Below, in pieces: positions 1-64,000 of a stretch of DNA of 64,000 bases. Under the pieces are notes generated by a model, which had not been told where the DNA came from, made no database searches, and saw only the letters and a list, made by a program, of their open reading frames with translations. The stretch spans positions 1 to 64,000 of the forward strand of contig BDDD01000350.1 of the NCBI GenBank assembly GCA_001972305.1, given 5' to 3'. This DNA comes from Cephalotus follicularis. Its lineage: Eukaryota > Streptophyta > Magnoliopsida > Oxalidales > Cephalotaceae. The position numbers and the translations under genes were made by a program. Position 1 is the stretch's first letter. Each line of letters starts with the position of its first letter.

Positions 1-308
1 TGTTCTGTAATAAACCCATATAAATTGTTGATCCGGGTGTGCCATCTTTATGGTTTTGTACCTGGAGGAATTTTATCTTGTACTGTATTGTTCATGCTCC
101 GTTTTATGAGAGATTAACTTTTATGACCTGTATTTGGGTAGCGTGCGGTATGAGACGCACGTTACGTGTTGACAGCTTATGTTATTTTATGCTTCCGCAA
201 CTGTTATGCTTGGAAAAGTTTTAAATTTCACGGTTTTGCATGAGCTGTATTATATGTTAATTGCCTTTACCGCTTTAATGCTGCGTTTATTGTAAACGGG
301 GTGTGACA
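1..308 (+). repeat. 3' end of a gypsy-type LTR, cut by the window edge
   Basis: The sequence ends in GGGGTGTGACA at 308, the same terminus as the 5' LTR of the complete gypsy element at 33002-35487. It is not followed by a tRNA primer-binding site, so it is the end of a 3' LTR or a solo LTR in sense orientation. The reverse complement of 26044-26250 is a diverged relative, sharing the TGCGGAAGCAT block and the CACGTAAC/ACGTAAC region. The right flanking five bases are AGTCT; the matching duplication would lie outside the window. The 61-codon reading frame inside it resembles no protein I know. Confidence 0.6.
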
Positions 309-581
309 AGTCTCCAAATAATCTGACTCAATCTTTAATGAAATCTAAAGAAATCAGATTAGCAAACACTTTCATACCATTTATATGCTCAAATACCATA
401 AAATCAACTCTTTGATAATATCAAACTCTTCATATTCCATAATAATATCAAACTCTCTGATAAAATCTCTCTAATACCATTACTGTAATCAGTACTACTC
501 ACCAAAATCTCTCTGATACCATTCCTGGTATCAGTACTAGTTCACCAAAATTATAACAAATGAATTCTCTGATACCATTCC
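309..581 (-). other. Leader of a minus-strand gypsy element, with tRNA primer-binding site
   Basis: Read on the minus strand, the LTR at 582-4768 is followed after a 4-base spacer by a primer-binding site at 566-577. On the plus strand it reads TCTCTGATACCA, matching the 3' end of initiator-methionine tRNA in 11 of 12 positions. Two further PBS-like copies, with CTCTGATACCAT and CTCTAATACCAT, lie at about 509-523 and 468-482 within a roughly 42-base tandem repeat. The gag-pol of this element would lie left of the window; the LTR end at 308 shows another element has entered its leader. No gene is visible here. Confidence 0.6.
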
Positions 582-1920
582 TGTAGCGCCCCCGACCCGA
601 GTCCGCTTTAAGCTCAAAGCGAGCTCCGAAGATCGGTGCGTTACGTGGGTGTAACCTTTGACCGTGAAATTATTTAATCATTCAACGATCCATTTCATAC
701 CATTTAATCTTGACTTAGATTTAAAATCTAACATTATTACTTAATAACTTCATAGGATCGCGTATACTTACATCATTGAAACATCAATTTCAAAATGTCA
801 TATTCTCATTATCATGATCATTTCTTATACATTTACATTGGTACATCACTAATCATATAACCTTACACAGCGGAAAAACGTAGTCTTATCACATCATAAA
901 ATAATCATATACATTTACATTTAAACATCATCTATTATAAATCCTTTCACAGCAGACAACCTTAACTTACATTATGAAACGCTTATACAAACATCATAGC
1001 ATAACATACTTCTTTCCGACATTTCTTCTTATGAGCTTCCTCTAAAGCTCGCATTCTTCATTCGATCGTTCCCTGAAAACAGTTTATTTGAAAACAAAAC
1101 ATTGAAAGGAGTGAGCATTTAAGAGTCCAGTAAGAATCATAGTCATAAAACGTTATCGAAATCCGTTATTTTTTATCATCTTTATCAAAACGTTTCAACA
1201 TCATACTTTTCAAAATATCTTTGGAAATCATTTTCTAGTTTTATAAAACCAGAACATTTCTAAAATCATACCTTTTCTGGTATATATAACCAGCATACTT
1301 GAAAATGATCAAAACGTTTTCCATTTATACATTCTTATGGCATATATCTCAGCCAAACTTGAAAACATACTTTCATTGAAAACCATTGTCAGGTCATAAC
1401 CAGAACCTTTCATAAAACTTGTGGTTTAAAAACCCTTAATGAACCCATTTACACCGCTTCACCGGGGCATTGTGCACTCCCCGACTACTATCCTTACATC
1501 ACATGCATGTGCGTGAGCACGCTCGGCTCCATTAACTTTGAGCAATCTCGCTCCATTCCCCTTGGATCACAATCCAAGGGCGGTTCATTCATCATATACT
1601 TTGAGTGATCAGCTCAAAGCATTCATAAAAATAATTTCATAACATTCATAAACTTTTCTCTTCATTTGAGTAATTAACTCAAATGCATTCATAAAACATT
1701 TTCATAAATCTTTCTTAATACCTTGAGTGATTAGCCCAAAGCATTCATAAAACATTTCTCTTCATAAAACATTTCTCTTCATTTGAGTAGTTAACTCAAA
1801 TGCATTCATAAACAGCTTTGCATAACGTTTTGAAAACTCGTTTCTCATGTATAAATAATCATTGAAATTAAAACAGAACACTTAATAGTTTTAGAAAATG
1901 AGTAGAAATCCTTACCAACA

Positions 1921-2195
1921 TAAGTACTTTTGGGAAGCGATTTAAGATCTTTACTGACATAAAGTACTTTTAGAAAAAGATTAGGAATCCTTACAACGTA
2001 AAATACTTTTAGAAAGAGAATAGGAGTCCTTACAACGTAAAATACTTTTTAGGAAAAGTTGAGGAATCCTTACAACGTAAAATACTTTTAGAAAGAGAAT
2101 AGGAGTCCTTACAACGTAAAATACTTTTAGAAAGAGAATAGGAGTCCTTACAATCGTAAAATACTTGTAGAAAAAAGATAGAAGTCCTTACCTCA
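1921..2195. repeat. 39-bp minisatellite, copy 1
   Basis: About six or seven units are built on CCTTACAACGTAAAATACTT followed by TTAGAAAGAGAATAGGAGT. The 5' units are more diverged (the ACATAAAGTACTTTTAG type) than the 3' units. It sits at the end of the first 1.3 kb duplicate and has one more unit than its counterpart at 3262-3494. Confidence 0.8.
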
Positions 2196-3261
2196 TTTTA
2201 ATCTCCTTCTCTCCCATGATTCATCCTAGCCAATACTCAACAGAACTATTTACATTTACATTTAAACATCGTCTATTATAAATCCTTTCACAGCAGACAA
2301 CCTTAACTTACATTATGAAACGCTTATACAAACATCATAGCATAACATACTTCTTTCCGACATTTCTTCTTATGAGCTTCCTCTAAAGCTCGCATTCTTC
2401 ATTCGATCGTTCCCTGAAAACAGTTTATTTGAAAACAAAACATTGAAAGGAGTGAGCATTTAAGAGTCCAGTAAGAATCATAGTCATAAAACGTTATCGA
2501 AATCCGTTATTTTTTATCATCTTTATCAAAACGTTTCAACATCATACTTTTCAAAATATCTTTGGAAATCATTTTCTAGTTTTATAAAACCAGAACATTT
2601 CTAAAATCATACCTTTTCTGGTATATATAACCAGCATACTTGAAAATGATCAAAACGTTTTCCATTTATACATTCTTATGGCATATATCTCAGCCAAACT
2701 TGAAAACATACTTTCATTGAAAACCATTGTCAGGTCATAACCAGAACCTTTCATAAAACTTGTGGTTTAAAAACCCTTAATGAACCCATTTACACCGCTT
2801 CACCGGGGCATTGTGCACTCCCCGACTACTATCCTTACATCACATGCATGTGCGTGAGCACGCTCGGCTCCATTAACTTTGAGCAATCTCGCTCCATTCC
2901 CCTTGGATCACAATCCAAGGGCGGTTCATTCATCATATACTTTGAGTGATCAGCTCAAAGCATTCATAAAAATAATTTCATAACATTCATAAACTTTTCT
3001 CTTCATTTGAGTAATTAACTCAAATGCATTCATAAAACATTTTCATAAATCTTTCTTAATACCTTGAGTGATTAGCCCAAAGCATTCATAAAACATTTCT
3101 CTTCATAAAACATTTCTCTTCATTTGAGTAGTTAACTCAAATGCATTCATAAACAGCTTTGCATAACGTTTTGAAAACTCGTTTCTCATGTATAAATAAT
3201 CATTGAAATTAAAACAGAACACTTAATAGTTTTAGAAAATGAGTAGAAATCCTTACCAACA

Positions 3262-3494
3262 TAAGTACTTTTGGGAAGCGATTTAAGATCTTTACTGACA
3301 TAAAGTACTTTTAGAAAAAGATTAGGAATCCTTACAACGTAAAATACTTTTAGAAAGAGAATAGGAGTCCTTACAACGTAAAATACTTTTAGAAAGAGAA
3401 TAGGAGTCCTTACAACGTAAAATACTTTTAGAAAGAGAATAGGAGTCCTTACAATCGTAAAATACTTGTAGAAAAATGATAGAAGTCCTTACCT
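3262..3494. repeat. 39-bp minisatellite, copy 2
   Basis: Same array as at 1921-2195, carried in the second 1.3 kb duplicate and shorter by one unit of about 39-40 bases. The unit-number difference explains the 40-base length difference between the two large copies. Confidence 0.8.
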
Positions 3495-3639
3495 CATTTT
3501 AATCTCCTTCTCTCCCATGATTCATCCTAGCCAATACTCAACAGAACTATTAACCATAGCGATTATACGGTTGAGCCGCAGTTTCACTTCCGAACCTTTT
3601 CAAGTTGTTGTCAATTATCGATCATCACTTCCCTTCATA

Positions 3640-4470
3640 GTCGAACCAATTTACCAACTCGCTCACTGCATACACAATATATATTTCCATTACGATCGAC
3701 GCACAAAAACCGACATTGCCGTCGTCGACACGCCGGCCGGAATCTGGTCGACACAACCAGGCGGTGAAACACCCATCAACGGGTTCCACATTGAACGGTC
3801 TACTCAAAACCGCTCAGAACTCGCCGTGAATCGGCGCCGAACGTCGCGCCACGGCCGACAGCGAGTCGTGACTCACTGAGTCAACTCGCCGGACCTCGAC
3901 AGGTCCGATCAACACCCAAAAACGGCACACAATCACCTGGTCAACACATCCCTGCCCTTGGCTCGCCAAGACTCGGCGCCAAACGCGCGGTCTTAGGCGG
4001 CCGTGAGTCGACTCGCTGAGTCGACTCAGCCAAACATACCGGCCGATCTCGGCCGTGAAACGCCTCAATGGTGGTCGAAATGGATAGAGCATGCCATATA
4101 GACCATAACCCATACCATCCGCGACGCTGCCGGCGTCGGAAAACGCACGGAGAAGCGCCGACAGTGGCGGGGAAGAAGAAGAAAAGAAGAAAAAGAGAAG
4201 AGGAAAGGAAGAGCTACCTTCGGCCGGTGCGCCTGGGTGGTCCGCCGTCCTCCCCCGGTCACGTGGCTGCCTCCGGCGCCGTCCCTGACGTCCTCTCTCC
4301 CTCTCTCTCCCACTGTCTCTCCCGGTCACTCTCTCCCTCTCTCCCTCTCTCTGTGTCCATTTCATTTGCACGGGCGCGTAATGCGCCCGTGTCCTTCTCC
4401 CTCTCCCTTTATAATTTTGGCTTCTACTTTAGTATTTACGGACAAAATACTAAAGCCTGGGTCCCGATTA
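3640..4470 (-). promoter_or_regulatory. GC-rich and pyrimidine-rich U3 segment of the LTR
   Basis: This segment is locally GC-rich with GAGTCGACTC palindromes (two, 13 bp apart, near 4014 and 4027; another GTCGAC pair near 3726 and 3749). It is followed by a CT-rich run (about 4290-4400). It has a diverged homologue at 45480-46200 in element B and probably an older one at 20270-21140. Overlapping reading frames here (up to 185 codons, both strands) are low-complexity Ser/Pro/Arg-rich and not conserved in frame between copies, so I treat the segment as non-coding U3 that may carry promoter elements. Confidence 0.45.
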
Positions 4471-4768
4471 TTCCGCAAATTGCGACCAAAATAATCCAAA
4501 CGACAACCAAAATAATCGTAATAATAATGCGAACATAGGGCCTTACTGTCGCGCATTAAAATAGACTTTATTAACCGTTTGAGCATCATAATTGAGGCTT
4601 TAAATGCGTAATGCCTTAGAACATTTCCTTATCATTCTTCTTTCAAAACTCAACCCCACAAAATGGAAAACATCATCAAATTCAAGAATTTCACTATTCT
4701 CAATAATTCCATGATAAGATTACCTTAAAATCGAAATCTTACATTTTGCGAAAAACTCGGGTGTTATA

Positions 4769-4897
4769 GTCAATGTCTTCTTCTGCAGATAGTATTTTTG
4801 CTTTGGTACTTATTTTCTAATTCCTTGCACATCAAGTAGATTTGTTAAATGCAAATATGTTATCATCAAAACAAGGATTGAGACTAAATAGTCAACA
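4769..4897 (-). repeat. Start of a Sirevirus-type 3' LTR, truncated by insertion
   Basis: On the minus strand the LTR begins TGTTGAC at 4897 and continues into TTGTTTTGATGATAACATA. The LTR at 62232 starts with the same kind of sequence, and so does the solo LTR ending at 25805. Only 129 bases remain before the gypsy 5' LTR (582-4768) begins, so the rest was displaced beyond the window. A polypurine tract abuts it. Confidence 0.75.
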
Positions 4898-4911
4898 ATC
4901 TCCCCCTTTTT
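4898..4911 (-). other. Polypurine tract of the minus-strand Sirevirus
   Basis: Minus-strand sequence AAAAGGGGGAGAT lies immediately before the LTR start TGTTGAC. This is the usual position and composition of the plus-strand priming site of LTR retroelements, and it fixes the orientation and 3' boundary of the element. Confidence 0.75.
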
Positions 4912-5550
4912 GATGATGAAAAAAATTTGCTCAAAAAGGCAAGAATTAAAGTCATACCAATTTACGAAACATAAGTGAATATCAAATAGAGATATCTTTG
5001 CAGGGTTTGATATAGAGTGTGTAATATTCAAATAAGTCATAAGTTATGCTTCCTTGAACATTTTCTCCAAAATGTGAGACTTTTCTCCTAGTTACCATTA
5101 ACTTGAGAGCTTAAGACCTAAACTCCCCTTTGACACTTACATATATTTTGAGCTTATTCTCCCCCTTTTTTGTAAAGCATCAAAAAGTACTACAAAAAGG
5201 CAGAAAAATGTTAGCTCCCCCTTAATATAAGGAAGGGTGAAAAAGAGTGAAAGTAGGCATTTGCATAAAGATATCAAAGTATTGACAATGAATATTAGAA
5301 ACCAATTGAATAATGTCAATTGAATAAACTACGTTTATACAACATATTATGTCATAAACTCATTCATTCAATACCACAAGTATATCATAAATCAAAAACA
5401 TAAACATTAATTCACCACATCATTTCATGAAATTTAAACATTTCATTAATATCATAAAAACATTGTCTTTTACAAACAGAAATTCATAAAGAAAATACAA
5501 ATGAACATCAATGTTCAACAAAAACAACAATAAAAACAGCAACAAAACAG
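4912..5550 (-). other. Sirevirus 3' untranslated region
   Basis: AT-rich sequence between the envelope-like frame and the polypurine tract. Short minus-strand frames of 60-76 codons here have no recognisable domain. A second purine stretch on the minus strand at about 5160-5170 and another near 5217 resemble repeated polypurine tracts. I see no gene. Confidence 0.5.
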
Positions 5551-6918
5551 TCAAGATTCAGCAGGAGCAGGGACATCGGAATCGGAGGATGAATTGCCTT
5601 CATCGCCCGAAGTATCTTCGCAACGATCGATAACCTTGGCGTTGGCAAGCTTACGTTCAATTCTTTTAAGACGTCTCTTAACGACTCTTAGATCGTAGTA
5701 AACGCCTTCATCAACATTTTCGTATTCCGAATGAAGAATTTTATGATCTTCCGCCAAACTACCGAGTTGCATTTTGATTTGCTTAAATTGACCATCAAAT
5801 GAGGCTTGCATGGAAGCAAACTGAGATTGCATAATCTCCATCATCCTGTCAAAGTCAGTGGTGGATGAGGAGCCTTGAGCTTGGGCAGGGGCAGCTTGTT
5901 CTTGACCTTCCCAAGGAGGATTGTCCTCTTGCTCTTCCCTTGCAATCCTTGGAGCTTGATCCACTATGGGGCAATATGTCCAGATACCTTCCTGTTTCTT
6001 CCACCCCATCCGATTCAGCGTGCTTTTACTGTATGTGTCTTCTTTCTTTAGCTTTGTGGCAACCTCTCCTTCTAGCCGAATATGAAAGTGTTGGACAACT
6101 TTGGTGAGAATGGATCCGAATGGTAGAACGGATTTCTTTTGGGAAAAAGCCCTAACCATTGTCTTAAGCATAAGGAGGGGAAAGCAAAACTCAATCTTTG
6201 AAAGAATGCACCACATAAGAAAAACTTGCATTCTTGACAATTTTGCATACCGTCCACCGGTGGGTAAAATTTGATGAACTATGAGATGGTGGAGGAGTCT
6301 ATGATCTACTGACAAGCGATTTGTGGTTAGTGCCATATTAGGGTGTACGTTTGGATCGTTAGGGTACAAAATCGACAAGATTTGGTTAGGGTGAAAACCC
6401 TCAACCTCCGGCCACTTCTTGTTTTCAAAGACATAGAGACCGGTGTGTGGAATATGTAGTATGGAACCTAGAATCCTAGCATTTAGATAGATTCTTTCTC
6501 CTTTAACAGAAGACGTGAGGGCAAATTCCTCATTTTAGTTGGAAGCCATCCTAAGGTTAGAATAGAATTCTTTGACCAATTTGATGTAGAAAGGGTCAGA
6601 GATTTGAACTAGAGGAATGTGATTGAGGTCCTCTAACCAAGATACGAAAGAGAATTCAGAGGAACAGAAGTTTAAATCAATGTTTCTCCCTCTCATAACC
6701 CGTTTGTCAACAAAAGCCACGCTTCTCAAAGGAATGGGGGCTTGCTCTTCGGATTCGGTATCCGATTGAAGAGCAGGGTCAGGAGATGGTTCTATAATCT
6801 CAAGCCTCTGCTTTTTAGCAGATTTCGGAGGCTGAGATGAGGAAGCACCTGACTTTTTGCCACCCCGTTTTGTTCTAGCCATTTTATCGAACAGGTGGTG
6901 TGCACAAGAGAAATACAT
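5551..6918 (-). pseudogene. Envelope-like third ORF of a Sirevirus (one in-frame stop)
   Basis: A single minus-strand frame of about 455 codons is open except for one TAA at 6535-6537. The likely initiator is the inner Met at 6883-6885 (MARTKRGGKKSG), giving a basic, Ser/Lys-rich N-terminus. A conserved-looking middle follows (FVSWLEDLNHIPLVQISDPF and, past the stop, LGSILHIPHTGLYVFE). An acidic and coiled C-terminal third comes last (MMEIMQSQFASMQASFDGQF, then a DEDTSGDEG-like acidic tail). This arrangement is typical of the extra ORF that many Sireviruses carry between pol and the 3' LTR, called envelope-like and matching the 'putative plant transposon protein' type. Function is unproven in the family; no clear transmembrane helix is evident. 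Confidence 0.7.
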
Positions 6919-7087
6919 AGAGAATGATAAAAATGAAGGATTTGGACGACACGAAAACGATTTTTGATGATGTAGAAGTAGTGAGGGAGTGATTTACGAC
7001 CTAATAGAGTGATTTTTGAAGAAAAGCAGAAAGAGACGAAAAATTTTAAAAACTCAAAAATGGAGGCAAAGTGAGGGAATGAACATG

Positions 7088-7374
7088 AGGTCGACTTTTT
7101 ATGAAGAAGTCGATTTCTGAGAGAAAGACGTCGACGTGATTTGAAAAGAGGTCGACGCGTTCTTTAAAACATAGCTGCAAAAACAGTGCATTTTTAAAAA
7201 CATCGATGCGATTTGAAAGTAGTCGACATGTTTCAGTGAAATACAAAGGGATCGACGTTTTTCATAAAGGATCGACGTGATTTTCATAAGCAGTATTTTT
7301 CCAGAAAAGAAGTCGACGCGTTTTAGTAAGGCATAAAAATTTCCAGAAAAGAAGTCGACTCTTTTGTAAAACAG
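7088..7374 (-). promoter_or_regulatory. 21-bp-spaced GTCGAC palindrome array between RNase H tail and envelope-like ORF
   Basis: GTCGAC or one-base variants start at 7090, 7109, 7130, 7151, then 7202, 7222, then 7251, 7271, then 7312 and 7354. The intervals are 19, 21, 21; 20; 20; and 42 (two times 21). The array lies just upstream, in sense, of the envelope-like ORF, where a promoter or other control element for that ORF could sit. A peptide reading exists (repeated RVDFFSG), but the spacing is not always a multiple of three. Role unknown. Confidence 0.6.
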
Positions 7375-7469
7375 AACAGAAAAATCAACCAAAAATAGAA
7401 CAATAACCAATGAAAATCATCACAACAATTATGCATTCAATCTAACATATCATTTAGACATCATAAACA

Positions 7470-7544
7470 TCATTCAATCTCACATAAACCTAATTCTCCT
7501 CTAAACTTAGAAAAAGTGTTCTCATCTAAGGGTTTAGTGAAGAT
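7470..7544 (-). pseudogene. C-terminal tail of Sirevirus (copia) RNase H, fused to gypsy RNase H
   Basis: The minus-strand residues [20 protein letters not shown] are the characteristic end of copia RNase H domains (usual form DIFTKPLxExxFxxxRxxLG). Directly upstream in the same frame the protein is gypsy RNase H ([12 protein letters not shown]). The switch occurs within the nine bases ATCTTCACT (plus-strand 7536-7544), which would encode IFT in either parent. A stop follows at 7470. Downstream lies the rest of the Sirevirus, so the copia part has lost everything upstream of this point. Confidence 0.75.
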
Positions 7545-10295
7545 GTACTTGAGACTCTTGTGATCAGTGAAGACATCACAAGTTTCTCCATACAAATAAT
7601 GCCTCCAGATCTTTAACGCAAAAACCACCGCTGCTAACTCCAGATCATGTGTAGGGTAATTCACTTCATAAGGCTTAAACTGTATTGAAGCATAAGCTAT
7701 CACATGACCGTGCTGCATAAGAACACATCCCAAACCCTTCTTGGAAGCATCACTGTAAATCTAGTATCCCCCTGACCCAGACGGTAACCGAAGAATTGGT
7801 GCAGACACCAGACCGTTCTTCAATTTCCCAAAGCTTGCTTCCCTTTCTTCGTTCCACACAAACTTGGCTCCTTTTCTTAAAAGTTGTGTCAGTGGCAAGG
7901 CTATGGAGGTGAAGCCTTCCACAAACCATCCATAGTAGCCAGCCAGACCCAAAAAGCTCCTAACTTTCGTTATCGTAGTAGGCCTCGGCCATTTGATAAT
8001 AGCCTCAACCTTAGCAGGATCCACACTAATACCATATGCTGTAACCACATGGCCTAAAAATGTTTCCTGTTCCAACCAAAACTCACATTTCGAAAATATC
8101 GCATAAAGCTGATTCTTCCTCCAACTATCCAGCACTATCCGAAGTTGAGCTTCATGGTCTTCTTTCGACTTGGAATACACAAGAATGTCATCAATGAACA
8201 CGATCACAAACTTGTCCAAGTATTCATGAAACACTCGATTCATTAGATCCATAAAGACTGCCAGTGCATTTGTAAGTCCGAAAGGCATTACCAGAAATTC
8301 ATAATGTCCGTACCGTGTATGAAAAGCTGTCTTAGCTATGTCTTCATCTTTCACCCGTAGCTGATGATAACCCGATCTCAAATCGATCTTAAAAAAATAC
8401 CCTACACCTTGGAGTTGATCAAAAAGGTCATCAATCCAAGGTAAAGGGTATTTATTCCTAATAAAGATCCGATTGAGCTCTCTGTAGTCTATGCACAACC
8501 TCATAGACCTGTCCTTCTTCCTGACAAAAAGAACCAGAGCTCCCCACGGTGAAACACTAGGCCGGATAAAACCCCGATCCAACAACTCTTGCAATTGCTC
8601 CTTCAGTTCTTGTAATTCTAACGGTGCCATTCTGTAAGGCACTTTAGATATCGGTGTCACTTCAGGAATGAGCTCAATGGTAAACTCCACTTCCTGTTGC
8701 AGTGGCAAACCCGGTAACTCCTCCGGAAACACATCTGAAAACTCTCTAACGACCGGATAGTCCTAAGGACGAGGCTCATCCTTAGAGACGTCTTTTACAA
8801 CAGCTAGGTAACCCTCAGCACCCTTAGCTACCAAATTTCGAGCCTTCAAAGCAGAAATAACCTTAACTTCTTTTCTCGGCTGTGAACCCTGATAAACAAA
8901 ATCAGGCCTATCCACAATCCCAAACAAAACCCTCTGAGTGTGACAGTCAATCGTGGCATGATGGTGATCTAACCAATCCATGCCAAGAATCATGTCGAAG
9001 TCATGCATATCTATTGGGAAAAGATCCGCATCTCGAATGCGATAATCAAAAACGATAGGACAAGCACGAAATCATTCAGATATCACAACAGATGTCCCCA
9101 TATGGGTCGAAAGAACCAAATCTGGATCCAGAGATAGAGATGGCATCCCAAGATGCCGAACAAAAGATCTCGCTACTACAGAGTGAGTCGATCCAGTATC
9201 ATACAAAACATAAGTCATACGACCACAAACAGAGACATAACCCAAAACAGTACCCGGAGCACCTACTAACTGATGAGTAGTCAAAGCAAAGACTCGGCCA
9301 CCTACATTGCGCAGTCCCGCGTCTCCGCCATTACCCTTCCTCTCCTTTGCTCGAGGGTCTGTCCAATCCATGAAACGATGGCCCTGCTGTCCGCACACAA
9401 AGCATGCCCCCGTAGCATTGTAACAAGTCCCAACCGGATGCCTCTTCCCACAAGTCTCGCACTGTGCAATCTGAACATTGGGGTTACCCCCACCAGTATT
9501 CTTCTTTTGATGCTTACCATTTCGGCCCTTATTTTGCTTTCCCAAATTTTGGCTCTGAGAATCTCCCCTATTTCTCTTCTTTTCTCCTTCTAAGCGAGTG
9601 CCCTGAAAATCCAATCTTTCCATCTCTATGTTCTTCGCGGCGTTTGCAACCTCTGACACATCCGCAAACTTTGAGTTAATCAGTTTGCCCCTAAGCTGAT
9701 AATGCAACTTCCATTTAAACTTCTCTGCCTGTTCCGCTGCTGACCCCGCTGCAGGTCCCGCAAAACCCGCCAATCTGGTAAACCGGGCTAAAAACTCGGT
9801 AACAGATTCACCTTCCTTTTGTCTGGTCATCAGAAACTCCCTAGCATATGCCTCTTTATCAGCAGTGGGGAAATGCTGCTGATAAAAGATCTCACAGAAA
9901 CCAGACCAAGACAAAGTCTCAACAAAACCTCTACCCTTAGCTGCCTTCAAGGTCTTCCACCATGTCTGGGCATCGCCTCCCAGCTTATACGGAGCCAACT
10001 TAACCTTCTGATTATCACCGCATTCCAGCACATCAAAAATCTTCTCCAAATGAGCAATGCAATGCTCAGCCTCTACTGGGGTTGGTGCCGAAGTAAAGGA
10101 TCGCGGTCTTTGTTTTTGGAACCTTTCCAACCATACATGAACTGGAGTATCATGATGGTCCCCAGCTCCCCTAGCTACATGAGCATTAACTGGTACATTC
10201 TCCTCAGCTACTTGCTCACGACGACCTTGCTCATGCTTTGGCTGTTGCTGCATCACTCGGTTCACTTCCTGAGCCACAGCTTGCCTAACCATCAC
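7536..10295 (-). pseudogene. Ty3/gypsy gag-pol, truncated in RNase H, three in-frame stops
   Basis: One minus-strand frame runs about 920 codons, broken only by stops at 9069-9071 (TGA), 8760-8762 (TAG) and 7758-7760 (TAG). Order: retrotransposon gag domain (WLERFQKQRPRSF, WWKTLKAAKG); two cysteine motifs (CETCGKRHPVGTC, and CFVCGQQGHRFMDW, whose last Cys is Trp); protease with intact YDTGSTHSVV and ILGMDWL; RT with [15 protein letters not shown] and intact FIDDILVYS; RNase H with [13 protein letters not shown], then cut at KYIFT. The rest of RNase H, integrase and the 3' LTR are absent, replaced by Sirevirus sequence. So few lesions over 2.7 kb suggest a fairly young copy. The clade is probably chromovirus-like, but with no integrase end this cannot be fixed. 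Confidence 0.9.
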
Positions 10296-10548
10296 GTTAA
10301 TTTCAGGATCATTTCTTGCTCCATCCTAAGCCACAACTGGTTCGGTCCTCTGAGGGGTGTTCCTTGTTCGTGCCTTCTACGCAACAAAATCCAAGACAAG
10401 ATAAAGGCAAAAGAGTCAGAAGGTCAAACGAAAGACATATTGAAAGATCATAATGAAGAAGTCCTAACCCAGTGTCTACCCAATCTCACAGGTCAAACCT
10501 AGTTAAGTCTTCTAAGGAAACAAAACCTATATCTCTGATAGCACAATC
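10296..10548 (-). other. Gypsy leader with primer-binding site
   Basis: This stretch lies between the LTR and gag on the minus strand. A degenerate PBS at 10532-10543 reads TCTCTGATAGCA on the plus strand (initiator-Met type GCTCTGATACCA with two changes). It sits five bases inside the LTR end at 10549. The leader has no gene of its own; plus-strand frames crossing it are shadows of the gag region. Confidence 0.65.
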
Positions 10549-11969
10549 TATAACACCCCCGATGGTGGGAGCCCTTACAGGTCATAATACCAAACTGAAA
10601 CATAACGGAATACCTAAACAAAAGACTGATGCGAAACACATGTGGTGGTCTGAAAACATATCTTATAACAAACTGATATAAAACAGAGTCTGAAAACTTT
10701 AACGAATCATAATTAAAAACAAACCATAATCCGATATCCAAATACTGAAAACATAACCGAAACAAAACCAAAATTTGAAACTATTTTTATTGAAAACTAA
10801 TCTGATTCTACTGGAAAACACAAAGACCAACTCCTAGATGATCCTCTGACAATTGGGTAACTCTCATCACACTTTTCCCCCATGCTTCTGAAAACCTGCC
10901 GCATAGAAACAAAAACGCGGTTGAGCAAACCTCAGTACGGATAAGGAAATAAAACAGTAGACGGTAGACAGAAAAATTTGAACTTTAAATTCAGTAAACT
11001 AACATAGTAAATATTCTTGAAAAGTAAAACAGAATATTTAAAAGCGAGCAGTTGTAAAATCATCATAACTTTGCGAAAACATAACATCATAATTCAAAAC
11101 ATTATCCGATTTCATAATTCCATAACAAAGAATTTCTGACATACATACATATATAGGTGCAAGGCGTTCGCGAGGCCCACATGTTCTGATGGAAAAGTCG
11201 TGTACGGCACTACAAAAACAATCCCAAATACTGAATTTCTGAATTTCTGAATTCTGACAATAACTAGAGTATACTCATACGCCTCAAAAGGATCCATATC
11301 CTACCCTCAGGATACATATTTAAAAGAGACGTCGTAGACCGATCACACCGCCATGGTAGGTGTCATATCCTCCGTGCCAAAGGACATGCCTATGATACCT
11401 CATAGGTAGGGTTTTTCTCTGTATGTTATTATGCTAAAACTTTGTTTAATTGTAAAACAATTCTAAAACATACTTATGTAAACTGTCTCAAGACATATCT
11501 GAAATTATTTAAAAATAATCGTACTTTCATATCAAAATCAAATCAAAATTCGATCTGTATCTGAAATATAACATACTCCCTAAAGTGGAAGCCATGTCCA
11601 AACAATAACACATTTTTGATAACAGAAAATATGCATATCCATATCTTATGTAATAAAATTTATTTTAATAAGACTATCATCATAACGAGAATATCTGTAT
11701 CAAAATATGAGTTTTATTTCTAATAAAACCAGGAACATAAATTCGTTCAATAAAATGTACAAAATCATCAATTAATGAAAGTTTAATCGAAGGAGTACCA
11801 AAGAATGAAGAATCCGTACCTTAGCAGGTTGAAAATCTAAACAAACTAGAATACCAGACAAAAGCACCCTACAAGTGTCCTGAACTCTACCACAAATGAT
11901 ATTAAGACCTAAACATACGAGTCCAAACATCACATAACATAAAAAGATCAAAACATCAAAACTGCCGTA

Positions 11970-12100
11970 AAGCATCGACAGTTTGTTCTTAGGCGTCGAC
12001 GGTTCAGTTGTACAAAAGGACAAAGCGTCGAGCCAAGAGTCGACTGACCAAAGCATAAAACAGTACAAAGCGGCGGTGCTCAAGCAATAAGCGTCGACGG
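11970..12100 (-). promoter_or_regulatory. Palindrome array, distal, in gypsy LTR
   Basis: Core hexamers are at 11974 (ATCGAC) and 11995 (GTCGAC), and at 12072 (GGCGGT) and 12093 (GTCGAC); each pair is exactly 21 bases apart. A further close pair lies at 12027 and 12039 (12 bases). Flanks follow the AAGCG...GGTTT pattern seen in the other arrays. Confidence 0.55.
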
Positions 12101-12859
12101 TTTGCGCCAGACACAGAATACCAATGCAGAAACTAGTTTCAAATCCATGACCAAATCTGATTTTTGATAAACACGATGCATAATTACCAACATGTACGTT
12201 CAGTGACATGTTATATTAATTCAAAAACGCCAGAATAACCCTATGATTTCATGCAAAGTATAAAATACGTTTTGAATTGAAATTTTCAGATATTTAAACA
12301 GTTTATGCAAACCTAACTACAATCCGAATTTCTTTGTGTATAAATCCAAAAATCAGTGACATATACATATATCTACATACGTCAATAGCATGATTTCTTT
12401 GTTTTTAAGCATCATCATTACAAGTTATGCATAAAACCCATGAATGAACATATAAAGATAACAGCAGAAATTTAGTTTCAACAGGCTTCTAAAATCATGC
12501 TCGAAATCAAATTATAGTTAGTTTTAATACAAATTAAAGGGTGATACAGAAACTACATAGTACAAACTACAACTTTCGTTTAGAAATTACCTTCAGAAAA
12601 CGTCAAAATCGATGCAGAAAAATGCGTTCAAAATTGCTGTTCGTGTTTGTAAAAAGTGCAGATAGTTTTCTTTCAAAATAATTCTTAGTCTTTTAAAATA
12701 AAAAAAACGAGTAAAATAAATGATAAAATCGTGCATCTAATGAGTTTTCCTTTCATGCAGATTCAGTTTCAACAAATAAGGGAAATCAGATCAACAAAAA
12801 TGGCAAAAACCTCTCTTTCCCTAAACAGCCCACCGTCCAATCTGGTATGGAAAGCCGAC

Positions 12860-12996
12860 TAAAGCGTCAACTGTTTACTTAAAGTGTCGACGGTTAAGCA
12901 CTGAAATACAAAACGCATCGAAGTCACACGTTTAGGCGTCAACGAGTCACATAGCAGCCAAAGCGTCGGCGGTTCTAATGAGAGCGTCGGCGCTTT
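12860..12996 (-). promoter_or_regulatory. Palindrome array, proximal U3 of gypsy LTR
   Basis: Three pairs: GTCAAC 12866 with GTCGAC 12886 (20 bp), ATCGAA 12917 with GTCAAC 12938 (21 bp), GTCGGC 12965 with GTCGGC 12986 (21 bp). The region is 125-260 bases from the LTR sense start, the position expected for U3 enhancer or promoter sequence. Confidence 0.6.
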
Positions 12997-13120
12997 GTGC
13001 CCTGAAAACAAAAATAAAAGAAAATTCAAGCTTAGAATCAAAGCGTTCATAAATCATAGCATATATCAAAAGGATATGATCCCAACAATAAACATATAAG
13101 CATAGAAACGGGATATTACA

Positions 13121-14059
13121 GTGGGGATCATGGCCACAGACTCTCGACGAGTAAGGACCATGATCTTAAGTGAATGGAAGAGTGGGAGAGAGAAGGAGGA
13201 GGCTAGTTAAGAACAATTTCTAAGAGTGGGAGAGAGAAGGAGGAGGCTAGTTCAAAACATTTTCTGCAGAAAATGTTTTAAAAAGAGAGGTTTTTGGGAC
13301 TTCGATTTTCTCTCTAATCAGAGTGTGTTCCTTTCATATGTGATACACCAATCAAAAGCTTATCTAGGGTGGATTAATTATTGACTTCGTTGGTCAATAT
13401 CAATTTACCTTTTCTAAGCTTAGTGAGAGAGAGAGAGAGAGAGAGTTCATACACTTTGTTCTTTCTTATTGCTGGTTGGATTGCTTGTTGTTCCAGCGAT
13501 TCAGAGAAGATTAAAGAGGGAATCTATTCAAGCGTGTAGCGGCAGAGAAAGAAGGAGCCTTCACCCGCTGGTATATCTCTTGGTCCTTCTCTTGTTGCTA
13601 TGCTTGTGTGTCACCATTGTATGCTATGGTGACACCAATTCAATTCTATTGATGATGTGGTGATCCATGTGATCCGTGGACACGCCTTATGGAACGGTTT
13701 TAGTTTTTAATTGGGTATTCTTCCACTGTTATTTTATATGATTTTGTTTTGTTCTACACCCTAGACACCATAGTCCATTTATGGCTCCTGTTTCGGTTTA
13801 TCCATTTTTCAACATCCCAGTCATACCTCGGATTCATAGAATCAACCATGTCTATAAGTCGACATCCGGTAAACTAGTACTTTATCTAGTCATCGAGATA
13901 TGTATCAAGTATCCTCCATCATTCTTAGCTCCAACCGCGACCTAGGGTTCAGAAAATGTCATCCCTAAGTAAAGCCATGATAACTATAATTTCATGAACA
14001 CATTGAGACTGTCAAAACAGCTCCATGGAAATCCCATTTCCAGTCTGCCTATACCTGAT
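13121..14059. other. Unassigned repeat DNA with a GA run and a perfect palindrome
   Basis: No gene is recognisable. It holds a 37-base direct repeat (about 13168-13204 and 13213-13249), a 26-base perfect palindrome at 13254-13279 centred on CTGCAG, and a (GA)n run at 13423-13446. A Leu-rich 64-codon frame at 13469-13663 has no known match. Position and pyrimidine/GA content would suit a copia LTR or leader for the element starting near 15298, but no PBS supports this. Confidence 0.35.
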
Positions 14060-14823
14060 CAGGGTTTTAGGTCTTCAACGGACAGAAATAATATAGAGCT
14101 GATCACCCTTCATATGTTTGTGACGATCCCTTATTGCACACTCGCCTATACGTCTCAATGAAGCTCCCACAAGGCCCAAAGACAACCCTTTTGCCAGCAC
14201 GTGGCTAGTGTTGGTGAAGGCAGAAATAGAAGCCAAGCAGTAACAACACAACGCATGCTGGCCACTCAGGTCAAAGGACACAACGTAGCTCACGAATGAT
14301 CTACTAGTCACCATAGACTATACACTACAGAGACTATAGGAATCCTATTGACATATGTATGACTTCCCATTTAGGTTTCCTACGGTGGGTCTGTTCAGTC
14401 TCATGCTCTGTAGCACGAACCCTGAATCAGATTTAGGGTAAACCCAAATTGTAACGAGATGGTCCATCCCCCACACCCAAGAGGTCAAGCATAATATGAC
14501 ATGTCTTTATGGTTCATCAATTGCCCTAAGAAAGTGAACCTATGACTTGGGAATGTTCTATCAGAAGGGAGTAAGGATCTCATTCTCATAACCTCCCAGG
14601 CATGAGATCCAACCCTGTTATGACAGGGCACTATATGTGTATTCAGTCAGCGTTAATCAACTGATCCATTTAAGATGGGTTGGGATATACATATAGCGGG
14701 TTGCCATTAAGTACAGAAATATGCACGTAAACACGAAAAACAATTCAAATTGTATAAATAGAGAGTGTTTATACAAGCTTAAAGCCAGCTCGTGGAATGC
14801 AGGGACACCCCTACTCCAACAAC
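14060..14823 (-). repeat. Copia LTR-like relic, antisense
   Basis: The minus strand begins TGTTGGAGTAGGGGTGTCC at 14823 and continues into the conserved blocks found in plus orientation at 18866-19700. Shared blocks include the GTGTCCCTGCA start, the 'GAGATCCTTACTCCCTT' block, the 'CAATTGATGAACCAC' block and the Gly-poor CTAGCCACGTGCT region. It is therefore an inverted relative of the LTR downstream of the copia coding region. The reading frame at 14075-14314 is a shadow of this repeat. Confidence 0.6.
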
Positions 14824-15297
14824 TAAGCCGGGAGGCCAAATGTTAAATGGAATCTTGCATTTCAATGGTGGGACCCTAATGTAAATTGACGTATAAGCCT
14901 ACCTATCTAAGTATTATGACTCGTACGGTGACAGCTGAGGCTATAGTATGCTGGATAGATTTCGATCCCCACTAGGAAGCGAGGCTTCCCGAATTCGACA
15001 TGGAGGTGTAGGATACGGTTACAATAGTGGGAGGAGCCATAAACACTAAAGACCAAGGTTTAATGGTAATAACATAAAATGGAATGATCTAGTAATATTC
15101 TCTCTCTTTTTCCTCTAATAGGTTGCTAGAACATACTCTATATAAATACTCAATGGTAGTTAGCACCACTAAAACATTCATGTTATAGACTAATAAGCTA
15201 GCGGATCCTACTTTCACTGAATGTAAATGCATTTTGCGTCTTACTCTCATCAGCTTGAACATTGTTCACGTTATGACTGAGACACCCCCCATACTAG
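14824..15297. other. No gene seen
   Basis: Between the antisense LTR relic and the first recognisable copia gag residues. Contains no clear ORF, PBS or repeat boundary; probably a decayed copia leader and early gag. Confidence 0.3.
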
Positions 15298-18200
15298 GGA
15301 CTAATGCATCTATTCTGCACAAGGCCAGAGTGGCTAAGTGGTGGGATAACAATCATTGAGCTTGTTACCTAGCAATAGTTGGCATGATGCCACAATTGCA
15401 AAGGAAATGTATGCACTCACACACCTTTCATTCCATTCTTACGCAACTCAAGGAGTTGTATGGCACCCAGTCGAGGACCGTGAAGGTAAATTTTAACCAT
15501 AGTGCGTAAAGACCATGTGTGATTCCTCCTCTTCCTTCTGGAACAACCTCTAAGAGAGATAGATCAAGAGGATCGAGTTCCAAGGGTAAGGCCCCTAGGA
15601 AGAGGAAGTTTGTGCGAGGTGAAGCCATTCAAGAGAGGATCAAACAACTTTCTAAGGAGAATGCCTGCTTCTATTGTGGGAAGCGAGGGCACTGGAAGAG
15701 AGACTGTAGTAAGTTCCTAAAGTCCACAGCTAGAGGTGCCTCAGGATCAGGTACCATCATAATTGATTCATTTCCATGTTATAATGTTAGTTCAACTTGT
15801 GTATTGGACTCAGGTTGTGAGACTAACATTTGTAACTCTATGCAGGGGCTAAAAGAAGCTAGGCAGCTGGGAGCTGATCAAGTTATGGACTTGTGCCTTG
15901 GTGATGGATCGAGGATTCACACTAATTTTGTAGGCGTTGATGAATTGCAATTTTCCAAATGGGCATGTACTTAGACTTGATCCCTGTTTTGTATAAAGAA
16001 CATTGTAAGAAACATATTTTCTATTTTATTTTTGTATGAGCTGAGTTGGGAGCTCAAATTTTCTGCAAATTCTTATAGTCTTATACATAACAATGTTCTA
16101 GTTAGTGCAAGGGGGCACATAGATAATGGGATCTATGTATTAGACTATAACCATATCATAGCATTAACAATTCAATAAGGAACCACTAATAAAAGACTAT
16201 GAGAGATCAATAATGTAAATCCTTTTCTTTTTTTTTCGCATTGTAGATTACGTCATCCTAGTGAGGGTAGATTAACACGTATGGTTAAGGTTGGACTTTC
16301 GGACATTCAGGACGTGGAGTCCTTTCCAACGTGTGAACCATGTTTGATTGGTAAGATGACCAAATCTCCCTTCTCTAGGCATGGAGAAAGGGTAGTGGAC
16401 ATATTAGACCCTATCCACACTGACATTTGTGATCTAATGTCGGTCAATGCACGTAGACGTTTTCCCTATTTCATTACCTTCACCGATGACTTATCACAGT
16501 TTGGGTACTTGTTTTCTGATGAAACACAAGTCTAAATCCTTCTAGAGATTCAAGGATTTTTTTGACATGAAGTAGAAAAGCAAACGGGAAGCCCATTAAA
16601 ATACTTCGGTGGGACCGATGGGGCGAATACCTGTCTGCTGAATTCCAAGATTATCTAGAAGATAATGGAATTCTCTCTCAATGGACACCTCCTGGAACAC
16701 CATAGTACAATGGTGTATCTGAACGGAGGAATCGGACCTTGATGAATATTGTTTGGTCCATAATGTCTTTTACTGATCTTCGTATCTCCTTCTGGGGTTA
16801 TACGCTGCAAGCGGAAGCGTACATCTTAAATTGGATTCCTTTGAAATACTACCCCTCCATACCTTACAAGGTATTTAAAGGGAGGAAACAAAGCCTAAAC
16901 AATTTGAGGGTTTGGGGTTGTCCAACTATGTTTGAAGGCAGGAACCTTCTATACTGGAGGCACGATTGGACCGTTACCGGTTTGTGGGATATGCTAAGGA
17001 GAGCTTAGGATATTTTTTCTACCATGCCAGTAGAGAAAAGGTATTTATTTTATGTAATGTTAACTTCCAAGAGAGGGAATACCTACTTGCAGGAAGCAGT
17101 TGGAGTAAGGTGGAACTAAATAAGTTACCACCGGGTGAAAACCCACAGCACGATGAGGAACTAGAGGTGGAAGTCAGGGAAGGATCCCAACCTAAGATGG
17201 AATCTGAGCTAGGCACTCCTTAAGTAAGGAGATTAGGCAGGATTTCGACAGCGCCGAGATACAGTTTTCTCGGTGAAGGCATAGACAAACCTAAGAACAT
17301 CGATGATGATAAGGCCATCAACTATAAGAAAGCAGTGAAGAGCGCTTATTCTAGGGCATATCTAGAAGCCATGAAATCCGAAATGGACTCCATGTACGCC
17401 AACCAAGTGGGAACTTGGTAAATGCGCCCGAAGGTATAATCCCTTTAAGGTTCAAATAAATGTTCAAGAGGAAGATAGGCGGTGATGGAAAGGTTGAAAC
17501 CTATAAAATGCGATTGGTCGCTAAAAGGCATAGATAAACACACGGGATCGACTATACCAAAACTTTCTCACCATTCACAATGCTCAAGTCCATTCGGATT
17601 ATGCTTGCAATTTCCACTCATTATAATTACGATGTCAAGAATGGCCATCTTGAAGAGGACATTTAAATGTCCCAACCCTAGAGGTTTACATCTAAAGAGC
17701 GTTTGCACAGGGTGTGCAATCTTCAAAGATCTATTTATGGCCTTAAGCATGCATCCCGTAGCTGGAACATCTGTTTCGATGAAGCAATTAAAAATTTTGG
17801 CTTCATGAAAAACGTTGATAAGACTTTTGTCTATCGGAAACAGGATGACTCAGGTATCACTTTCTTGACACTATATATGGATGACATACTAGTCATTGGG
17901 AATGATGTAGGTATGTTACAGTCTGTTATAGTGTCGTTTGCCGAGAAATTCTCCATGAAGGATTTGGGAGAGGCTTCCTAGATTTTGGGAATAAAACTCT
18001 ATAGAGATAGATCTAGTAGGTTGCTCGTGCTTTCCCAAAGCCAGTACATCAGTGGGGTGTTGAAAAGGTATGGCCTTGAGAAGAGGACTTGCATAGGTGG
18101 GTAGCCTTATGTTTTGGCTGTAGGCTCCATCATGTTTGCCATGCTATGTACTAGGCCTGATGTCGCATATGCCATGGGTATGGGTAGTCGATTTAAGTGC

Positions 18201-18780
18201 GATCCTGATGAGAAGCACTAGGAAGTTAACAAGGGGATTCTAAAATATTGAAGGAGGCCTCAAGATACCTTCTTGACATTTGGAGTAGATAGTGAGTTGA
18301 GACTAGAGGGTTATACCGACTCTAGTTTCAACAGTGATGTGGATGATCACAAGTCCATTTCAGGATATGTGTTTGTCCTGAACTGCGGTGCTGTCAATTG
18401 GAGAAGTTCAAAGCAGGAGACGACTGTAGACTCCACCACAGAAGTAAAGTATGTTGCAGCCTCTCATGCCAAAAAATAGTCAGTTTGGATCTATAAGTTC
18501 ATTGCGGAACTTGCAGTGGTTCCAACCATCGTTTGTCCAGTTGTGGTGTACTGAGACAAAGATGGGGTTGTTGCACAAGACAAGGAACCCAGGTCTCATT
18601 ATTGCTCTAAACATATACGGTGACGGTATCATCTAATAAGTGAAATCATCAACAGAGAAGACATCAATTTAGAGAGAGTTACGTCGGAGGCAAACTTAGT
18701 AGACCCACTGACCAAAGAAATTAGCAGTGTAGTACTCGAGGGACAGAGGAGTATGATGGCTTAGGCTATAGGTCTTCATG
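15298..18780 (+). pseudogene. Decayed Ty1/copia gag-pol
   Basis: Pieces occur in the expected order but in several frames. Gag end near 15430-15490 (QLKELYGTQS). Nucleocapsid knuckle CFYCGKRGHWKRDC near 15667. Protease LDSGCETNIC near 15800. Integrase HHCC end and core (CEPCLIGKMTKSPF, FITFTDDLSQFGYLF; a Glu-containing SERRNRT segment near 16720). RT with YGLKHASRSWN and LYMDDILVIGN at 17703-17981. RNase H with GYTDSSFNSDVDDHKSISGY at 18273-18479. Many stops and frameshifts show an old copy. The split copia element at 24415-53276 is a relative, sharing the CEP-GK and ITF-DDLS segments. Clade not assigned. Confidence 0.85.
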
Positions 18781-18800
18781 GATTGAGGGGCAAGTGAGAG

Positions 18801-19990
18801 ATTGCTAGATTATGGTTGTCAATGCAAGCCACGAGGTGGCTACATGCTTGTATATTACTGTTAGATTAGGGTGTCCCTGCAAGCCACGAGAAGGCTGCAG
18901 ACATATGTACTTTACATATGACACACTCTTGAATCGTACATTCTTAGTTCCATTCGTGTTCTATTGTGCATATTGAGTAAATATTGGCATCTTGCTATAT
19001 CTATTATCCCAAACCATCTCAATGGATCGGTTGATCACCATGTGAACTGAATACACATATTGTGCCTTGTCCATCAAGGGTTGGATTTCGTGCCTGAGAG
19101 GTTATGAGAACGAGATCCTTACTCCCTTGTGACAAAAGTTCCAAGTCATAGGTTCACTTTCGTAGGGCAATTGATGAACCACAAAGAGTAGCCATGTTAT
19201 TCTTGCTCTAGATGGTAAAGGAGGATGGAGCATCTCATTTCCATTTGGGTTTTACCCTAAAGCTAATGCGGGCTACGTGTAGAGGCACGCCACTGAACTG
19301 ACCCACCATAGGTTATCTATTTGGAGATTCAACACCTCTGTCAATAGAGTTCCTATTGTTGCGGTAGTGTTTAGTCAAAGGTGACTAGTAGATCATACGT
19401 GATTTACGTTGTGTCCGTACACTTGAGCAGCTGGCACGCATTGTGCATTAACTGCTTGGCTTTGATTTTTGACTTCCCCAACACTAGCCACGTGCTAGCC
19501 AAAAGGTTGTCTTTCGGCCTTGTGAGAACTACATCGAGATGTATGGCTAGTTCGCAAGATGGGATCATCACACCCATGTTGAGGGTTATAGGCTCTATAA
19601 CATCTGTGACTATTGAAGACTGGAAGTCCTGGCCAGGCACTGGGAGATTGGGACTAAGAGGTTTCCAGAGATGTCTCCCGTAGTCTCAGTGCGTTCATAG
19701 AATTATAGTTATCACGGTTTTTCCTAGGGGTGACAATAATCCAAACCCTAGTCCGCGGTCAGAGAAGAGATGATGAAGGACATGCAGAACACAAACCGAT
19801 GACAGTGATAAAGTACTGGGGAACTGGCTAACGAATTTAGACGTGTCACATTGTGGTCCACGGATCCTAGGGTGATTAAAGATCACACTGGGGCAATTAG
19901 TTGGATCATCGTACTAGAACCTCGGGGTGTTCTAGGAAATTTATCAACGTATCAAAAATCCACCGGGCTTTCGGGTCCTGCCTGATTATT
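18801..19990 (+). repeat. Copia 3' LTR-like sequence
   Basis: After the RNase H remains, a purine-rich stretch (GAGGGGCAAGTGAGAGAT) precedes two starts, TGCTAGATTATGG (about 18808) and TGTTAGATTAGGGTGTCC (about 18866). Both are followed by CAAGCCACGAG, so the LTR start is duplicated. Diverged plus-orientation relatives are at 21410-22150 and 22730-23180, and inverted ones at 14060-14823 and 22150-22710. The outer end is not definable by eye. Confidence 0.6.
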
Positions 19991-20269
19991 GGAAAAGTGG
20001 GGCATGCTGCACACATGCTTGCTTTGTGGTAAATCTAGTTTTTAACTAGTATATATTAATTAGACATTTGTGGTTTGTTTCTCTCTCCACAATTTACCTT
20101 ATTAATATATAAGAGATTAAATGCTGAAGCATGATTTAATTTTAATTAAATCAAATTAATTGAAAGAGAGTCTTTAATTTATAAAGCGAGAAACAATCTT
20201 AAATCAAATTAAATGTGAGAGACATTTTTTGATATAAAAGAACTAGGAGATATTTGGCTTAAAGGATTT
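19991..20269. other. No gene seen
   Basis: AT-rich, non-coding sequence continuing the copia LTR-like region. No feature recognised. Confidence 0.3.
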
Positions 20270-21140
20270 TTTGTCTCATATGGCCATTAAACATGTAAAA
20301 ATGTACGACCGCATTTTTTGGGCAGGAGAGAGAGAGAGAGACTCTTCATGCGTCACTCCTAAGGGGTGCTTTATGGCCGAAGAAGAAGCCTGGCACTTTG
20401 CACCGAGACCAGGATGAAGCGTCAGTTCGTCCCTGGTTTTTCTGTCCCCCTCTCTCTCCCATTTTCTCCTCCACTTTCTCCCCTTTTCTACCAGCACGGT
20501 AGTGACCCGTTTTTGCCGTCATGCCTCTCCTTGAGTCTCTTCCACTGCCGATGATCATAGTGGGTAGAGCCAATCAATGGCTTTATCCATTTTGATCTTT
20601 CTTTTGTGTTTCCCATGAGTTTTGGCTGGAGTTTGTGTTTGTTGAGTCGACCGGGCGAGTTGACGTGTCGGGCTGCTGGGACTTGGCGTTCCACTATGAG
20701 TCACAGCGAGTCTCCCCCATCCATGGTAAAGATCTCAAGATTTAATGGCCGGTTGTGGCGGTGCGATGTCGTGGTGACCATGTTTTCGCCGGCGAGTTGA
20801 CTATCCACCAACCGTTCTTAACGTTCCAGGCTAAGTGTCGCCAAGTCTCGACCACCGGGGTGAAGATCGGGTGTTTGGCGTCCAGATATGTCACGGTCGG
20901 TCAATGATGTGTTGACCGAGACACACAGAGTCCGGACTGAGTGAGTCACCGCCGTTGTTCGCCGTCTTTCGGGGCGCTGCCTGGCGAGTCTCTGCCAGAA
21001 ATGGGCAGACCAAAATTTTTGGAGTCCAACGGCGTCTTCATCTGCGTCTGACATGCTGGCAGGATTTCGGGCAGCGGGTCTGGAGACAGGCAATGGGTCT
21101 GCTGATGGGATGTGACTGTTGCAAGCATGTAGCAGCAAAG
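20270..21140 (+). repeat. Old relic of a chromovirus-type LTR U3 region
   Basis: The order of landmarks matches the reverse complement of 3640-4470. First comes a GA run and CT-rich stretch (about 20320-20480), then the CTTTATCCATTTTGATC motif (counterpart CTCTATCCATTTCGACC), then GTTGAGTCGACCGGGCGAG and other GACTCGCC-type sequences. Identity is low, so I infer an ancient, sense-oriented copy. Frames of 60-106 codons on both strands are low-complexity and unconvincing. Confidence 0.4.
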
Positions 21141-21409
21141 TTTTGGAGCCTTCAACGTTGGTATGGTTGTTTTCCTTATGCTTTTATGTTTATCGATATG
21201 GTTTCAGTTTATCTTTATATGCATGCCTAATATTTTTTTTGTTCGATTATTAATAAAACGGTGATCCTCGGCTTTTCTTGTTAGTGTCAACCTTGACTTG
21301 CAGTCTTTGTGGTTTTTGAAAAATTAAAATTATACACACTTACGTCCTAGGACCAAATCGACCGGGAACCCTTGTCAGGTTTCAAACAATTACACTATTA
21401 ATTAATACA
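21141..21409. other. No gene seen
   Basis: AT-rich sequence with no recognisable coding, LTR boundary or tandem repeat. Confidence 0.3.
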
Positions 21410-22710
21410 TTCTTAGTTCCATTCATGTTTTATTGTGCATATTTTTTTATAATTGCATTTTGTATATGTTTATCCCAAACCATCACTAAGGATCAGATTG
21501 ATCACCATATTATTGTAATACACATATAGCGCCATGTCGATTAAGGGTTAGATCTCGTGCTTGGGAGGTTATAGGAATGAGATCCTTACTCCCTTCTGAT
21601 AAAATGTTCCAAGATGTAGGTTCCCTTTCATAGGGGAATTGATGAACCGGACAGACTTGTCGTGTTATGCTTGCTCCCTGGTCATGTGGTGGGCGGATCA
21701 TGTCAACCCTAAAGCTAATGCGGGGTGAATGCTGGAAAGCATGTTCACTCAATGACCTACCATAGTAAACCTATTTGGATAGTCAATACCTGTGTCAATA
21801 GGACACTTATAGGTCTCGGTAGTGGATAATCAATTGTGACTAGTAGGCTATACGTGACCTGCGTTGTTTCATTAGACCTGAGGGGCTAGCATGCATCGTG
21901 TAGTAACCGCTTGGCTTTGATTTCCGCCTACCCCAGCTCTAGCCACGAGCTGGAAAAAGTGTTTTCTTTGGGCTTATGGGAGCTGCATTGAGATGTATGG
22001 GCTAGTACACAAGATGGGATCATCACACCCGTGTTGAGGGTCATAGGCTCTATAACATCTATGATCGTTGGAGACTTATAGTACAGGCCAGGCACTAGGG
22101 AGATTGGAAACGAGTGGTCTCATGGGAAGTCTTTTGATAGTCTCAATGCGTTTATAGTCCTTGCCTACTAGCCACCTTTGGCTATACACTACCGAGACAA
22201 TAGGACTCCTATTGACAAAGGTGTTGGCTCTCCAAATAGGGTTCTCATGGTGGGTCAGTTCAGTGACATGCCTCTAGCATGCACCCGCATCAGCTTTAGT
22301 GTAAACCCAAATGACAATGAGATGATCCATCCCCCACAAACAAGAGGGCAAGCATAATAGTACAAGTCTTTATGGTTCATCAATTTCCCTAAGAAAGTGA
22401 ACATATGACTTGGGACATTTTGTCAGAAGGGAGTAAGGATCTCATTCTCATAGCCTCTCAGGGATGAGATCCAACCCCTCGAGCGATAGGGTGCTATATG
22501 TGTATGCAGTTAACATGGTGATTAACTAATCTGGATCAACGGTTTGGGATCATAGATATAGAAAAATGCAAATCTTCCTGAAGATGCACTATTAAACATG
22601 AATGGAACTAAGAATGTATGATTAAAGAGTGTATCATATGCTCATAACATATACCTGCAGCCACCTCTTGGATTGCAGGGACACCCCTATCTAAGAGAAG
22701 CTACATGGGT
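21410..22710. repeat. Head-to-head copia LTR-like inverted repeat
   Basis: The left arm (about 21410-22150, plus orientation) and right arm (about 22150-22710, minus orientation) share the same blocks in opposite order. Examples are GAGATCCTTACTCCCTT on the left and AAGGGAGTAAGGATCTC on the right, and the matching 'gaacc/ggttc...gaattgatgaacc' and 'catcaattt' blocks. The right arm ends near TAGGGGTGTCCCTGCA in reverse complement, the LTR start motif of this copia family. Together with 14060-14823, 18801-19990 and 22730-23180 this makes five copies in both orientations in 9 kb. Confidence 0.6.
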
Positions 22711-22729
22711 GTATGAGCGACTTGGCACA

Positions 22730-23180
22730 ATAAGGGATCATCACACCTAGATTGAGGGTGACCGGCTCTATAATATATGTGTCCGTTGAAGACTTAAAAT
22801 CCTGTCCAGGTGTAGGCAACTAGAAACAGGGTTTCTGAAGAGGTTTGCCGATAGTCTTAGTGCGTTCATGGATTTATAGTTATCACGACTTTACCTAGGG
22901 TTGACATTTAACCTAACCCTAGGCCATGGTCAGAGCCAATAACGACGAGGGATACATGACACGCAAACCGATGGCAGTATAAAGTCCCAATTAACCGGAT
23001 ATTGACTGATAGACATGGCTGTAAATTCTACAGATCTAGGGGATGATTAGTTATCATACTGTGGCTATTTTGATAGTCAGGGACTATTAGGATGGTCATA
23101 CCAGAACCCCGAGATGTTCTGGGAAATTTATCGTCATACCAGAATCCGACTGGGCTTTCGGGTCCCACATGATTTTGGAA
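22730..23180 (+). repeat. Copia LTR-like fragment, sense
   Basis: Parallels 19550-19970: GGGATCATCACACC, GGCTCTATAA, GTCTTAGTGCGTTCATGGA, GTTATCACG, and GGGCTTTCGGGTCC appear in the same order. It begins inside the LTR, right after the inverted pair. No coding content. Confidence 0.55.
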
Positions 23181-24414
23181 CAGGTTGACATGTGGGGTAC
23201 AATTTTCATTTAGTGAGAGGTTAGCATCTGGGAGATGTTACTTTGCTAGAGAACATTTTATTTGGTGGACAAATCGCACTTCTTTAGAAGAGGGTCCAAG
23301 CATCCCCATAATAAAATGTTCCGATCAAAGGGTAGAGTATTGAACAAATAAGTGCCGTTGGTATTTATTGGGAGAGAGAGCTTAGGGGCTTATTGGCCTT
23401 GGGAATCACCATACCTTATTGGGCTGAAGTTAGGTCAATTAAAGGCTAAGTTTGGGGCGGCCCAATGAATGCTCCACAGTCTACAATTTTTTATTAAGAC
23501 TTGGTAAAGTCAATGGTCTGTTCAACACACTTGTAATTCAAAAGGCTTGGCACTCATTGAATGGGAGAAGGCACTGGGTTTGTGGTTAAGTGGGGAGAGA
23601 AATAAAAGTCTTTAGTCATGTCTCATTAACACATAAGAGTTTTCGCAAGACTTCCTTACCACACTTCATTCTCTCCTTCACCCGTCAGCCAAGAGCTCTG
23701 TTTCTCTTCTTCTATTCTAGCCGTCTCACTTGTCCACCATTGAACGACTAACAGAGCTTTAAGCTCTAGAAGAGAGATAAAAATCTCAACCTCCTCTCAC
23801 CCTCCAATATCACAATAGGTGGAAATTTTTTACATAATGTATTCAATCTTTACATATAGAGATTCTTAATTTAGGAAAAAAACACTATAAACCTTTCTCT
23901 TCCATGATCCTTTGAGGCCGTCATACCTTGAAGCATTTTGGAGAAGTTTTGAAGCTTGGAATAAAGATTTGAGGGAGCACATGAAGGAATCAGAAGAAGA
24001 CTTAGGTAATGCCTTCTAATCCTTCTCTTCCATCTCTTTTGTGTTGGTTGTTGTTGGTTTTTTCTTAGGGTTCAAGCTGGGGTTTGTGGTTCCATGAGAG
24101 AACCCTAGCAAACACTGAGGGTTTCGGTTTGTAAAGGGCACGGGTTAGGAGTTGTTGGACTAGGGTTTTGGTGTGCAAACCCTAGCCCAATTCTTTGTGT
24201 GTCCGAAGCTTAGGTTAATGAAACCCTCGGTCCACTCGTGCCTATTTGTTGCTTGGATATTTAAATTGGTTCAAGTGGAAGCTTAATTAGAGATCTTTGG
24301 ACAAATTGGGACATAGGACATTAGGATGTCTCATTGCTCGAGGACTAGTTGATTAAAAAGTTAAATTTGTAACACTAAAAGCCTAAGTCTCTAATTGAAT
24401 CAATCCATATTGAG
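23181..24414. repeat. Repeat shared with 49790-50545, no gene
   Basis: No protein is recognisable. The part from about 23640 to 24330 resembles 49790-50545 in the same orientation. Shared features are a CT-rich stretch with TCTCTC and TTCTTCT, then CACCCTCCA with AGGTGGA, then GAAGCTT and GAAG-rich purine sequence, a TTCT..CTTCTC block, a TGGTTTT..AGGTT block and AATTAGAGATC. Both copies lie beside pieces of the split copia element, so this may be part of a copia LTR or leader. Assignment uncertain. Confidence 0.35.
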
Positions 24415-24590
24415 CGTTCACAATAGTTAACCTTTCCATCCTCTCCAATATTTCTGATAAAGAGTCATTTGCACCCGATGGGAACACTTCCCTCTGGTGT
24501 ATCCACCAATTCCCAGACTCACTTAGAGTACGTTGAGTCCATTTTAGATTTCATGGCTTCCTGCCATTTCACCGAGTCTATATCTGATAT

Positions 24591-25805
24591 TGTAGGTCCA
24601 CAATTAGCTTCCCTCAATTTAATACGAAAACAATATAGATATTTAAACAAGTATAAGCAACCAAAATAAATTGCAATTAAATAAAAGAGTAAGGGAAAAA
24701 GAGATGCAAACAATTCATAGTGGTTCGGCCAATAATGCTTACGTCAACTCTCCCAAGTAGCACTTGAGGTTCCACTAAGATTGTAATCCCCCGATCACAA
24801 TCCCAACTTCTGGATTTTTACAAGTTCAATCCTAACTCAGATTTTTGCGAGTTCAATCCTAAGTCCGATTTTTGCGAGCTAAATCCTAACTCTGAATTTA
24901 GGTACTAACGACCTGCTGTTACACAAATATTTTCAGTTGTATTGTGTTTGTTTTGAAACCTCTCAATGGTTGAAATTAAAAACAATAAGGCTCAAAAACA
25001 AGACTCGCAAGAATAGCACAAAGATAACTTTAGAAGGCTAATTTCTCTTTCTCAAGGTTTTGATTCTCTTCTTGTTGTTGTTCTTCACTTGATTCAGCCT
25101 CTATTTATAGGCTTTTTGTTGAATTTGACCGTTGCTTTCATCAAGGGCGCGTTGCAATCATTTATGGTTAATTCTACACCATTTCAGCACCTTCAAATTT
25201 TACAGATTTTGTGTCTGGCGCCCATTGGCGTTGACGTGCACGAATGCCGTTGACATCTATATCTGATTGCATTAACTCCTTTGGTTCTTTGCGTTGACTC
25301 CATAAGCTTCTGTTCCATTTCTGCTTTATTCATGTTGGCGCGTATGTATGGCGTTGACGCGAATGTAATTTTTGTTGACTTCATTTCCCGTGTGCGTTAA
25401 CGTCCACTTCAATGTATATTTTGAGTATCCTTTTGCATTGACGTCTCAAAAACGCCAATATGTCTTCATGTTAACGTTTTAAGCCACTGTCTGAAATTCG
25501 CACCTTTTGGCGTTGACGTCTTCAGAGTGGCGTTGACACCAATATTTCCAAACCTAGCACGTTGATGAGAATAATCTATATGTTGACAAAAATCATCTGG
25601 CAAAGCCCAGAACACATGCTTAACTCCAGCACGTTGACACCTACTATCTAGGCATTGATGCCAATATGTCTGTTCTACATATTTTGCTTGTTTTTTCACT
25701 TAGTACTTTACTTGAATGTTTTATTTAAGCATTCCTTCAGATTAACAAAAGTGTTAGGTGCTTTGTTATCATCAAAACCAAGATTATAACATATAAATGT
25801 CAACA
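24591..25805 (-). repeat. Solo Sirevirus-type LTR, TSD GATAT
   Basis: Plus-strand boundaries are TGTAGGTCCACAATTAGC and ATAAATGTCAACA. In sense it starts TGTTGACATTTATATG with the GGTTTTGATGATAACAAA motif shared with the LTRs at 4897 and 62232. It is 1215 bp, flanked by identical GATAT at 24586-24590 and 25806-25810. No coding region lies inside, so it is a solo LTR. Towards its sense end it contains the GCCGAACCACTATGAATTG block, which has a counterpart near 63100. It carries a palindrome array with a GTTGAC core. Confidence 0.9.
25225..25662 (-). promoter_or_regulatory. Palindrome array (GTTGAC variant) in the solo Sirevirus LTR
   Basis: GTTGAC-type cores pair at 25230/25249 (19 bp), 25512/25532 (20), 25561/25582 (21) and 25633/25654 (21). 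Flanks are GGCG and ACG as in other arrays. The GTCGAC to GTTGAC change is what deamination of a methylated CpG would give. The array lies about 145-580 bases from the sense start. Confidence 0.55.
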
Positions 25806-26523
25806 GATATAGCTCCTAGGAAACTCGTTGGATCATCATCCATAAGATTTACCTCTTAGGTTCCCTCTATGAGAAAACTTCTATAGTACTTGTCGGGCTT
25901 CTTAGGTTTTCTTGTAACGCCCCTAATCTGAATTCACTTTATGCCCAAAGCGTGTCTCTAGGAATCGGTGCGTTACGTGTGGGTGAAACCTTTAATCCTT
26001 TAACAATCATACTAATTGCTAACATTTATCAAACCTCTCATAATGTCACACCCCGTTCCCTTTAACGACATATAAGTCATGGCAATAAACATAATAATCA
26101 GCTCATATAAAAATATGGAAAATTTAAAACTTTCTAATCATATATGATCATTTCATTTCATTGCGGAAGCATATGATTATAAGCTGAAATTTAAATACGT
26201 AACATGCATCCCATACTACATGTTACAACAACATAACATAATTGTTGATAATTGCCCTCAAAACGGAGCATGAACTGAACGATACAATACATTTAATCCA
26301 TTAATACAACATCCAGTTTAACATTTCTCAAAGGAGACACAACTTAATGCCTTTCCGTTTTCCCCCAAGCTCCAGCAATGTCAATCCACTGCATCAATCT
26401 GAAATTGTAGGGGGTTAGCCTTTGTCCTCACTCGGCTAAGTAGAGAAAATATAAATGCACATTGGGGACAACGATAATAAATGACATGAAATGAATGCAT
26501 TATGATGCAATACTATATATATA

Positions 26524-28440
26524 CACTAAAGGAACATGCCAGGGGAGGGAGCTAGGGTAGAGAACGTAACACTACGTCTTGCCAAGAGTCCCGGGCAGGG
26601 GATGCCAACACCACCCAACACAACATGACGTATCACAAGTCAGGCCTGCACCTCCATCCTAACACATGCCTTCCCCGGACGAGCCATCCTCGGGCATGTA
26701 CTCATTGGACGACTAACCTCGGACATGTCCTCCCCGGGCATGTCCTTCCCGGGCATGTCCGTCCTGGGCATGTCCTCCCCGAACAACACGTTCTCCTCAG
26801 ACGTCTCCTCGGACAACATGTTCTCCTCGGACAGAGCCCGACAGCAAGTGCCAGACCACAACTTAAACGAACCCAGCCCTAACAACTCTAAGGTCAGGAC
26901 ACGACCACCCCAGGTTGACCCCAGCCCCGAGGAGATCCCCTGACCTGCACGACCTCGGGTAACCTTCTCGCTAAACAAGCAGAAGATCGTGACACAGTGT
27001 TTCAAGTTAAAACACGAAATCTCTTCATTAAACACAATAAATCTTCTCAGGAACACATCACATTATCATTCCTATATATATATATATATATAAGGTTCAC
27101 AAGTATCGTCCCCTGCTCGAAGCCGAGGACCCATACAAAGGAATATCATTTCCACCTTAGGCCGAGGACCATACAACAAAAGAATAAAACCCATATGCCC
27201 CCATGAATGCATGGAAGGATGAGCCCGTGAAGCCGGTAGCTCTACTTATACCCCGTAGAAAACCTTGTCAACCCAAAAGACTGCCCTGGCAGCCGTAGCA
27301 GATTCCTCGGCAAAACAACTGGGAGGGGATGACCATAGCTGCCGTGTGACGACTCGACCCTCAGGATAGCCAACTCGGACGCACCACCCAGCAGGAAGGA
27401 GGAATTTCCCATCTCCTCTAAGCCAAAAGCGGCATGCAAAACACGCCTCAACAGCGCCAAAACGCAAGGCAGAGAAGAAGCAAACAAGAAATGGCATAAC
27501 TGTAAATAACCCATACATTTAAAACAATTTCAAAACACATCGTTTAACTAAAAGGGACATAACAGTCACTGCCCAAATGCACCGTTCCACTAAAGGAACG
27601 CGCCAGGGAAGGGAGTCGGGGCAGAGGACGCAACACTACGCCTTGCCAGGGGTCCCGGGACGGGGATGCCAACATCTCACAGCACAAAACGACACACATG
27701 AGCCAGGCCTGCACCTCATCCTAAGACATGCCTTCCCCGGACGAGCTGTCCTCGGGCCTGTCCTCATTGGACGACTGACGACTGACATGTCCACCTCGGG
27801 AATGACTCCCTGGGCATGACCTCCCCAGGCATGCCTCCCCTGGCATGACCTCCCCGGGCATGCATGGCATTTCCTTCTTGGACAACACGTTCTCCTCGGA
27901 CGTCTCCTCGAACAACATGCTCTCCTCGGACAAAGCCCGACGACATAAGCCAGAGCACAACATAAATCATCCCAGCACTAACCCTGAGGTCAGGATACGA
28001 ACTCCACAGGTTGACCCCCGCCCCGGGGAGATCCCCCAACCTGCCCGACCTCGGGTAACCTTCTCGATAACAACAGAAAAACGTAACATAACGTTTCAAA
28101 TAAAAACACAATTTCTCATCATTTAAACACAACAATCATCAAGAGAACACATCATATTAACATTTCAAAAGAATATATATCCAGTTCATCAAAAACATCG
28201 TCCCCTGGTCACAAGCTAGGGACTCATACAAAAGAATATCGTATCCTGCCCAGGACTGGGACCATACAACAAAAGAACAAAAAACCCATATGCCCCCATG
28301 AATGCATGCAAGGACGAGCCCGTGAAGCCAGCAGCTCTGCACATCTCCCGCAGACTACCTTGTCAACCCATAAGACAGCCCTGGCAGCCACAACAGCTTC
28401 CTCTACAAAATAATTGGGAGGGGATTAGTCTAAATGACTA
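26524..28440 (-). repeat. About 1.05 kb unit in two tandem copies
   Basis: Unit 1 starts CACTAAAGGAACATGCCAGG (about 26524) and unit 2 CACTAAAGGAACGCGCCAGG (about 27587). Each continues through a 15-bp minisatellite, the TAACCTTCTCG block, an AT-rich stretch and ATGCCCCCATGAATGCATG, then GAGCCCGTGAAGCC. A linker of about 340 bases follows, complete in copy 1 and truncated in copy 2. Open frames in the GC-rich parts (up to 138 codons, Cys-poor, built from PGKDMPG-like units) are products of the minisatellite, not genes. Confidence 0.75.
26690..26835. repeat. 15-bp minisatellite in unit 1
   Basis: A run of units built on GGGCATGTCCTTCCC, grading into GACAACATGTTCTCCTCG-type units. A GC-rich island in AT-rich surroundings. 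The counterparts are at 27775-27930 and, inverted, at 31215-31350; unit order and number differ among the three. Confidence 0.7.
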
Positions 28441-28719
28441 GTGAGCAAGAACAAGCATTCTCTAGAGCATCCACAACCACTGGACGCACAAGGAAAGGAA
28501 ATGTAAACGAGCCCCACTGGGCAAAACATAACAAGTTAGGGGATAAACAAAGGAACACAAACTCAACAATATCACAAGGCTCCACTCGTCAGAGTCTGCC
28601 AAAGGAAAAGAGAGTTAAACATCAATAAATAGAGGATTCAACAAAAGATAGCATCACAAGTTAAAACAATTGTGCCCAAGGTAAACAAGAGAAGAGGAAC
28701 AACACCATAATATCCCGTG

Positions 28720-28985
28720 GTCAACAGCCATACCAGGCAAAACATACACATCAACCGCCATACCAGGCAAACACACACATCTATCCAGGCCTCGCCTGCT
28801 AGAGTCTATCCAGACCTCGTCCGCTAGTATCTATCCGGGCCTTGCCTGCTATCCACCACAGAATCAGTGGTCTGCCGCCATACCAGGCCGAACACATACT
28901 GACACACCACCTATCCGGGCCTTGCCCACTGGAATCTATCTGGACCTCATTTGCTATTATCTATCCGGGCCTCGCCCGCTAACCC
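28720..28985. repeat. 26-30 bp minisatellite
   Basis: Two interleaved unit types occur: CCGCCATACCAGGCAAAACA (about 28725, 28752, and again near 28876) and CTATCCAGGCCTCGCCTGCTAG (near 28780, 28806, 28831, 28911, 28937, 28961). Units vary by transitions. No coding sense. Confidence 0.65.
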
Positions 28986-30809
28986 CAGCCAAATGGAAAG
29001 GAACGGAGTACTCCCCTGCACTCAACGCAGCATACCATTATAGACAATAGTACACTACAGATCCAAGTATGGAACCCGGGGCAGTTCCCCAAAGCATCCC
29101 ATCATAGACAATGAGAATGCTAAGGAGAGTTGGTTCTCGGATGTACACTTTACCACCGACCGAACCCATGCATTCCGTCCGCACATCCCAGTGTAATGCA
29201 TCCGCACATCCCAATGCATCCCACATACCAGAGGAACCAAGAACCAAGAACCATCCGAGCTCTCAAGCTCTGCCAAGAACAGGATAATGTTTAGCATAAA
29301 AATGTATGATTTTAATGATTTATTTATAATATTTTTATGCTTGGAATAGACTACTGTGGTTGTGTTTATTTGATTTTCAGGTATTATGTTAATTATTGTT
29401 GAATAAGAGAAAATGGAGATAAAACGCTACTTTTCGAGTTAAAGTGGTTTGAAGTCAAAAATCGGTTAAAGAGTACACCCACTTAAGCGAGAGAAGTAAA
29501 AATTTAAGGCTCAGAAGATATTGAATATTGGGCTCATTTTGTTCATAAAATTATTTGGAGCAGTTTTAATTATTGGGTTAAAACCTTCCGGAGTCCAGAC
29601 GGAGAGATACAGTCAAAAAGTTGATTTTGGTTATAATTATGCTTTCATCACTTATTACCAAAATGCCATCAATTCCCATCCCAAATTTTGACACCTGCAT
29701 TGTAACAATTCAGCCTCCCATTTCATGATGCCATGAGTCCATGCATGCCACTTACATTCACCAATCCATGCACCATCAATTCTTCAGCCCAGCATCCTTA
29801 TACTCAATTCTTTGCCGCATGTAGTCTTCAACGCCAAAGTCCATGCACCATGCGCATCAAGCCTCCATACAACCCATCCATGCAAGCAATCAGCCCATAT
29901 GAGCTTCATGCATCTGCTTCAACGCCAAAGCCCATGCGATATGCACAACCTCTGCAAATGCGGAAAAATAAAGCGAGCGCCTCACGTTTTATGCTTTAGG
30001 TTTTAAGTGGTGGTGTGATATACTTCGCCTAGGTTGGATAAATTATAACTAGTTTACGTTTCCCTGCGTTCGACCCGTTACTGCATGATCCGTGCACTTG
30101 CGGCTATAAATTTTAAAACATTCTTTTTACGTGAACAGATAACAACATGAACAAGGGTAACAGCGATACAAATCCCACAGAAAAATGTTAGAATAGAGGA
30201 TACCAACAAGCACACGAGATATGAAGTAAAAGAAGGAAGAGAGTGTCCCACTCACAAATCGCCTCAGGTCACCGTCGACCAAACCCAAGTTGCTCAGTCA
30301 CAGCAACAGGTTCCTCGTCTGCAAACTAACACATATCAGATCAAGAAGAAGACATAACACATGCATGAACAAAAAACATAACCAGCCAAACCAGGCAATC
30401 ATCCCCCTCCTCTATCCCAGCGCAACGTGCCACCTCACAACACGAACCAGGGAAGAGGAGAGCTCACCTTCACAGCTCAAAAGAAAAGAGAGCAACCAAA
30501 ACGCTCACAAAGAGGGAAAGAAGAAGAAGAAACCAGCTCTTTCTCTCACTTCTAACTTCTCTGTCTCAAACCGAACTCCTCTTACCAAGATGGCTTTGCC
30601 AGCCCACATACCGATTGCCACAACTTACCCCAATGTATAATTGGGAACAACAAGCTTCCTCAAGTAGCTATCCATTAAAACAATATAATAACCCAAACTT
30701 AACCATGTCCACATGTTTAAACAACTTACCATAAACCCCACTTTAGTCCTTTCCATGCCAAACAATGCCTTAAGATAAAATCCTCTAAAAAAAGGTACGG
30801 GGTATTACA
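28986..30809 (-). other. Remainder of the LTR-like half of B, no gene
   Basis: On the minus strand it starts TGTAATACCCCGTACC at 30809 and runs through AT-rich sequence. An apparent insert of unknown origin lies at about 29290-30125, with a CTGCGTTCGACCCGTTACTGC stretch near 30063 that recalls other plant retroelement LTRs. Frames of 60-117 codons have no recognisable domains. A hairpin with 11-base arms (AGCATAAAAAT) lies near 29294-29343. Confidence 0.4.
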
Positions 30810-31762
30810 TGCCAGCTTCACGGGCTCGTCCTTGCATGAATTCATGGGGGCATATGGGTTTTATTCTTTTGTTGAATGGTCCTCGCCTGAGAAGGAAATG
30901 ATATTCTTTTGTATGGGTCCTCGGCTTCGAGCAGAGGATGATACTTGTGAACTTGATATATATATATATATTGGAATGATAATGTGATGTGTTCTTGAGA
31001 TGATTTATTGTTTAATGAAGAGATTTCGTGTTTTTACTTGAAACGCTGTGTTCCGATATTCTGCTTGTTTACCGAGAAGGTTACCCGAGGTCGGGCAGGT
31101 GGGGGGATATCCCCAGGGTTGGGGTCAACCTGTGGGGCTCATGTCCTGACCTCAAGGTTGTTAGGGCTGGGTTGGTTTATGTTGTGGTCTGGCAGTTGTC
31201 GTCGGGCTCTGTTCGAGGAGAACATGTTGTCCGAGGAGAACGTGTTTTCCAGGGAGAACATGCCCGGGAAGGACATACTCGCGAGAAGGACATACCCGGG
31301 AAGGACATGCCTGGGGTGGACATGCCCGGGGAGGACATGTCTGAGGTTAGTCGTCCAATGAGGACATGCCCAAGGATGGATCCTTTGGGGAAGGCATGTC
31401 TTAGGATGGAGCTGCAGGCCTGGCTTGTGATACGTCGTGTTGTGTTAGGTGGTGTTGGCATCACCTGCCCGGGACCCCTGGCAAGACGTAGTGTTAGGTT
31501 CTCTGCCATGGCTCCCTCCCATGGCGGGTTCCTTTAGTGGAACAGTGCGTTTGGGCAGTGGTTGTTATGTGTGTCCCCTTTAGTTAAACGGTGAGTTTGA
31601 ATGGTTTTGTGTAGGGGTTAATTACAGTTATGCCATTTCCTGTTTTATTTTCTTCCCTGCCAGGATTTGTGGCGTTGTTTTGGCTTAGAGGAGATGGGAA
31701 TTTCCTCCTTCCTGTCGGGCGATTAGTCCGAGGTGGTTATCCTGAGGGACGGCTCGTCACAT
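30810..31762 (+). repeat. Inverted copy of the 1.05 kb unit
   Basis: Reverse complement of about 27350-28325: it begins CAGCTTCACGGGCTCG, passes ATTCATGGGGGCATATGGG, a TA run, TTACCCGAGGTCGGGCAGG and the 15-bp minisatellite, and ends GACGGCTCGTCACATA. With the tandem copies 2.4-4 kb to its left it forms long inverted repeats. Its left end coincides exactly with the LTR-like terminus at 30809, so one event truncated it there. Confidence 0.75.
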
Positions 31763-31919
31763 ATACAATACGTATGTGTATGTGTATATCGATCACTAAT
31801 TGAGCAACCACGCAATCCATCAATCATGTCCTCAAAGGACCCATCAATCCATCAAGTCACAAGGGACCAATCAATCTATCAATCATGTTACATCGAACAA
31901 AAAATCAATCCATGGATGC

Positions 31920-32570
31920 ATCCACTCTGTGTTTAGCTCCCGGTTACTTCCACTCTATGTTTAGTAACCCGGTTACTTCCGCTCTGCGTTTAGTAACCGC
32001 CGAATGTGGGAGTGCCTAGCTACTTGCACTCTGTGTTTAGTAGCCCGGTTACTTCTGCTCTTCATTTAGTAACCATTGTACAGGAAACCCTAGCTGCTTC
32101 CACTTTGTTTTTAGTAGCCCACACATATGAAATTCCTAGTTACTTCCACTATGTGTTTAGTAACTAATGCGAAATTCCCATCATAATCCATCAATCAATC
32201 AATCCAGTCAAACGATCCATTACAGTCGAACATGTCACAATGGACAAACAATCTAATACAGTCAAACATGTCGCAATGGAGAAACAATCACTCAGTCGAT
32301 CAGTCATGGCACAAAGGACAACACTCCAAACGGGGATGCTTCCTCTCTGTGTTTAGCACCCGGTCACTTCCACTCTTTGTTTGGCAACCCGGTTACTTCC
32401 TCTCTACGTTTAGTAGCCGCCACAACAATCAATCAGTCAATCAGTCACTCTAGGGATGCTTCCACTCTATGTGTAGCACCTGGTTACTTCCACTCTGTGT
32501 TTAGCAACCCAGTTACTTCTGCTCTGCATTTAGTAACTGCCAAAATGTGGGACTCCCTGGTTACTTCCAC
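31920..32570. repeat. Hairpin-forming 29-30 bp minisatellite, left part
   Basis: Degenerate units read GGTTACTTCCACTCTGTGTT followed by TAGTAACC. Each unit can fold on itself because GGTTACT pairs with AGTAACC. They are separated by CAATCAATC-type short repeats (31816-31900, 32180-32320). The array is cut at 32570 by solo LTR C and continues at 44126, which proves the minisatellite predates C. Confidence 0.75.
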
Positions 32571-33150
32571 TGTAACGCCCCCGATCCGAGTCAACTAAAT
32601 GGTCAAAGCAAATCTTGAGGAGTCGGTGTGTTACGTTGGGTGTGAAACCCGTGCATCCTTTAGCATTATTTTCTAATGCTAACATACATCATCAACTCAT
32701 ACTCTTCACCATAGACATATCACAGGATCTAAATCATGCTATTCAACATCTTCCATAGCCTTGAATTTAAACATTTCATGGAAACATCTTATCTAAAGAT
32801 GTCATAAACTATACATTCTCATACATTTGCATAGGATCAACATATACTGCAGCGGAAAACATTGTCTTATTCCATTTTAAAGCATTTATACAAACACTAT
32901 TGTATAGTACATTTCATTCACAAACTTCTTCTTAAGAGCTCCCTCTAAAGCTCGCATTCTCCATTTAATACTTTCCTGAAAACATTTTATTTGAAAACAA
33001 CTGTAATAACCGCAATTTCAATTCATGTATTTTGTACCCAACGATGAATAAAATGTACTTTTGAGATGTTATGTTGGTTACCTTTTTGAATAGAACAAAG
33101 TTGGAATAAAATTCTTAGATGAAAAATTAAAGAAATAATTTCTGGTGCCA

Positions 33151-33270
33151 AACCGCCGACGCCTAACTCCTTACCATCGACGCTTTAAGCCCTGACACGT
33201 GTCCAAACGCGCAGTTGAAGGCTGAGTTATGACGCACAAACTGCCGACGCCAAAGAGAAAATCGTCGATG
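33151..33270 (+). promoter_or_regulatory. Proximal palindrome array, 5' LTR of D
   Basis: GCCGAC at 33155 pairs with ATCGAC at 33176 (21 bp); GCCGAC at 33243 pairs with GTCGAT at 33264 (21 bp). The same positions in the 3' LTR have GTCGAC where this copy has ATCGAC, so CpG decay is visible between the two LTRs. GCCGAC is itself a DRE/CRT core recognised by plant CBF/DREB factors. Confidence 0.65.
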
Positions 33271-34214
33271 CTTCGCGCGGTGTCAGGAATGTGGTACACG
33301 CCTGTTAGAACATAGCAGTGGCGCCAAATGGATTCCATGAGAGCAAAGTGACCTGTAAACGTGTCAGTGCACACCAGAAGCCTTCACCAGCTGGGTAACA
33401 TGCAAGGATAGAGCCTTGCATGTGACCTAAAAGCCTGCAACCTGCTACGTACCAGAAAACAAAGAAAAGAATAAACGGAAGAGTGCATGAATGAGGGAGA
33501 GAGAAATGTGCATTGAAGGTTGGAGAAATCTGGCGAAATGAAGGACACACTTTTGACCATTTTATACCAACTGTGAGAGGTTGGATGAGAGTGTTAGAAA
33601 ACACTGAGAGATTGAGAGACAACCTGGACAATTGTTGGAAGATTGCTAGAGGTTGAAGGAACTTGAAATTCAAAGGGGGGGAAACTTGGAGCATAACCTG
33701 GAATTGGTAAGTAATCCAAAATTTCTTGATGTTGTTAACGTCGTTAGTAGTGTATTACCCTGATGTTAGCACCACACTGCCACTGTTAACATGATTATGA
33801 AGGATAAAGCATGGAAGAGGAGATTGAATGTTGTATTTGTTAGAAATTAGAAAGTTGAACTTAGAAGTTAATTATTAAACTTCTGATTCAATTTGTTGAT
33901 GTTGTCATGGTTAGATAACTAGCCTCACGTACTGGATTTGTATCTAAAACCTGTTAACATGCAATTAAGTAGATTAATTCTGCAATTTTGGAAGATTGAA
34001 GGAGAGTGAAGAACTTTTGGACCTAGAGAGAGAAATCAATTTGATTTGATTTCGGGACTACTTTAAAGGTAGGGGTTTTGACATGTTTTTGAACATATAA
34101 CATGTATGGTGTGTAGTGATGGTTAATACTTGATTGCCTGTTGAATTGAACAGAGTTTGGAGTGATTTTGTGCATCCCCTGTTTTGAGATTTCTCCTGGA
34201 ATTCTTAAGAACGC

Positions 34215-34375
34215 CAGAATCGCCGACGCTTAAGGTAAGACCGTCGATGTTTGGGTGTGGAAAACGGCTGTTAAGGCTTAGAATGTCGACGCTTAAGCTT
34301 TGATCATGCGTGTAGTGTCAACGCTTAGACAACAACTGTCGACGCTTACACAGAAACTGTCGACGCTTTAGAAGA
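34215..34375 (+). promoter_or_regulatory. Distal palindrome array, 5' LTR of D
   Basis: GCCGAC 34222 and GTCGAT 34243 are 21 bases apart. GTCGAC 34285 is followed by GTCAAC 34317 (32 bases), then GTCGAC 34338 and 34359, each 21 bases on. The right-hand three form a perfect 21-base-period run with CGCTTA flanks. Confidence 0.65.
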
Positions 34376-35490
34376 GTAAAAATAGAAATGTTCAGATTGA
34401 TTAATTGACTTGATTGTGGTTGCAATTATCCTTGATCTGCTATATTGTAACTATTGTTACTGTTATTTAATGAAATTACCACTGTTATATATATGTATTA
34501 AAGGATTTTACCAACTTAATGCTTAAAGCATAATTAATGATTTTTAACAACGGATTTCTAATAGAAAAACTTATCGTATACAACTGCTATTTCCCTCATA
34601 ATAGAGGCACTGTTACAGTTTAGTTCTCCCAAGAGAACCACTGACGGAAATGTTATATTTTGTAAAAAATTTAAACTACTATAATATTGCATATTATAGA
34701 TATATGTAATATTGTTACTGAATTGATTGTCTATGCTATTGCCGTTAGTCGAGTGATAGGAGACATCACTTGCTACGGAGGTGGTCCTATGTGCCAGGAG
34801 TTGGCTAAAGTATCCACCCAAACTGTCTACAATGCAGAACTTGATTGTTAAACTGCCCGCTAATGCTGGTAGTAACTGACCTGAACTATCATCTTCGGAG
34901 TGTAGGGTGATAGATAGGTTGTGCACAGTTGGTGCTAGGAGTTAGCGACATGTGACACCCAAACCACTGTACTGATTGATTGTACCCTTGTGTGGTATTC
35001 TTGCATTGCACTGTATATGGCCACTTGGCATGATTGCGTATATATTTGAATACTATATATATATGTCATTTTATTTAAACTTTCATGCATATTTACATTT
35101 ATAGATTCAATTACATGCTTTATCTTCCTACTTAGCCAAGTGAGGACAACGACTAACCCCCTATAATTTCAGATTAAGTGAAGGCATTTGGAAGGTGCTG
35201 TTGGAGCTTTTGGAGAGTTTTTATCTGCTTAAGGTTGTTATCCTTATGATTTGTATTTGTAATGAACGATTCGCACTCCATTGTTGTTTTACCTTTCCTT
35301 ATGTATAAGGATAATTTGATGGATTGTATACGCACGTAGTATGGGCTGCGTGCGGATCACTTGTAATCCAGTTTTAAATGCTTCCGTTTATATTGTTGAA
35401 TTGTTAATTGGAATGCTGGATTATTTTTACTTATTCCTGATATCACCACATATGTTGTCTAATATAATGGAATAATGGGGTGTGACAGCA

Positions 35491-35502
35491 TGGTATTAGA
35501 GC
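35491..35502 (+). other. Primer-binding site of element D
   Basis: TGGTATTAGAGC lies three bases after the LTR end. It matches the complement of plant initiator-methionine tRNA (TGGTATCAGAGC) with a single C to T change. Confidence 0.9.
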
Positions 35503-35591
35503 ATATTCCATATATGCTAGCTGGGATAAGTTTCTCGGAAATTAAGTGAAATTGTTTCCTAATGATTATGCCATTCCATATAGGAAACCCA

Positions 35592-36640
35592 ATGGACCTA
35601 CGAAGTTGAAGAAGAGGAAGGCGTAGAGCCGACGAAGGAGTCAATGCACCGCCAGTACGTAAACATGATCCGCCAGCGAATGAAGGAGTGAATATTCCTC
35701 CAGTACAAGATGAGAGAAGTAACTTTGACCGCATGACTGACCTCTTTCAACAACAGATGCAAGCTAATGCGGCGAACATGGAACAGATTCGGCAAATGTA
35801 CGAGGCTAACCGGGCCTATCATCAGGCTCCTGAAGCTTGTCATACTGGTGGATTTGGCCGAGATCTGGAGTGGTTCATGAGACAGAATCCTCCGACATTC
35901 AATGGTGAACTGAATGCTACTGTGGCCGAGCAATGGATTAGAGATTTGGAGAAAATATTTGCTGCCCTCGAATGTACTGATGAGCGGAAACTCAACTTTG
36001 TTGCATACCGCTTGTGGGCCGAGGTTACTTATTGGTGGGAAAAGGACTGAAGCAAAGTGGGAATCTCATGGACTTGACAGGACTTGGGGCAGATTTCAGT
36101 CTGAGTTCCTTACCACTTATGTGCCACAGATAGAACGTGACCGGAGAGAGACCGAACTGATGGAGTTACGTCAAGGGGATATGACGGTAGCTCAGTACCA
36201 GTCTAGATTTTTGGAGCTGCCAAGACATACACCTTCTCTTGTGAAGGGTGAATCGTGAATGATCCGAAGGTTTCTGAAAGGCCTTCGACCTGACATCAGA
36301 TCTAAACTATTAATGTTGTAGCTAACCTCTTTTGTAGATATTGCTGAGAGGGCGATGATTCTGGAAGCAGATGCGAATGAAAGGAGAGCAGAACAGACTC
36401 GTACTAATCAATTGAGGGCTGCACAGTCACATGGGCAAGAGAGTAATAATCCTGCTAAGTCAACTAAGTCTGACAACAAAGGTCAAGGAGGTTCTCGACG
36501 CAGAAATTCATGACCAAGGACTCCTAACCAAAATGGTCAACAGAATTCAGGTGGATGTGCTTTTTGTAGTTGTCCATGATGAGACCGAATACTGGAAAAA
36601 GATGGGGAAATGCTTGAGGTGTGGTTCACAAGAACATATG
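35592..36640 (+). pseudogene. gag of element D
   Basis: The probable start ATG at 35592 is followed at its sixth codon by a TGA (a likely CGA to TGA change). Recognisable retrotransposon gag residues follow: FMRQNPPTFNGEL, WIRDLEKIFAALEC, and WWEKD near 36040. An extra base near 36045 shifts the frame. The next frame continues LDRTWGRFQSEF and YQSRFLEL to a TGA at 36256-36258, then further broken pieces. The zinc knuckle [15 protein letters not shown] near 36610 is already in the pol frame, with its last Cys replaced by Tyr. Encodes the particle protein; not functional in this copy. Confidence 0.85.
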
Positions 36641-39600
36641 CTGAATAGTTATCCAATGATGAGAGATCAAGCACGCGGCCAACAGGGAAGTGCTAGTGCT
36701 AGTGGTAGCGTTGCGGCTACTCAACCACGGAAGGATACCGGGAAAGGGATTGTGAAAGGTAGGGTCTACACCTTATCTAAAGATGATGTGCCAGAATCTA
36801 CTACCGTTGTGGGAGGTACTGTTTATATATCTGGCATAATAGCTCATGTACTGATTGACCCTGGTGAGACACATTCATTCATCGCATCTGAATTTGCTCA
36901 CAATTTGCATGGTGTTACATCTAGATTACCTTATGTATTGGAGGTGAATACTCCTGCGGGTACTTGTCTTCTATCCGATACTATAATGAAAGATTATGAA
37001 ATCATGGTAGCTGGAATTCAGTTATCTGCTGACTTGATAGTATTACCTATCCGGGATTTTGATGTGATCTTTGGGATGGACTGGCTGTATGCTCATCATG
37101 CTTGTGTTGATTGCTACAACAAGATGATGACATTTTATCTTCAAGATGGGACTGAGTGGAAGTTTATCGGGGAGAAGTATGTTTCTGCTCCGATCATTTC
37201 ATATACTCGAGCACAGAAGTATCTCAAGCAGGGATACGAAGGCTATTTGGCGTATGTGATTGATCATATGAAAGGTACGCCTAGTATTGAACAAGTGCCT
37301 GTTGTATGTGAATTTCCTGATGTATTTCCAGATGATCTCACTTCGTTGCCACCGGAGAGAGATATAGAGTTCAGCATCGAACTATTACCTGGGACTGCTC
37401 CTACATCCAAAGCACCATACCGAATGGCTCCTGCCGAACTGAAGGAGTTGAAGGTTCAATTGCAGGATTACCTTTATAAGGGCTTTATCAGACCGAGTGT
37501 ATCACCTTGGGGAGCACCGGTTCTGTTTGTGAAAAAGAAGGATGGATCAATGCGACTATGCATCGATTACAGGCTGCTAAATCCGGTGACTGTGAAGAAC
37601 AAGTATCCTCTGCCACATATTGAGGAGTTGTTCGACCAATTACAAGGCTCAACTGTATTCTCTAAACTTGATCGGAGAACAGGTTATCATCAGTTGAGGA
37701 TTTGAGAAGGTGATGTGGAAAAGACCGCATTTTGAACTAGATATGGGCATTACGAATTTCCGATATTGCCGTTTGGTTTGACAAATGCTCCTGCAGCCTT
37801 TATGTGTCTGATGAACAAAGTGTTCTAACCCTATCTTGACCAGTTTGTCGTTATATGCCTAGATGACATCCTGATTTATTCGAAGAGCATTGAGGAACAC
37901 ATGCGGCACTTCAGAATTGTATTGCAGACACTACGGAAGGAACAACTATACGCCAAATTTAGCAAGTGCGAATTTTGGCTGGATCATGTGACTTTCCTAG
38001 GTCACATAGTGTCGAGTGAAGGATTGTCGGTGGATCCTTCAAAGATAGAAAGTATTGTTGATTGGTCCCAACCGATGAACGTTACTGAGGTCTGTAGTTT
38101 CTTGGGATTGGCTGGCTACTACCGAAGGTTCATCAAGGGGTTTTCGAAACTCGCCACACCGTTGACACAGCTGACTTAGAAGAAGTCAAGTTTTGTGTGG
38201 GATGATGCTTGTGAGGCAACTTTCCAAGAGTTGAAGAGTCGGTTGATTTCGGCTCCAGTGTTGGCATTACCTGAGGGTAATGAGGGTTTTACTGTCTATA
38301 CTGATGCTTCTGGGACGGGATTGGGATGCGTTCTTATGCAACATGGTAGGGTGATTGCATATGCATCAAGGAAGTTAAAGCCGTACGAGGAAAATTATCC
38401 CGTACACGATCTTGAGTTGGTAGCCATAGTGTTTGCTTTGCAGAAATGGAGGCACTACCTCTATGGTGCTCAATTTGAGATCTTTACTGACCATAAAAAC
38501 TTAACGTATCTATTTTCTCAGAAGGAGCTCAACATGAGACAAAGACGATGGGTGGAGTTCTTCAATGATTACAACTGCAACATTCAATACAACCTGGGGA
38601 AGGGGAATGTAGTGGCAGATGCGCTGAGTTGCAAGGCAATGATTGCTGGAGCAATGGTTTCACAGTGGAAGCTATTGGAGGAATTTCAGAGATGGAATCC
38701 GTTCATGGTTTCCCGTGGAGTTATAGTGGCAAGTCTGAGAGCACAACCAGAACTTCTGGAGCATATTCTGACCGCTCAGTATAGCGATTCTGTGTTATGG
38801 AGTATTCGCGAGAACCTAGACACTGATTCTGAGTTCTCCATTCATATTGATGGCATACTGTGGTTCCGAGGAAGGATATGTGTTCTGAATGACGAGGGCA
38901 TCAGAAATGAACTACTGCAACAAGCTCACAAGTCAAAATACAGTGTTCACCCTGGAAGTTCCAAGATGTGGCATGACATGAAAGATAACTACTGGTGGAG
39001 TGGAATGAAAAGAGAGATTGTTGAATACGTAGAAAGATGTTTGACTTGTCAGAGAGTGAAGGCTAAAAATCAGAGACCTGCAGGACTGCTACAATCGCTA
39101 CCAGTGGTTGAGTGTAAATGGGAGCATGTAACCATGGACTTCGTGTCGGGACTACCGAGGTCACGGAATCAGCATGAAGCAGTGTGGGTTGTAGTGGACA
39201 GACTCACTAAGTCTGCTCACTTTCTTCCAATGAACGTGACGTATTCTATCGAGAAGCTTGCTCGACTGTATATCCAGGAAATAGTGAGATTACATGGGGT
39301 GCCGGTCAGTATTGTTTGTGACCGAGATCCTAGATTTACTTCAAGGTTCTGGAAGAAGTTCCAATCAGCAATGGGAACAACCTTGAACTTTAGCACTACA
39401 TTCCACCCACAGACTGACGGACAGTCCGAGTGTACTATTCAGACTCTGGTGGATATGCTACGAGCTTGCATGATTGATTTTGCTGGGAGTTGGGAAGATC
39501 ATCTGGCACTGATTGAGTTCTCCTACAACAACAGTTTTCACACCAGTATTGGAATGGCTCCCTATGAAGCATTGTATGGGAGAAAATGCAGATCGCCTAT

Positions 39601-40177
39601 CTGCTGGGATGAGGTATGGGAGAGACAAGTGCTAGGACCTGACTTGGTACAAGACACGACAGAAAAAGTGGAAATAATAAAGAAGAGACTGCTAGCTACA
39701 CAAAGTTGGCAGAAGAGTTACGCCGATAGCAAAAGGAGAAAGCTAGAATTCGAGAAGGGGGATCATGTTTTCCTGAAGATCTCGCCTTCGAATGGGATAC
39801 ACCGTTTTGGACTCAAAGGGAAGTTGACACCGAGGTATATTGGGCCTTATGAGATACTGGAAAGAGTGGGGGACGTAGCATATCAGATTGCACTACCGCC
39901 TAGTTTGTCGGATGTGCATAACGTATTTCATGTCTCTATGTTACAGAAATACGTGCCTGACCCATCTCACATATTGAGCTACGACCCTGGATTCATCAGT
40001 CCTAAATTTTCATATGAAGAGAGACCGACGAGGATAGTGGATCGAATGGAGAAGGTGCTAAGGAACAAGACCATTCCTATGGTAAAGGTACTGTGGCATT
40101 TTCACAGAGCAGAGGAAGCTACGTGGGAGCGTCAGGACGAAATGATGGAGACATTTCCCCACTTGTTCGGGATGTAA
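36431..40177 (+). pseudogene. pol of element D: protease, RT, RNase H, integrase, chromodomain
   Basis: One frame holds all enzymes. Protease: [10 protein letters not shown] (Asp-Ser/Thr-Gly changed to Asp-Pro-Gly) and [28 protein letters not shown], then stops at 37703-37705, about 37733, about 37827 and 38177; the catalytic motif reads LDDILIYS. RNase [16 protein letters not shown] and FTDHKNLTYLF. The last 660 codons (38195-40177) are open and contain integrase HHCC (HPGSSKMW, CLTCQRVK), the catalytic D-D-E (TMDF, CDRDPRFTS, GQSECTIQ) and a chromodomain from about residue 595 (FSYEERPTRIVD, VLWHFHRAEEATWERQDEM). RNase H and integrase look undamaged while protease and RT are not. Confidence 0.93.
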
Positions 40178-40364
40178 GGGCTAAATTCTAGGGCGAATTT
40201 TCTTTAATGAGGGGCGAATGTAATAACCACAATTTCAATTCATGTATTTTGTACCCAACGATGAATAAAATGTACTTTTGCGATGTTATGTTGGTTTCCT
40301 TTTTTAATACAACGAAGTTGGAATAAAATTCTTAGATGAAAATTTAAAGAAATAATTTCTGGTG

Positions 40365-40490
40365 CCAAACCGCCGACGCCTAATTCCTTACCGTCGACGC
40401 TTTGAGCCCTGACACGTGTACAAACGTGCAGTTGAAGGCTGAGTTATGACGCACAAACCACTGACGCCAGAGGGAAAACCGTCGACACTT
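40365..40490 (+). promoter_or_regulatory. Proximal palindrome array, 3' LTR of D
   Basis: GCCGAC 40372 and GTCGAC 40393; ACTGAC 40460 and GTCGAC 40481. Both intervals are 21 bases, identical to the 5' LTR although individual cores have mutated differently. Confidence 0.65.
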
Positions 40491-41074
40491 TGCACAGTGT
40501 CAGGAATGTGGTACACGCCTCTTAGAACACAGTAGAAGCGCCAAATGGATTCCATGCGAGCTAAGTGACCTGTAAACGTGTCAACGCACACCAGCAGCCT
40601 TCACGAGCTGGGTAACATGCAAGGATAGAGCCTTGCATGTGACCTAAAAACCTGCAACCTGCAACCTGCCAGAAAACAAAGAAAAGAACAAAAGGAAGAG
40701 TGCATGCACGAGGCAGAGAGAAATGTGCATTCAAGGTTGGAGAAATCTGGCGAAATGAAGGACACACTTTTGTCCTTTTTATACCAACTGTGTGAGGTTG
40801 GATGAGAGTGTTAGAAAACACTGAGAGATTGAGAGACAACCTGGACAATTGTTGGAAGATTGCTAGAGGTTGAAGGAACTTATAGAGAGAGAAATCAATT
40901 TGATTTGATTTCGGGACTACTTTAAAGGTAGGGGTTTTGACATGTTTTTGAACATATAACATGTATGGTGTGTAGTGATGGTTAATACTTGATTGCTTGT
41001 TGAATTGAACTGAGTTTGGAGTGATTTTTCGCATCCCCTGTTTTGAGATTGCTCCTGGAATTCGTAAGAACGCC

Positions 41075-41235
41075 AGAAGCGCCGACGCTTAAGTTAAGAC
41101 CGTCGACGCTTTTGTGTGGAAAATGCCTGTTAAGGCTTACAATGTCGACGCTTAAGCTTTGATCATGCGTGTAGTGTCAACGCTTAGACAAAAACCGTCG
41201 ACGCTTACACAGAAACTGTCGACGCTTTAGAACAG
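41075..41235 (+). promoter_or_regulatory. Distal palindrome array, 3' LTR of D
   Basis: GCCGAC 41081, GTCGAC 41102 (21 bases), GTCGAC 41144, GTCAAC 41176 (32), GTCGAC 41197 (21), GTCGAC 41218 (21). Spacing is unchanged from the 5' LTR. Confidence 0.65.
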
Positions 41236-43559
41236 AAAAAATAGAAATGTTCAGATTGATTGATTGACTTGATTGTGGTTGCAATTATCCTTGATCTGCT
41301 ATATTGTAACTATTGTTACTGTTATTTAATGAAATTACTACTGTTATATATATGTATTCAAGGATTCTACCAACTTAATGCTTAAAGCGTAATTAATGAT
41401 TTTTAGCAACGGATTTCTAATAGAAAATCTTATCGTATACAACTGCTATTACCCTCATAATAGAGGCACTGTTACTGTGTAGTTCTCCCAAGAGAACCAC
41501 TTACGGAACTGTTATATTTTCTAAAAAATGAAAACTACTATAATATTTCATATTATAGATATATGTAATATTGTTACTGAATTGATCGTCTATGCTATTG
41601 TCGTTACTCGAGTGATAGGAGACATCACTGGCTACGGAGGTGGTCCTATGTGCCAGGAGTTGGCTAGAGTATCCCCCCAAACTGTCTGCAATGCAGAACT
41701 TGATTGTTAAACTGCCCGCTAATGCCAGTAGTAACTGACATGATCTATCATCTTCAGAGTGTAGGGTGATAGATAGGTGGTGCACAGTTGGTGCTAGGAG
41801 TTAGCGACATGTGACACCCAAACCACTGTACTGATTGATTGTACCCTTGTGCGGTATTCTTGCATTGTACTGTCTATGGCCACTTGGCATGATTGCGTAT
41901 ATATTGGAATACTATATATATATATGTCATTTCATTTAAACTATCATGAATATTTACATTTATAGATTCAATTACATGCTTTATCTTCATACTTAGCCAA
42001 GTGAGGACAACGACTAACCCCCTATAATTTTAGATTAAGTGAAGGCATTCGGGAGGTGCTGTTGGAGCTTTTGGAGAGTTTTTATCTGCTTAAGGTTGTT
42101 ATTCTTATGATTTGTATTTGTAATGAACGGTTCTCACTCCATTGTTGTTTTACCTTTGCTTATGCATAAGGATAATTTGATGGATTGTATACGCACGTAG
42201 TATGGGCTGCGTGCGGATGACTTATAATCCAGTTTTAAATGCTTCCGCTTATATTGTTGAACTGTTAATTGGAATACTGGATTATTTTTACTTATTCCTG
42301 ATATCACCACATATGTTGTCTAATGTAATGGAATAACGAGGTGTGACAACAACATAGAAAGGAATGAGCTCAAAATAGCTCAGTAAGGTTTTCATTGTAA
42401 AACACATTTCATCATGTCACTTTTCTAGTTAAACTCATAACTAGAACATTGCGTACGACACATCTCTTTTCTAGTAAGAATTCGTAACTAGAACATTTTG
42501 TAAAAACATAACATAGCAGTCATAAAACCTTAATGAACCCTTTTCACCTCTTCACCAAGGTATTGTGCACTCCCCAATTACTATCCTTACATCACATGCA
42601 TGTCTGTGAGGATCTTGCCCCATTAACATTAATCCATCTCGGATTCATTCCCCTTAGATCGCAATCCAAGGGTGGTTCATTCATCATTTCATAAAACATT
42701 TCCTTAATACTTTGAGTGATCAGCTCAAAGCATTCATAAACCTCATTGTATAACATTCTTTCACAATTCATAAACATTTCTCTTCATTTGAGTAATTAAC
42801 TCAAAAGCTTTCATAAAACAGCTTTGCAGAGCATTTCTAAAACTAATAATTCATATATAAATAAGCATTTTCAGAGAAAACTTAAAACATAAACATTAAA
42901 GTAGACATCTTCTCGAAGTCAGAAAGCTCAAGTTCATAATATTTGTTGAGGATCGAATCCGTTATGAATTTTAAAAGTGGCTGGTTCCATATGAAAATAG
43001 GGCATGAGCATTAAAATGAAACATGGATTCTCATCAAGAATTCCACATAATTTCAAGATACATAAAACATAACAATTAAAGTAGACATCTGAAAGTTTCT
43101 AAAACATTAGACAATTCGAAATTTTATCAAGAATTGAGAAATATATGAATAAAACAATCTGCTGCATAATTTGAATCAAAACAGGGGAAGCTTTGATAAA
43201 AATGGGTCTAGATTTCCTTACTTTACTTTGGATTTCCTTTTTCTACTTCTCCTTTTGAACGTTCCACTTCACTTTCAGCAGAAGCACTTTCTTTCTCAGC
43301 CAAAATGGTTGCACTTAGCTCTCAAATGCCCATAAATAGGCAAATTTCTTGGGGAGCAAGTCTCCTCCCTCTCTCTCCTATGAGTCACCTCTATATAGTT
43401 GCGCATGTGCTTAATTTCCACCAAGCAATTGGTGACACTTGTCATTGCAACATAAACTATCTGGACACTTTAAACCCTGGCATGACACTTGTCCTTAAAT
43501 TAATGATTTTAACTCACAAAAGGACAAAAAGTCAGACTTTGGCAACTAGTCTGCAGCTC

Positions 43560-43895
43560 AAAGCGTCGGCGCTTTCTTCTAAGCGTCGCTGCTTATGGGC
43601 TTGTTCTCAGTTCTTCAACTTTCTCCTCGACTAAAGCGCTAACACTTTCCTACAAAGCGTCACCGCATTATGTATCGTCCAGGTCAACATTAAAGCCTAA
43701 CTTCAAAGCATCGAAGCTTACATTTAGGGCATCGTCGGTTGCACCAAGCTTAGCCACTTTCATCCAAGCGTCGTCAGTTAAAGGAATTTGTCCAAGTTAA
43801 AAACTCTCTGTTTTTAATCGGCGCCAAGAGGGCTCTAGGCGTCGATGGTTACCTTCAAAGCGTCGCCGCTTTGCGTCACACCGTCGGCGCTTTAG
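43560..43895 (-). promoter_or_regulatory. Palindrome array in solo LTR C
   Basis: Core positions: 43565/43585 (20 bases), 43638/43659 (21), 43710/43731 (21), then 43770, and 43841/43862/43883 (21 and 21). Cores vary (GTCGGC, GTCGCC, GTCGAT, GTCACC) but the flanking AAAGC...GCTTT pattern is kept. Confidence 0.6.
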
Positions 43896-44125
43896 ACATT
43901 TCCAGCCCAAAGCAAATAGCAAATTTCAATTTTCATCCGGGGGTGCTGCCCCCTAGTTCCTGCCCACTGTCCGGGCAGCGGGACCCCCTGTACTCTCACC
44001 GGGGAGCGGAACCCCCGAACCTCACGAGCGTTAGGGTCATATCATGGGTCCCTTGAAACATTTGTCAACCTCAACATAGAAATCATATACCTATGTAACT
44101 TTAACAAGCTTTTCTGGTCATTACA

Positions 44126-44480
44126 TCCACTCTGTGTTTAGTAGCCCGATTACTTATGCTCTGCGTTTAGTAGCCACTGTACGGGAAACCGCAGCTACTT
44201 ACTCAACAGAGCTTAGTGGCTACCGTATATGGAATCTCCAGCTACTTACTGAATAGAGCTTAGTAGTGAAATTCCTGGCTACTTACTCAACAGAGCTTAG
44301 CAGCCAACCACAATCAATCAATCCATTACAAGTAATTATTAACAAATATAATACTTGTAAACCATACATTTCCAATTGTACATCAGTACTTTTAAAACAG
44401 TTCAAGTCTTGGCTACTTACTCAACAGAGCTTAGTAGTCATCAAAGTCTTTCCATCCATTTCAAGTAATTTATAAGTATA
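44126..44480. repeat. Hairpin-forming minisatellite, right part
   Basis: Continuation of 31920-32570 after solo LTR C: TCCACTCTGTGTTTAGTAGCC units, then a variant built on CTACTTACTCAACAGAGCTTAG in which CTACT...AGTAG arms are kept. Followed at 44500-44520 by a TA run. Confidence 0.7.
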
Positions 44481-45369
44481 AACATTTGAAAACATATATA
44501 TATATATTTACTCGATATATATAACTATCCTTTTTCAATCCTTTTCAAGTAAATTCAATGTATCATAAAATACTTGAAAGTAATACATTTTAAAATGTAA
44601 AACCAGCAATTCGAACCACATTCAAATACACGATAATACTCATTTTCGCATAACAGTTTCTCAATCCCTTGAAACCGTTTTCACAATCCTTTTGGAAAAC
44701 ATTACATTTTCACATAACAATGATTTTATTAAACCATTTACATACTTCCCAAAAAGAGGAAACAATTTAGAAATCAAGTGATAACTCAATTAGCAATCCA
44801 ACTCACAATTGTATGCAATGCAAACATATGCTCAAAATGCAACCGGGCTCTATTCGGGTCAACATCTCATCCCTTCGACATCGACGCTCAAGGTATGGAC
44901 CATTAAGCGTCAGCGCTTATTCCCTTGGCGTCGACGCTTTGAGGTAGGAAACTCTTGCGTCAACGCTACACGTGTCCATTATCACACACAACGAATCATG
45001 GCATCGACGTTTTCTCTAAGCGTTGACGTTTATGGAAAAAACAGAGCTCATTCTCCGTATGATAGTCCACAGCGTTGACGCTTCTTTCCTAAGCGTCGAC
45101 GGTTAAACGAACCAAAACACGGTTCCTTCAACACGTCTCAAAACCAATAGAATTCAAAGCATACAACACATGCCATTCAATCCGCAGTCATTGTAAAACG
45201 CAATATCCATAACATGTTAACTATTCATAGCAACCCTAACGCCAATCACATGATGCACAACCCATGCATTTCATCAAATGAACACTCATTACAATTAAAC
45301 TCAAATATGCATGTATAAATTGCCTATAATTACCCCTACCTCTGATTCCAAGTTAGGAATTGCAGCAGC
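44481..45369 (-). other. B, sequence between minisatellite and U3, with a palindrome array
   Basis: AT-rich non-coding DNA. At 44880-45110 it carries cores such as ATCGAC 44882, GTCAGC, GTCGAC and GTTGAC with intervals of 21 and also 19 and 28-29 bases, flanked by AAGCG and CGCTT. Frames of up to 89 codons here overlap the array and are not convincing. Confidence 0.5.
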
Positions 45370-46768
45370 AACGGCACAGTCGAGCTGTGGGTTCAATTGC
45401 AGAACGTTCCCAATCACCGTTGAACCGAATCTAGTTCTTGTTGATTGATCAATTCCTCATTGCCAAATCCAATTGCCACTCACGCATAGCACATACAACA
45501 CATTTCATTACGATCAACGCACAGAATTCAACGTCATCATTACCGGAGTTCCGGCTAGATTCTGGCCAACTCACCCAACTTGTGAAACACCTATAAATAG
45601 GTTCCACATGGAATGGTCTACTCCAAACCGCACAACACTCGCCTTGACTCGGCGGCGAACACCGTGTCATGGCCAGCAGTGAGTTCGACTTGCTAAGTTA
45701 ACTCACCGGACTTCAACAGGTCCGATCAACACCCAAAAATGCCATGCAACCATCAATTCTATACCCTACTGCCCACAACTCGCCGAGACTCGACGCAAAA
45801 CGCACGGTCATAGGTGGCGGTGAGTCAACTCAAGTCGACTCAGTCAATTCATTTTGGCTGATTCAGGCCGAGAAATGACACACCAGTGGTCAAAATGGAT
45901 AGAGCGGACCTTCTAGGCGAAAACCCACCCTATCCGCGATGCTAACAGCATCGGAAAACGCAAGGCTAGAGCACACAGTGACGGGAAAGAAGAGAAGAAA
46001 AGAGAGGAAGGAGAAGAAGAAGGAAGAGATTACTGGCAGGTTGAGGGCCTGGGTTGCTCGCCGTCCTCCCCTGGTCCAGCGGCTGGCTCCAGCATCGTCT
46101 CCGGTGCTCTCTCTCTTTCTCTCTCCCGCACTCTCTCCCGCTCTCTCGCCTCTGTCTCTCTTCTTTGCACAGGCGTACTATGCACTCGTGTCTCTTTCTT
46201 TTTCTTTTGTTAATTGGTTCTCCCCCTTTCTTTTTTGGTATTTATCAACAAAGTATTAAGGCCTAGGTCCTGTTTTTTCTGCGAATTGCGTTATTAATTA
46301 ATCCAGCCGTCACAAAAATAACCGTAATAATAATGCGAACACTGGCCTTTGCTGTCGCGCATTAAAAATAGGCTTAATTAACCGTTTTGGGCAACATAAT
46401 TGTGGCTTCAATACGAAATGCCTTGAACATTTCCTTATCATTTCTCTATGTAGTGGTAGGTCTGGCGCGCACGTTATGCTGACAGACTGCATGGCAGTCG
46501 ACTGCCTTCCCACAACAGTCGACTACTTCTGCCAATAGTCCAGCCGGCTATTTCTCTCAACAATCGGCTAGTTCTGTTAAGGCTCCAGTAGATTGTTTCT
46601 CCCTACAGTTGGCTGCTCCACTGTTTCTTCGCACCATAACTTTCCTTAAAACTTTCCATTCAAGCCTTAACATCAAACAGTGGAAAAATACATAATTCTC
46701 ATTAACTTAACGCATAATTTACATCGGGAATTACAATATTACATTTGACAAAAATCCCGGGCTTTACA
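45370..46768 (-). repeat. U3-like start of element B, homologous to 3640-4768
   Basis: In sense it starts TGTAAAGCCCGGG at 46768. Shared with the LTR at 582-4768: the AACAGGTCCGATCAACACCC block (45715; counterpart 3897), GATAGAGC near 45900, the CT-rich run (46100-46200), and the AATAATGCGAACA..CGCGCATTAAAA block (46328; counterpart 4526). This is why B and the 582-4768 LTR must share a U3 although their other ends differ. Confidence 0.7.
46490..46615 (-). promoter_or_regulatory. CAGTCGACTG-type palindrome array at the start of B
   Basis: GTCGAC at 46497 and 46518 (21 bases), then GCCGGC 46543 and ATCGGC 46563 (20), then GTAGAT 46588 and GTTGGC 46609 (21). The flanks are CA...TG instead of GC...GC, so the same spacing occurs around a different palindrome. 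It lies 155-275 bases from the sense start, as in the other LTRs. Confidence 0.55.
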
Positions 46769-46773
46769 CATAA

Positions 46774-48574
46774 TCTCAAAAATAACTTATGACATTTTGA
46801 TAAAAAAAACATCATACTTTCTTTGAAATCATCATAAACTATAACGATCATAGTAAATGTATTTATAAAACATTATCATAGTACATTTCACAGCGAAAAA
46901 TATTAACTTATTACATCAAAAGTAGTTTATACAAAACATTAATGTATAACATAATTCCCTTTAAAAAGCTTCATTTATGAGCACCTTCTAAAGCTCGAAA
47001 TCTCTTCGGTTATCCATTTCCTGGAATATTTTATTTAAAAAAACAAAACATTGAAAGGAATGAGCTTAAATAGCCTGGTAAGGGTTTCAAAATAAAGATT
47101 TCATCACATTCATTCTTTTCTGTTCATATCTCATGAAACAAAATATTTCTTTTCTTTTTCTAATCAGATCGCATGAATCAGAACATTTCATAAATAACTG
47201 ATGGGTCGTATAAACTTAAATTTCCCAAATAAAACCTTTTGCTTCACCGGGGCATTGTGCACTCCCTAATTACTATCCTTAAATCAAATGCATGTCCGTG
47301 AGCACTCACCGCTCATTTAATCCTCCTCGGATTAATCCCCCTTGGATCACAACCCAAGAGTTGTTCATCTTAGTTTATTATCTTTTCATAAAATCATTTA
47401 TTTACACTTTGAGTGATTAGCTCAAGGTATTCGTAAAAATAAATTCGTACAACATTTATAAATACTTAGCTAATGATAAAATTATAGAAAAAATTTCAAC
47501 AATTTCAGAATGATAAAATCATAATCGCATTGAAAATAATAGCAGAACATGAGCAATAATATTAAACATAGAATTTCATCAAGAATTTAGCAGAAATTCG
47601 AAATACGTAAAACATAACAATTTGATGCATAATTTCAAGAAATAACATAAATTAGTTTGGCATAAAAATTCTCCAAGAATAACATAAAGAATTTTGGCAT
47701 AAAAATATAAAGTAAAATACTTGAGAAAAGTGAGTAAAAATTTCCTTACATTGCTTTAATCTCCTTCTTTCCTTTTTTACACTGAAGTAATTTCTACACC
47801 AAAATTTTAGTAAAATTCTCCTTCTTTTCCCTTCTCTCTTATTCTCTCCCGTTCTCTCTTTTTCTTTCTCTATTCTTTCACTCTTTCTTCTCTTTTTCAG
47901 TAAAATTCTTTTGGCATAACCGTTTTACTTACCCACGTATTTATAGGGAAGTTAATCTACAGACTTCTTATCTTCGTGCGTCATCTGGTTACGTCAGCCA
48001 CCTTACGCTGCCCAAGTTGTTAATTTCCTTCCTCCAGTTAAACGACAAATGTCCTCTTTTAAGTTAAAGTAATCATAATCAGCCAAAATATCTTAAGTTC
48101 TTCATCCATCTTTTGACAAGTGTCAATAATTACTATAATTAATTTACTAAACGACAAAAAACGAGATAAGTGGTGATGCTTTCACACTTTGTTATTTAAA
48201 AAGCGTCGACGCTTTAACCTCAATGCGCTGCCGCTTTTACCCTAAGCGTCTCCAGTTAAGCGTTTTTAACTAAGGAAATAAGGCTTAAAAGCGTCGCCGC
48301 TTTTTCCATTACAGTATAACAAACCGTCGACGCTGTAGTTAATAAGTTTGGTGTGTTTTTGGTACGAAATTAGCCGACACTTTGTATATACTGAAGAATA
48401 ACCATCGATGCTTTAACATGAGATAGTCAACGCTTTCATCACCACGTAAAGCACACGTGACGCATAAACATCTTACAATGCAAAACTTATTACTCCATGG
48501 CATTCAACCCAATATTCTAAAGCAAACACATTTCCATAAACAATAATTTTTAACGAAATTTTCCGGTCACTACA
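46774..48574 (-). repeat. LTR A, main part right of insertion B
   Basis: It continues 25913-26043 after removal of B and contains the family landmarks (GGGGCATTGTGCACTCCC near 47241, the CCTTGGATCACAACCCAAG hairpin near 47339). It ends TTCCGGTCACTACA at 48574. A nearly matching end segment recurs at 50590-50896. Total LTR length without B is about 1.93 kb. Confidence 0.75.
48200..48440 (-). promoter_or_regulatory. Palindrome array in LTR A
   Basis: It includes a near-perfect AAGCGTCGACGCTTT (GTCGAC at 48205), then GCTGCC 48227 (22 bases) and GTCTCC 48248 (21). GTCGCC 48293 and GTCGAC 48326 follow, then weaker ATCGAT and GTCAAC copies to 48430. It lies 140-375 bases from the sense start at 48574. 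Confidence 0.6.
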
Positions 48575-49611
48575 TTCTTCCCTCCTTACAAAAATTGTAC
48601 TCAAAATTTGCTGGGATTTTAGTAGAGAAGGAAGAGAGAAAGAGGAGATAAGAGAATTTTGTTGGGATTTTAGTAGAGAAAATAAAGAAGGAGATAAAGC
48701 AAAGTAAGGATTCTTGTTCTTTTTCTAAAAATAGTTTATGTTAGAAATTTCTACTCATTCTTTTAAATTATTTTATTATTCAGCTCAATTTAATTTCACT
48801 TTCCCATCGATACGATCGGTATATCCGTCTGACAGAGTGGAGGAAGTTATTTTATTTAATATTTCAATTAACAGTTTTATGCTCGTTGCAACTGTTTATT
48901 TTATCAATTCAATTTAATTTAACTTTCCCATCGATATGATCGGTATATCCGTCTGACCGAGTGGAGGAAGTTAATTTTTAATTTAATATTTCAATTCAGC
49001 AATTTTATGCTCAATATTTAAATAATTTATTTTTATATATCCTTTATTATTATTTCGTTCCTGTATTTTAAATTTCTGCCAATATTCGTGGTAAAATGCC
49101 TATTTTAAATTTATGTAAATTCTTAAATTCTACGTTGAATTGCTGCCAATTTCTTTACAAATTCTATACTACTATTTTAAAATATTTCCGTTTGAAATAT
49201 AAATTCAAGAAAATGTTTTACAAAGTTATTTATGGATGCTTTGAGCTGATCACTCGAAGTATCAAGAAATGATTATTTTTACAAATGAGAAAGTCGAGCT
49301 TTGGCAGGAGCTCATATGTGATATTTCGGAAGGAAACTTTTTACGAATTATGTTACGAATATAGTTTGTGTAATAATTTATGACATTATAAACTAATATT
49401 TTCCGCTGTATTATGTCCTTTGATAGATCCTGTGAAGATGTATGATGATTTAAATAAGAGTATGAAATTTTAAGGTTCAATATATCAGGTTATTTATAGA
49501 TATTAGAAATTAGTATGATTGTTAAAGGATTTGAGGTTTCACCCCACGTAACGCACCGAATCCTCGAAGTTCGCTTTGAGCATAAAATGGACTCGGATCT
49601 GGGGCGTTACA
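48575..49611 (+). repeat. Opposite-orientation LTR fragment of the A family
   Basis: Read forward it ends CACGTAACGCACCGAATCC ... GGGGCGTTACA at 49611, the sense terminus of this family. It also carries the GCTTTGAGCTGATCACTCGA hairpin near 49237 and the TTTTCCGCTGTATTATG block near 49403. Its start is missing; it abuts the start of LTR A head to head, producing an imperfect inverted repeat. A GGGATTTTAGTAGAGAA direct repeat lies near 48611 and 48664, and a 60-base direct repeat with CTTTCCCATCGATA near 48800 and 48921. Confidence 0.7.
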
Positions 49612-50589
49612 TTAGCACATGGGTTAATTAACTTGGACTTAAATCATCCATATGGTCAGCCATGTGGAGGAATAAAGAAGATAAACGTGTGTGCATGTTC
49701 TTAGATTCCTATTCGTTAAAAGGAAAGTGATAATGAGATATTTATAGTTACCTGGGGATCAAGGCATAACTTTGTCTTATTCTTCAAGTTTTGTTCTCTC
49801 TATTTCTTCTTCCCTCTTTTGGTCGAATCTCTCACTCTTCTTTCTCATCTCCATTGTCACCTTTCTTTAAGCTTCAATTCATTTAGATTTAGAGTTCCAT
49901 AGCTCAAAGAGAAAGAAACAAAATTACTTACCTCTTCACCCTCCATAAATCATATTAGGTGGAGATTGTCAAATAATCTTTACCTAGTGTGAACTAGTTT
50001 TAGGAACTTTAAGGCATCCACTTTGCCTTCATTAAAGCTTCAAGACATCACTAAGGAAGGAGATTTTGTGAATGAAGAAATCTTGGAAACCATCTTGAAG
50101 GACACACCAAATTTGGAGTGAAGGAGTTAAAGAACTTTTGTATGTAATTCTTACTTCTCCTTTATTCTATTTACTTTGTGGTGTGTGGGTTGGATGCAAT
50201 GGCTTTGCCAAGCCATTTTCCTGGTATTCCAGGTTTTATATATGTGTTTTAAATTCAGGTTAAATTAGTTTTAAAACCATTAGGGTATGGTTTTAAGGTT
50301 TGGACACTACGGTGAATCAATTAAGGTTTATATGTACCTTGATTGATTTTGGAATGTGACAATTCCTTAGGGTCAGAGTACCCTATCCAAATCCGAATCT
50401 TGCATGTTTAGAAACCTGCAAAGGGTTCATTTAAATGTCCAATTAGAGATCCTAGGTTAAAATCGGGGCATTTACGGGCATTGGTTAAGGGTGATTCCTT
50501 CACCGGAACATAAATTTTAAAATTGAGCACCCGTAACCCTAATGTCCTGAATGTTTTTTCTTCTGCTGCTTTTCCAATTTCCAACAATT
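49612..50589. repeat. Non-LTR segment inside block A, shared with 23181-24414
   Basis: No gene is recognisable. From 49790 to 50545 it resembles 23640-24330 (see that entry). Its presence between two pieces of the same LTR family shows that block A is not a simple solo LTR. Confidence 0.4.
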
Positions 50590-50896
50590 TTAACGAAGGA
50601 AATAAGGCTTAAAAGCATCACCGCTTACTCCATTACACTATAACCAACCATCGATGCTTTAGTTAATTAGTTTGGTGTGTATTTGGTACAAAATTAGTCA
50701 ACGCTTTGTATATATTGAAGACTAACCGTCAAAGCTTTAACACGAGATAGTCGACAGTTTCATCACCACATAACGTACACGTGATGTGTAACATCGCATA
50801 ATGCAAAACTTCTTACTCCATGTGATCAACCCAATATTCTAAAGCAAGCACATTTCCATGATCAATAATTTTTCAAAAAAGTTTCCGATCACTACA
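50590..50896 (-). repeat. U3 end fragment of the A-family LTR
   Basis: Closely similar to 48262-48574, including AAGGAAATAAGGCTTAAAAGC and the terminal CGATCACTACA. It carries decayed palindromes (GTCAAAG, GTCGACAG) at 50610-50765. In sense it starts at 50896, directly against copia pol, and forms the right border of the 25 kb nest. Confidence 0.75.
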
Positions 50897-53276
50897 ATTC
50901 TACTAGATCTTCGAGGAGGTTGTGTGTCAAAAGGCTCCATTGTTGCTATAGGCTCAAATGGTTGGTCATTTATCTATTGAGTAGATGAAATCTCATCTAG
51001 CTCAACACCACTCCCAGTAGATTCTTCCAATAGAAACGCTTTCTCTAGGAACTTAGCATGCTTTGAGACAAACACTTTGTTGTCATCAGAGTAGTAGAAA
51101 TAGTATCCCATTGAGATCTTGGGATAGCCTAAAAACATGCATTTGACTGACCTAACCTCGAACGTATTTACTTCTGCTAACTTGACATAAGCTAAGCAAC
51201 CCTAGATCCTAAAGTAATTAAGACGATGTTTCTTTTCAATCCAAATCTCATATGGCCTACTGGGACTAGATTTAGTTGGTGTCCTATTCAACAAATGGAG
51301 TACGGCTTCTAGGGAATGTCCCCAGAAAGACAGTGGTAGATCTGCATGGCTCATCATGCTTCGCACCATATCGAATAGGGTACGGTTTTTCCTTTCGGAT
51401 TCACCATTATGCCGTGGTGTTACTGGAGGAGTCCACTGAGAGAGACTCCCACTCTCCCTAAGACTTGAAACTCAGTGAATAGATATTCGCCTCCACGATC
51501 GGATCGTAGAGTTTTAATACTCTTTCAAGTTTGTTTCTCTACTTCGATTATGAATTCTTTGAACCTTTCGAAGGCCTCAGACTTGTGCTTTATCAAGTAC
51601 AGGTACTCGTACCATGAAAGATCGTCAATAAAGGTTATGAAGAATAACCACCTCTTGCCTGAATAGGCATTAGGGCACACACATCTGTGTGCACTGTGCC
51701 CAAAAATTTGTAGACCTCTCCCCTTCTCCCACAACGGTTGATTTGGTCAATTTTCCTTTGAGGTAAGGTTCACAGGTTAGAAATGATTCGCTGCGAGAGA
51801 TATCAAGATATCCCTCTCTAACCAACCGATGGACTCTTCTCTCACCGGCATGACCAAGTCTACAGCGCCAGAGGTATGTTTGGTTAATGCCATCTCTCTT
51901 TCTTTTGGTTCCCTTTTCAATATTTAATACATTCATATGTCTATTTAAAATGCACAATCCATTGCCAAAAAAACATTGAACATATAAAACATCATTCATA
52001 TATGAAGAACAACTATTGTCTTTAAAAATACAAGCAAAGCCATCGGCTATAACTGCAGAAATAGAAATGATTTTCTTCCATAATGAAAGTACAAAATGAG
52101 TGTTTTTTATCTCAAGGCTCTTGCCAGTGGGCAACAAACTACAAGTAGATCCTATAGCTAATGCTTCGACGCTTGTTCTATCAGCTACTTTCAAGTCCAC
52201 TTCTCCCTTCACAAGCGTTGAAGTTCCTTGAAGTTCCTGCACATTAACACAAATGTGTGATGAACATCTAGTATCAAATAGCCAAGAAATAGGATAACTC
52301 TTATCAATAGGTATATTTATCTGAATCATAAATGTGGAAGGCTTACCTTTACCTTGAGGTTTTACAATTGAAGACAATAACTTATTGTAGTTCCTCTTCC
52401 AGTGCCCTTGTATACCGCAGTAAAAACACAGGCCCTTGGGAGGGGGATCGGTTGAAGTAGAGGCTACGTCTGCCACCACAGGTGCCACCTATGGCGTAGG
52501 TACAACTACCTGTGCCAATGCATAAGGCTGAACTGACTTATGCCTTGCCTGCTTGCCTTTGCTCTTTCCCTTGCCTTTCGGAAAGGCATTCTTCCCCTTT
52601 GTTTTATTCTGGGTAGTGTTGGTCAAGTGCAAAACAAGTTTGGACTTGAGGAGGTGAATCTCAGTATCCCTCAACATGCTGAGGAGCTCAGAAAGAGAGA
52701 CCCCGAATTTTTTCATGTTGAAGTTGATGATAAACTGAGAGTAGGAAGGACGAAGTGGCATAACGATTACATTCGTGCTCAACTCTGCATCTCAGATGAA
52801 ACCTAAATATGCAAGCTCCTCAATGCATCTAAACATTTCTAAACAATGATCGTCGATAGATGCTCCTTCTGGACTCTTGGTGCTGGACAACTTCTTGGAG
52901 AGCTGGTACCTAGCAGTCCTACTTTTGTCATAATACAACACTTGTACGTGAAGCAAGATATCTCTTTGGTCAAACATGTGCTCGTATTAACGTTGCAGGT
53001 CATAGCTCATTGCTGCATTATCATGCAGCATCTGACAATCTCACTGTGCTCCTTTCATTTAATAGAGTCTTCTTTCTCCTCATCACTAGCATCCTCAACA
53101 ACACTTGTGGGGATGTTAGCCTCAAGTTCACAGCCTCTACAATCGATATAGAGTATCAACCGTAGGTTGCGAATCCAGTCCAAAAAATTTGGAACGATTA
53201 ATTTTTTGGTATCAAGTCTTCCAGAGAACGGGTTTGGTTCCATTTCAGTATCTACAGATATAAAAGAAAAGGCCAA
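50897..53276 (-). pseudogene. Copia gag, protease and integrase, upstream piece of the split element
   Basis: The minus strand reads in order: gag remains (53276-52500); a knuckle CFYCGIQGHWKRNY with its last Cys lost (near 52420); protease LFDTRCSSHICVN (Gly of Asp-Thr-Gly changed to Arg, near 52275); integrase HHCC (LGHAGERRVHRL, CEPYLKGKL); catalytic core (FFITFIDDLSWYEYLYL, a SDRGGEY stretch near 51490, SERKNRT near 51395); and the post-integrase linker ending RRSSR at 50897. RT follows only at 25912. Stops and frameshifts occur throughout. Encodes Ty1/copia proteins; same broad type as 15298-18780. Confidence 0.85.
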
Positions 53277-53811
53277 ACAATTAGCATATATTTTAAATTT
53301 TGTTCTTAAAACATTAAATATTTTTTCTTTAAATCTTTAGGTATAACCTCCCACTATTTTGCGTTAATTCCATAACCCTCACGTATGGAAGACGGGAAAC
53401 ATTTACCTTGAATGATCTCATCATACGTTGTTTACTATGGGTGATCGGAATCCCATAACATGTACATCAATACCTCGGGTTTACCCAACAAGTGTGCTGT
53501 TTCTTATGGTTAGACAAAACTCTTAGTCAATTTGATCTCATAAAATTCCCAATCTTTGTTTTAGCCAATAGGTACTGTATGCCCACGAGTTTACTAATCA
53601 AGACATAAGCATGCTATTTCAGGTTGAACCCATCTTTAAACATTATGGTGGACTAAATATATAACCCTTCGGTTTACCCAACAAGGCTCGCTCAATAGCC
53701 CATCACTAATGTATATCTCATATTCAATTGATTTAAGAAAACTTATCTTAAGCAAACATTGGGTTGACCCAACAAGTTATGAGCTCTTGACAAGGTTCCT
53801 CATATCAATAG
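53277..53811 (-). other. Upstream flank of the split copia element, no gene
   Basis: AT-rich sequence with three spaced copies of a GGTTTACCCAACAAG-like word (53479, 53668, 53762). It probably contains the copia leader and part of its 5' LTR, but I could not place a PBS or LTR boundary. Confidence 0.35.
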
Positions 53812-54179
53812 TGCAACGACCCGTATTACTTTTTGGGTAAATTGATATTTGGGGCTTGGGGGAAATTTTTCTTTTTCTTTTTCTTTTTGGTTGTGGTTGG
53901 CTTGGGCTTCTATTCTTGGAGAATGATGGTTAGGCTTTGGGCTTGGTTGCGGCCCAATGTGATATGAGATAAGAGATATTTGTTTGGTGTTGGGAAGTGT
54001 GCAAAGCTTACTTAGGAAGCTTGGCAGTTGGCTTTCGGCAGACATCACATCCATCATCTCACACCTAAAGAAGCATTTGAGAGAGTGAGCTTTCATCTTT
54101 CATCTTTCTTCTGAAGCTTCGATCGCTGTTTGAGGTTGGGACTTTCCTTACCCGTCTACGCGTCTAGTAGGTAAGAGTC
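53812..54179 (+). repeat. Gypsy LTR start fragment
   Basis: Starts TGCAACGACCCGTATTAC, a variant of the TGTAACGACCC start of the chromovirus-type LTRs, and runs about 370 bases before RT coding begins abruptly at 54180. Leader, gag, protease and the first half of RT are absent, so a large deletion joined LTR to RT. Confidence 0.5.
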
Positions 54180-55389
54180 CTCCTTGAGAAACCATGAGTT
54201 GTATGCTAAGCTCAGTAAGTGTGAGTTTGGGTTGGACAAGGTTGTGTTTTTGGGCCATGTGATCTCGGGCCAAGGTGTTGAAGTGGACCCGAGGAAGGTT
54301 GAGGCCGTGTTGGCCTGGGAAAGACCCAAGGGCGTACCTGAAGTGCGCAGTTTCCTTGGACTTGCTTGCTACTACCAAATTTTCGTGGAGGGATTCTCGG
54401 CAATAGTGGCTCCTCTGTCGAAGTTGACAAGGAAGGATGTGAAGTTCGTTTGGTCAGAGGACTGTGAGAAGAGCTTCCAGAGGCTAAAGGATAGGTTAAC
54501 GTCAGCTCCGGTGCTGACCCTTCCTTCTCCAGGAGTTAGTTTTGTGGTTTACAATGATGCTTCTTTGCATGGACTTGGTTGTATGTTGATGCAAGAAGGA
54601 AAGGTTATTGCCTATGCTTCTTGGCAGTTGAAGGTTCATGAGCTCAGCTACCCTACGCACGACTTGGAGTTAGCTGTGGTGGTGTGCTCTTTGATGATAT
54701 GGCGTCATTATCTGTATGATGAGGTCTGCCAGATCTTTACTGACCACAAGATTTTGAGGTATTTGTCTTCTCAACCACATTTGAACATGAGCCAGAGGAG
54801 ATGGATCGAGCTCATCAAGGATTATGATTGTACCATCGAGTATCGTCCTGGTAAGGCCAACGTGGTTGTTGATGCATTGAGCAGGAAGTCTTCCACTTCC
54901 TTGGCTCATGTACAGATGGCATACTAGCCGATGTTGGAACAGTTGAGGTCTTTGAGGGCAGAGCTGTCTGCCGGGGACCGTGGATCGATGTTGGCTTGTC
55001 TGCGAGTGAGGTGTGTTTGGGAATAGCAGATCCGGGGAGCACAGGAGAAGGACTGGAGGTTGGTTAAGTTGTTGAAACAAGTCAGAGAGGGTTGTCGGTC
55101 TGACTTCCACATCAGAGGTGATGGTACTCTGATGTTTGGGAAGAGGATATGTGTACCACATGCCGAGACGATCAAGCAAGAGATCCAGGAAGAAGCTCAT
55201 CGTTCTCCTTGGTCAATGCATCCTGGAAGTACCAAGATGTATCGTGACCTAAGGCAGTCTTTTTGGTGGCGGGGCATGAAGCGTGAGATTGCCAGGTTCG
55301 TGGCAAGGTGCTTGACGTGCCAGCAGGTGAAGGCTGAGTTACAAATGCCTCCAGGTTTTCTTAAACCGCTTCCTATTTCAGTATGGCCA
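54180..55389 (+). pseudogene. Gypsy RT end, RNase H and integrase HHCC fragment
   Basis: RT thumb and connection ([44 protein letters not shown]). RNase H ([38 protein letters not shown], with a DALSRKS end). A TAG stop at 54925 and another near 55025 follow. The integrase zinc domain comes last (HPGSTKMYRDLRQSFWW, CLTCQQVKAE), reaching KPLPIS. It is cut there: the catalytic core is missing and copia gag follows immediately. Distinct in sequence from elements at 7536-10295 and D. Confidence 0.9.
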
Positions 55390-57249
55390 TTGGAAGGCTA
55401 ACATGACTATCTTCATTCAATCCCTCGATTATAACTTGTGGGACCTCATAGTTGATGGTCAAAATCTCCCTACCGTCACACTTGAAAACGGGGATGTTGT
55501 TCCTAAACCTAGAAATCTCTATGATGATAATGATAGAAGAAGAGTTCAAATAAATGCGAAAGGTAAACACATTATCATTTGTGCTATAAACTCAAATGAC
55601 TTCAATAGGATTTCATCTTGCATTTCCGCCAAGAAAATGTGGGATAGACTTGAGGTCACCTATGAAGGGACAAATCAAGTTAAAGAAGCTAAGATTAGTA
55701 TGCTAGTCCATGAGTATGAAATGTTCACTATGAATGAGAACGAAGACATTAAATCCATGTTCTCTAGATTTACAAATATTATTATTGCATTACAAGCTTT
55801 GGATAAAACTTATTCTAACTGTGGAATGGTGAGAAAAATTCTTAGGTGCTTGCCAAGGTCTTGGATGCCGAAAGTTACGGCAATTGAAGAAGCAAAGAAT
55901 CTCAACGTCCTTCCGCTAGAGGATCTTCTAGGGTCACTAATGACCAATGAGCTTTCGATGCAAAAGAAAGATGATGATGAGGAGAAAGAGAAAAAGAAAA
56001 ACAAGATAGTGGCATTGAAATCATCTCTAATCAAAGATTCCGAGGACGATGATGAAAATGAAAAGCTAGCCCTCATCACACGAAAATTCAAGAAGTTCCT
56101 AGCTAGTAACAAGAAGTTTGGTGGAAAGCCAAATAAGAAGATCTATCAAAAGGGAGAATCAAGCAAGCTAGAGAAGAGATCATTTGCTTCGAGTGCAACA
56201 AGCCGAGGCACTACAAAAGCGATTGCCCACGGCTCAAAAAGAAAGATCTATTGAAGAAGAAGAAGAAAGCTATGATCACCACATGGGATGATAGTGATGA
56301 GTCTAGCTCGAATGATGACTCAAATGAAGAAGTGGCTCAAATAGCTTTGATGGCCTTGGAGGAAGAAGAATAGGAAGAAAGCGATGAGTTCACCTATGAT
56401 GAACTTGTCTTAGTCGTAGAGAAATATAGTTCTATGATTGCACCCTTAAAGAAAAAGGTCAAGACTTTAGTAAATGAAAACGAGGAACTTAAATCAATTA
56501 ATTTGGTTAAAGAAGATAACTCAAACAAAATTGAAGTAGATCTTCTAGAGAATGAAGTAGCATATTTAGAGAAGGAAAATAGAAGACTTAAGGAAGAAAT
56601 AGACGCATTAAAGAAAACTTTCTCAAAGTTTTATAATAGTAGTGAAAAGCTTGAAAACATTCTTGGTATGCAAAGACATGTTTTTGATAAGGCCGGACTA
56701 GGATATGAGGAGATGAACAATGTTACGCTTTATCAAAAGTTCTGTAAGAGGAAAGAGAGGATAGAAAAAGAGAATGTTGAAAAAACTCAAATTAAGAAAA
56801 AAGGTGTAAAAATTTCATGTGACTATTGCGGTAAAAATGGACATACATCTTTTACGTGTTTTCATAAGAAAAATGCCATGTTTAAGAAAAATATAAATAA
56901 CTCTTGTAATTTTTGTGGCAAACATGGACACACATCTTCATCATACTATAATAATAAAAATGCCATATATAAGAAAAAGATAAATGCTTCGTGTGTTCAT
57001 TGTGGTAAATACGGTCATGCATCTTCATCTTGTTTTTATAAAAGAAATATTGTGTATAAAAGAAGAATAATTGTATCTTGCAACAATTGTTGTACGAATA
57101 GCCATACTTCAACTTTTTGTTTTTACAAAGAAAATATATTAAATGATTCAAATTTTTCTAGAGTAAAGAAAAGTTGGGTTCCCAAAGGAACCATCTTGAC
57201 TAACCCCAAAGGACCCAAAATTTGTTGGGTACCTCAAACAAATATTTGA
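55385..57249 (+). pseudogene. Sirevirus-type gag with five zinc knuckles
   Basis: It starts without an initiator, inside the gag N-terminus (HWKANMTIFIQSLDYNLW). It continues through MWDRLEVTYEGTNQVKE, an acidic and lysine-rich segment, a -1 type frameshift near 56185, the first knuckle CFECNKPRHYKSDC (56187-56231), a long coiled-coil stretch (about 56430-56700), then four further CCHC-like units. Those four begin at 56818, 56905, 56992 and 57079, exactly 87 bases (29 residues) apart; units 2 and 4 have altered zinc ligands or spacing residues (Tyr for the last Cys; CNNCCTNSHTSTFC). It ends with the Sirevirus hallmark WVPKG...WVPQ and a TGA at 57247-57249. The first 630 bases or so of an ordinary gag gene and the 5' LTR are missing. 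Confidence 0.88.
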
Positions 57250-57264
57250 AAATTGTGTTTGTAG

Positions 57265-58831
57265 GTGCGCTTGAAGGCATTATCCAAGAAGACACAATCG
57301 TACTTGGATATTGGGTGCTCCAAGCATTTTACGGGCGACAAGAGTCTCTTTGTCAAATTTTAATCAAAGGAAGGAGGAGATGTAACCTTTGGAGACAATG
57401 CAAAAGGAAAGATCAAAGGCTTTAGCTCCATAGGTAACAATAAAACCTCTATTCATAATGTTCTATTTATTGATGGACTCAAGCTCAATCTCTTGAGCAT
57501 AAGTCAATTATGCGACAAGGATTGTAGAGTCACCTTTGAAAAGGACTCTTGTAAAGTGAAATACATAAATAGTAATCAAATTAAGTTTGTAGGATATAGA
57601 CATGGGAATGTGTATGTGATAGATATAGATGACTTGAATAATGTTAAATGCCTAGTGTCTATAAATGAAGATAGTTGGCTATGGCATAAAAGATTAGGTC
57701 ATGTAGGTATGTCAACTATATCGAAGCTTCTAAAACATGAACTAGTTAAAGAACTCCCTAAAATTAGCTTTAAAAAGATAAAGTTTGTGACGCATGTCAA
57801 TAAGGGAAACAAACTAGAGCATCATTTAAAAGTAAAGACATTGTGTCCACAACTAGGACATTGCAACTTTTGCATATAGATTTGTTTGGTCCAATAGACA
57901 TTAGAAGTCTAGGTGGTAAATCATATGCCATGGTCATTGTAGACGATTACTCTAGATATACATGGACTATTTTCCTAGCCCATAAAAATTAAGATTTTAA
58001 AGAATTTTCAATTTTTTGGAAAATCGTTCAAAATGAAAAGGACACTTCTATTTCTAAAATTAGAAGTGATCATGGAACAAAATTTAAAAATCATTTGTTT
58101 GAAAATTTTTGCAATGAAAATGGATTTATACATGAGTTTTCCACTCCTAGAACACCTCAACAAAATGGGGTTGATGAAAGGAAAAATAGAACTTTACAAG
58201 AAATGTGTAGAACATTTTTAAACGAAAATCACTTACCAAAATATTTTTGGGCGGAAGCAATAAGTGCTTCATGTTATATCTTAAATCACATATCAATAAG
58301 GCCAATTCTCAAAAAGACTCCATATGAATTATGGAGGGGGAGAAAGCCGAACATTAGTTACTTTCACACCTTCGGATGCAAGTGCTTCATCCACAATAAT
58401 CGAAAAGAGCATCTTGGTAAATTCGACTCCAAAGTCAATGAAGGTATCTTTCTTGGATATTCATCTAGTAGTAGAGCTTATAGATGCTTCAATAAAATAA
58501 CATTACTTGTTGAAGAATCAATGCACGTTGTATTTGATGAAACTAACCCAAAACTTCCAAAAGAAGTTATTGATGATGATTATATAGATTTTATTGAAAA
58601 TGGAGTTGATAAGCTAAATCTAGAAGAAACCAAAACGGAGGAATCCACACTAGAAGAAACCCCTCAAGAAAGCTATCAACAAGCTCTCCACGACAAAACC
58701 TTGAAGGTAGTAAGAGGACACCGTCATGAAGCAATAATAGGTAATCCTAGATTAGGAGTATCTACTAGATCTTGTGTTAAGCATAATTATATTGCAGTTG
58801 TTTCACAAATAGAACCTAGAAATATAAATGA
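57265..58831 (+). pseudogene. Sirevirus protease and integrase
   Basis: Follows gag in the same frame after TGA and TAG codons. Protease: YLDIGCSKHFTG (the catalytic Asp is kept but the usual Ser/Thr is Ile) and LLSISQLCD. Integrase: WHKRLGHVGMSTISKL, frameshift near 57785, CDAC then TAA, core residues HIDLFGP, VDDYSRYTW, a TAA near 57990, IRSDHGTKF, ENFCNENGF, TPQQNGVDERKNRT, and the GKF-type C-terminal domain (FHTFGCKCFIHNN, GIFLGYS). D-D-E residues are present. The frame runs into solo LTR E at 58832. Confidence 0.9.
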
Positions 58832-59069
58832 TGTAATGACCCAAGTTTCCATGTAAGATATTAATTATGAAAATTGATTGCTATTGTGTAAATTGGCCAA
58901 TAGTTTAAGGGACCCGTTGTATGACCCTACGCTCGGGGAGTACGGGGGTTCCGCTCCCCGGTGAGCGGACGGGGGGTCCCGCTGCCCGGACAGCGGACGG
59001 GGGTTCAGGGGTCAGCGCCCCCAGAAGAAAATTTTATTTGGATATTTGTTTTGGATGAATGTCATGCTG

Positions 59070-59332
59070 AAAACGTCGATCTAAAAGGCTAAAGTTGACA
59101 AAACTGTCTAAAGCGCCGACGGTTTTATTTAAAGCGTCGACGCTTTGGGCAACGGTCGATGTCCTAATTTTAGACGTCGACGCGTTGAAGTTAAATATGT
59201 CAGTTGACTTGGACAAAGACTTAAAGCGTCGACTCTTTGTAAGAAAGCGTCAGCGCTTTAGTCGGGATAGAGGTAAAAAACTCAGGAAAATGCCGTAACC
59301 GCCGACGCTTAGAAGGAAAACGTCGACGCTTT
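59070..59332 (+). promoter_or_regulatory. Palindrome array in solo LTR E
   Basis: Cores at 59075 and 59094 (19 bases); 59115 and 59136 (21); 59155 and 59176 (21); 59228 and 59249 (21); 59301 and 59322 (21). The copy around 59136 is the perfect 16-base palindrome AAAGCGTCGACGCTTT. The array lies 240-500 bases from the LTR start. Confidence 0.7.
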
Positions 59333-60274
59333 GAGCTACAGACAGAATTGCAAATATAACTTTTTGGCATTTTTTGAGTAAAAATCTTTAATTTTGGACA
59401 CGTGGCAGGCCAGGGAAGGATGATATGAAGTGTTACCTGATAATCTAACAGGTGTAAACACCTGGATTGGCTGAATCTTGTCACATGGGCATCCAAGAGA
59501 GAGAATTGAGTATGTGAGAGGGGGAAAGGCTTGCCTCACAAGCTATCCTTCTATTTAATGGCTAAGAGTGTTGAAACTCAGTCATTTTGGCTGAGAAAGA
59601 AAGTGTTCCTGCTGATAGTGAAGTGAAGAATTCATGGAGAGCAAAAGAGAAAGGAATTCTAAAGCAAAAGTAAGGAAATTCTATACCCATTCTCTACAAA
59701 GTATCCCCTGTTTTGCTTTCAATTATGCAGCAGATTGTTCAATTGATATCTTATTCAATTCTTCATGAAATTTTTGAATGGTTGGATGTTCTGGAAACTT
59801 TAAGATGTCCTCTTTAAATGTTATGCTTTGCATGTTTCAAGATTCTATCGATTTCTTGATGAAAATCAATGTTTTAAATTCATGTTCAGGTACTGTTTTA
59901 TTCCTGGATTATGCAGCAACTTCTTTAAATCATATCTTGCTGGTTTCTTAATGAAAAATCAAATGGTTGGATGTTTTGGAAACCTAAAGATGTCCTATTT
60001 AACTTTTAATTTTTATGTATCTCGAAATTATGTCAAATTCTTGATGAGAATCAATTATTCGTTTTACTACTCATGCCCTGTTTTCTTATGGAATTAGCCA
60101 CTTTCAAATATTCATAGTGGAATCAATTCTCAACCAATTATTATGATATTGAGCTTTCTGAATTCTTAAAGATGTCTAGTTTAATGTTTATGTTTTGAGT
60201 TTTCTCTGAAAATGCTTATTTCTATATGAATTATTAATTTTTGTAAAGTTATGCAAAACTGATTTTATGAACTT

Positions 60275-60413
60275 ATTTGAGTCAATTACTCAAATGAAGA
60301 GAAAAGTTTATGAATTGTGAAAGAGATGTTATGAAATGATTTTTATGATTGCTTTGAGCTGATCACTCAAAGTAAATGATGAATGAACCGCCCTTGGTTT
60401 GTGATCCAAGGGG
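60275..60413 (+). other. Conserved hairpin cluster in LTR E
   Basis: Three short hairpins stand in a row: ATTTGAG...CTCAAAT (60275-60295), CTTTGAG...CTCAAAG (60352-60372) and CCCTTGG...CCAAGGG (60391-60413). Equivalent hairpins occur in the same order, inverted, in the LTRs at 582-4768 (both duplicates), C (42655-42810) and A (near 47340-47440). Loops differ while arms are largely kept, suggesting RNA structure in the transcript. Confidence 0.6.
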
Positions 60414-61102
60414 AATGGAGCGAAATGCTCAAAGTTAATGGAGCAAAAAGTGCTCACGGACATGCATGTGATGTAAGGATAGTAGTCGGGGAGTGCACAA
60501 TGCCCCGGTGAAGCGGTGTAAAGGGTTCATTAAGGTTTTTATGAATTTCATGTTTTTGAAATGATCTAATTATGATATTAACTAGAAAAGTATTATGTTT
60601 TATGAAATGTTCTAGTTATATGTATTGACTAGAAAATTATTATGATGAAATGTGTTTAAACACCTTACTGAGCTATTTTGAGCTCATTCCTTTCAATGTT
60701 GTTTTCAAATAAAATGTTTTCAGGAAATGAAAGAATGAAGATTACGAGCTTAGAGGAAGCTTTTAAGAAGGAGTTTTGTGAAACAAAGGCTATGCGATGA
60801 TATTCGCATTAATGTTTTGTTATGTAATAAAAATAAAGTTTTTCCGCTGTAATATGTGTTTATGTAGAAGAATGATCCTGTGTAATGTAGACCAACGATA
60901 TGGTTAAGACATCTTCATATATGATGATTATGTATAAAGTTTGAACTTAAGATTATGTATGATGTTACGAGACATGAGTTTATGATGTAGTGTACTTTTA
61001 TAGAATAGTACCAAAAGATGTAACATTTCGCACCCAACGTAACGGAACCGATCCTCGGATTTCACTTTGAGCTATTAACGAGCTCGGGTCGGGGTCGTTA
61101 CA

Positions 61103-62231
61103 AATGAGGCCAAAAAGGACCAAAATTGGATCAATGCCATGCAAGAGGAATTAAACCAATTCGAAAGAAATAAAGTATGAGATCTAGTTCCTAAACCTAG
61201 TGAACAAAACATAATCAGCACAAAATGGGTATTTCATAACAAAGTAGATGATCAAGGAATTGGGATTAGAAATAAAGCTAGGCTAGTTGCTAAGGGATAT
61301 TCCCAAGAAGAGGGAATTGTCCTTGATGAGTTGTATGCACCCGTAGCTAGACTAGAATCTATACGTATGTTACTTGCATATGCATCGTTTAAGGATTTCA
61401 CCCTTTTTCAAATGGATGTTAAGAGTCCATTTTTAAACGGTGTAATAAATGAGGAAGTTTATGTGGAACAACCTCCCGGGTTTGAAAACCCTCATTTTCC
61501 TAACCATGTCTTTAAACTCTCAAAAGCGTTATATGATTTGAAACAAGCTCCTAGAGCTTGGTATGAAAAGTTAAGTGGTTATTTACTTGAAAATAGCTTT
61601 AAAAAAGGAACAATCGATATTAGTGTTTTCACAAAAACTTTTAATAAAGAAATCTTAATTGTCCAAGTCTATGTTGATGATATAATTTTTGGGTCTACTA
61701 ATAAAAATTTGTGCAAGAGTTTTGCTAAGATCATGCAGGAAGAATTTGAAATGAGCATGATGGGTGAGCTAAACTATTTCCTTGGACTTGAAGTCAAACA
61801 ACTAGAAGAAGGAATATTCATCAACCAATCAAAGTATGTCAAGGACCTACTTAAAAGATTTGGGATGGAGAACGCCAAAAAGAGTAAGACCCCCATGAGC
61901 ACAACTACTAAACTTGATAAAGATGAGCAAGGTAAGTCTATTGATCAAAAACTTTATCGAAGTATGATAGGTTCATTACTTTATTTAATGGCTAGTAGGT
62001 CGGATATGCTTATGTGCTAGATTTCAAGCATGTCCTAAGGAATCCCACTTGCATGCAGTAAAAAGAATCTTTAAGTATCTAGCGTATACACCCTCTTTAG
62101 GACTATTGTATCCTAGGAACTCGTCTTTTGACCTACACACATACTCCGATGCTGACTTTGGAGGATACAAAGTAGATAGAAAAAGTACTAGTGGCACGTG
62201 TCAATTCTTAGGCAATATGCTTATTTCTTGG
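61103..62231 (+). pseudogene. Sirevirus RT and partial RNase H
   Basis: Continues the Sirevirus after LTR E: WINAMQEELNQFERNKV, a TGA near 61178, [35 protein letters not shown], intact catalytic [31 protein letters not shown] small deletion near 62010 shifts the frame (TAG at 62018-62020). RNase H continues from about 62022 with YSDADFGGYKVDRKSTSG and stops at 62231, where the next element's LTR begins. The RNase H end, any envelope-like ORF and the 3' LTR are displaced beyond the window or lost. Confidence 0.92.
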
Positions 62232-63288
62232 TGTTGACATTTATGTCTCGACCCTAGTTTTGATGATAACATATTTGTGTTTAACAAAGTTTCTTGATGT
62301 GCATGAAAACCATGGAATGCGCAAAACAGCACAAGAATTCTGCAGAAACAGGGCAAACCGTTGATGCTCAGAAATAAAGCGTCAGCGCTTTGAGAGACAA
62401 TCGAGACAATGAACAAAGCGTCTACCGGTGAAGCACTTTGAGAAGAAGAACAAATACTCAAACCGTCGACGCCCAAGATTCAAGCGTCTGCGCTTTGACA
62501 CAAAGCGTCAGCACCTTGAGACAAAGCGTCTGCTGAGTAAACCAGTGCGCTCAATTGGAATTCAATTTGGCCCAAGTGTCGATGCCCAATCCTAAGTGTC
62601 AGCGCTTTGAGCTGCCGGTCGACTCTTGAACACAGAACGCCTGCGCTTTGACTCGACAAATTCAAATTGAGATACCTAACGGTCACATAAGCGTCGACGC
62701 TTTGAAGGAGACAGTCGACGCTTTGCACGCAGAACAGGAGGAGAGAAACACAAGAGATATCAAACTACAAAAGAATTAAAAGAAATCATACAACAAGCAC
62801 TCAAATTCAAAGCTCATCTCAAAAAGCTTTCATTTTATATCTTAGCCCATCTTTGTTCTCAATTATATTGAGCGAATTTATCTTGTAAAATCCAACCTTG
62901 TGAGAGGTTTAGATCAAAACATTATCTTATCTTCTTTGATTGTAATAGGGGAGTGAACGCCAAGAGAAATTAGGGAGTGAACCCAAGAGAATTGTAAGTG
63001 GTTGAGTTCAATCACAAAGGTGTACCAAATAGCACCCGAAATTGTATTCGGAGACTAGTGGAAACTCAAGGAGATCCTTGGGAAAAGTGGACGTAGGGAA
63101 GAGTTACGCCGAACCACACTAAAATAGTGTTTGCAATCTCTCTAACTCTCTCTCTTTGAATTGTTGTTTAAATTGCTATTGCTTGATTTACTTGTTCATT
63201 GTCTTTGATTAGACTAAAATTGCGAAAAGTTTAATTTATCTTTAGAAACTACAATTCACCCCTCCCCTCCTCCCTTGTAGTTTATTCA
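62232..63288 (+). repeat. 5' LTR of a Sirevirus-like element K
   Basis: 1057 bp, TGTTGACATTTATGTCTCG to TAGTTTATTCA, followed two bases later by a PBS, so this is the 5' LTR of an element running right. It starts inside the RNase H frame of the preceding Sirevirus; the left flank is CTTGG. It shares the GTTTTGATGATAACA start motif with LTRs at 4897 and 25805. CT-rich runs near 63130 and 63260 are usual in these LTRs. Confidence 0.88.
62355..62725 (+). promoter_or_regulatory. Longest palindrome array, U3 of element K
   Basis: Cores: 62360/62381 (21 bases); 62465/62486/62507/62528 (21, 21, 21); 62578/62598/62618/62639 (20, 20, 21); 62693/62714 (21). Core hexamers include GTCGAC, GTCTGC, GTCAGC and GTTGAT, nearly all with GC or AAGC before and GCTTTGA after. 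The array fills about 370 of the first 500 bases of the LTR. Confidence 0.7.
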
Positions 63289-63290
63289 AT

Positions 63291-63302
63291 TGGTATCAGA
63301 GC
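63291..63302 (+). other. Primer-binding site of element K
   Basis: TGGTATCAGAGC, a perfect 12-base complement to the initiator-methionine tRNA end, two bases past the LTR. The perfect match and clean LTR suggest a young element. Confidence 0.95.
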
Positions 63303-64000
63303 GGTAGGCTTATAATTCTTGATGATTATAGAAAGATAGTTTTATTCGGAGTCCTATGGAACCGTGACGGCCTAAGAGGACACTAACGAGTCGTCAAGCA
63401 GAGAAGAAGAACACGGTCGGGTATGAAAAGAAGAAAGACGAGCTGGGAAGGGGATGAAGTCACCAGCACAAAGAACCGTAGAAACCACTAAAACTCACTA
63501 AATTACACCAAATCTACGCTAAACACCATCCTTTAGCGGTCTCTTTGACAAAACCCAAAATCCCAAGATTATAAACGCGATTTTTGCAAACTGTCTACTT
63601 CTTTAGACAGAATATCAAGCTGATTTCGCAGCTGTGAAAAAGAATTCCGCCGCAGCGAAACACGTTTAAAATTTAAAACTCGGGATTAAAAAACAATTTC
63701 GTGACTGCGAACTTTAGATCCGCAGCCGCGAAACGTACAAAACGTTTCAAAATTAAGATTTTCATCACAATTCGCGACTGCGAATATAACACCCTCAGCC
63801 GCGAAACGAGACAAAAAGATAGCTAAAATAGTTAAGTGCGTACTTACTTACGTTTACTATATACTTATTTGTTTGTTTGTATAATTCGTTTGTATATAAT
63901 TGTGTACTTAGTATATTTGTATAGTTAGTAAGTTAAAGTGTATTTGGATTAAGGTTAGATTTAAAACTCTTCCAAATAAGCAGATTACCAAAACACTACT
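63303..64000 (+). other. Leader of element K, no gene yet
   Basis: No ORF of note before the window ends; gag would follow. At 63615-63815 there are three pairs of near-palindromic words around CGCGACTGCGAA and CGCAGCCGCGAAA, about 20-23 bases apart (cores near 63690 and 63710; near 63778 and 63798). The rest is AT-rich with TATA and TTTGT runs. Confidence 0.6.

Follow-up and report, generated by a model that had tools for sequence, protein, structure and literature searches.

Arrays of a short palindrome, in which neighbouring copies tend to lie exactly 21 bp apart, recur in retrotransposons of Cephalotus follicularis, are concentrated in long terminal repeats (LTRs) and belong to two mutually exclusive classes. 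Both the palindrome and the commonest distance between its cores, proposed in the initial annotation of the window (the whole stretch of 64,000 nucleotides that was analysed), are confirmed in the window, in sample stretches and in the whole genome. The arrays are also more extensive than had been claimed: a second class, the exclusion between classes, an apparent change of class between related LTRs and an array in an internal linker all go beyond the earlier report.

In the window, 64 16-mers lie within four mismatches of AAAGCGTCGACGCTTT, whereas 50 dinucleotide shuffles yield about 1.6 on average. These 16-mers are paired at 21 bp in 17 cases, at 19, 20 and 22 bp in 1, 2 and 2 cases, respectively, and at 18, 23 and 24 bp in none. 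With two position matrices, one trained per class, 14 arrays are found, of which two repeat two others in the 3' LTR, and the distance between neighbouring sites equals 21 bp in 27 of 65 gaps. Twenty 10-kb stretches outside the window (bases 100001-110000 of 20 contigs, an arbitrary rather than random choice) contain 69 such 16-mers, while 100 permuted palindromes yield 6.8 on average; their pair spacings are 21 bp (16 pairs), 19 bp (five), 20 bp (two), 18 bp and 24 bp (one each), with none at 22 or 23 bp. In the whole genome (1.577 Gb), AAAGCGTCGACGCTTT occurs exactly 3,552 times and its reversed control 5 times. Exact copies form 392 pairs at 21 bp, compared with 61 summed over 16-20 bp and 312 summed over 22-52 bp, and 32 of the 50 listed places in the latter range fall at 50-52 bp; here and below, genome-wide pair counts refer to exact cores. 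Symmetric 10-mers exceed expectation (GCGTCGACGC, 14 vs 0.02 expected; CAGTCGACTG, 37 vs 0.11 expected). The excess at 21 bp persists when duplicates are removed: when each flank-homology cluster is represented by a single array, 21 bp is the exact length of 41 out of 112 gaps (40 under other tie-breaking), and 13 of the 15 flank clusters, formed by single linkage with at least one link arising from neighbouring arrays with a common flank, contain a 21-bp gap. The 98 spacers at this distance comprise 73 different 5-mers. Among the examples initially listed, the pair 25633/25654 is unsupported, as a lax threshold still recovers one weak site there, and the runs that included 7109 and 62528 retain their neighbouring sites but lose these two, which score below threshold. 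A 10-bp phasing of the longer gaps was not established, as one test gave p 0.003, while the other gave p 0.72 when each cluster contributed a single array and p 0.006 over the full set of arrays, which are not independent.

Eight elements with LTR pairs (gypsy and unclassified elements, some LTR ends being extended by eye and L015, L021 and L022 left out) hold 119 sites in their LTRs (29.0 kb) vs 3 in their internal DNA (31.5 kb). This is an approximately 40-fold difference in density, so that in these elements the arrays are far from equally frequent outside LTRs. An alternative tally, based on repeats as paired by BLAST plus the three left-out pairs, gives 114 sites in 29.3 kb of LTR, or 3.9 per kb, and leaves out satellite L019 and some short or weak pairs in the window, L020 and L022. 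Four members of the eight-element set are gypsy elements with LTR arrays (33002-42348 in the window, L006, L008, and L026), two (L007 and L009) have no LTR sites, and three further repeat pairs (L015, L021, and L022) likewise lack sites in their LTRs. The domain search of the window gypsy element reported RVP_2, RVT_1 (below cut-off), RNase H, integrase and SH3_Tf2-1 and no chromodomain; L026 has a chromodomain (PF00385, E 1.7e-6) adjoining SH3_Tf2-1 and thus qualifies as a chromovirus. Most arrays lie in LTRs. The initial annotation put them in U3, about 120-600 bases from the LTR start, but the second array of the window gypsy element lies some 1.2 kb from the start of its 2.5-kb LTR and can be assigned to U3 only tentatively. 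In three LTRs, the distance from the array to a TATA-like word behind it varies widely (about 23, 112, and 289 bp).

Among copia elements of Sirevirus type, one LTR carries an array (62232-63288; 1,057 bp, with the weak TATA word TATATC at 62836). The Sirevirus assignment is tentative and draws on several PPT-like runs and the polyC block, both read by eye, and on a copia gag with zf-CCHC; a coiled coil was guessed from sub-cut-off bZIP_1 matches. Positions 62819-63300 are 80% identical to 9996-9537 of L024, where a copia gag (PF14223, zf-CCHC) lies beyond. Another array occupies a solo LTR, which is flanked by copia integrase on one side and by RVT_2 on the other. The array at 7090-7364, initially placed inside an LTR, is instead assigned to the linker of a Sirevirus-type copia element, mainly because the RVT_2 frame of the homologous copy L024 runs up to the array-bearing block. 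It directly precedes an extra ORF in both copies (window and L024), and the piece 5551-6534 of this ORF matches PF20167 ('putative plant transposon protein'). The paired repeat of L020, to which the flank of the array at 44875 is akin, bears class II followed by class I.

Table 1. Palindrome arrays and the elements that carry them in the window
Feature	Position	Strand	Details
Extra ORF behind linker array	5551..6993	-	two pieces, 6535-6993 and 5551-6534
Linker array of Sirevirus-type copia	7090..7364	-	7246-7364 assigned to class I by matrix; sites 7125 and 7146 weaker
Array	11969..12103		class I in 4 of 5 sites
Class I array	12861..12996		4 or 5 sites by matrix
Ty3/gypsy element	33002..42348	+	both LTRs, PBS, 5-bp TSD ACAAC; ends and TSD by eye
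Gypsy 5' LTR	33002..35487		93-94% alike to 3' LTR in paired blocks
Class I array, 5' LTR	33150..33274		4 sites, gaps 21, 67, 21; about 150 bp from LTR start
Class I array, same 5' LTR	34217..34369		6 sites, gaps 21, 42, 32, 21, 21; about 1.2 kb from LTR start
Gypsy PBS	at 35491		TGGTATTAGAGC
Gypsy 3' LTR	40219..42348
Class I array, 3' LTR	40367..40491		copy of 33150 array
Class I array, 3' LTR	41076..41228		copy of 34217 array
Class I array	43560..43893		in truncated, inverted relative of solo LTR (about 42344-44085)
Class I array	44875..45105		7 sites; flank akin to L020 paired repeat
Class II array	46492..46618		5 sites
Class I array	48167..48436		7 sites, one of them (48200) an exact 16-mer
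Partial copy of 48167 array	50612..50760		class I in 3 of 4 sites
Solo LTR	58832..61102	+	TG...CA, TSD AATGA; ends by eye; interrupts copia element between integrase and RT
Class I array in solo LTR	59110..59332		7 sites, gaps 21, 40, 52, 21, 52, 21
Sirevirus-type copia LTR	62232..63288	+	TGTTGAC...TTATTCA; within RNase H region of another copia; by eye; polyC-rich block near end; PBS TGGTATCAGAGC at 63291
Class I array in copia LTR	62355..62724		9-10 sites; about 123-490 bp from LTR start

The two classes have the cores GCGTCGACGC (class I) and CAGTCGRCTG (class II) and are marked by the bases adjacent to the central hexamer: C-GTCGAC-G in class I and A-GTCGRC-T in class II. Class II obeys the same 21-bp rule, with 55,829 pairs at this distance genome-wide vs 160 for the control; its forward and reverse counts overlap, so the figure is that of the forward strand. 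At 10-20 bp there are 22,530 class II pairs, those listed lying mostly at 20 bp and a few at 19 bp. The exact class I core forms 1,915 pairs at 21 bp (control, 3), while pairs joining a class I to a class II core number zero at 21 bp and five at 20-50 bp in the whole genome. Single-class arrays account for 41 of 45, the maximum in 2,000 label permutations being 9, and in the window, L005, L006, and L008 the two arrays of an LTR agree in class. Opposite classes stand beside homologous flanks: the class I array at 40367 of the window and the class II array at 1753 of L006 have 145 bp of common flank (83%), and the latter shares 197 bp (79%) with the class I array at 497 of L005, which suggests that LTRs have changed class. 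Half-sites within one class vary largely independently, except at half-site index 2, where the two halves mirror each other more often than expected by chance (three of four tests, p 0.008-0.029). The mirror covariation apparent with a single first matrix was due to the mixing of two classes in that matrix.

It is fairly probable that the arrays are platforms on which a dimeric DNA-binding protein docks, in two specificities, and the likeliest output would be that host factors activate the LTR promoter; the link between platform and promoter is itself probable. A sequence-specific protein would read the GTCGAC-centred palindrome as two half-sites, i.e., as a dimer, a reading suggested by the largely independent variation of half-sites within a class. 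Neighbouring palindromes would be bound best, possibly cooperatively, two helical turns apart on the same face of the DNA. The two specificities might be set mainly by the bases beside the core, and classes I and II may have separate proteins, or separate members of one family, as their readers. Retrotransposon lineages would then differ in the class they use, related LTRs would have switched, and host factors would activate transcription from the LTR promoter. The LTRs that lack sites, the mirror identity at half-site index 2 and the widely varying distances to TATA-like words weigh against this reading. The shared enhancer class recruiting a dimeric or cooperative factor that was initially proposed is thus borne out in part: LTR-concentrated, two-turn arrays in gypsy LTRs and a copia LTR fit such a factor, while enhancer activity is what we infer from them. 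Barley HvCBF2 is reported to prefer GTCGAC, and many sites contain the RCCGAC or GTCGAC cores of CRT/DRE elements, a resemblance of the core that makes AP2/ERF proteins of the CBF/DREB type at most candidate binders; the DRE is non-palindromic and is not known to follow a 21-bp array rule.

The nearest known system appears to be the RM boxes of Sireviruses, which in the parts of Bousios et al. 2010 (PMC2829016) compared are palindromes present in many copies in the upper LTR, tied there to CpG islands, with further ones in the linker ahead of the extra ORF and sequences that differ by element. The present palindromes are likewise dyad-symmetric, the copia LTR 62232-63288 (one LTR, with its weak TATA) has at least eight copies in its upper half before the TATA word, and linker copies precede the extra (env) ORF at 7090-7364 and in L024; the PF20167 ORF may correspond to the ENV described there. 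The RM box of Vitis, CGGTCGACCG, also has a GTCGAC core. In the same parts of that source, however, RM boxes are reported as Sirevirus-specific and, except in Tnd-1, as having a CGG-CCG core, whereas the cores found here lack CGG-CCG (as does Tnd-1) and the arrays also occur in Ty3/gypsy LTRs; a fixed 21-bp spacing and exclusive classes are absent from those parts. The target arrays of VANC proteins in VANDAL elements seem nearest in logic, being, in the sections of PMC5735166 and PMC10398659 considered, arrays of short motifs in non-coding parts, with variant types and rapid divergence between related elements. According to these sections, they differ in that the VANC21 motif YAGTATTAY is non-palindromic and has one orientation, and in that VANDALs are DNA transposons whose reader protein is known.

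This likeness raises the alternative, which we consider unlikely, that the reader is encoded by an element, as a VANC-like anti-silencing factor (e.g., the protein of the PF20167 extra ORF), other elements being free riders with copies of its target. The position of an array immediately in front of the PF20167 ORF, in the window as in L024, agrees with this, as do the basic, NLS-like N-termini (judged by eye) of the relatives P0123 and P0124 (at least 120 of 432 relatives are from Cephalotus follicularis). In the part of PMC5735166 considered, the targets of VANC form arrays of short motifs outside coding sequence and vary from one related element to the next, and the action of VANC6 extends to the unrelated element AT9TSD1. 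Yet no PF20167 match was found in the tested, longer ORFs of the array-bearing gypsy elements 33002-42348 and L026, no DNA-binding domain was found, and PF20167 also occurs in an Athila element, as described in the part of PMC11728184 considered. A structure prediction for the protein was uninformative (mean pLDDT 33.8).

Two explanations dispensing with a protein reader are each very improbable. The palindromes could act as folded RNA (hairpin or cruciform) that either supplies or evades small-RNA silencing, a role proposed in maize for Sireviruses, whose palindromic clusters draw small RNAs (Bousios 2016, as cited in the part of PMC10760457 considered); one array indeed folds strongly (z -6.9), but two others do not (z -1.8 and 0.1), mirror covariation within a class is scant, and neither fixed spacing nor class exclusion is predicted by folding. 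The fold z-scores and the scant covariation led us to reject RNA hairpins as the main reason. A 21-bp unit could also have been duplicated in tandem without function and spread by transposition, since LTR copying multiplies any LTR content, and Tandem Repeats Finder reports three short 21-bp arrays of this type in the window. Pure tandem duplication is rejected by the spacer tests, in which palindromes persist while spacers differ (44 of 53 distinct in class I and 41 of 66 in class II) and successive spacers are little more alike (3.39 mismatches of 5 in 18 cases) than those of different clusters (3.76); the recurrence of the 21-bp gap in most flank clusters also speaks against it, and duplication is insufficient for genome-wide class exclusion.

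A bolder extension of the dimeric docking platform can be offered tentatively: gypsy and copia elements might be split between two exclusive regulatory codes read by sister dimers with a two-turn rule, LTRs might swap whole arrays, and the readers, host- or element-encoded, might co-evolve with their targets in a VANC-like arms race across superfamilies.

Work on LTR promoters usually treats one family at a time. In this genome, a precise cis code is common to unrelated families and comprises a spacing rule along with two versions that are incompatible. The old question of what drives the promoters of plant retrotransposons, and of how quickly this changes, becomes directly testable: the code is short and abundant, and related LTR flanks with opposite classes provide natural switch controls.

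Allowing up to four mismatches, AAAGCGTCGACGCTTT matches 64 16-mers of the window, whereas 50 dinucleotide shuffles averaged about 1.6. Of the pairs that these 16-mers form, 17 are spaced at 21 bp, and 1, 2 and 2 at 19, 20 and 22 bp. The motif excess recurs in twenty 10-kb stretches outside the window, placed at fixed coordinates of 20 contigs, with 16 pairs at 21 bp, five at 19, two at 20, one at 18, one at 24, and none at 22 or 23. Genome-wide (1.577 Gb), the exact 16-mer occurs 3,552 times, versus 5 for its reversed control; it forms 392 exact pairs at 21 bp, 61 in total at 16-20 bp and 312 in total at 22-52 bp (among 50 places listed of these 312, the distance is 50-52 bp in 32 and 22 bp in two). 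These counts bear out the initial annotation, in which a word close to AAAGCGTCGACGCTTT recurs with a core-to-core distance of 21 bases; one of its example pairs, 25633/25654, fails, and the single cores 7109 and 62528 are under threshold while their neighbours stand.

Mirror covariation at the bases adjoining GTCGAC in the first matrix arose because two palindrome kinds were mixed. In 274 kb, class I (GCGTCGACGC) has 14 copies versus 0.02 expected, and class II (CAGTCGACTG, core CAGTCGRCTG) has 37 versus 0.11. Class II follows the 21-bp spacing rule of class I: its neighbour gaps are 21 bp in 66 and 20 bp in 26 of 127 cases, and the forward strand of the genome carries 55,829 CAGTCGRCTG pairs at 21 bp (reversed control, 160). 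At 10-20 bp there are 22,530 (control, 88), mostly at 20 with a few at 19 among those listed. With the final two matrices, the window contains 14 arrays (rows of sites), and 27 of its 65 neighbour gaps are exactly 21. Distances of 20 and 21 bp correspond to about two helical turns. Helical phasing of the longer gaps is not relied on as evidence: one analysis found it significant (p 0.003), a stricter one did not (p 0.72), and the full set of arrays, whose members are not independent, gave p 0.006.

After the sites had been masked, arrays in the window and sample (264 kb) were grouped on the basis of their flanks by single linkage, which is imperfect: one link joined two adjacent arrays via their common flank. 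The first matrix gave 50 arrays in 18 clusters; with duplicated copies reduced to one array per cluster, the 21-base excess persists (41 of 112 gaps, with 10 at 20 and 6 each at 19 and 22). The two class matrices gave 45 arrays in 15 clusters; of 112 gaps, 51 were 21 bp, and gaps of that length occurred in 41 arrays and 13 clusters. The spacers at 21 bp are varied (73 distinct 5-mers among 98), successive ones being barely more alike than spacers from different clusters.

The arrays are concentrated in LTRs, as the initial annotation held: eight elements with an LTR pair (five with gypsy domains, the rest unclassified) carry 119 sites in 29.0 kb of LTR versus 3 in 31.5 kb of internal DNA, although the LTRs of two (L007 and L009, the latter with gypsy domains) have none. 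An alternative set, the repeats as paired by BLAST plus three added pairs (L015, L021 and L022, all without sites), gives 114 sites in 29.3 kb. Occurrence in both gypsy and copia LTRs held for four gypsy elements (W 33002-42348 in the window and, in other genome stretches, L006, L008 and L026, the last with a chromodomain) and one copia LTR, whose homologue in L024 runs into copia gag; the array at 7090-7364 lies outside an LTR. In L024, an RVT_2 frame enters the block homologous to the latter, followed by an array and the PF20167 ORF. In L025, a run of N (about 298-6490; 6,188 in the stretch), either a gap or withheld sequence, follows the copia LTR and keeps it from being linked with the copia gag and pol on the far side. 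Window arrays 11969, 12861, 44875, 46492, 48167 and 50612 have unassigned element context. The tandem satellite filling most of L019 1-10000 (unit near 163 bp by self-alignment offsets) contains no arrays.

Features of the window
Feature	Position	Strand	Remarks
Tandem duplication	907-3492		About 1.3 kb; 98.8% identity over 1,246 columns
Sirevirus-type extra ORF	5551-6993	minus	PF20167
Array	7090-7364		Not LTR; precedes extra ORF with PF20167, then PPT-like runs, then LTR start
Ty3/gypsy element	33002-42348		TSD ACAAC
28-bp tandem repeat	58944-59003		G/C-rich; just ahead of solo-LTR array
Array	59110-59332		In solo LTR (TSD AATGA) within copia element
Copia LTR	62232-63288		One LTR; polyC block ahead of its end and Sirevirus-like PBS junction, by eye

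The two classes are mutually exclusive. Neighbour pairs in the sample comprise 133 I-I, 127 II-II and five I-II, none of the five at 21 bp; 41 of 45 arrays are pure, compared with at most 9 in 2,000 label permutations. Exact I-II pairs at 21 bp are absent genome-wide, versus 1,915 I-I and 55,829 II-II, and only five occur at 20-50 bp in 1.58 Gb. Four loci around exact class I copies (L001-L004) have class I sites only. Class also changes between related LTRs, as seen from homologous flanks of W 40367 (I) and L006 1753 (II; 145 bp at 83%), L005 497 (I) and L006 1753 (197 bp at 79%), L008 6514 (II) and L022 8715 (I; 111 bp at 82%), and W 44875 (I) and L013 8069 (II; 143 bp at 73%). In each of the gypsy LTRs that carry two arrays separated by about 1 kb, the arrays agree in class: both are I in W and in L005, and both are II in L006 and in L008. 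In one alignment, four sites of W and L006 share columns (238, 259, 1490 and 1511), but this does not distinguish replacement of whole arrays from change at one site after another, because the alignment (56% overall) is poor around the arrays and palindromes tend to align with one another. The outer LTR portions show clear homology, at 73% over 886 columns and 81% over the first 62 of them. At L020 4081-9313, a pair of 2.6-kb repeats from one family is separated by only about 72 bp, as if internal DNA were almost all lost; their arrays comprise a class II block, then a class I block.

Variation in one half of a site is nearly independent of variation in the other half when each class is taken separately, with a slight mirror-identity excess at index 2 in three of four tests. 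Such independence would suit two protein subunits each tolerating change. It does not fit base pairing in a hairpin. By prediction, the RNA of one array folds strongly and that of two others to an ordinary degree. For three LTRs, the observed/expected CpG ratio reaches 0.71-0.91 when the sites are counted and 0.51-0.73 when they are left out, which means only that sites, containing CpG by definition, add to it.

The closest known counterpart is the palindromic RM box found in Sirevirus LTRs. RM boxes likewise have many copies, an upper-LTR position and linker copies ahead of the extra ORF, and Vitis RM CGGTCGACCG even has the GTCGAC core, flanked there by a third base; however, two defining features are not shared, as the CGG-CCG core is absent here and the present arrays are not restricted to Sireviruses (PMC2829016). 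Class change behaves similarly to VANC target arrays (PMC5735166).

The extra-ORF PF20167 protein is a lead, no more, to an element-encoded reader: arrays precede its ORF at 7090-7364 and in L024, but no DNA-binding domain was found in it, and tested ORFs of two array-bearing gypsy elements had no PF20167 match. Its fold model was uninformative. The 120 relatives listed of 432 are all from Cephalotus follicularis; two 445-aa ones (P0123, P0124) have a basic, NLS-like N-terminal stretch by eye and look nuclear, not envelope-like. As to the shared enhancer class put forward initially, enhancer function is a proposal; motif and spacing are common to the gypsy and copia LTRs, and the LTR bias was measured on gypsy and unclassified elements.
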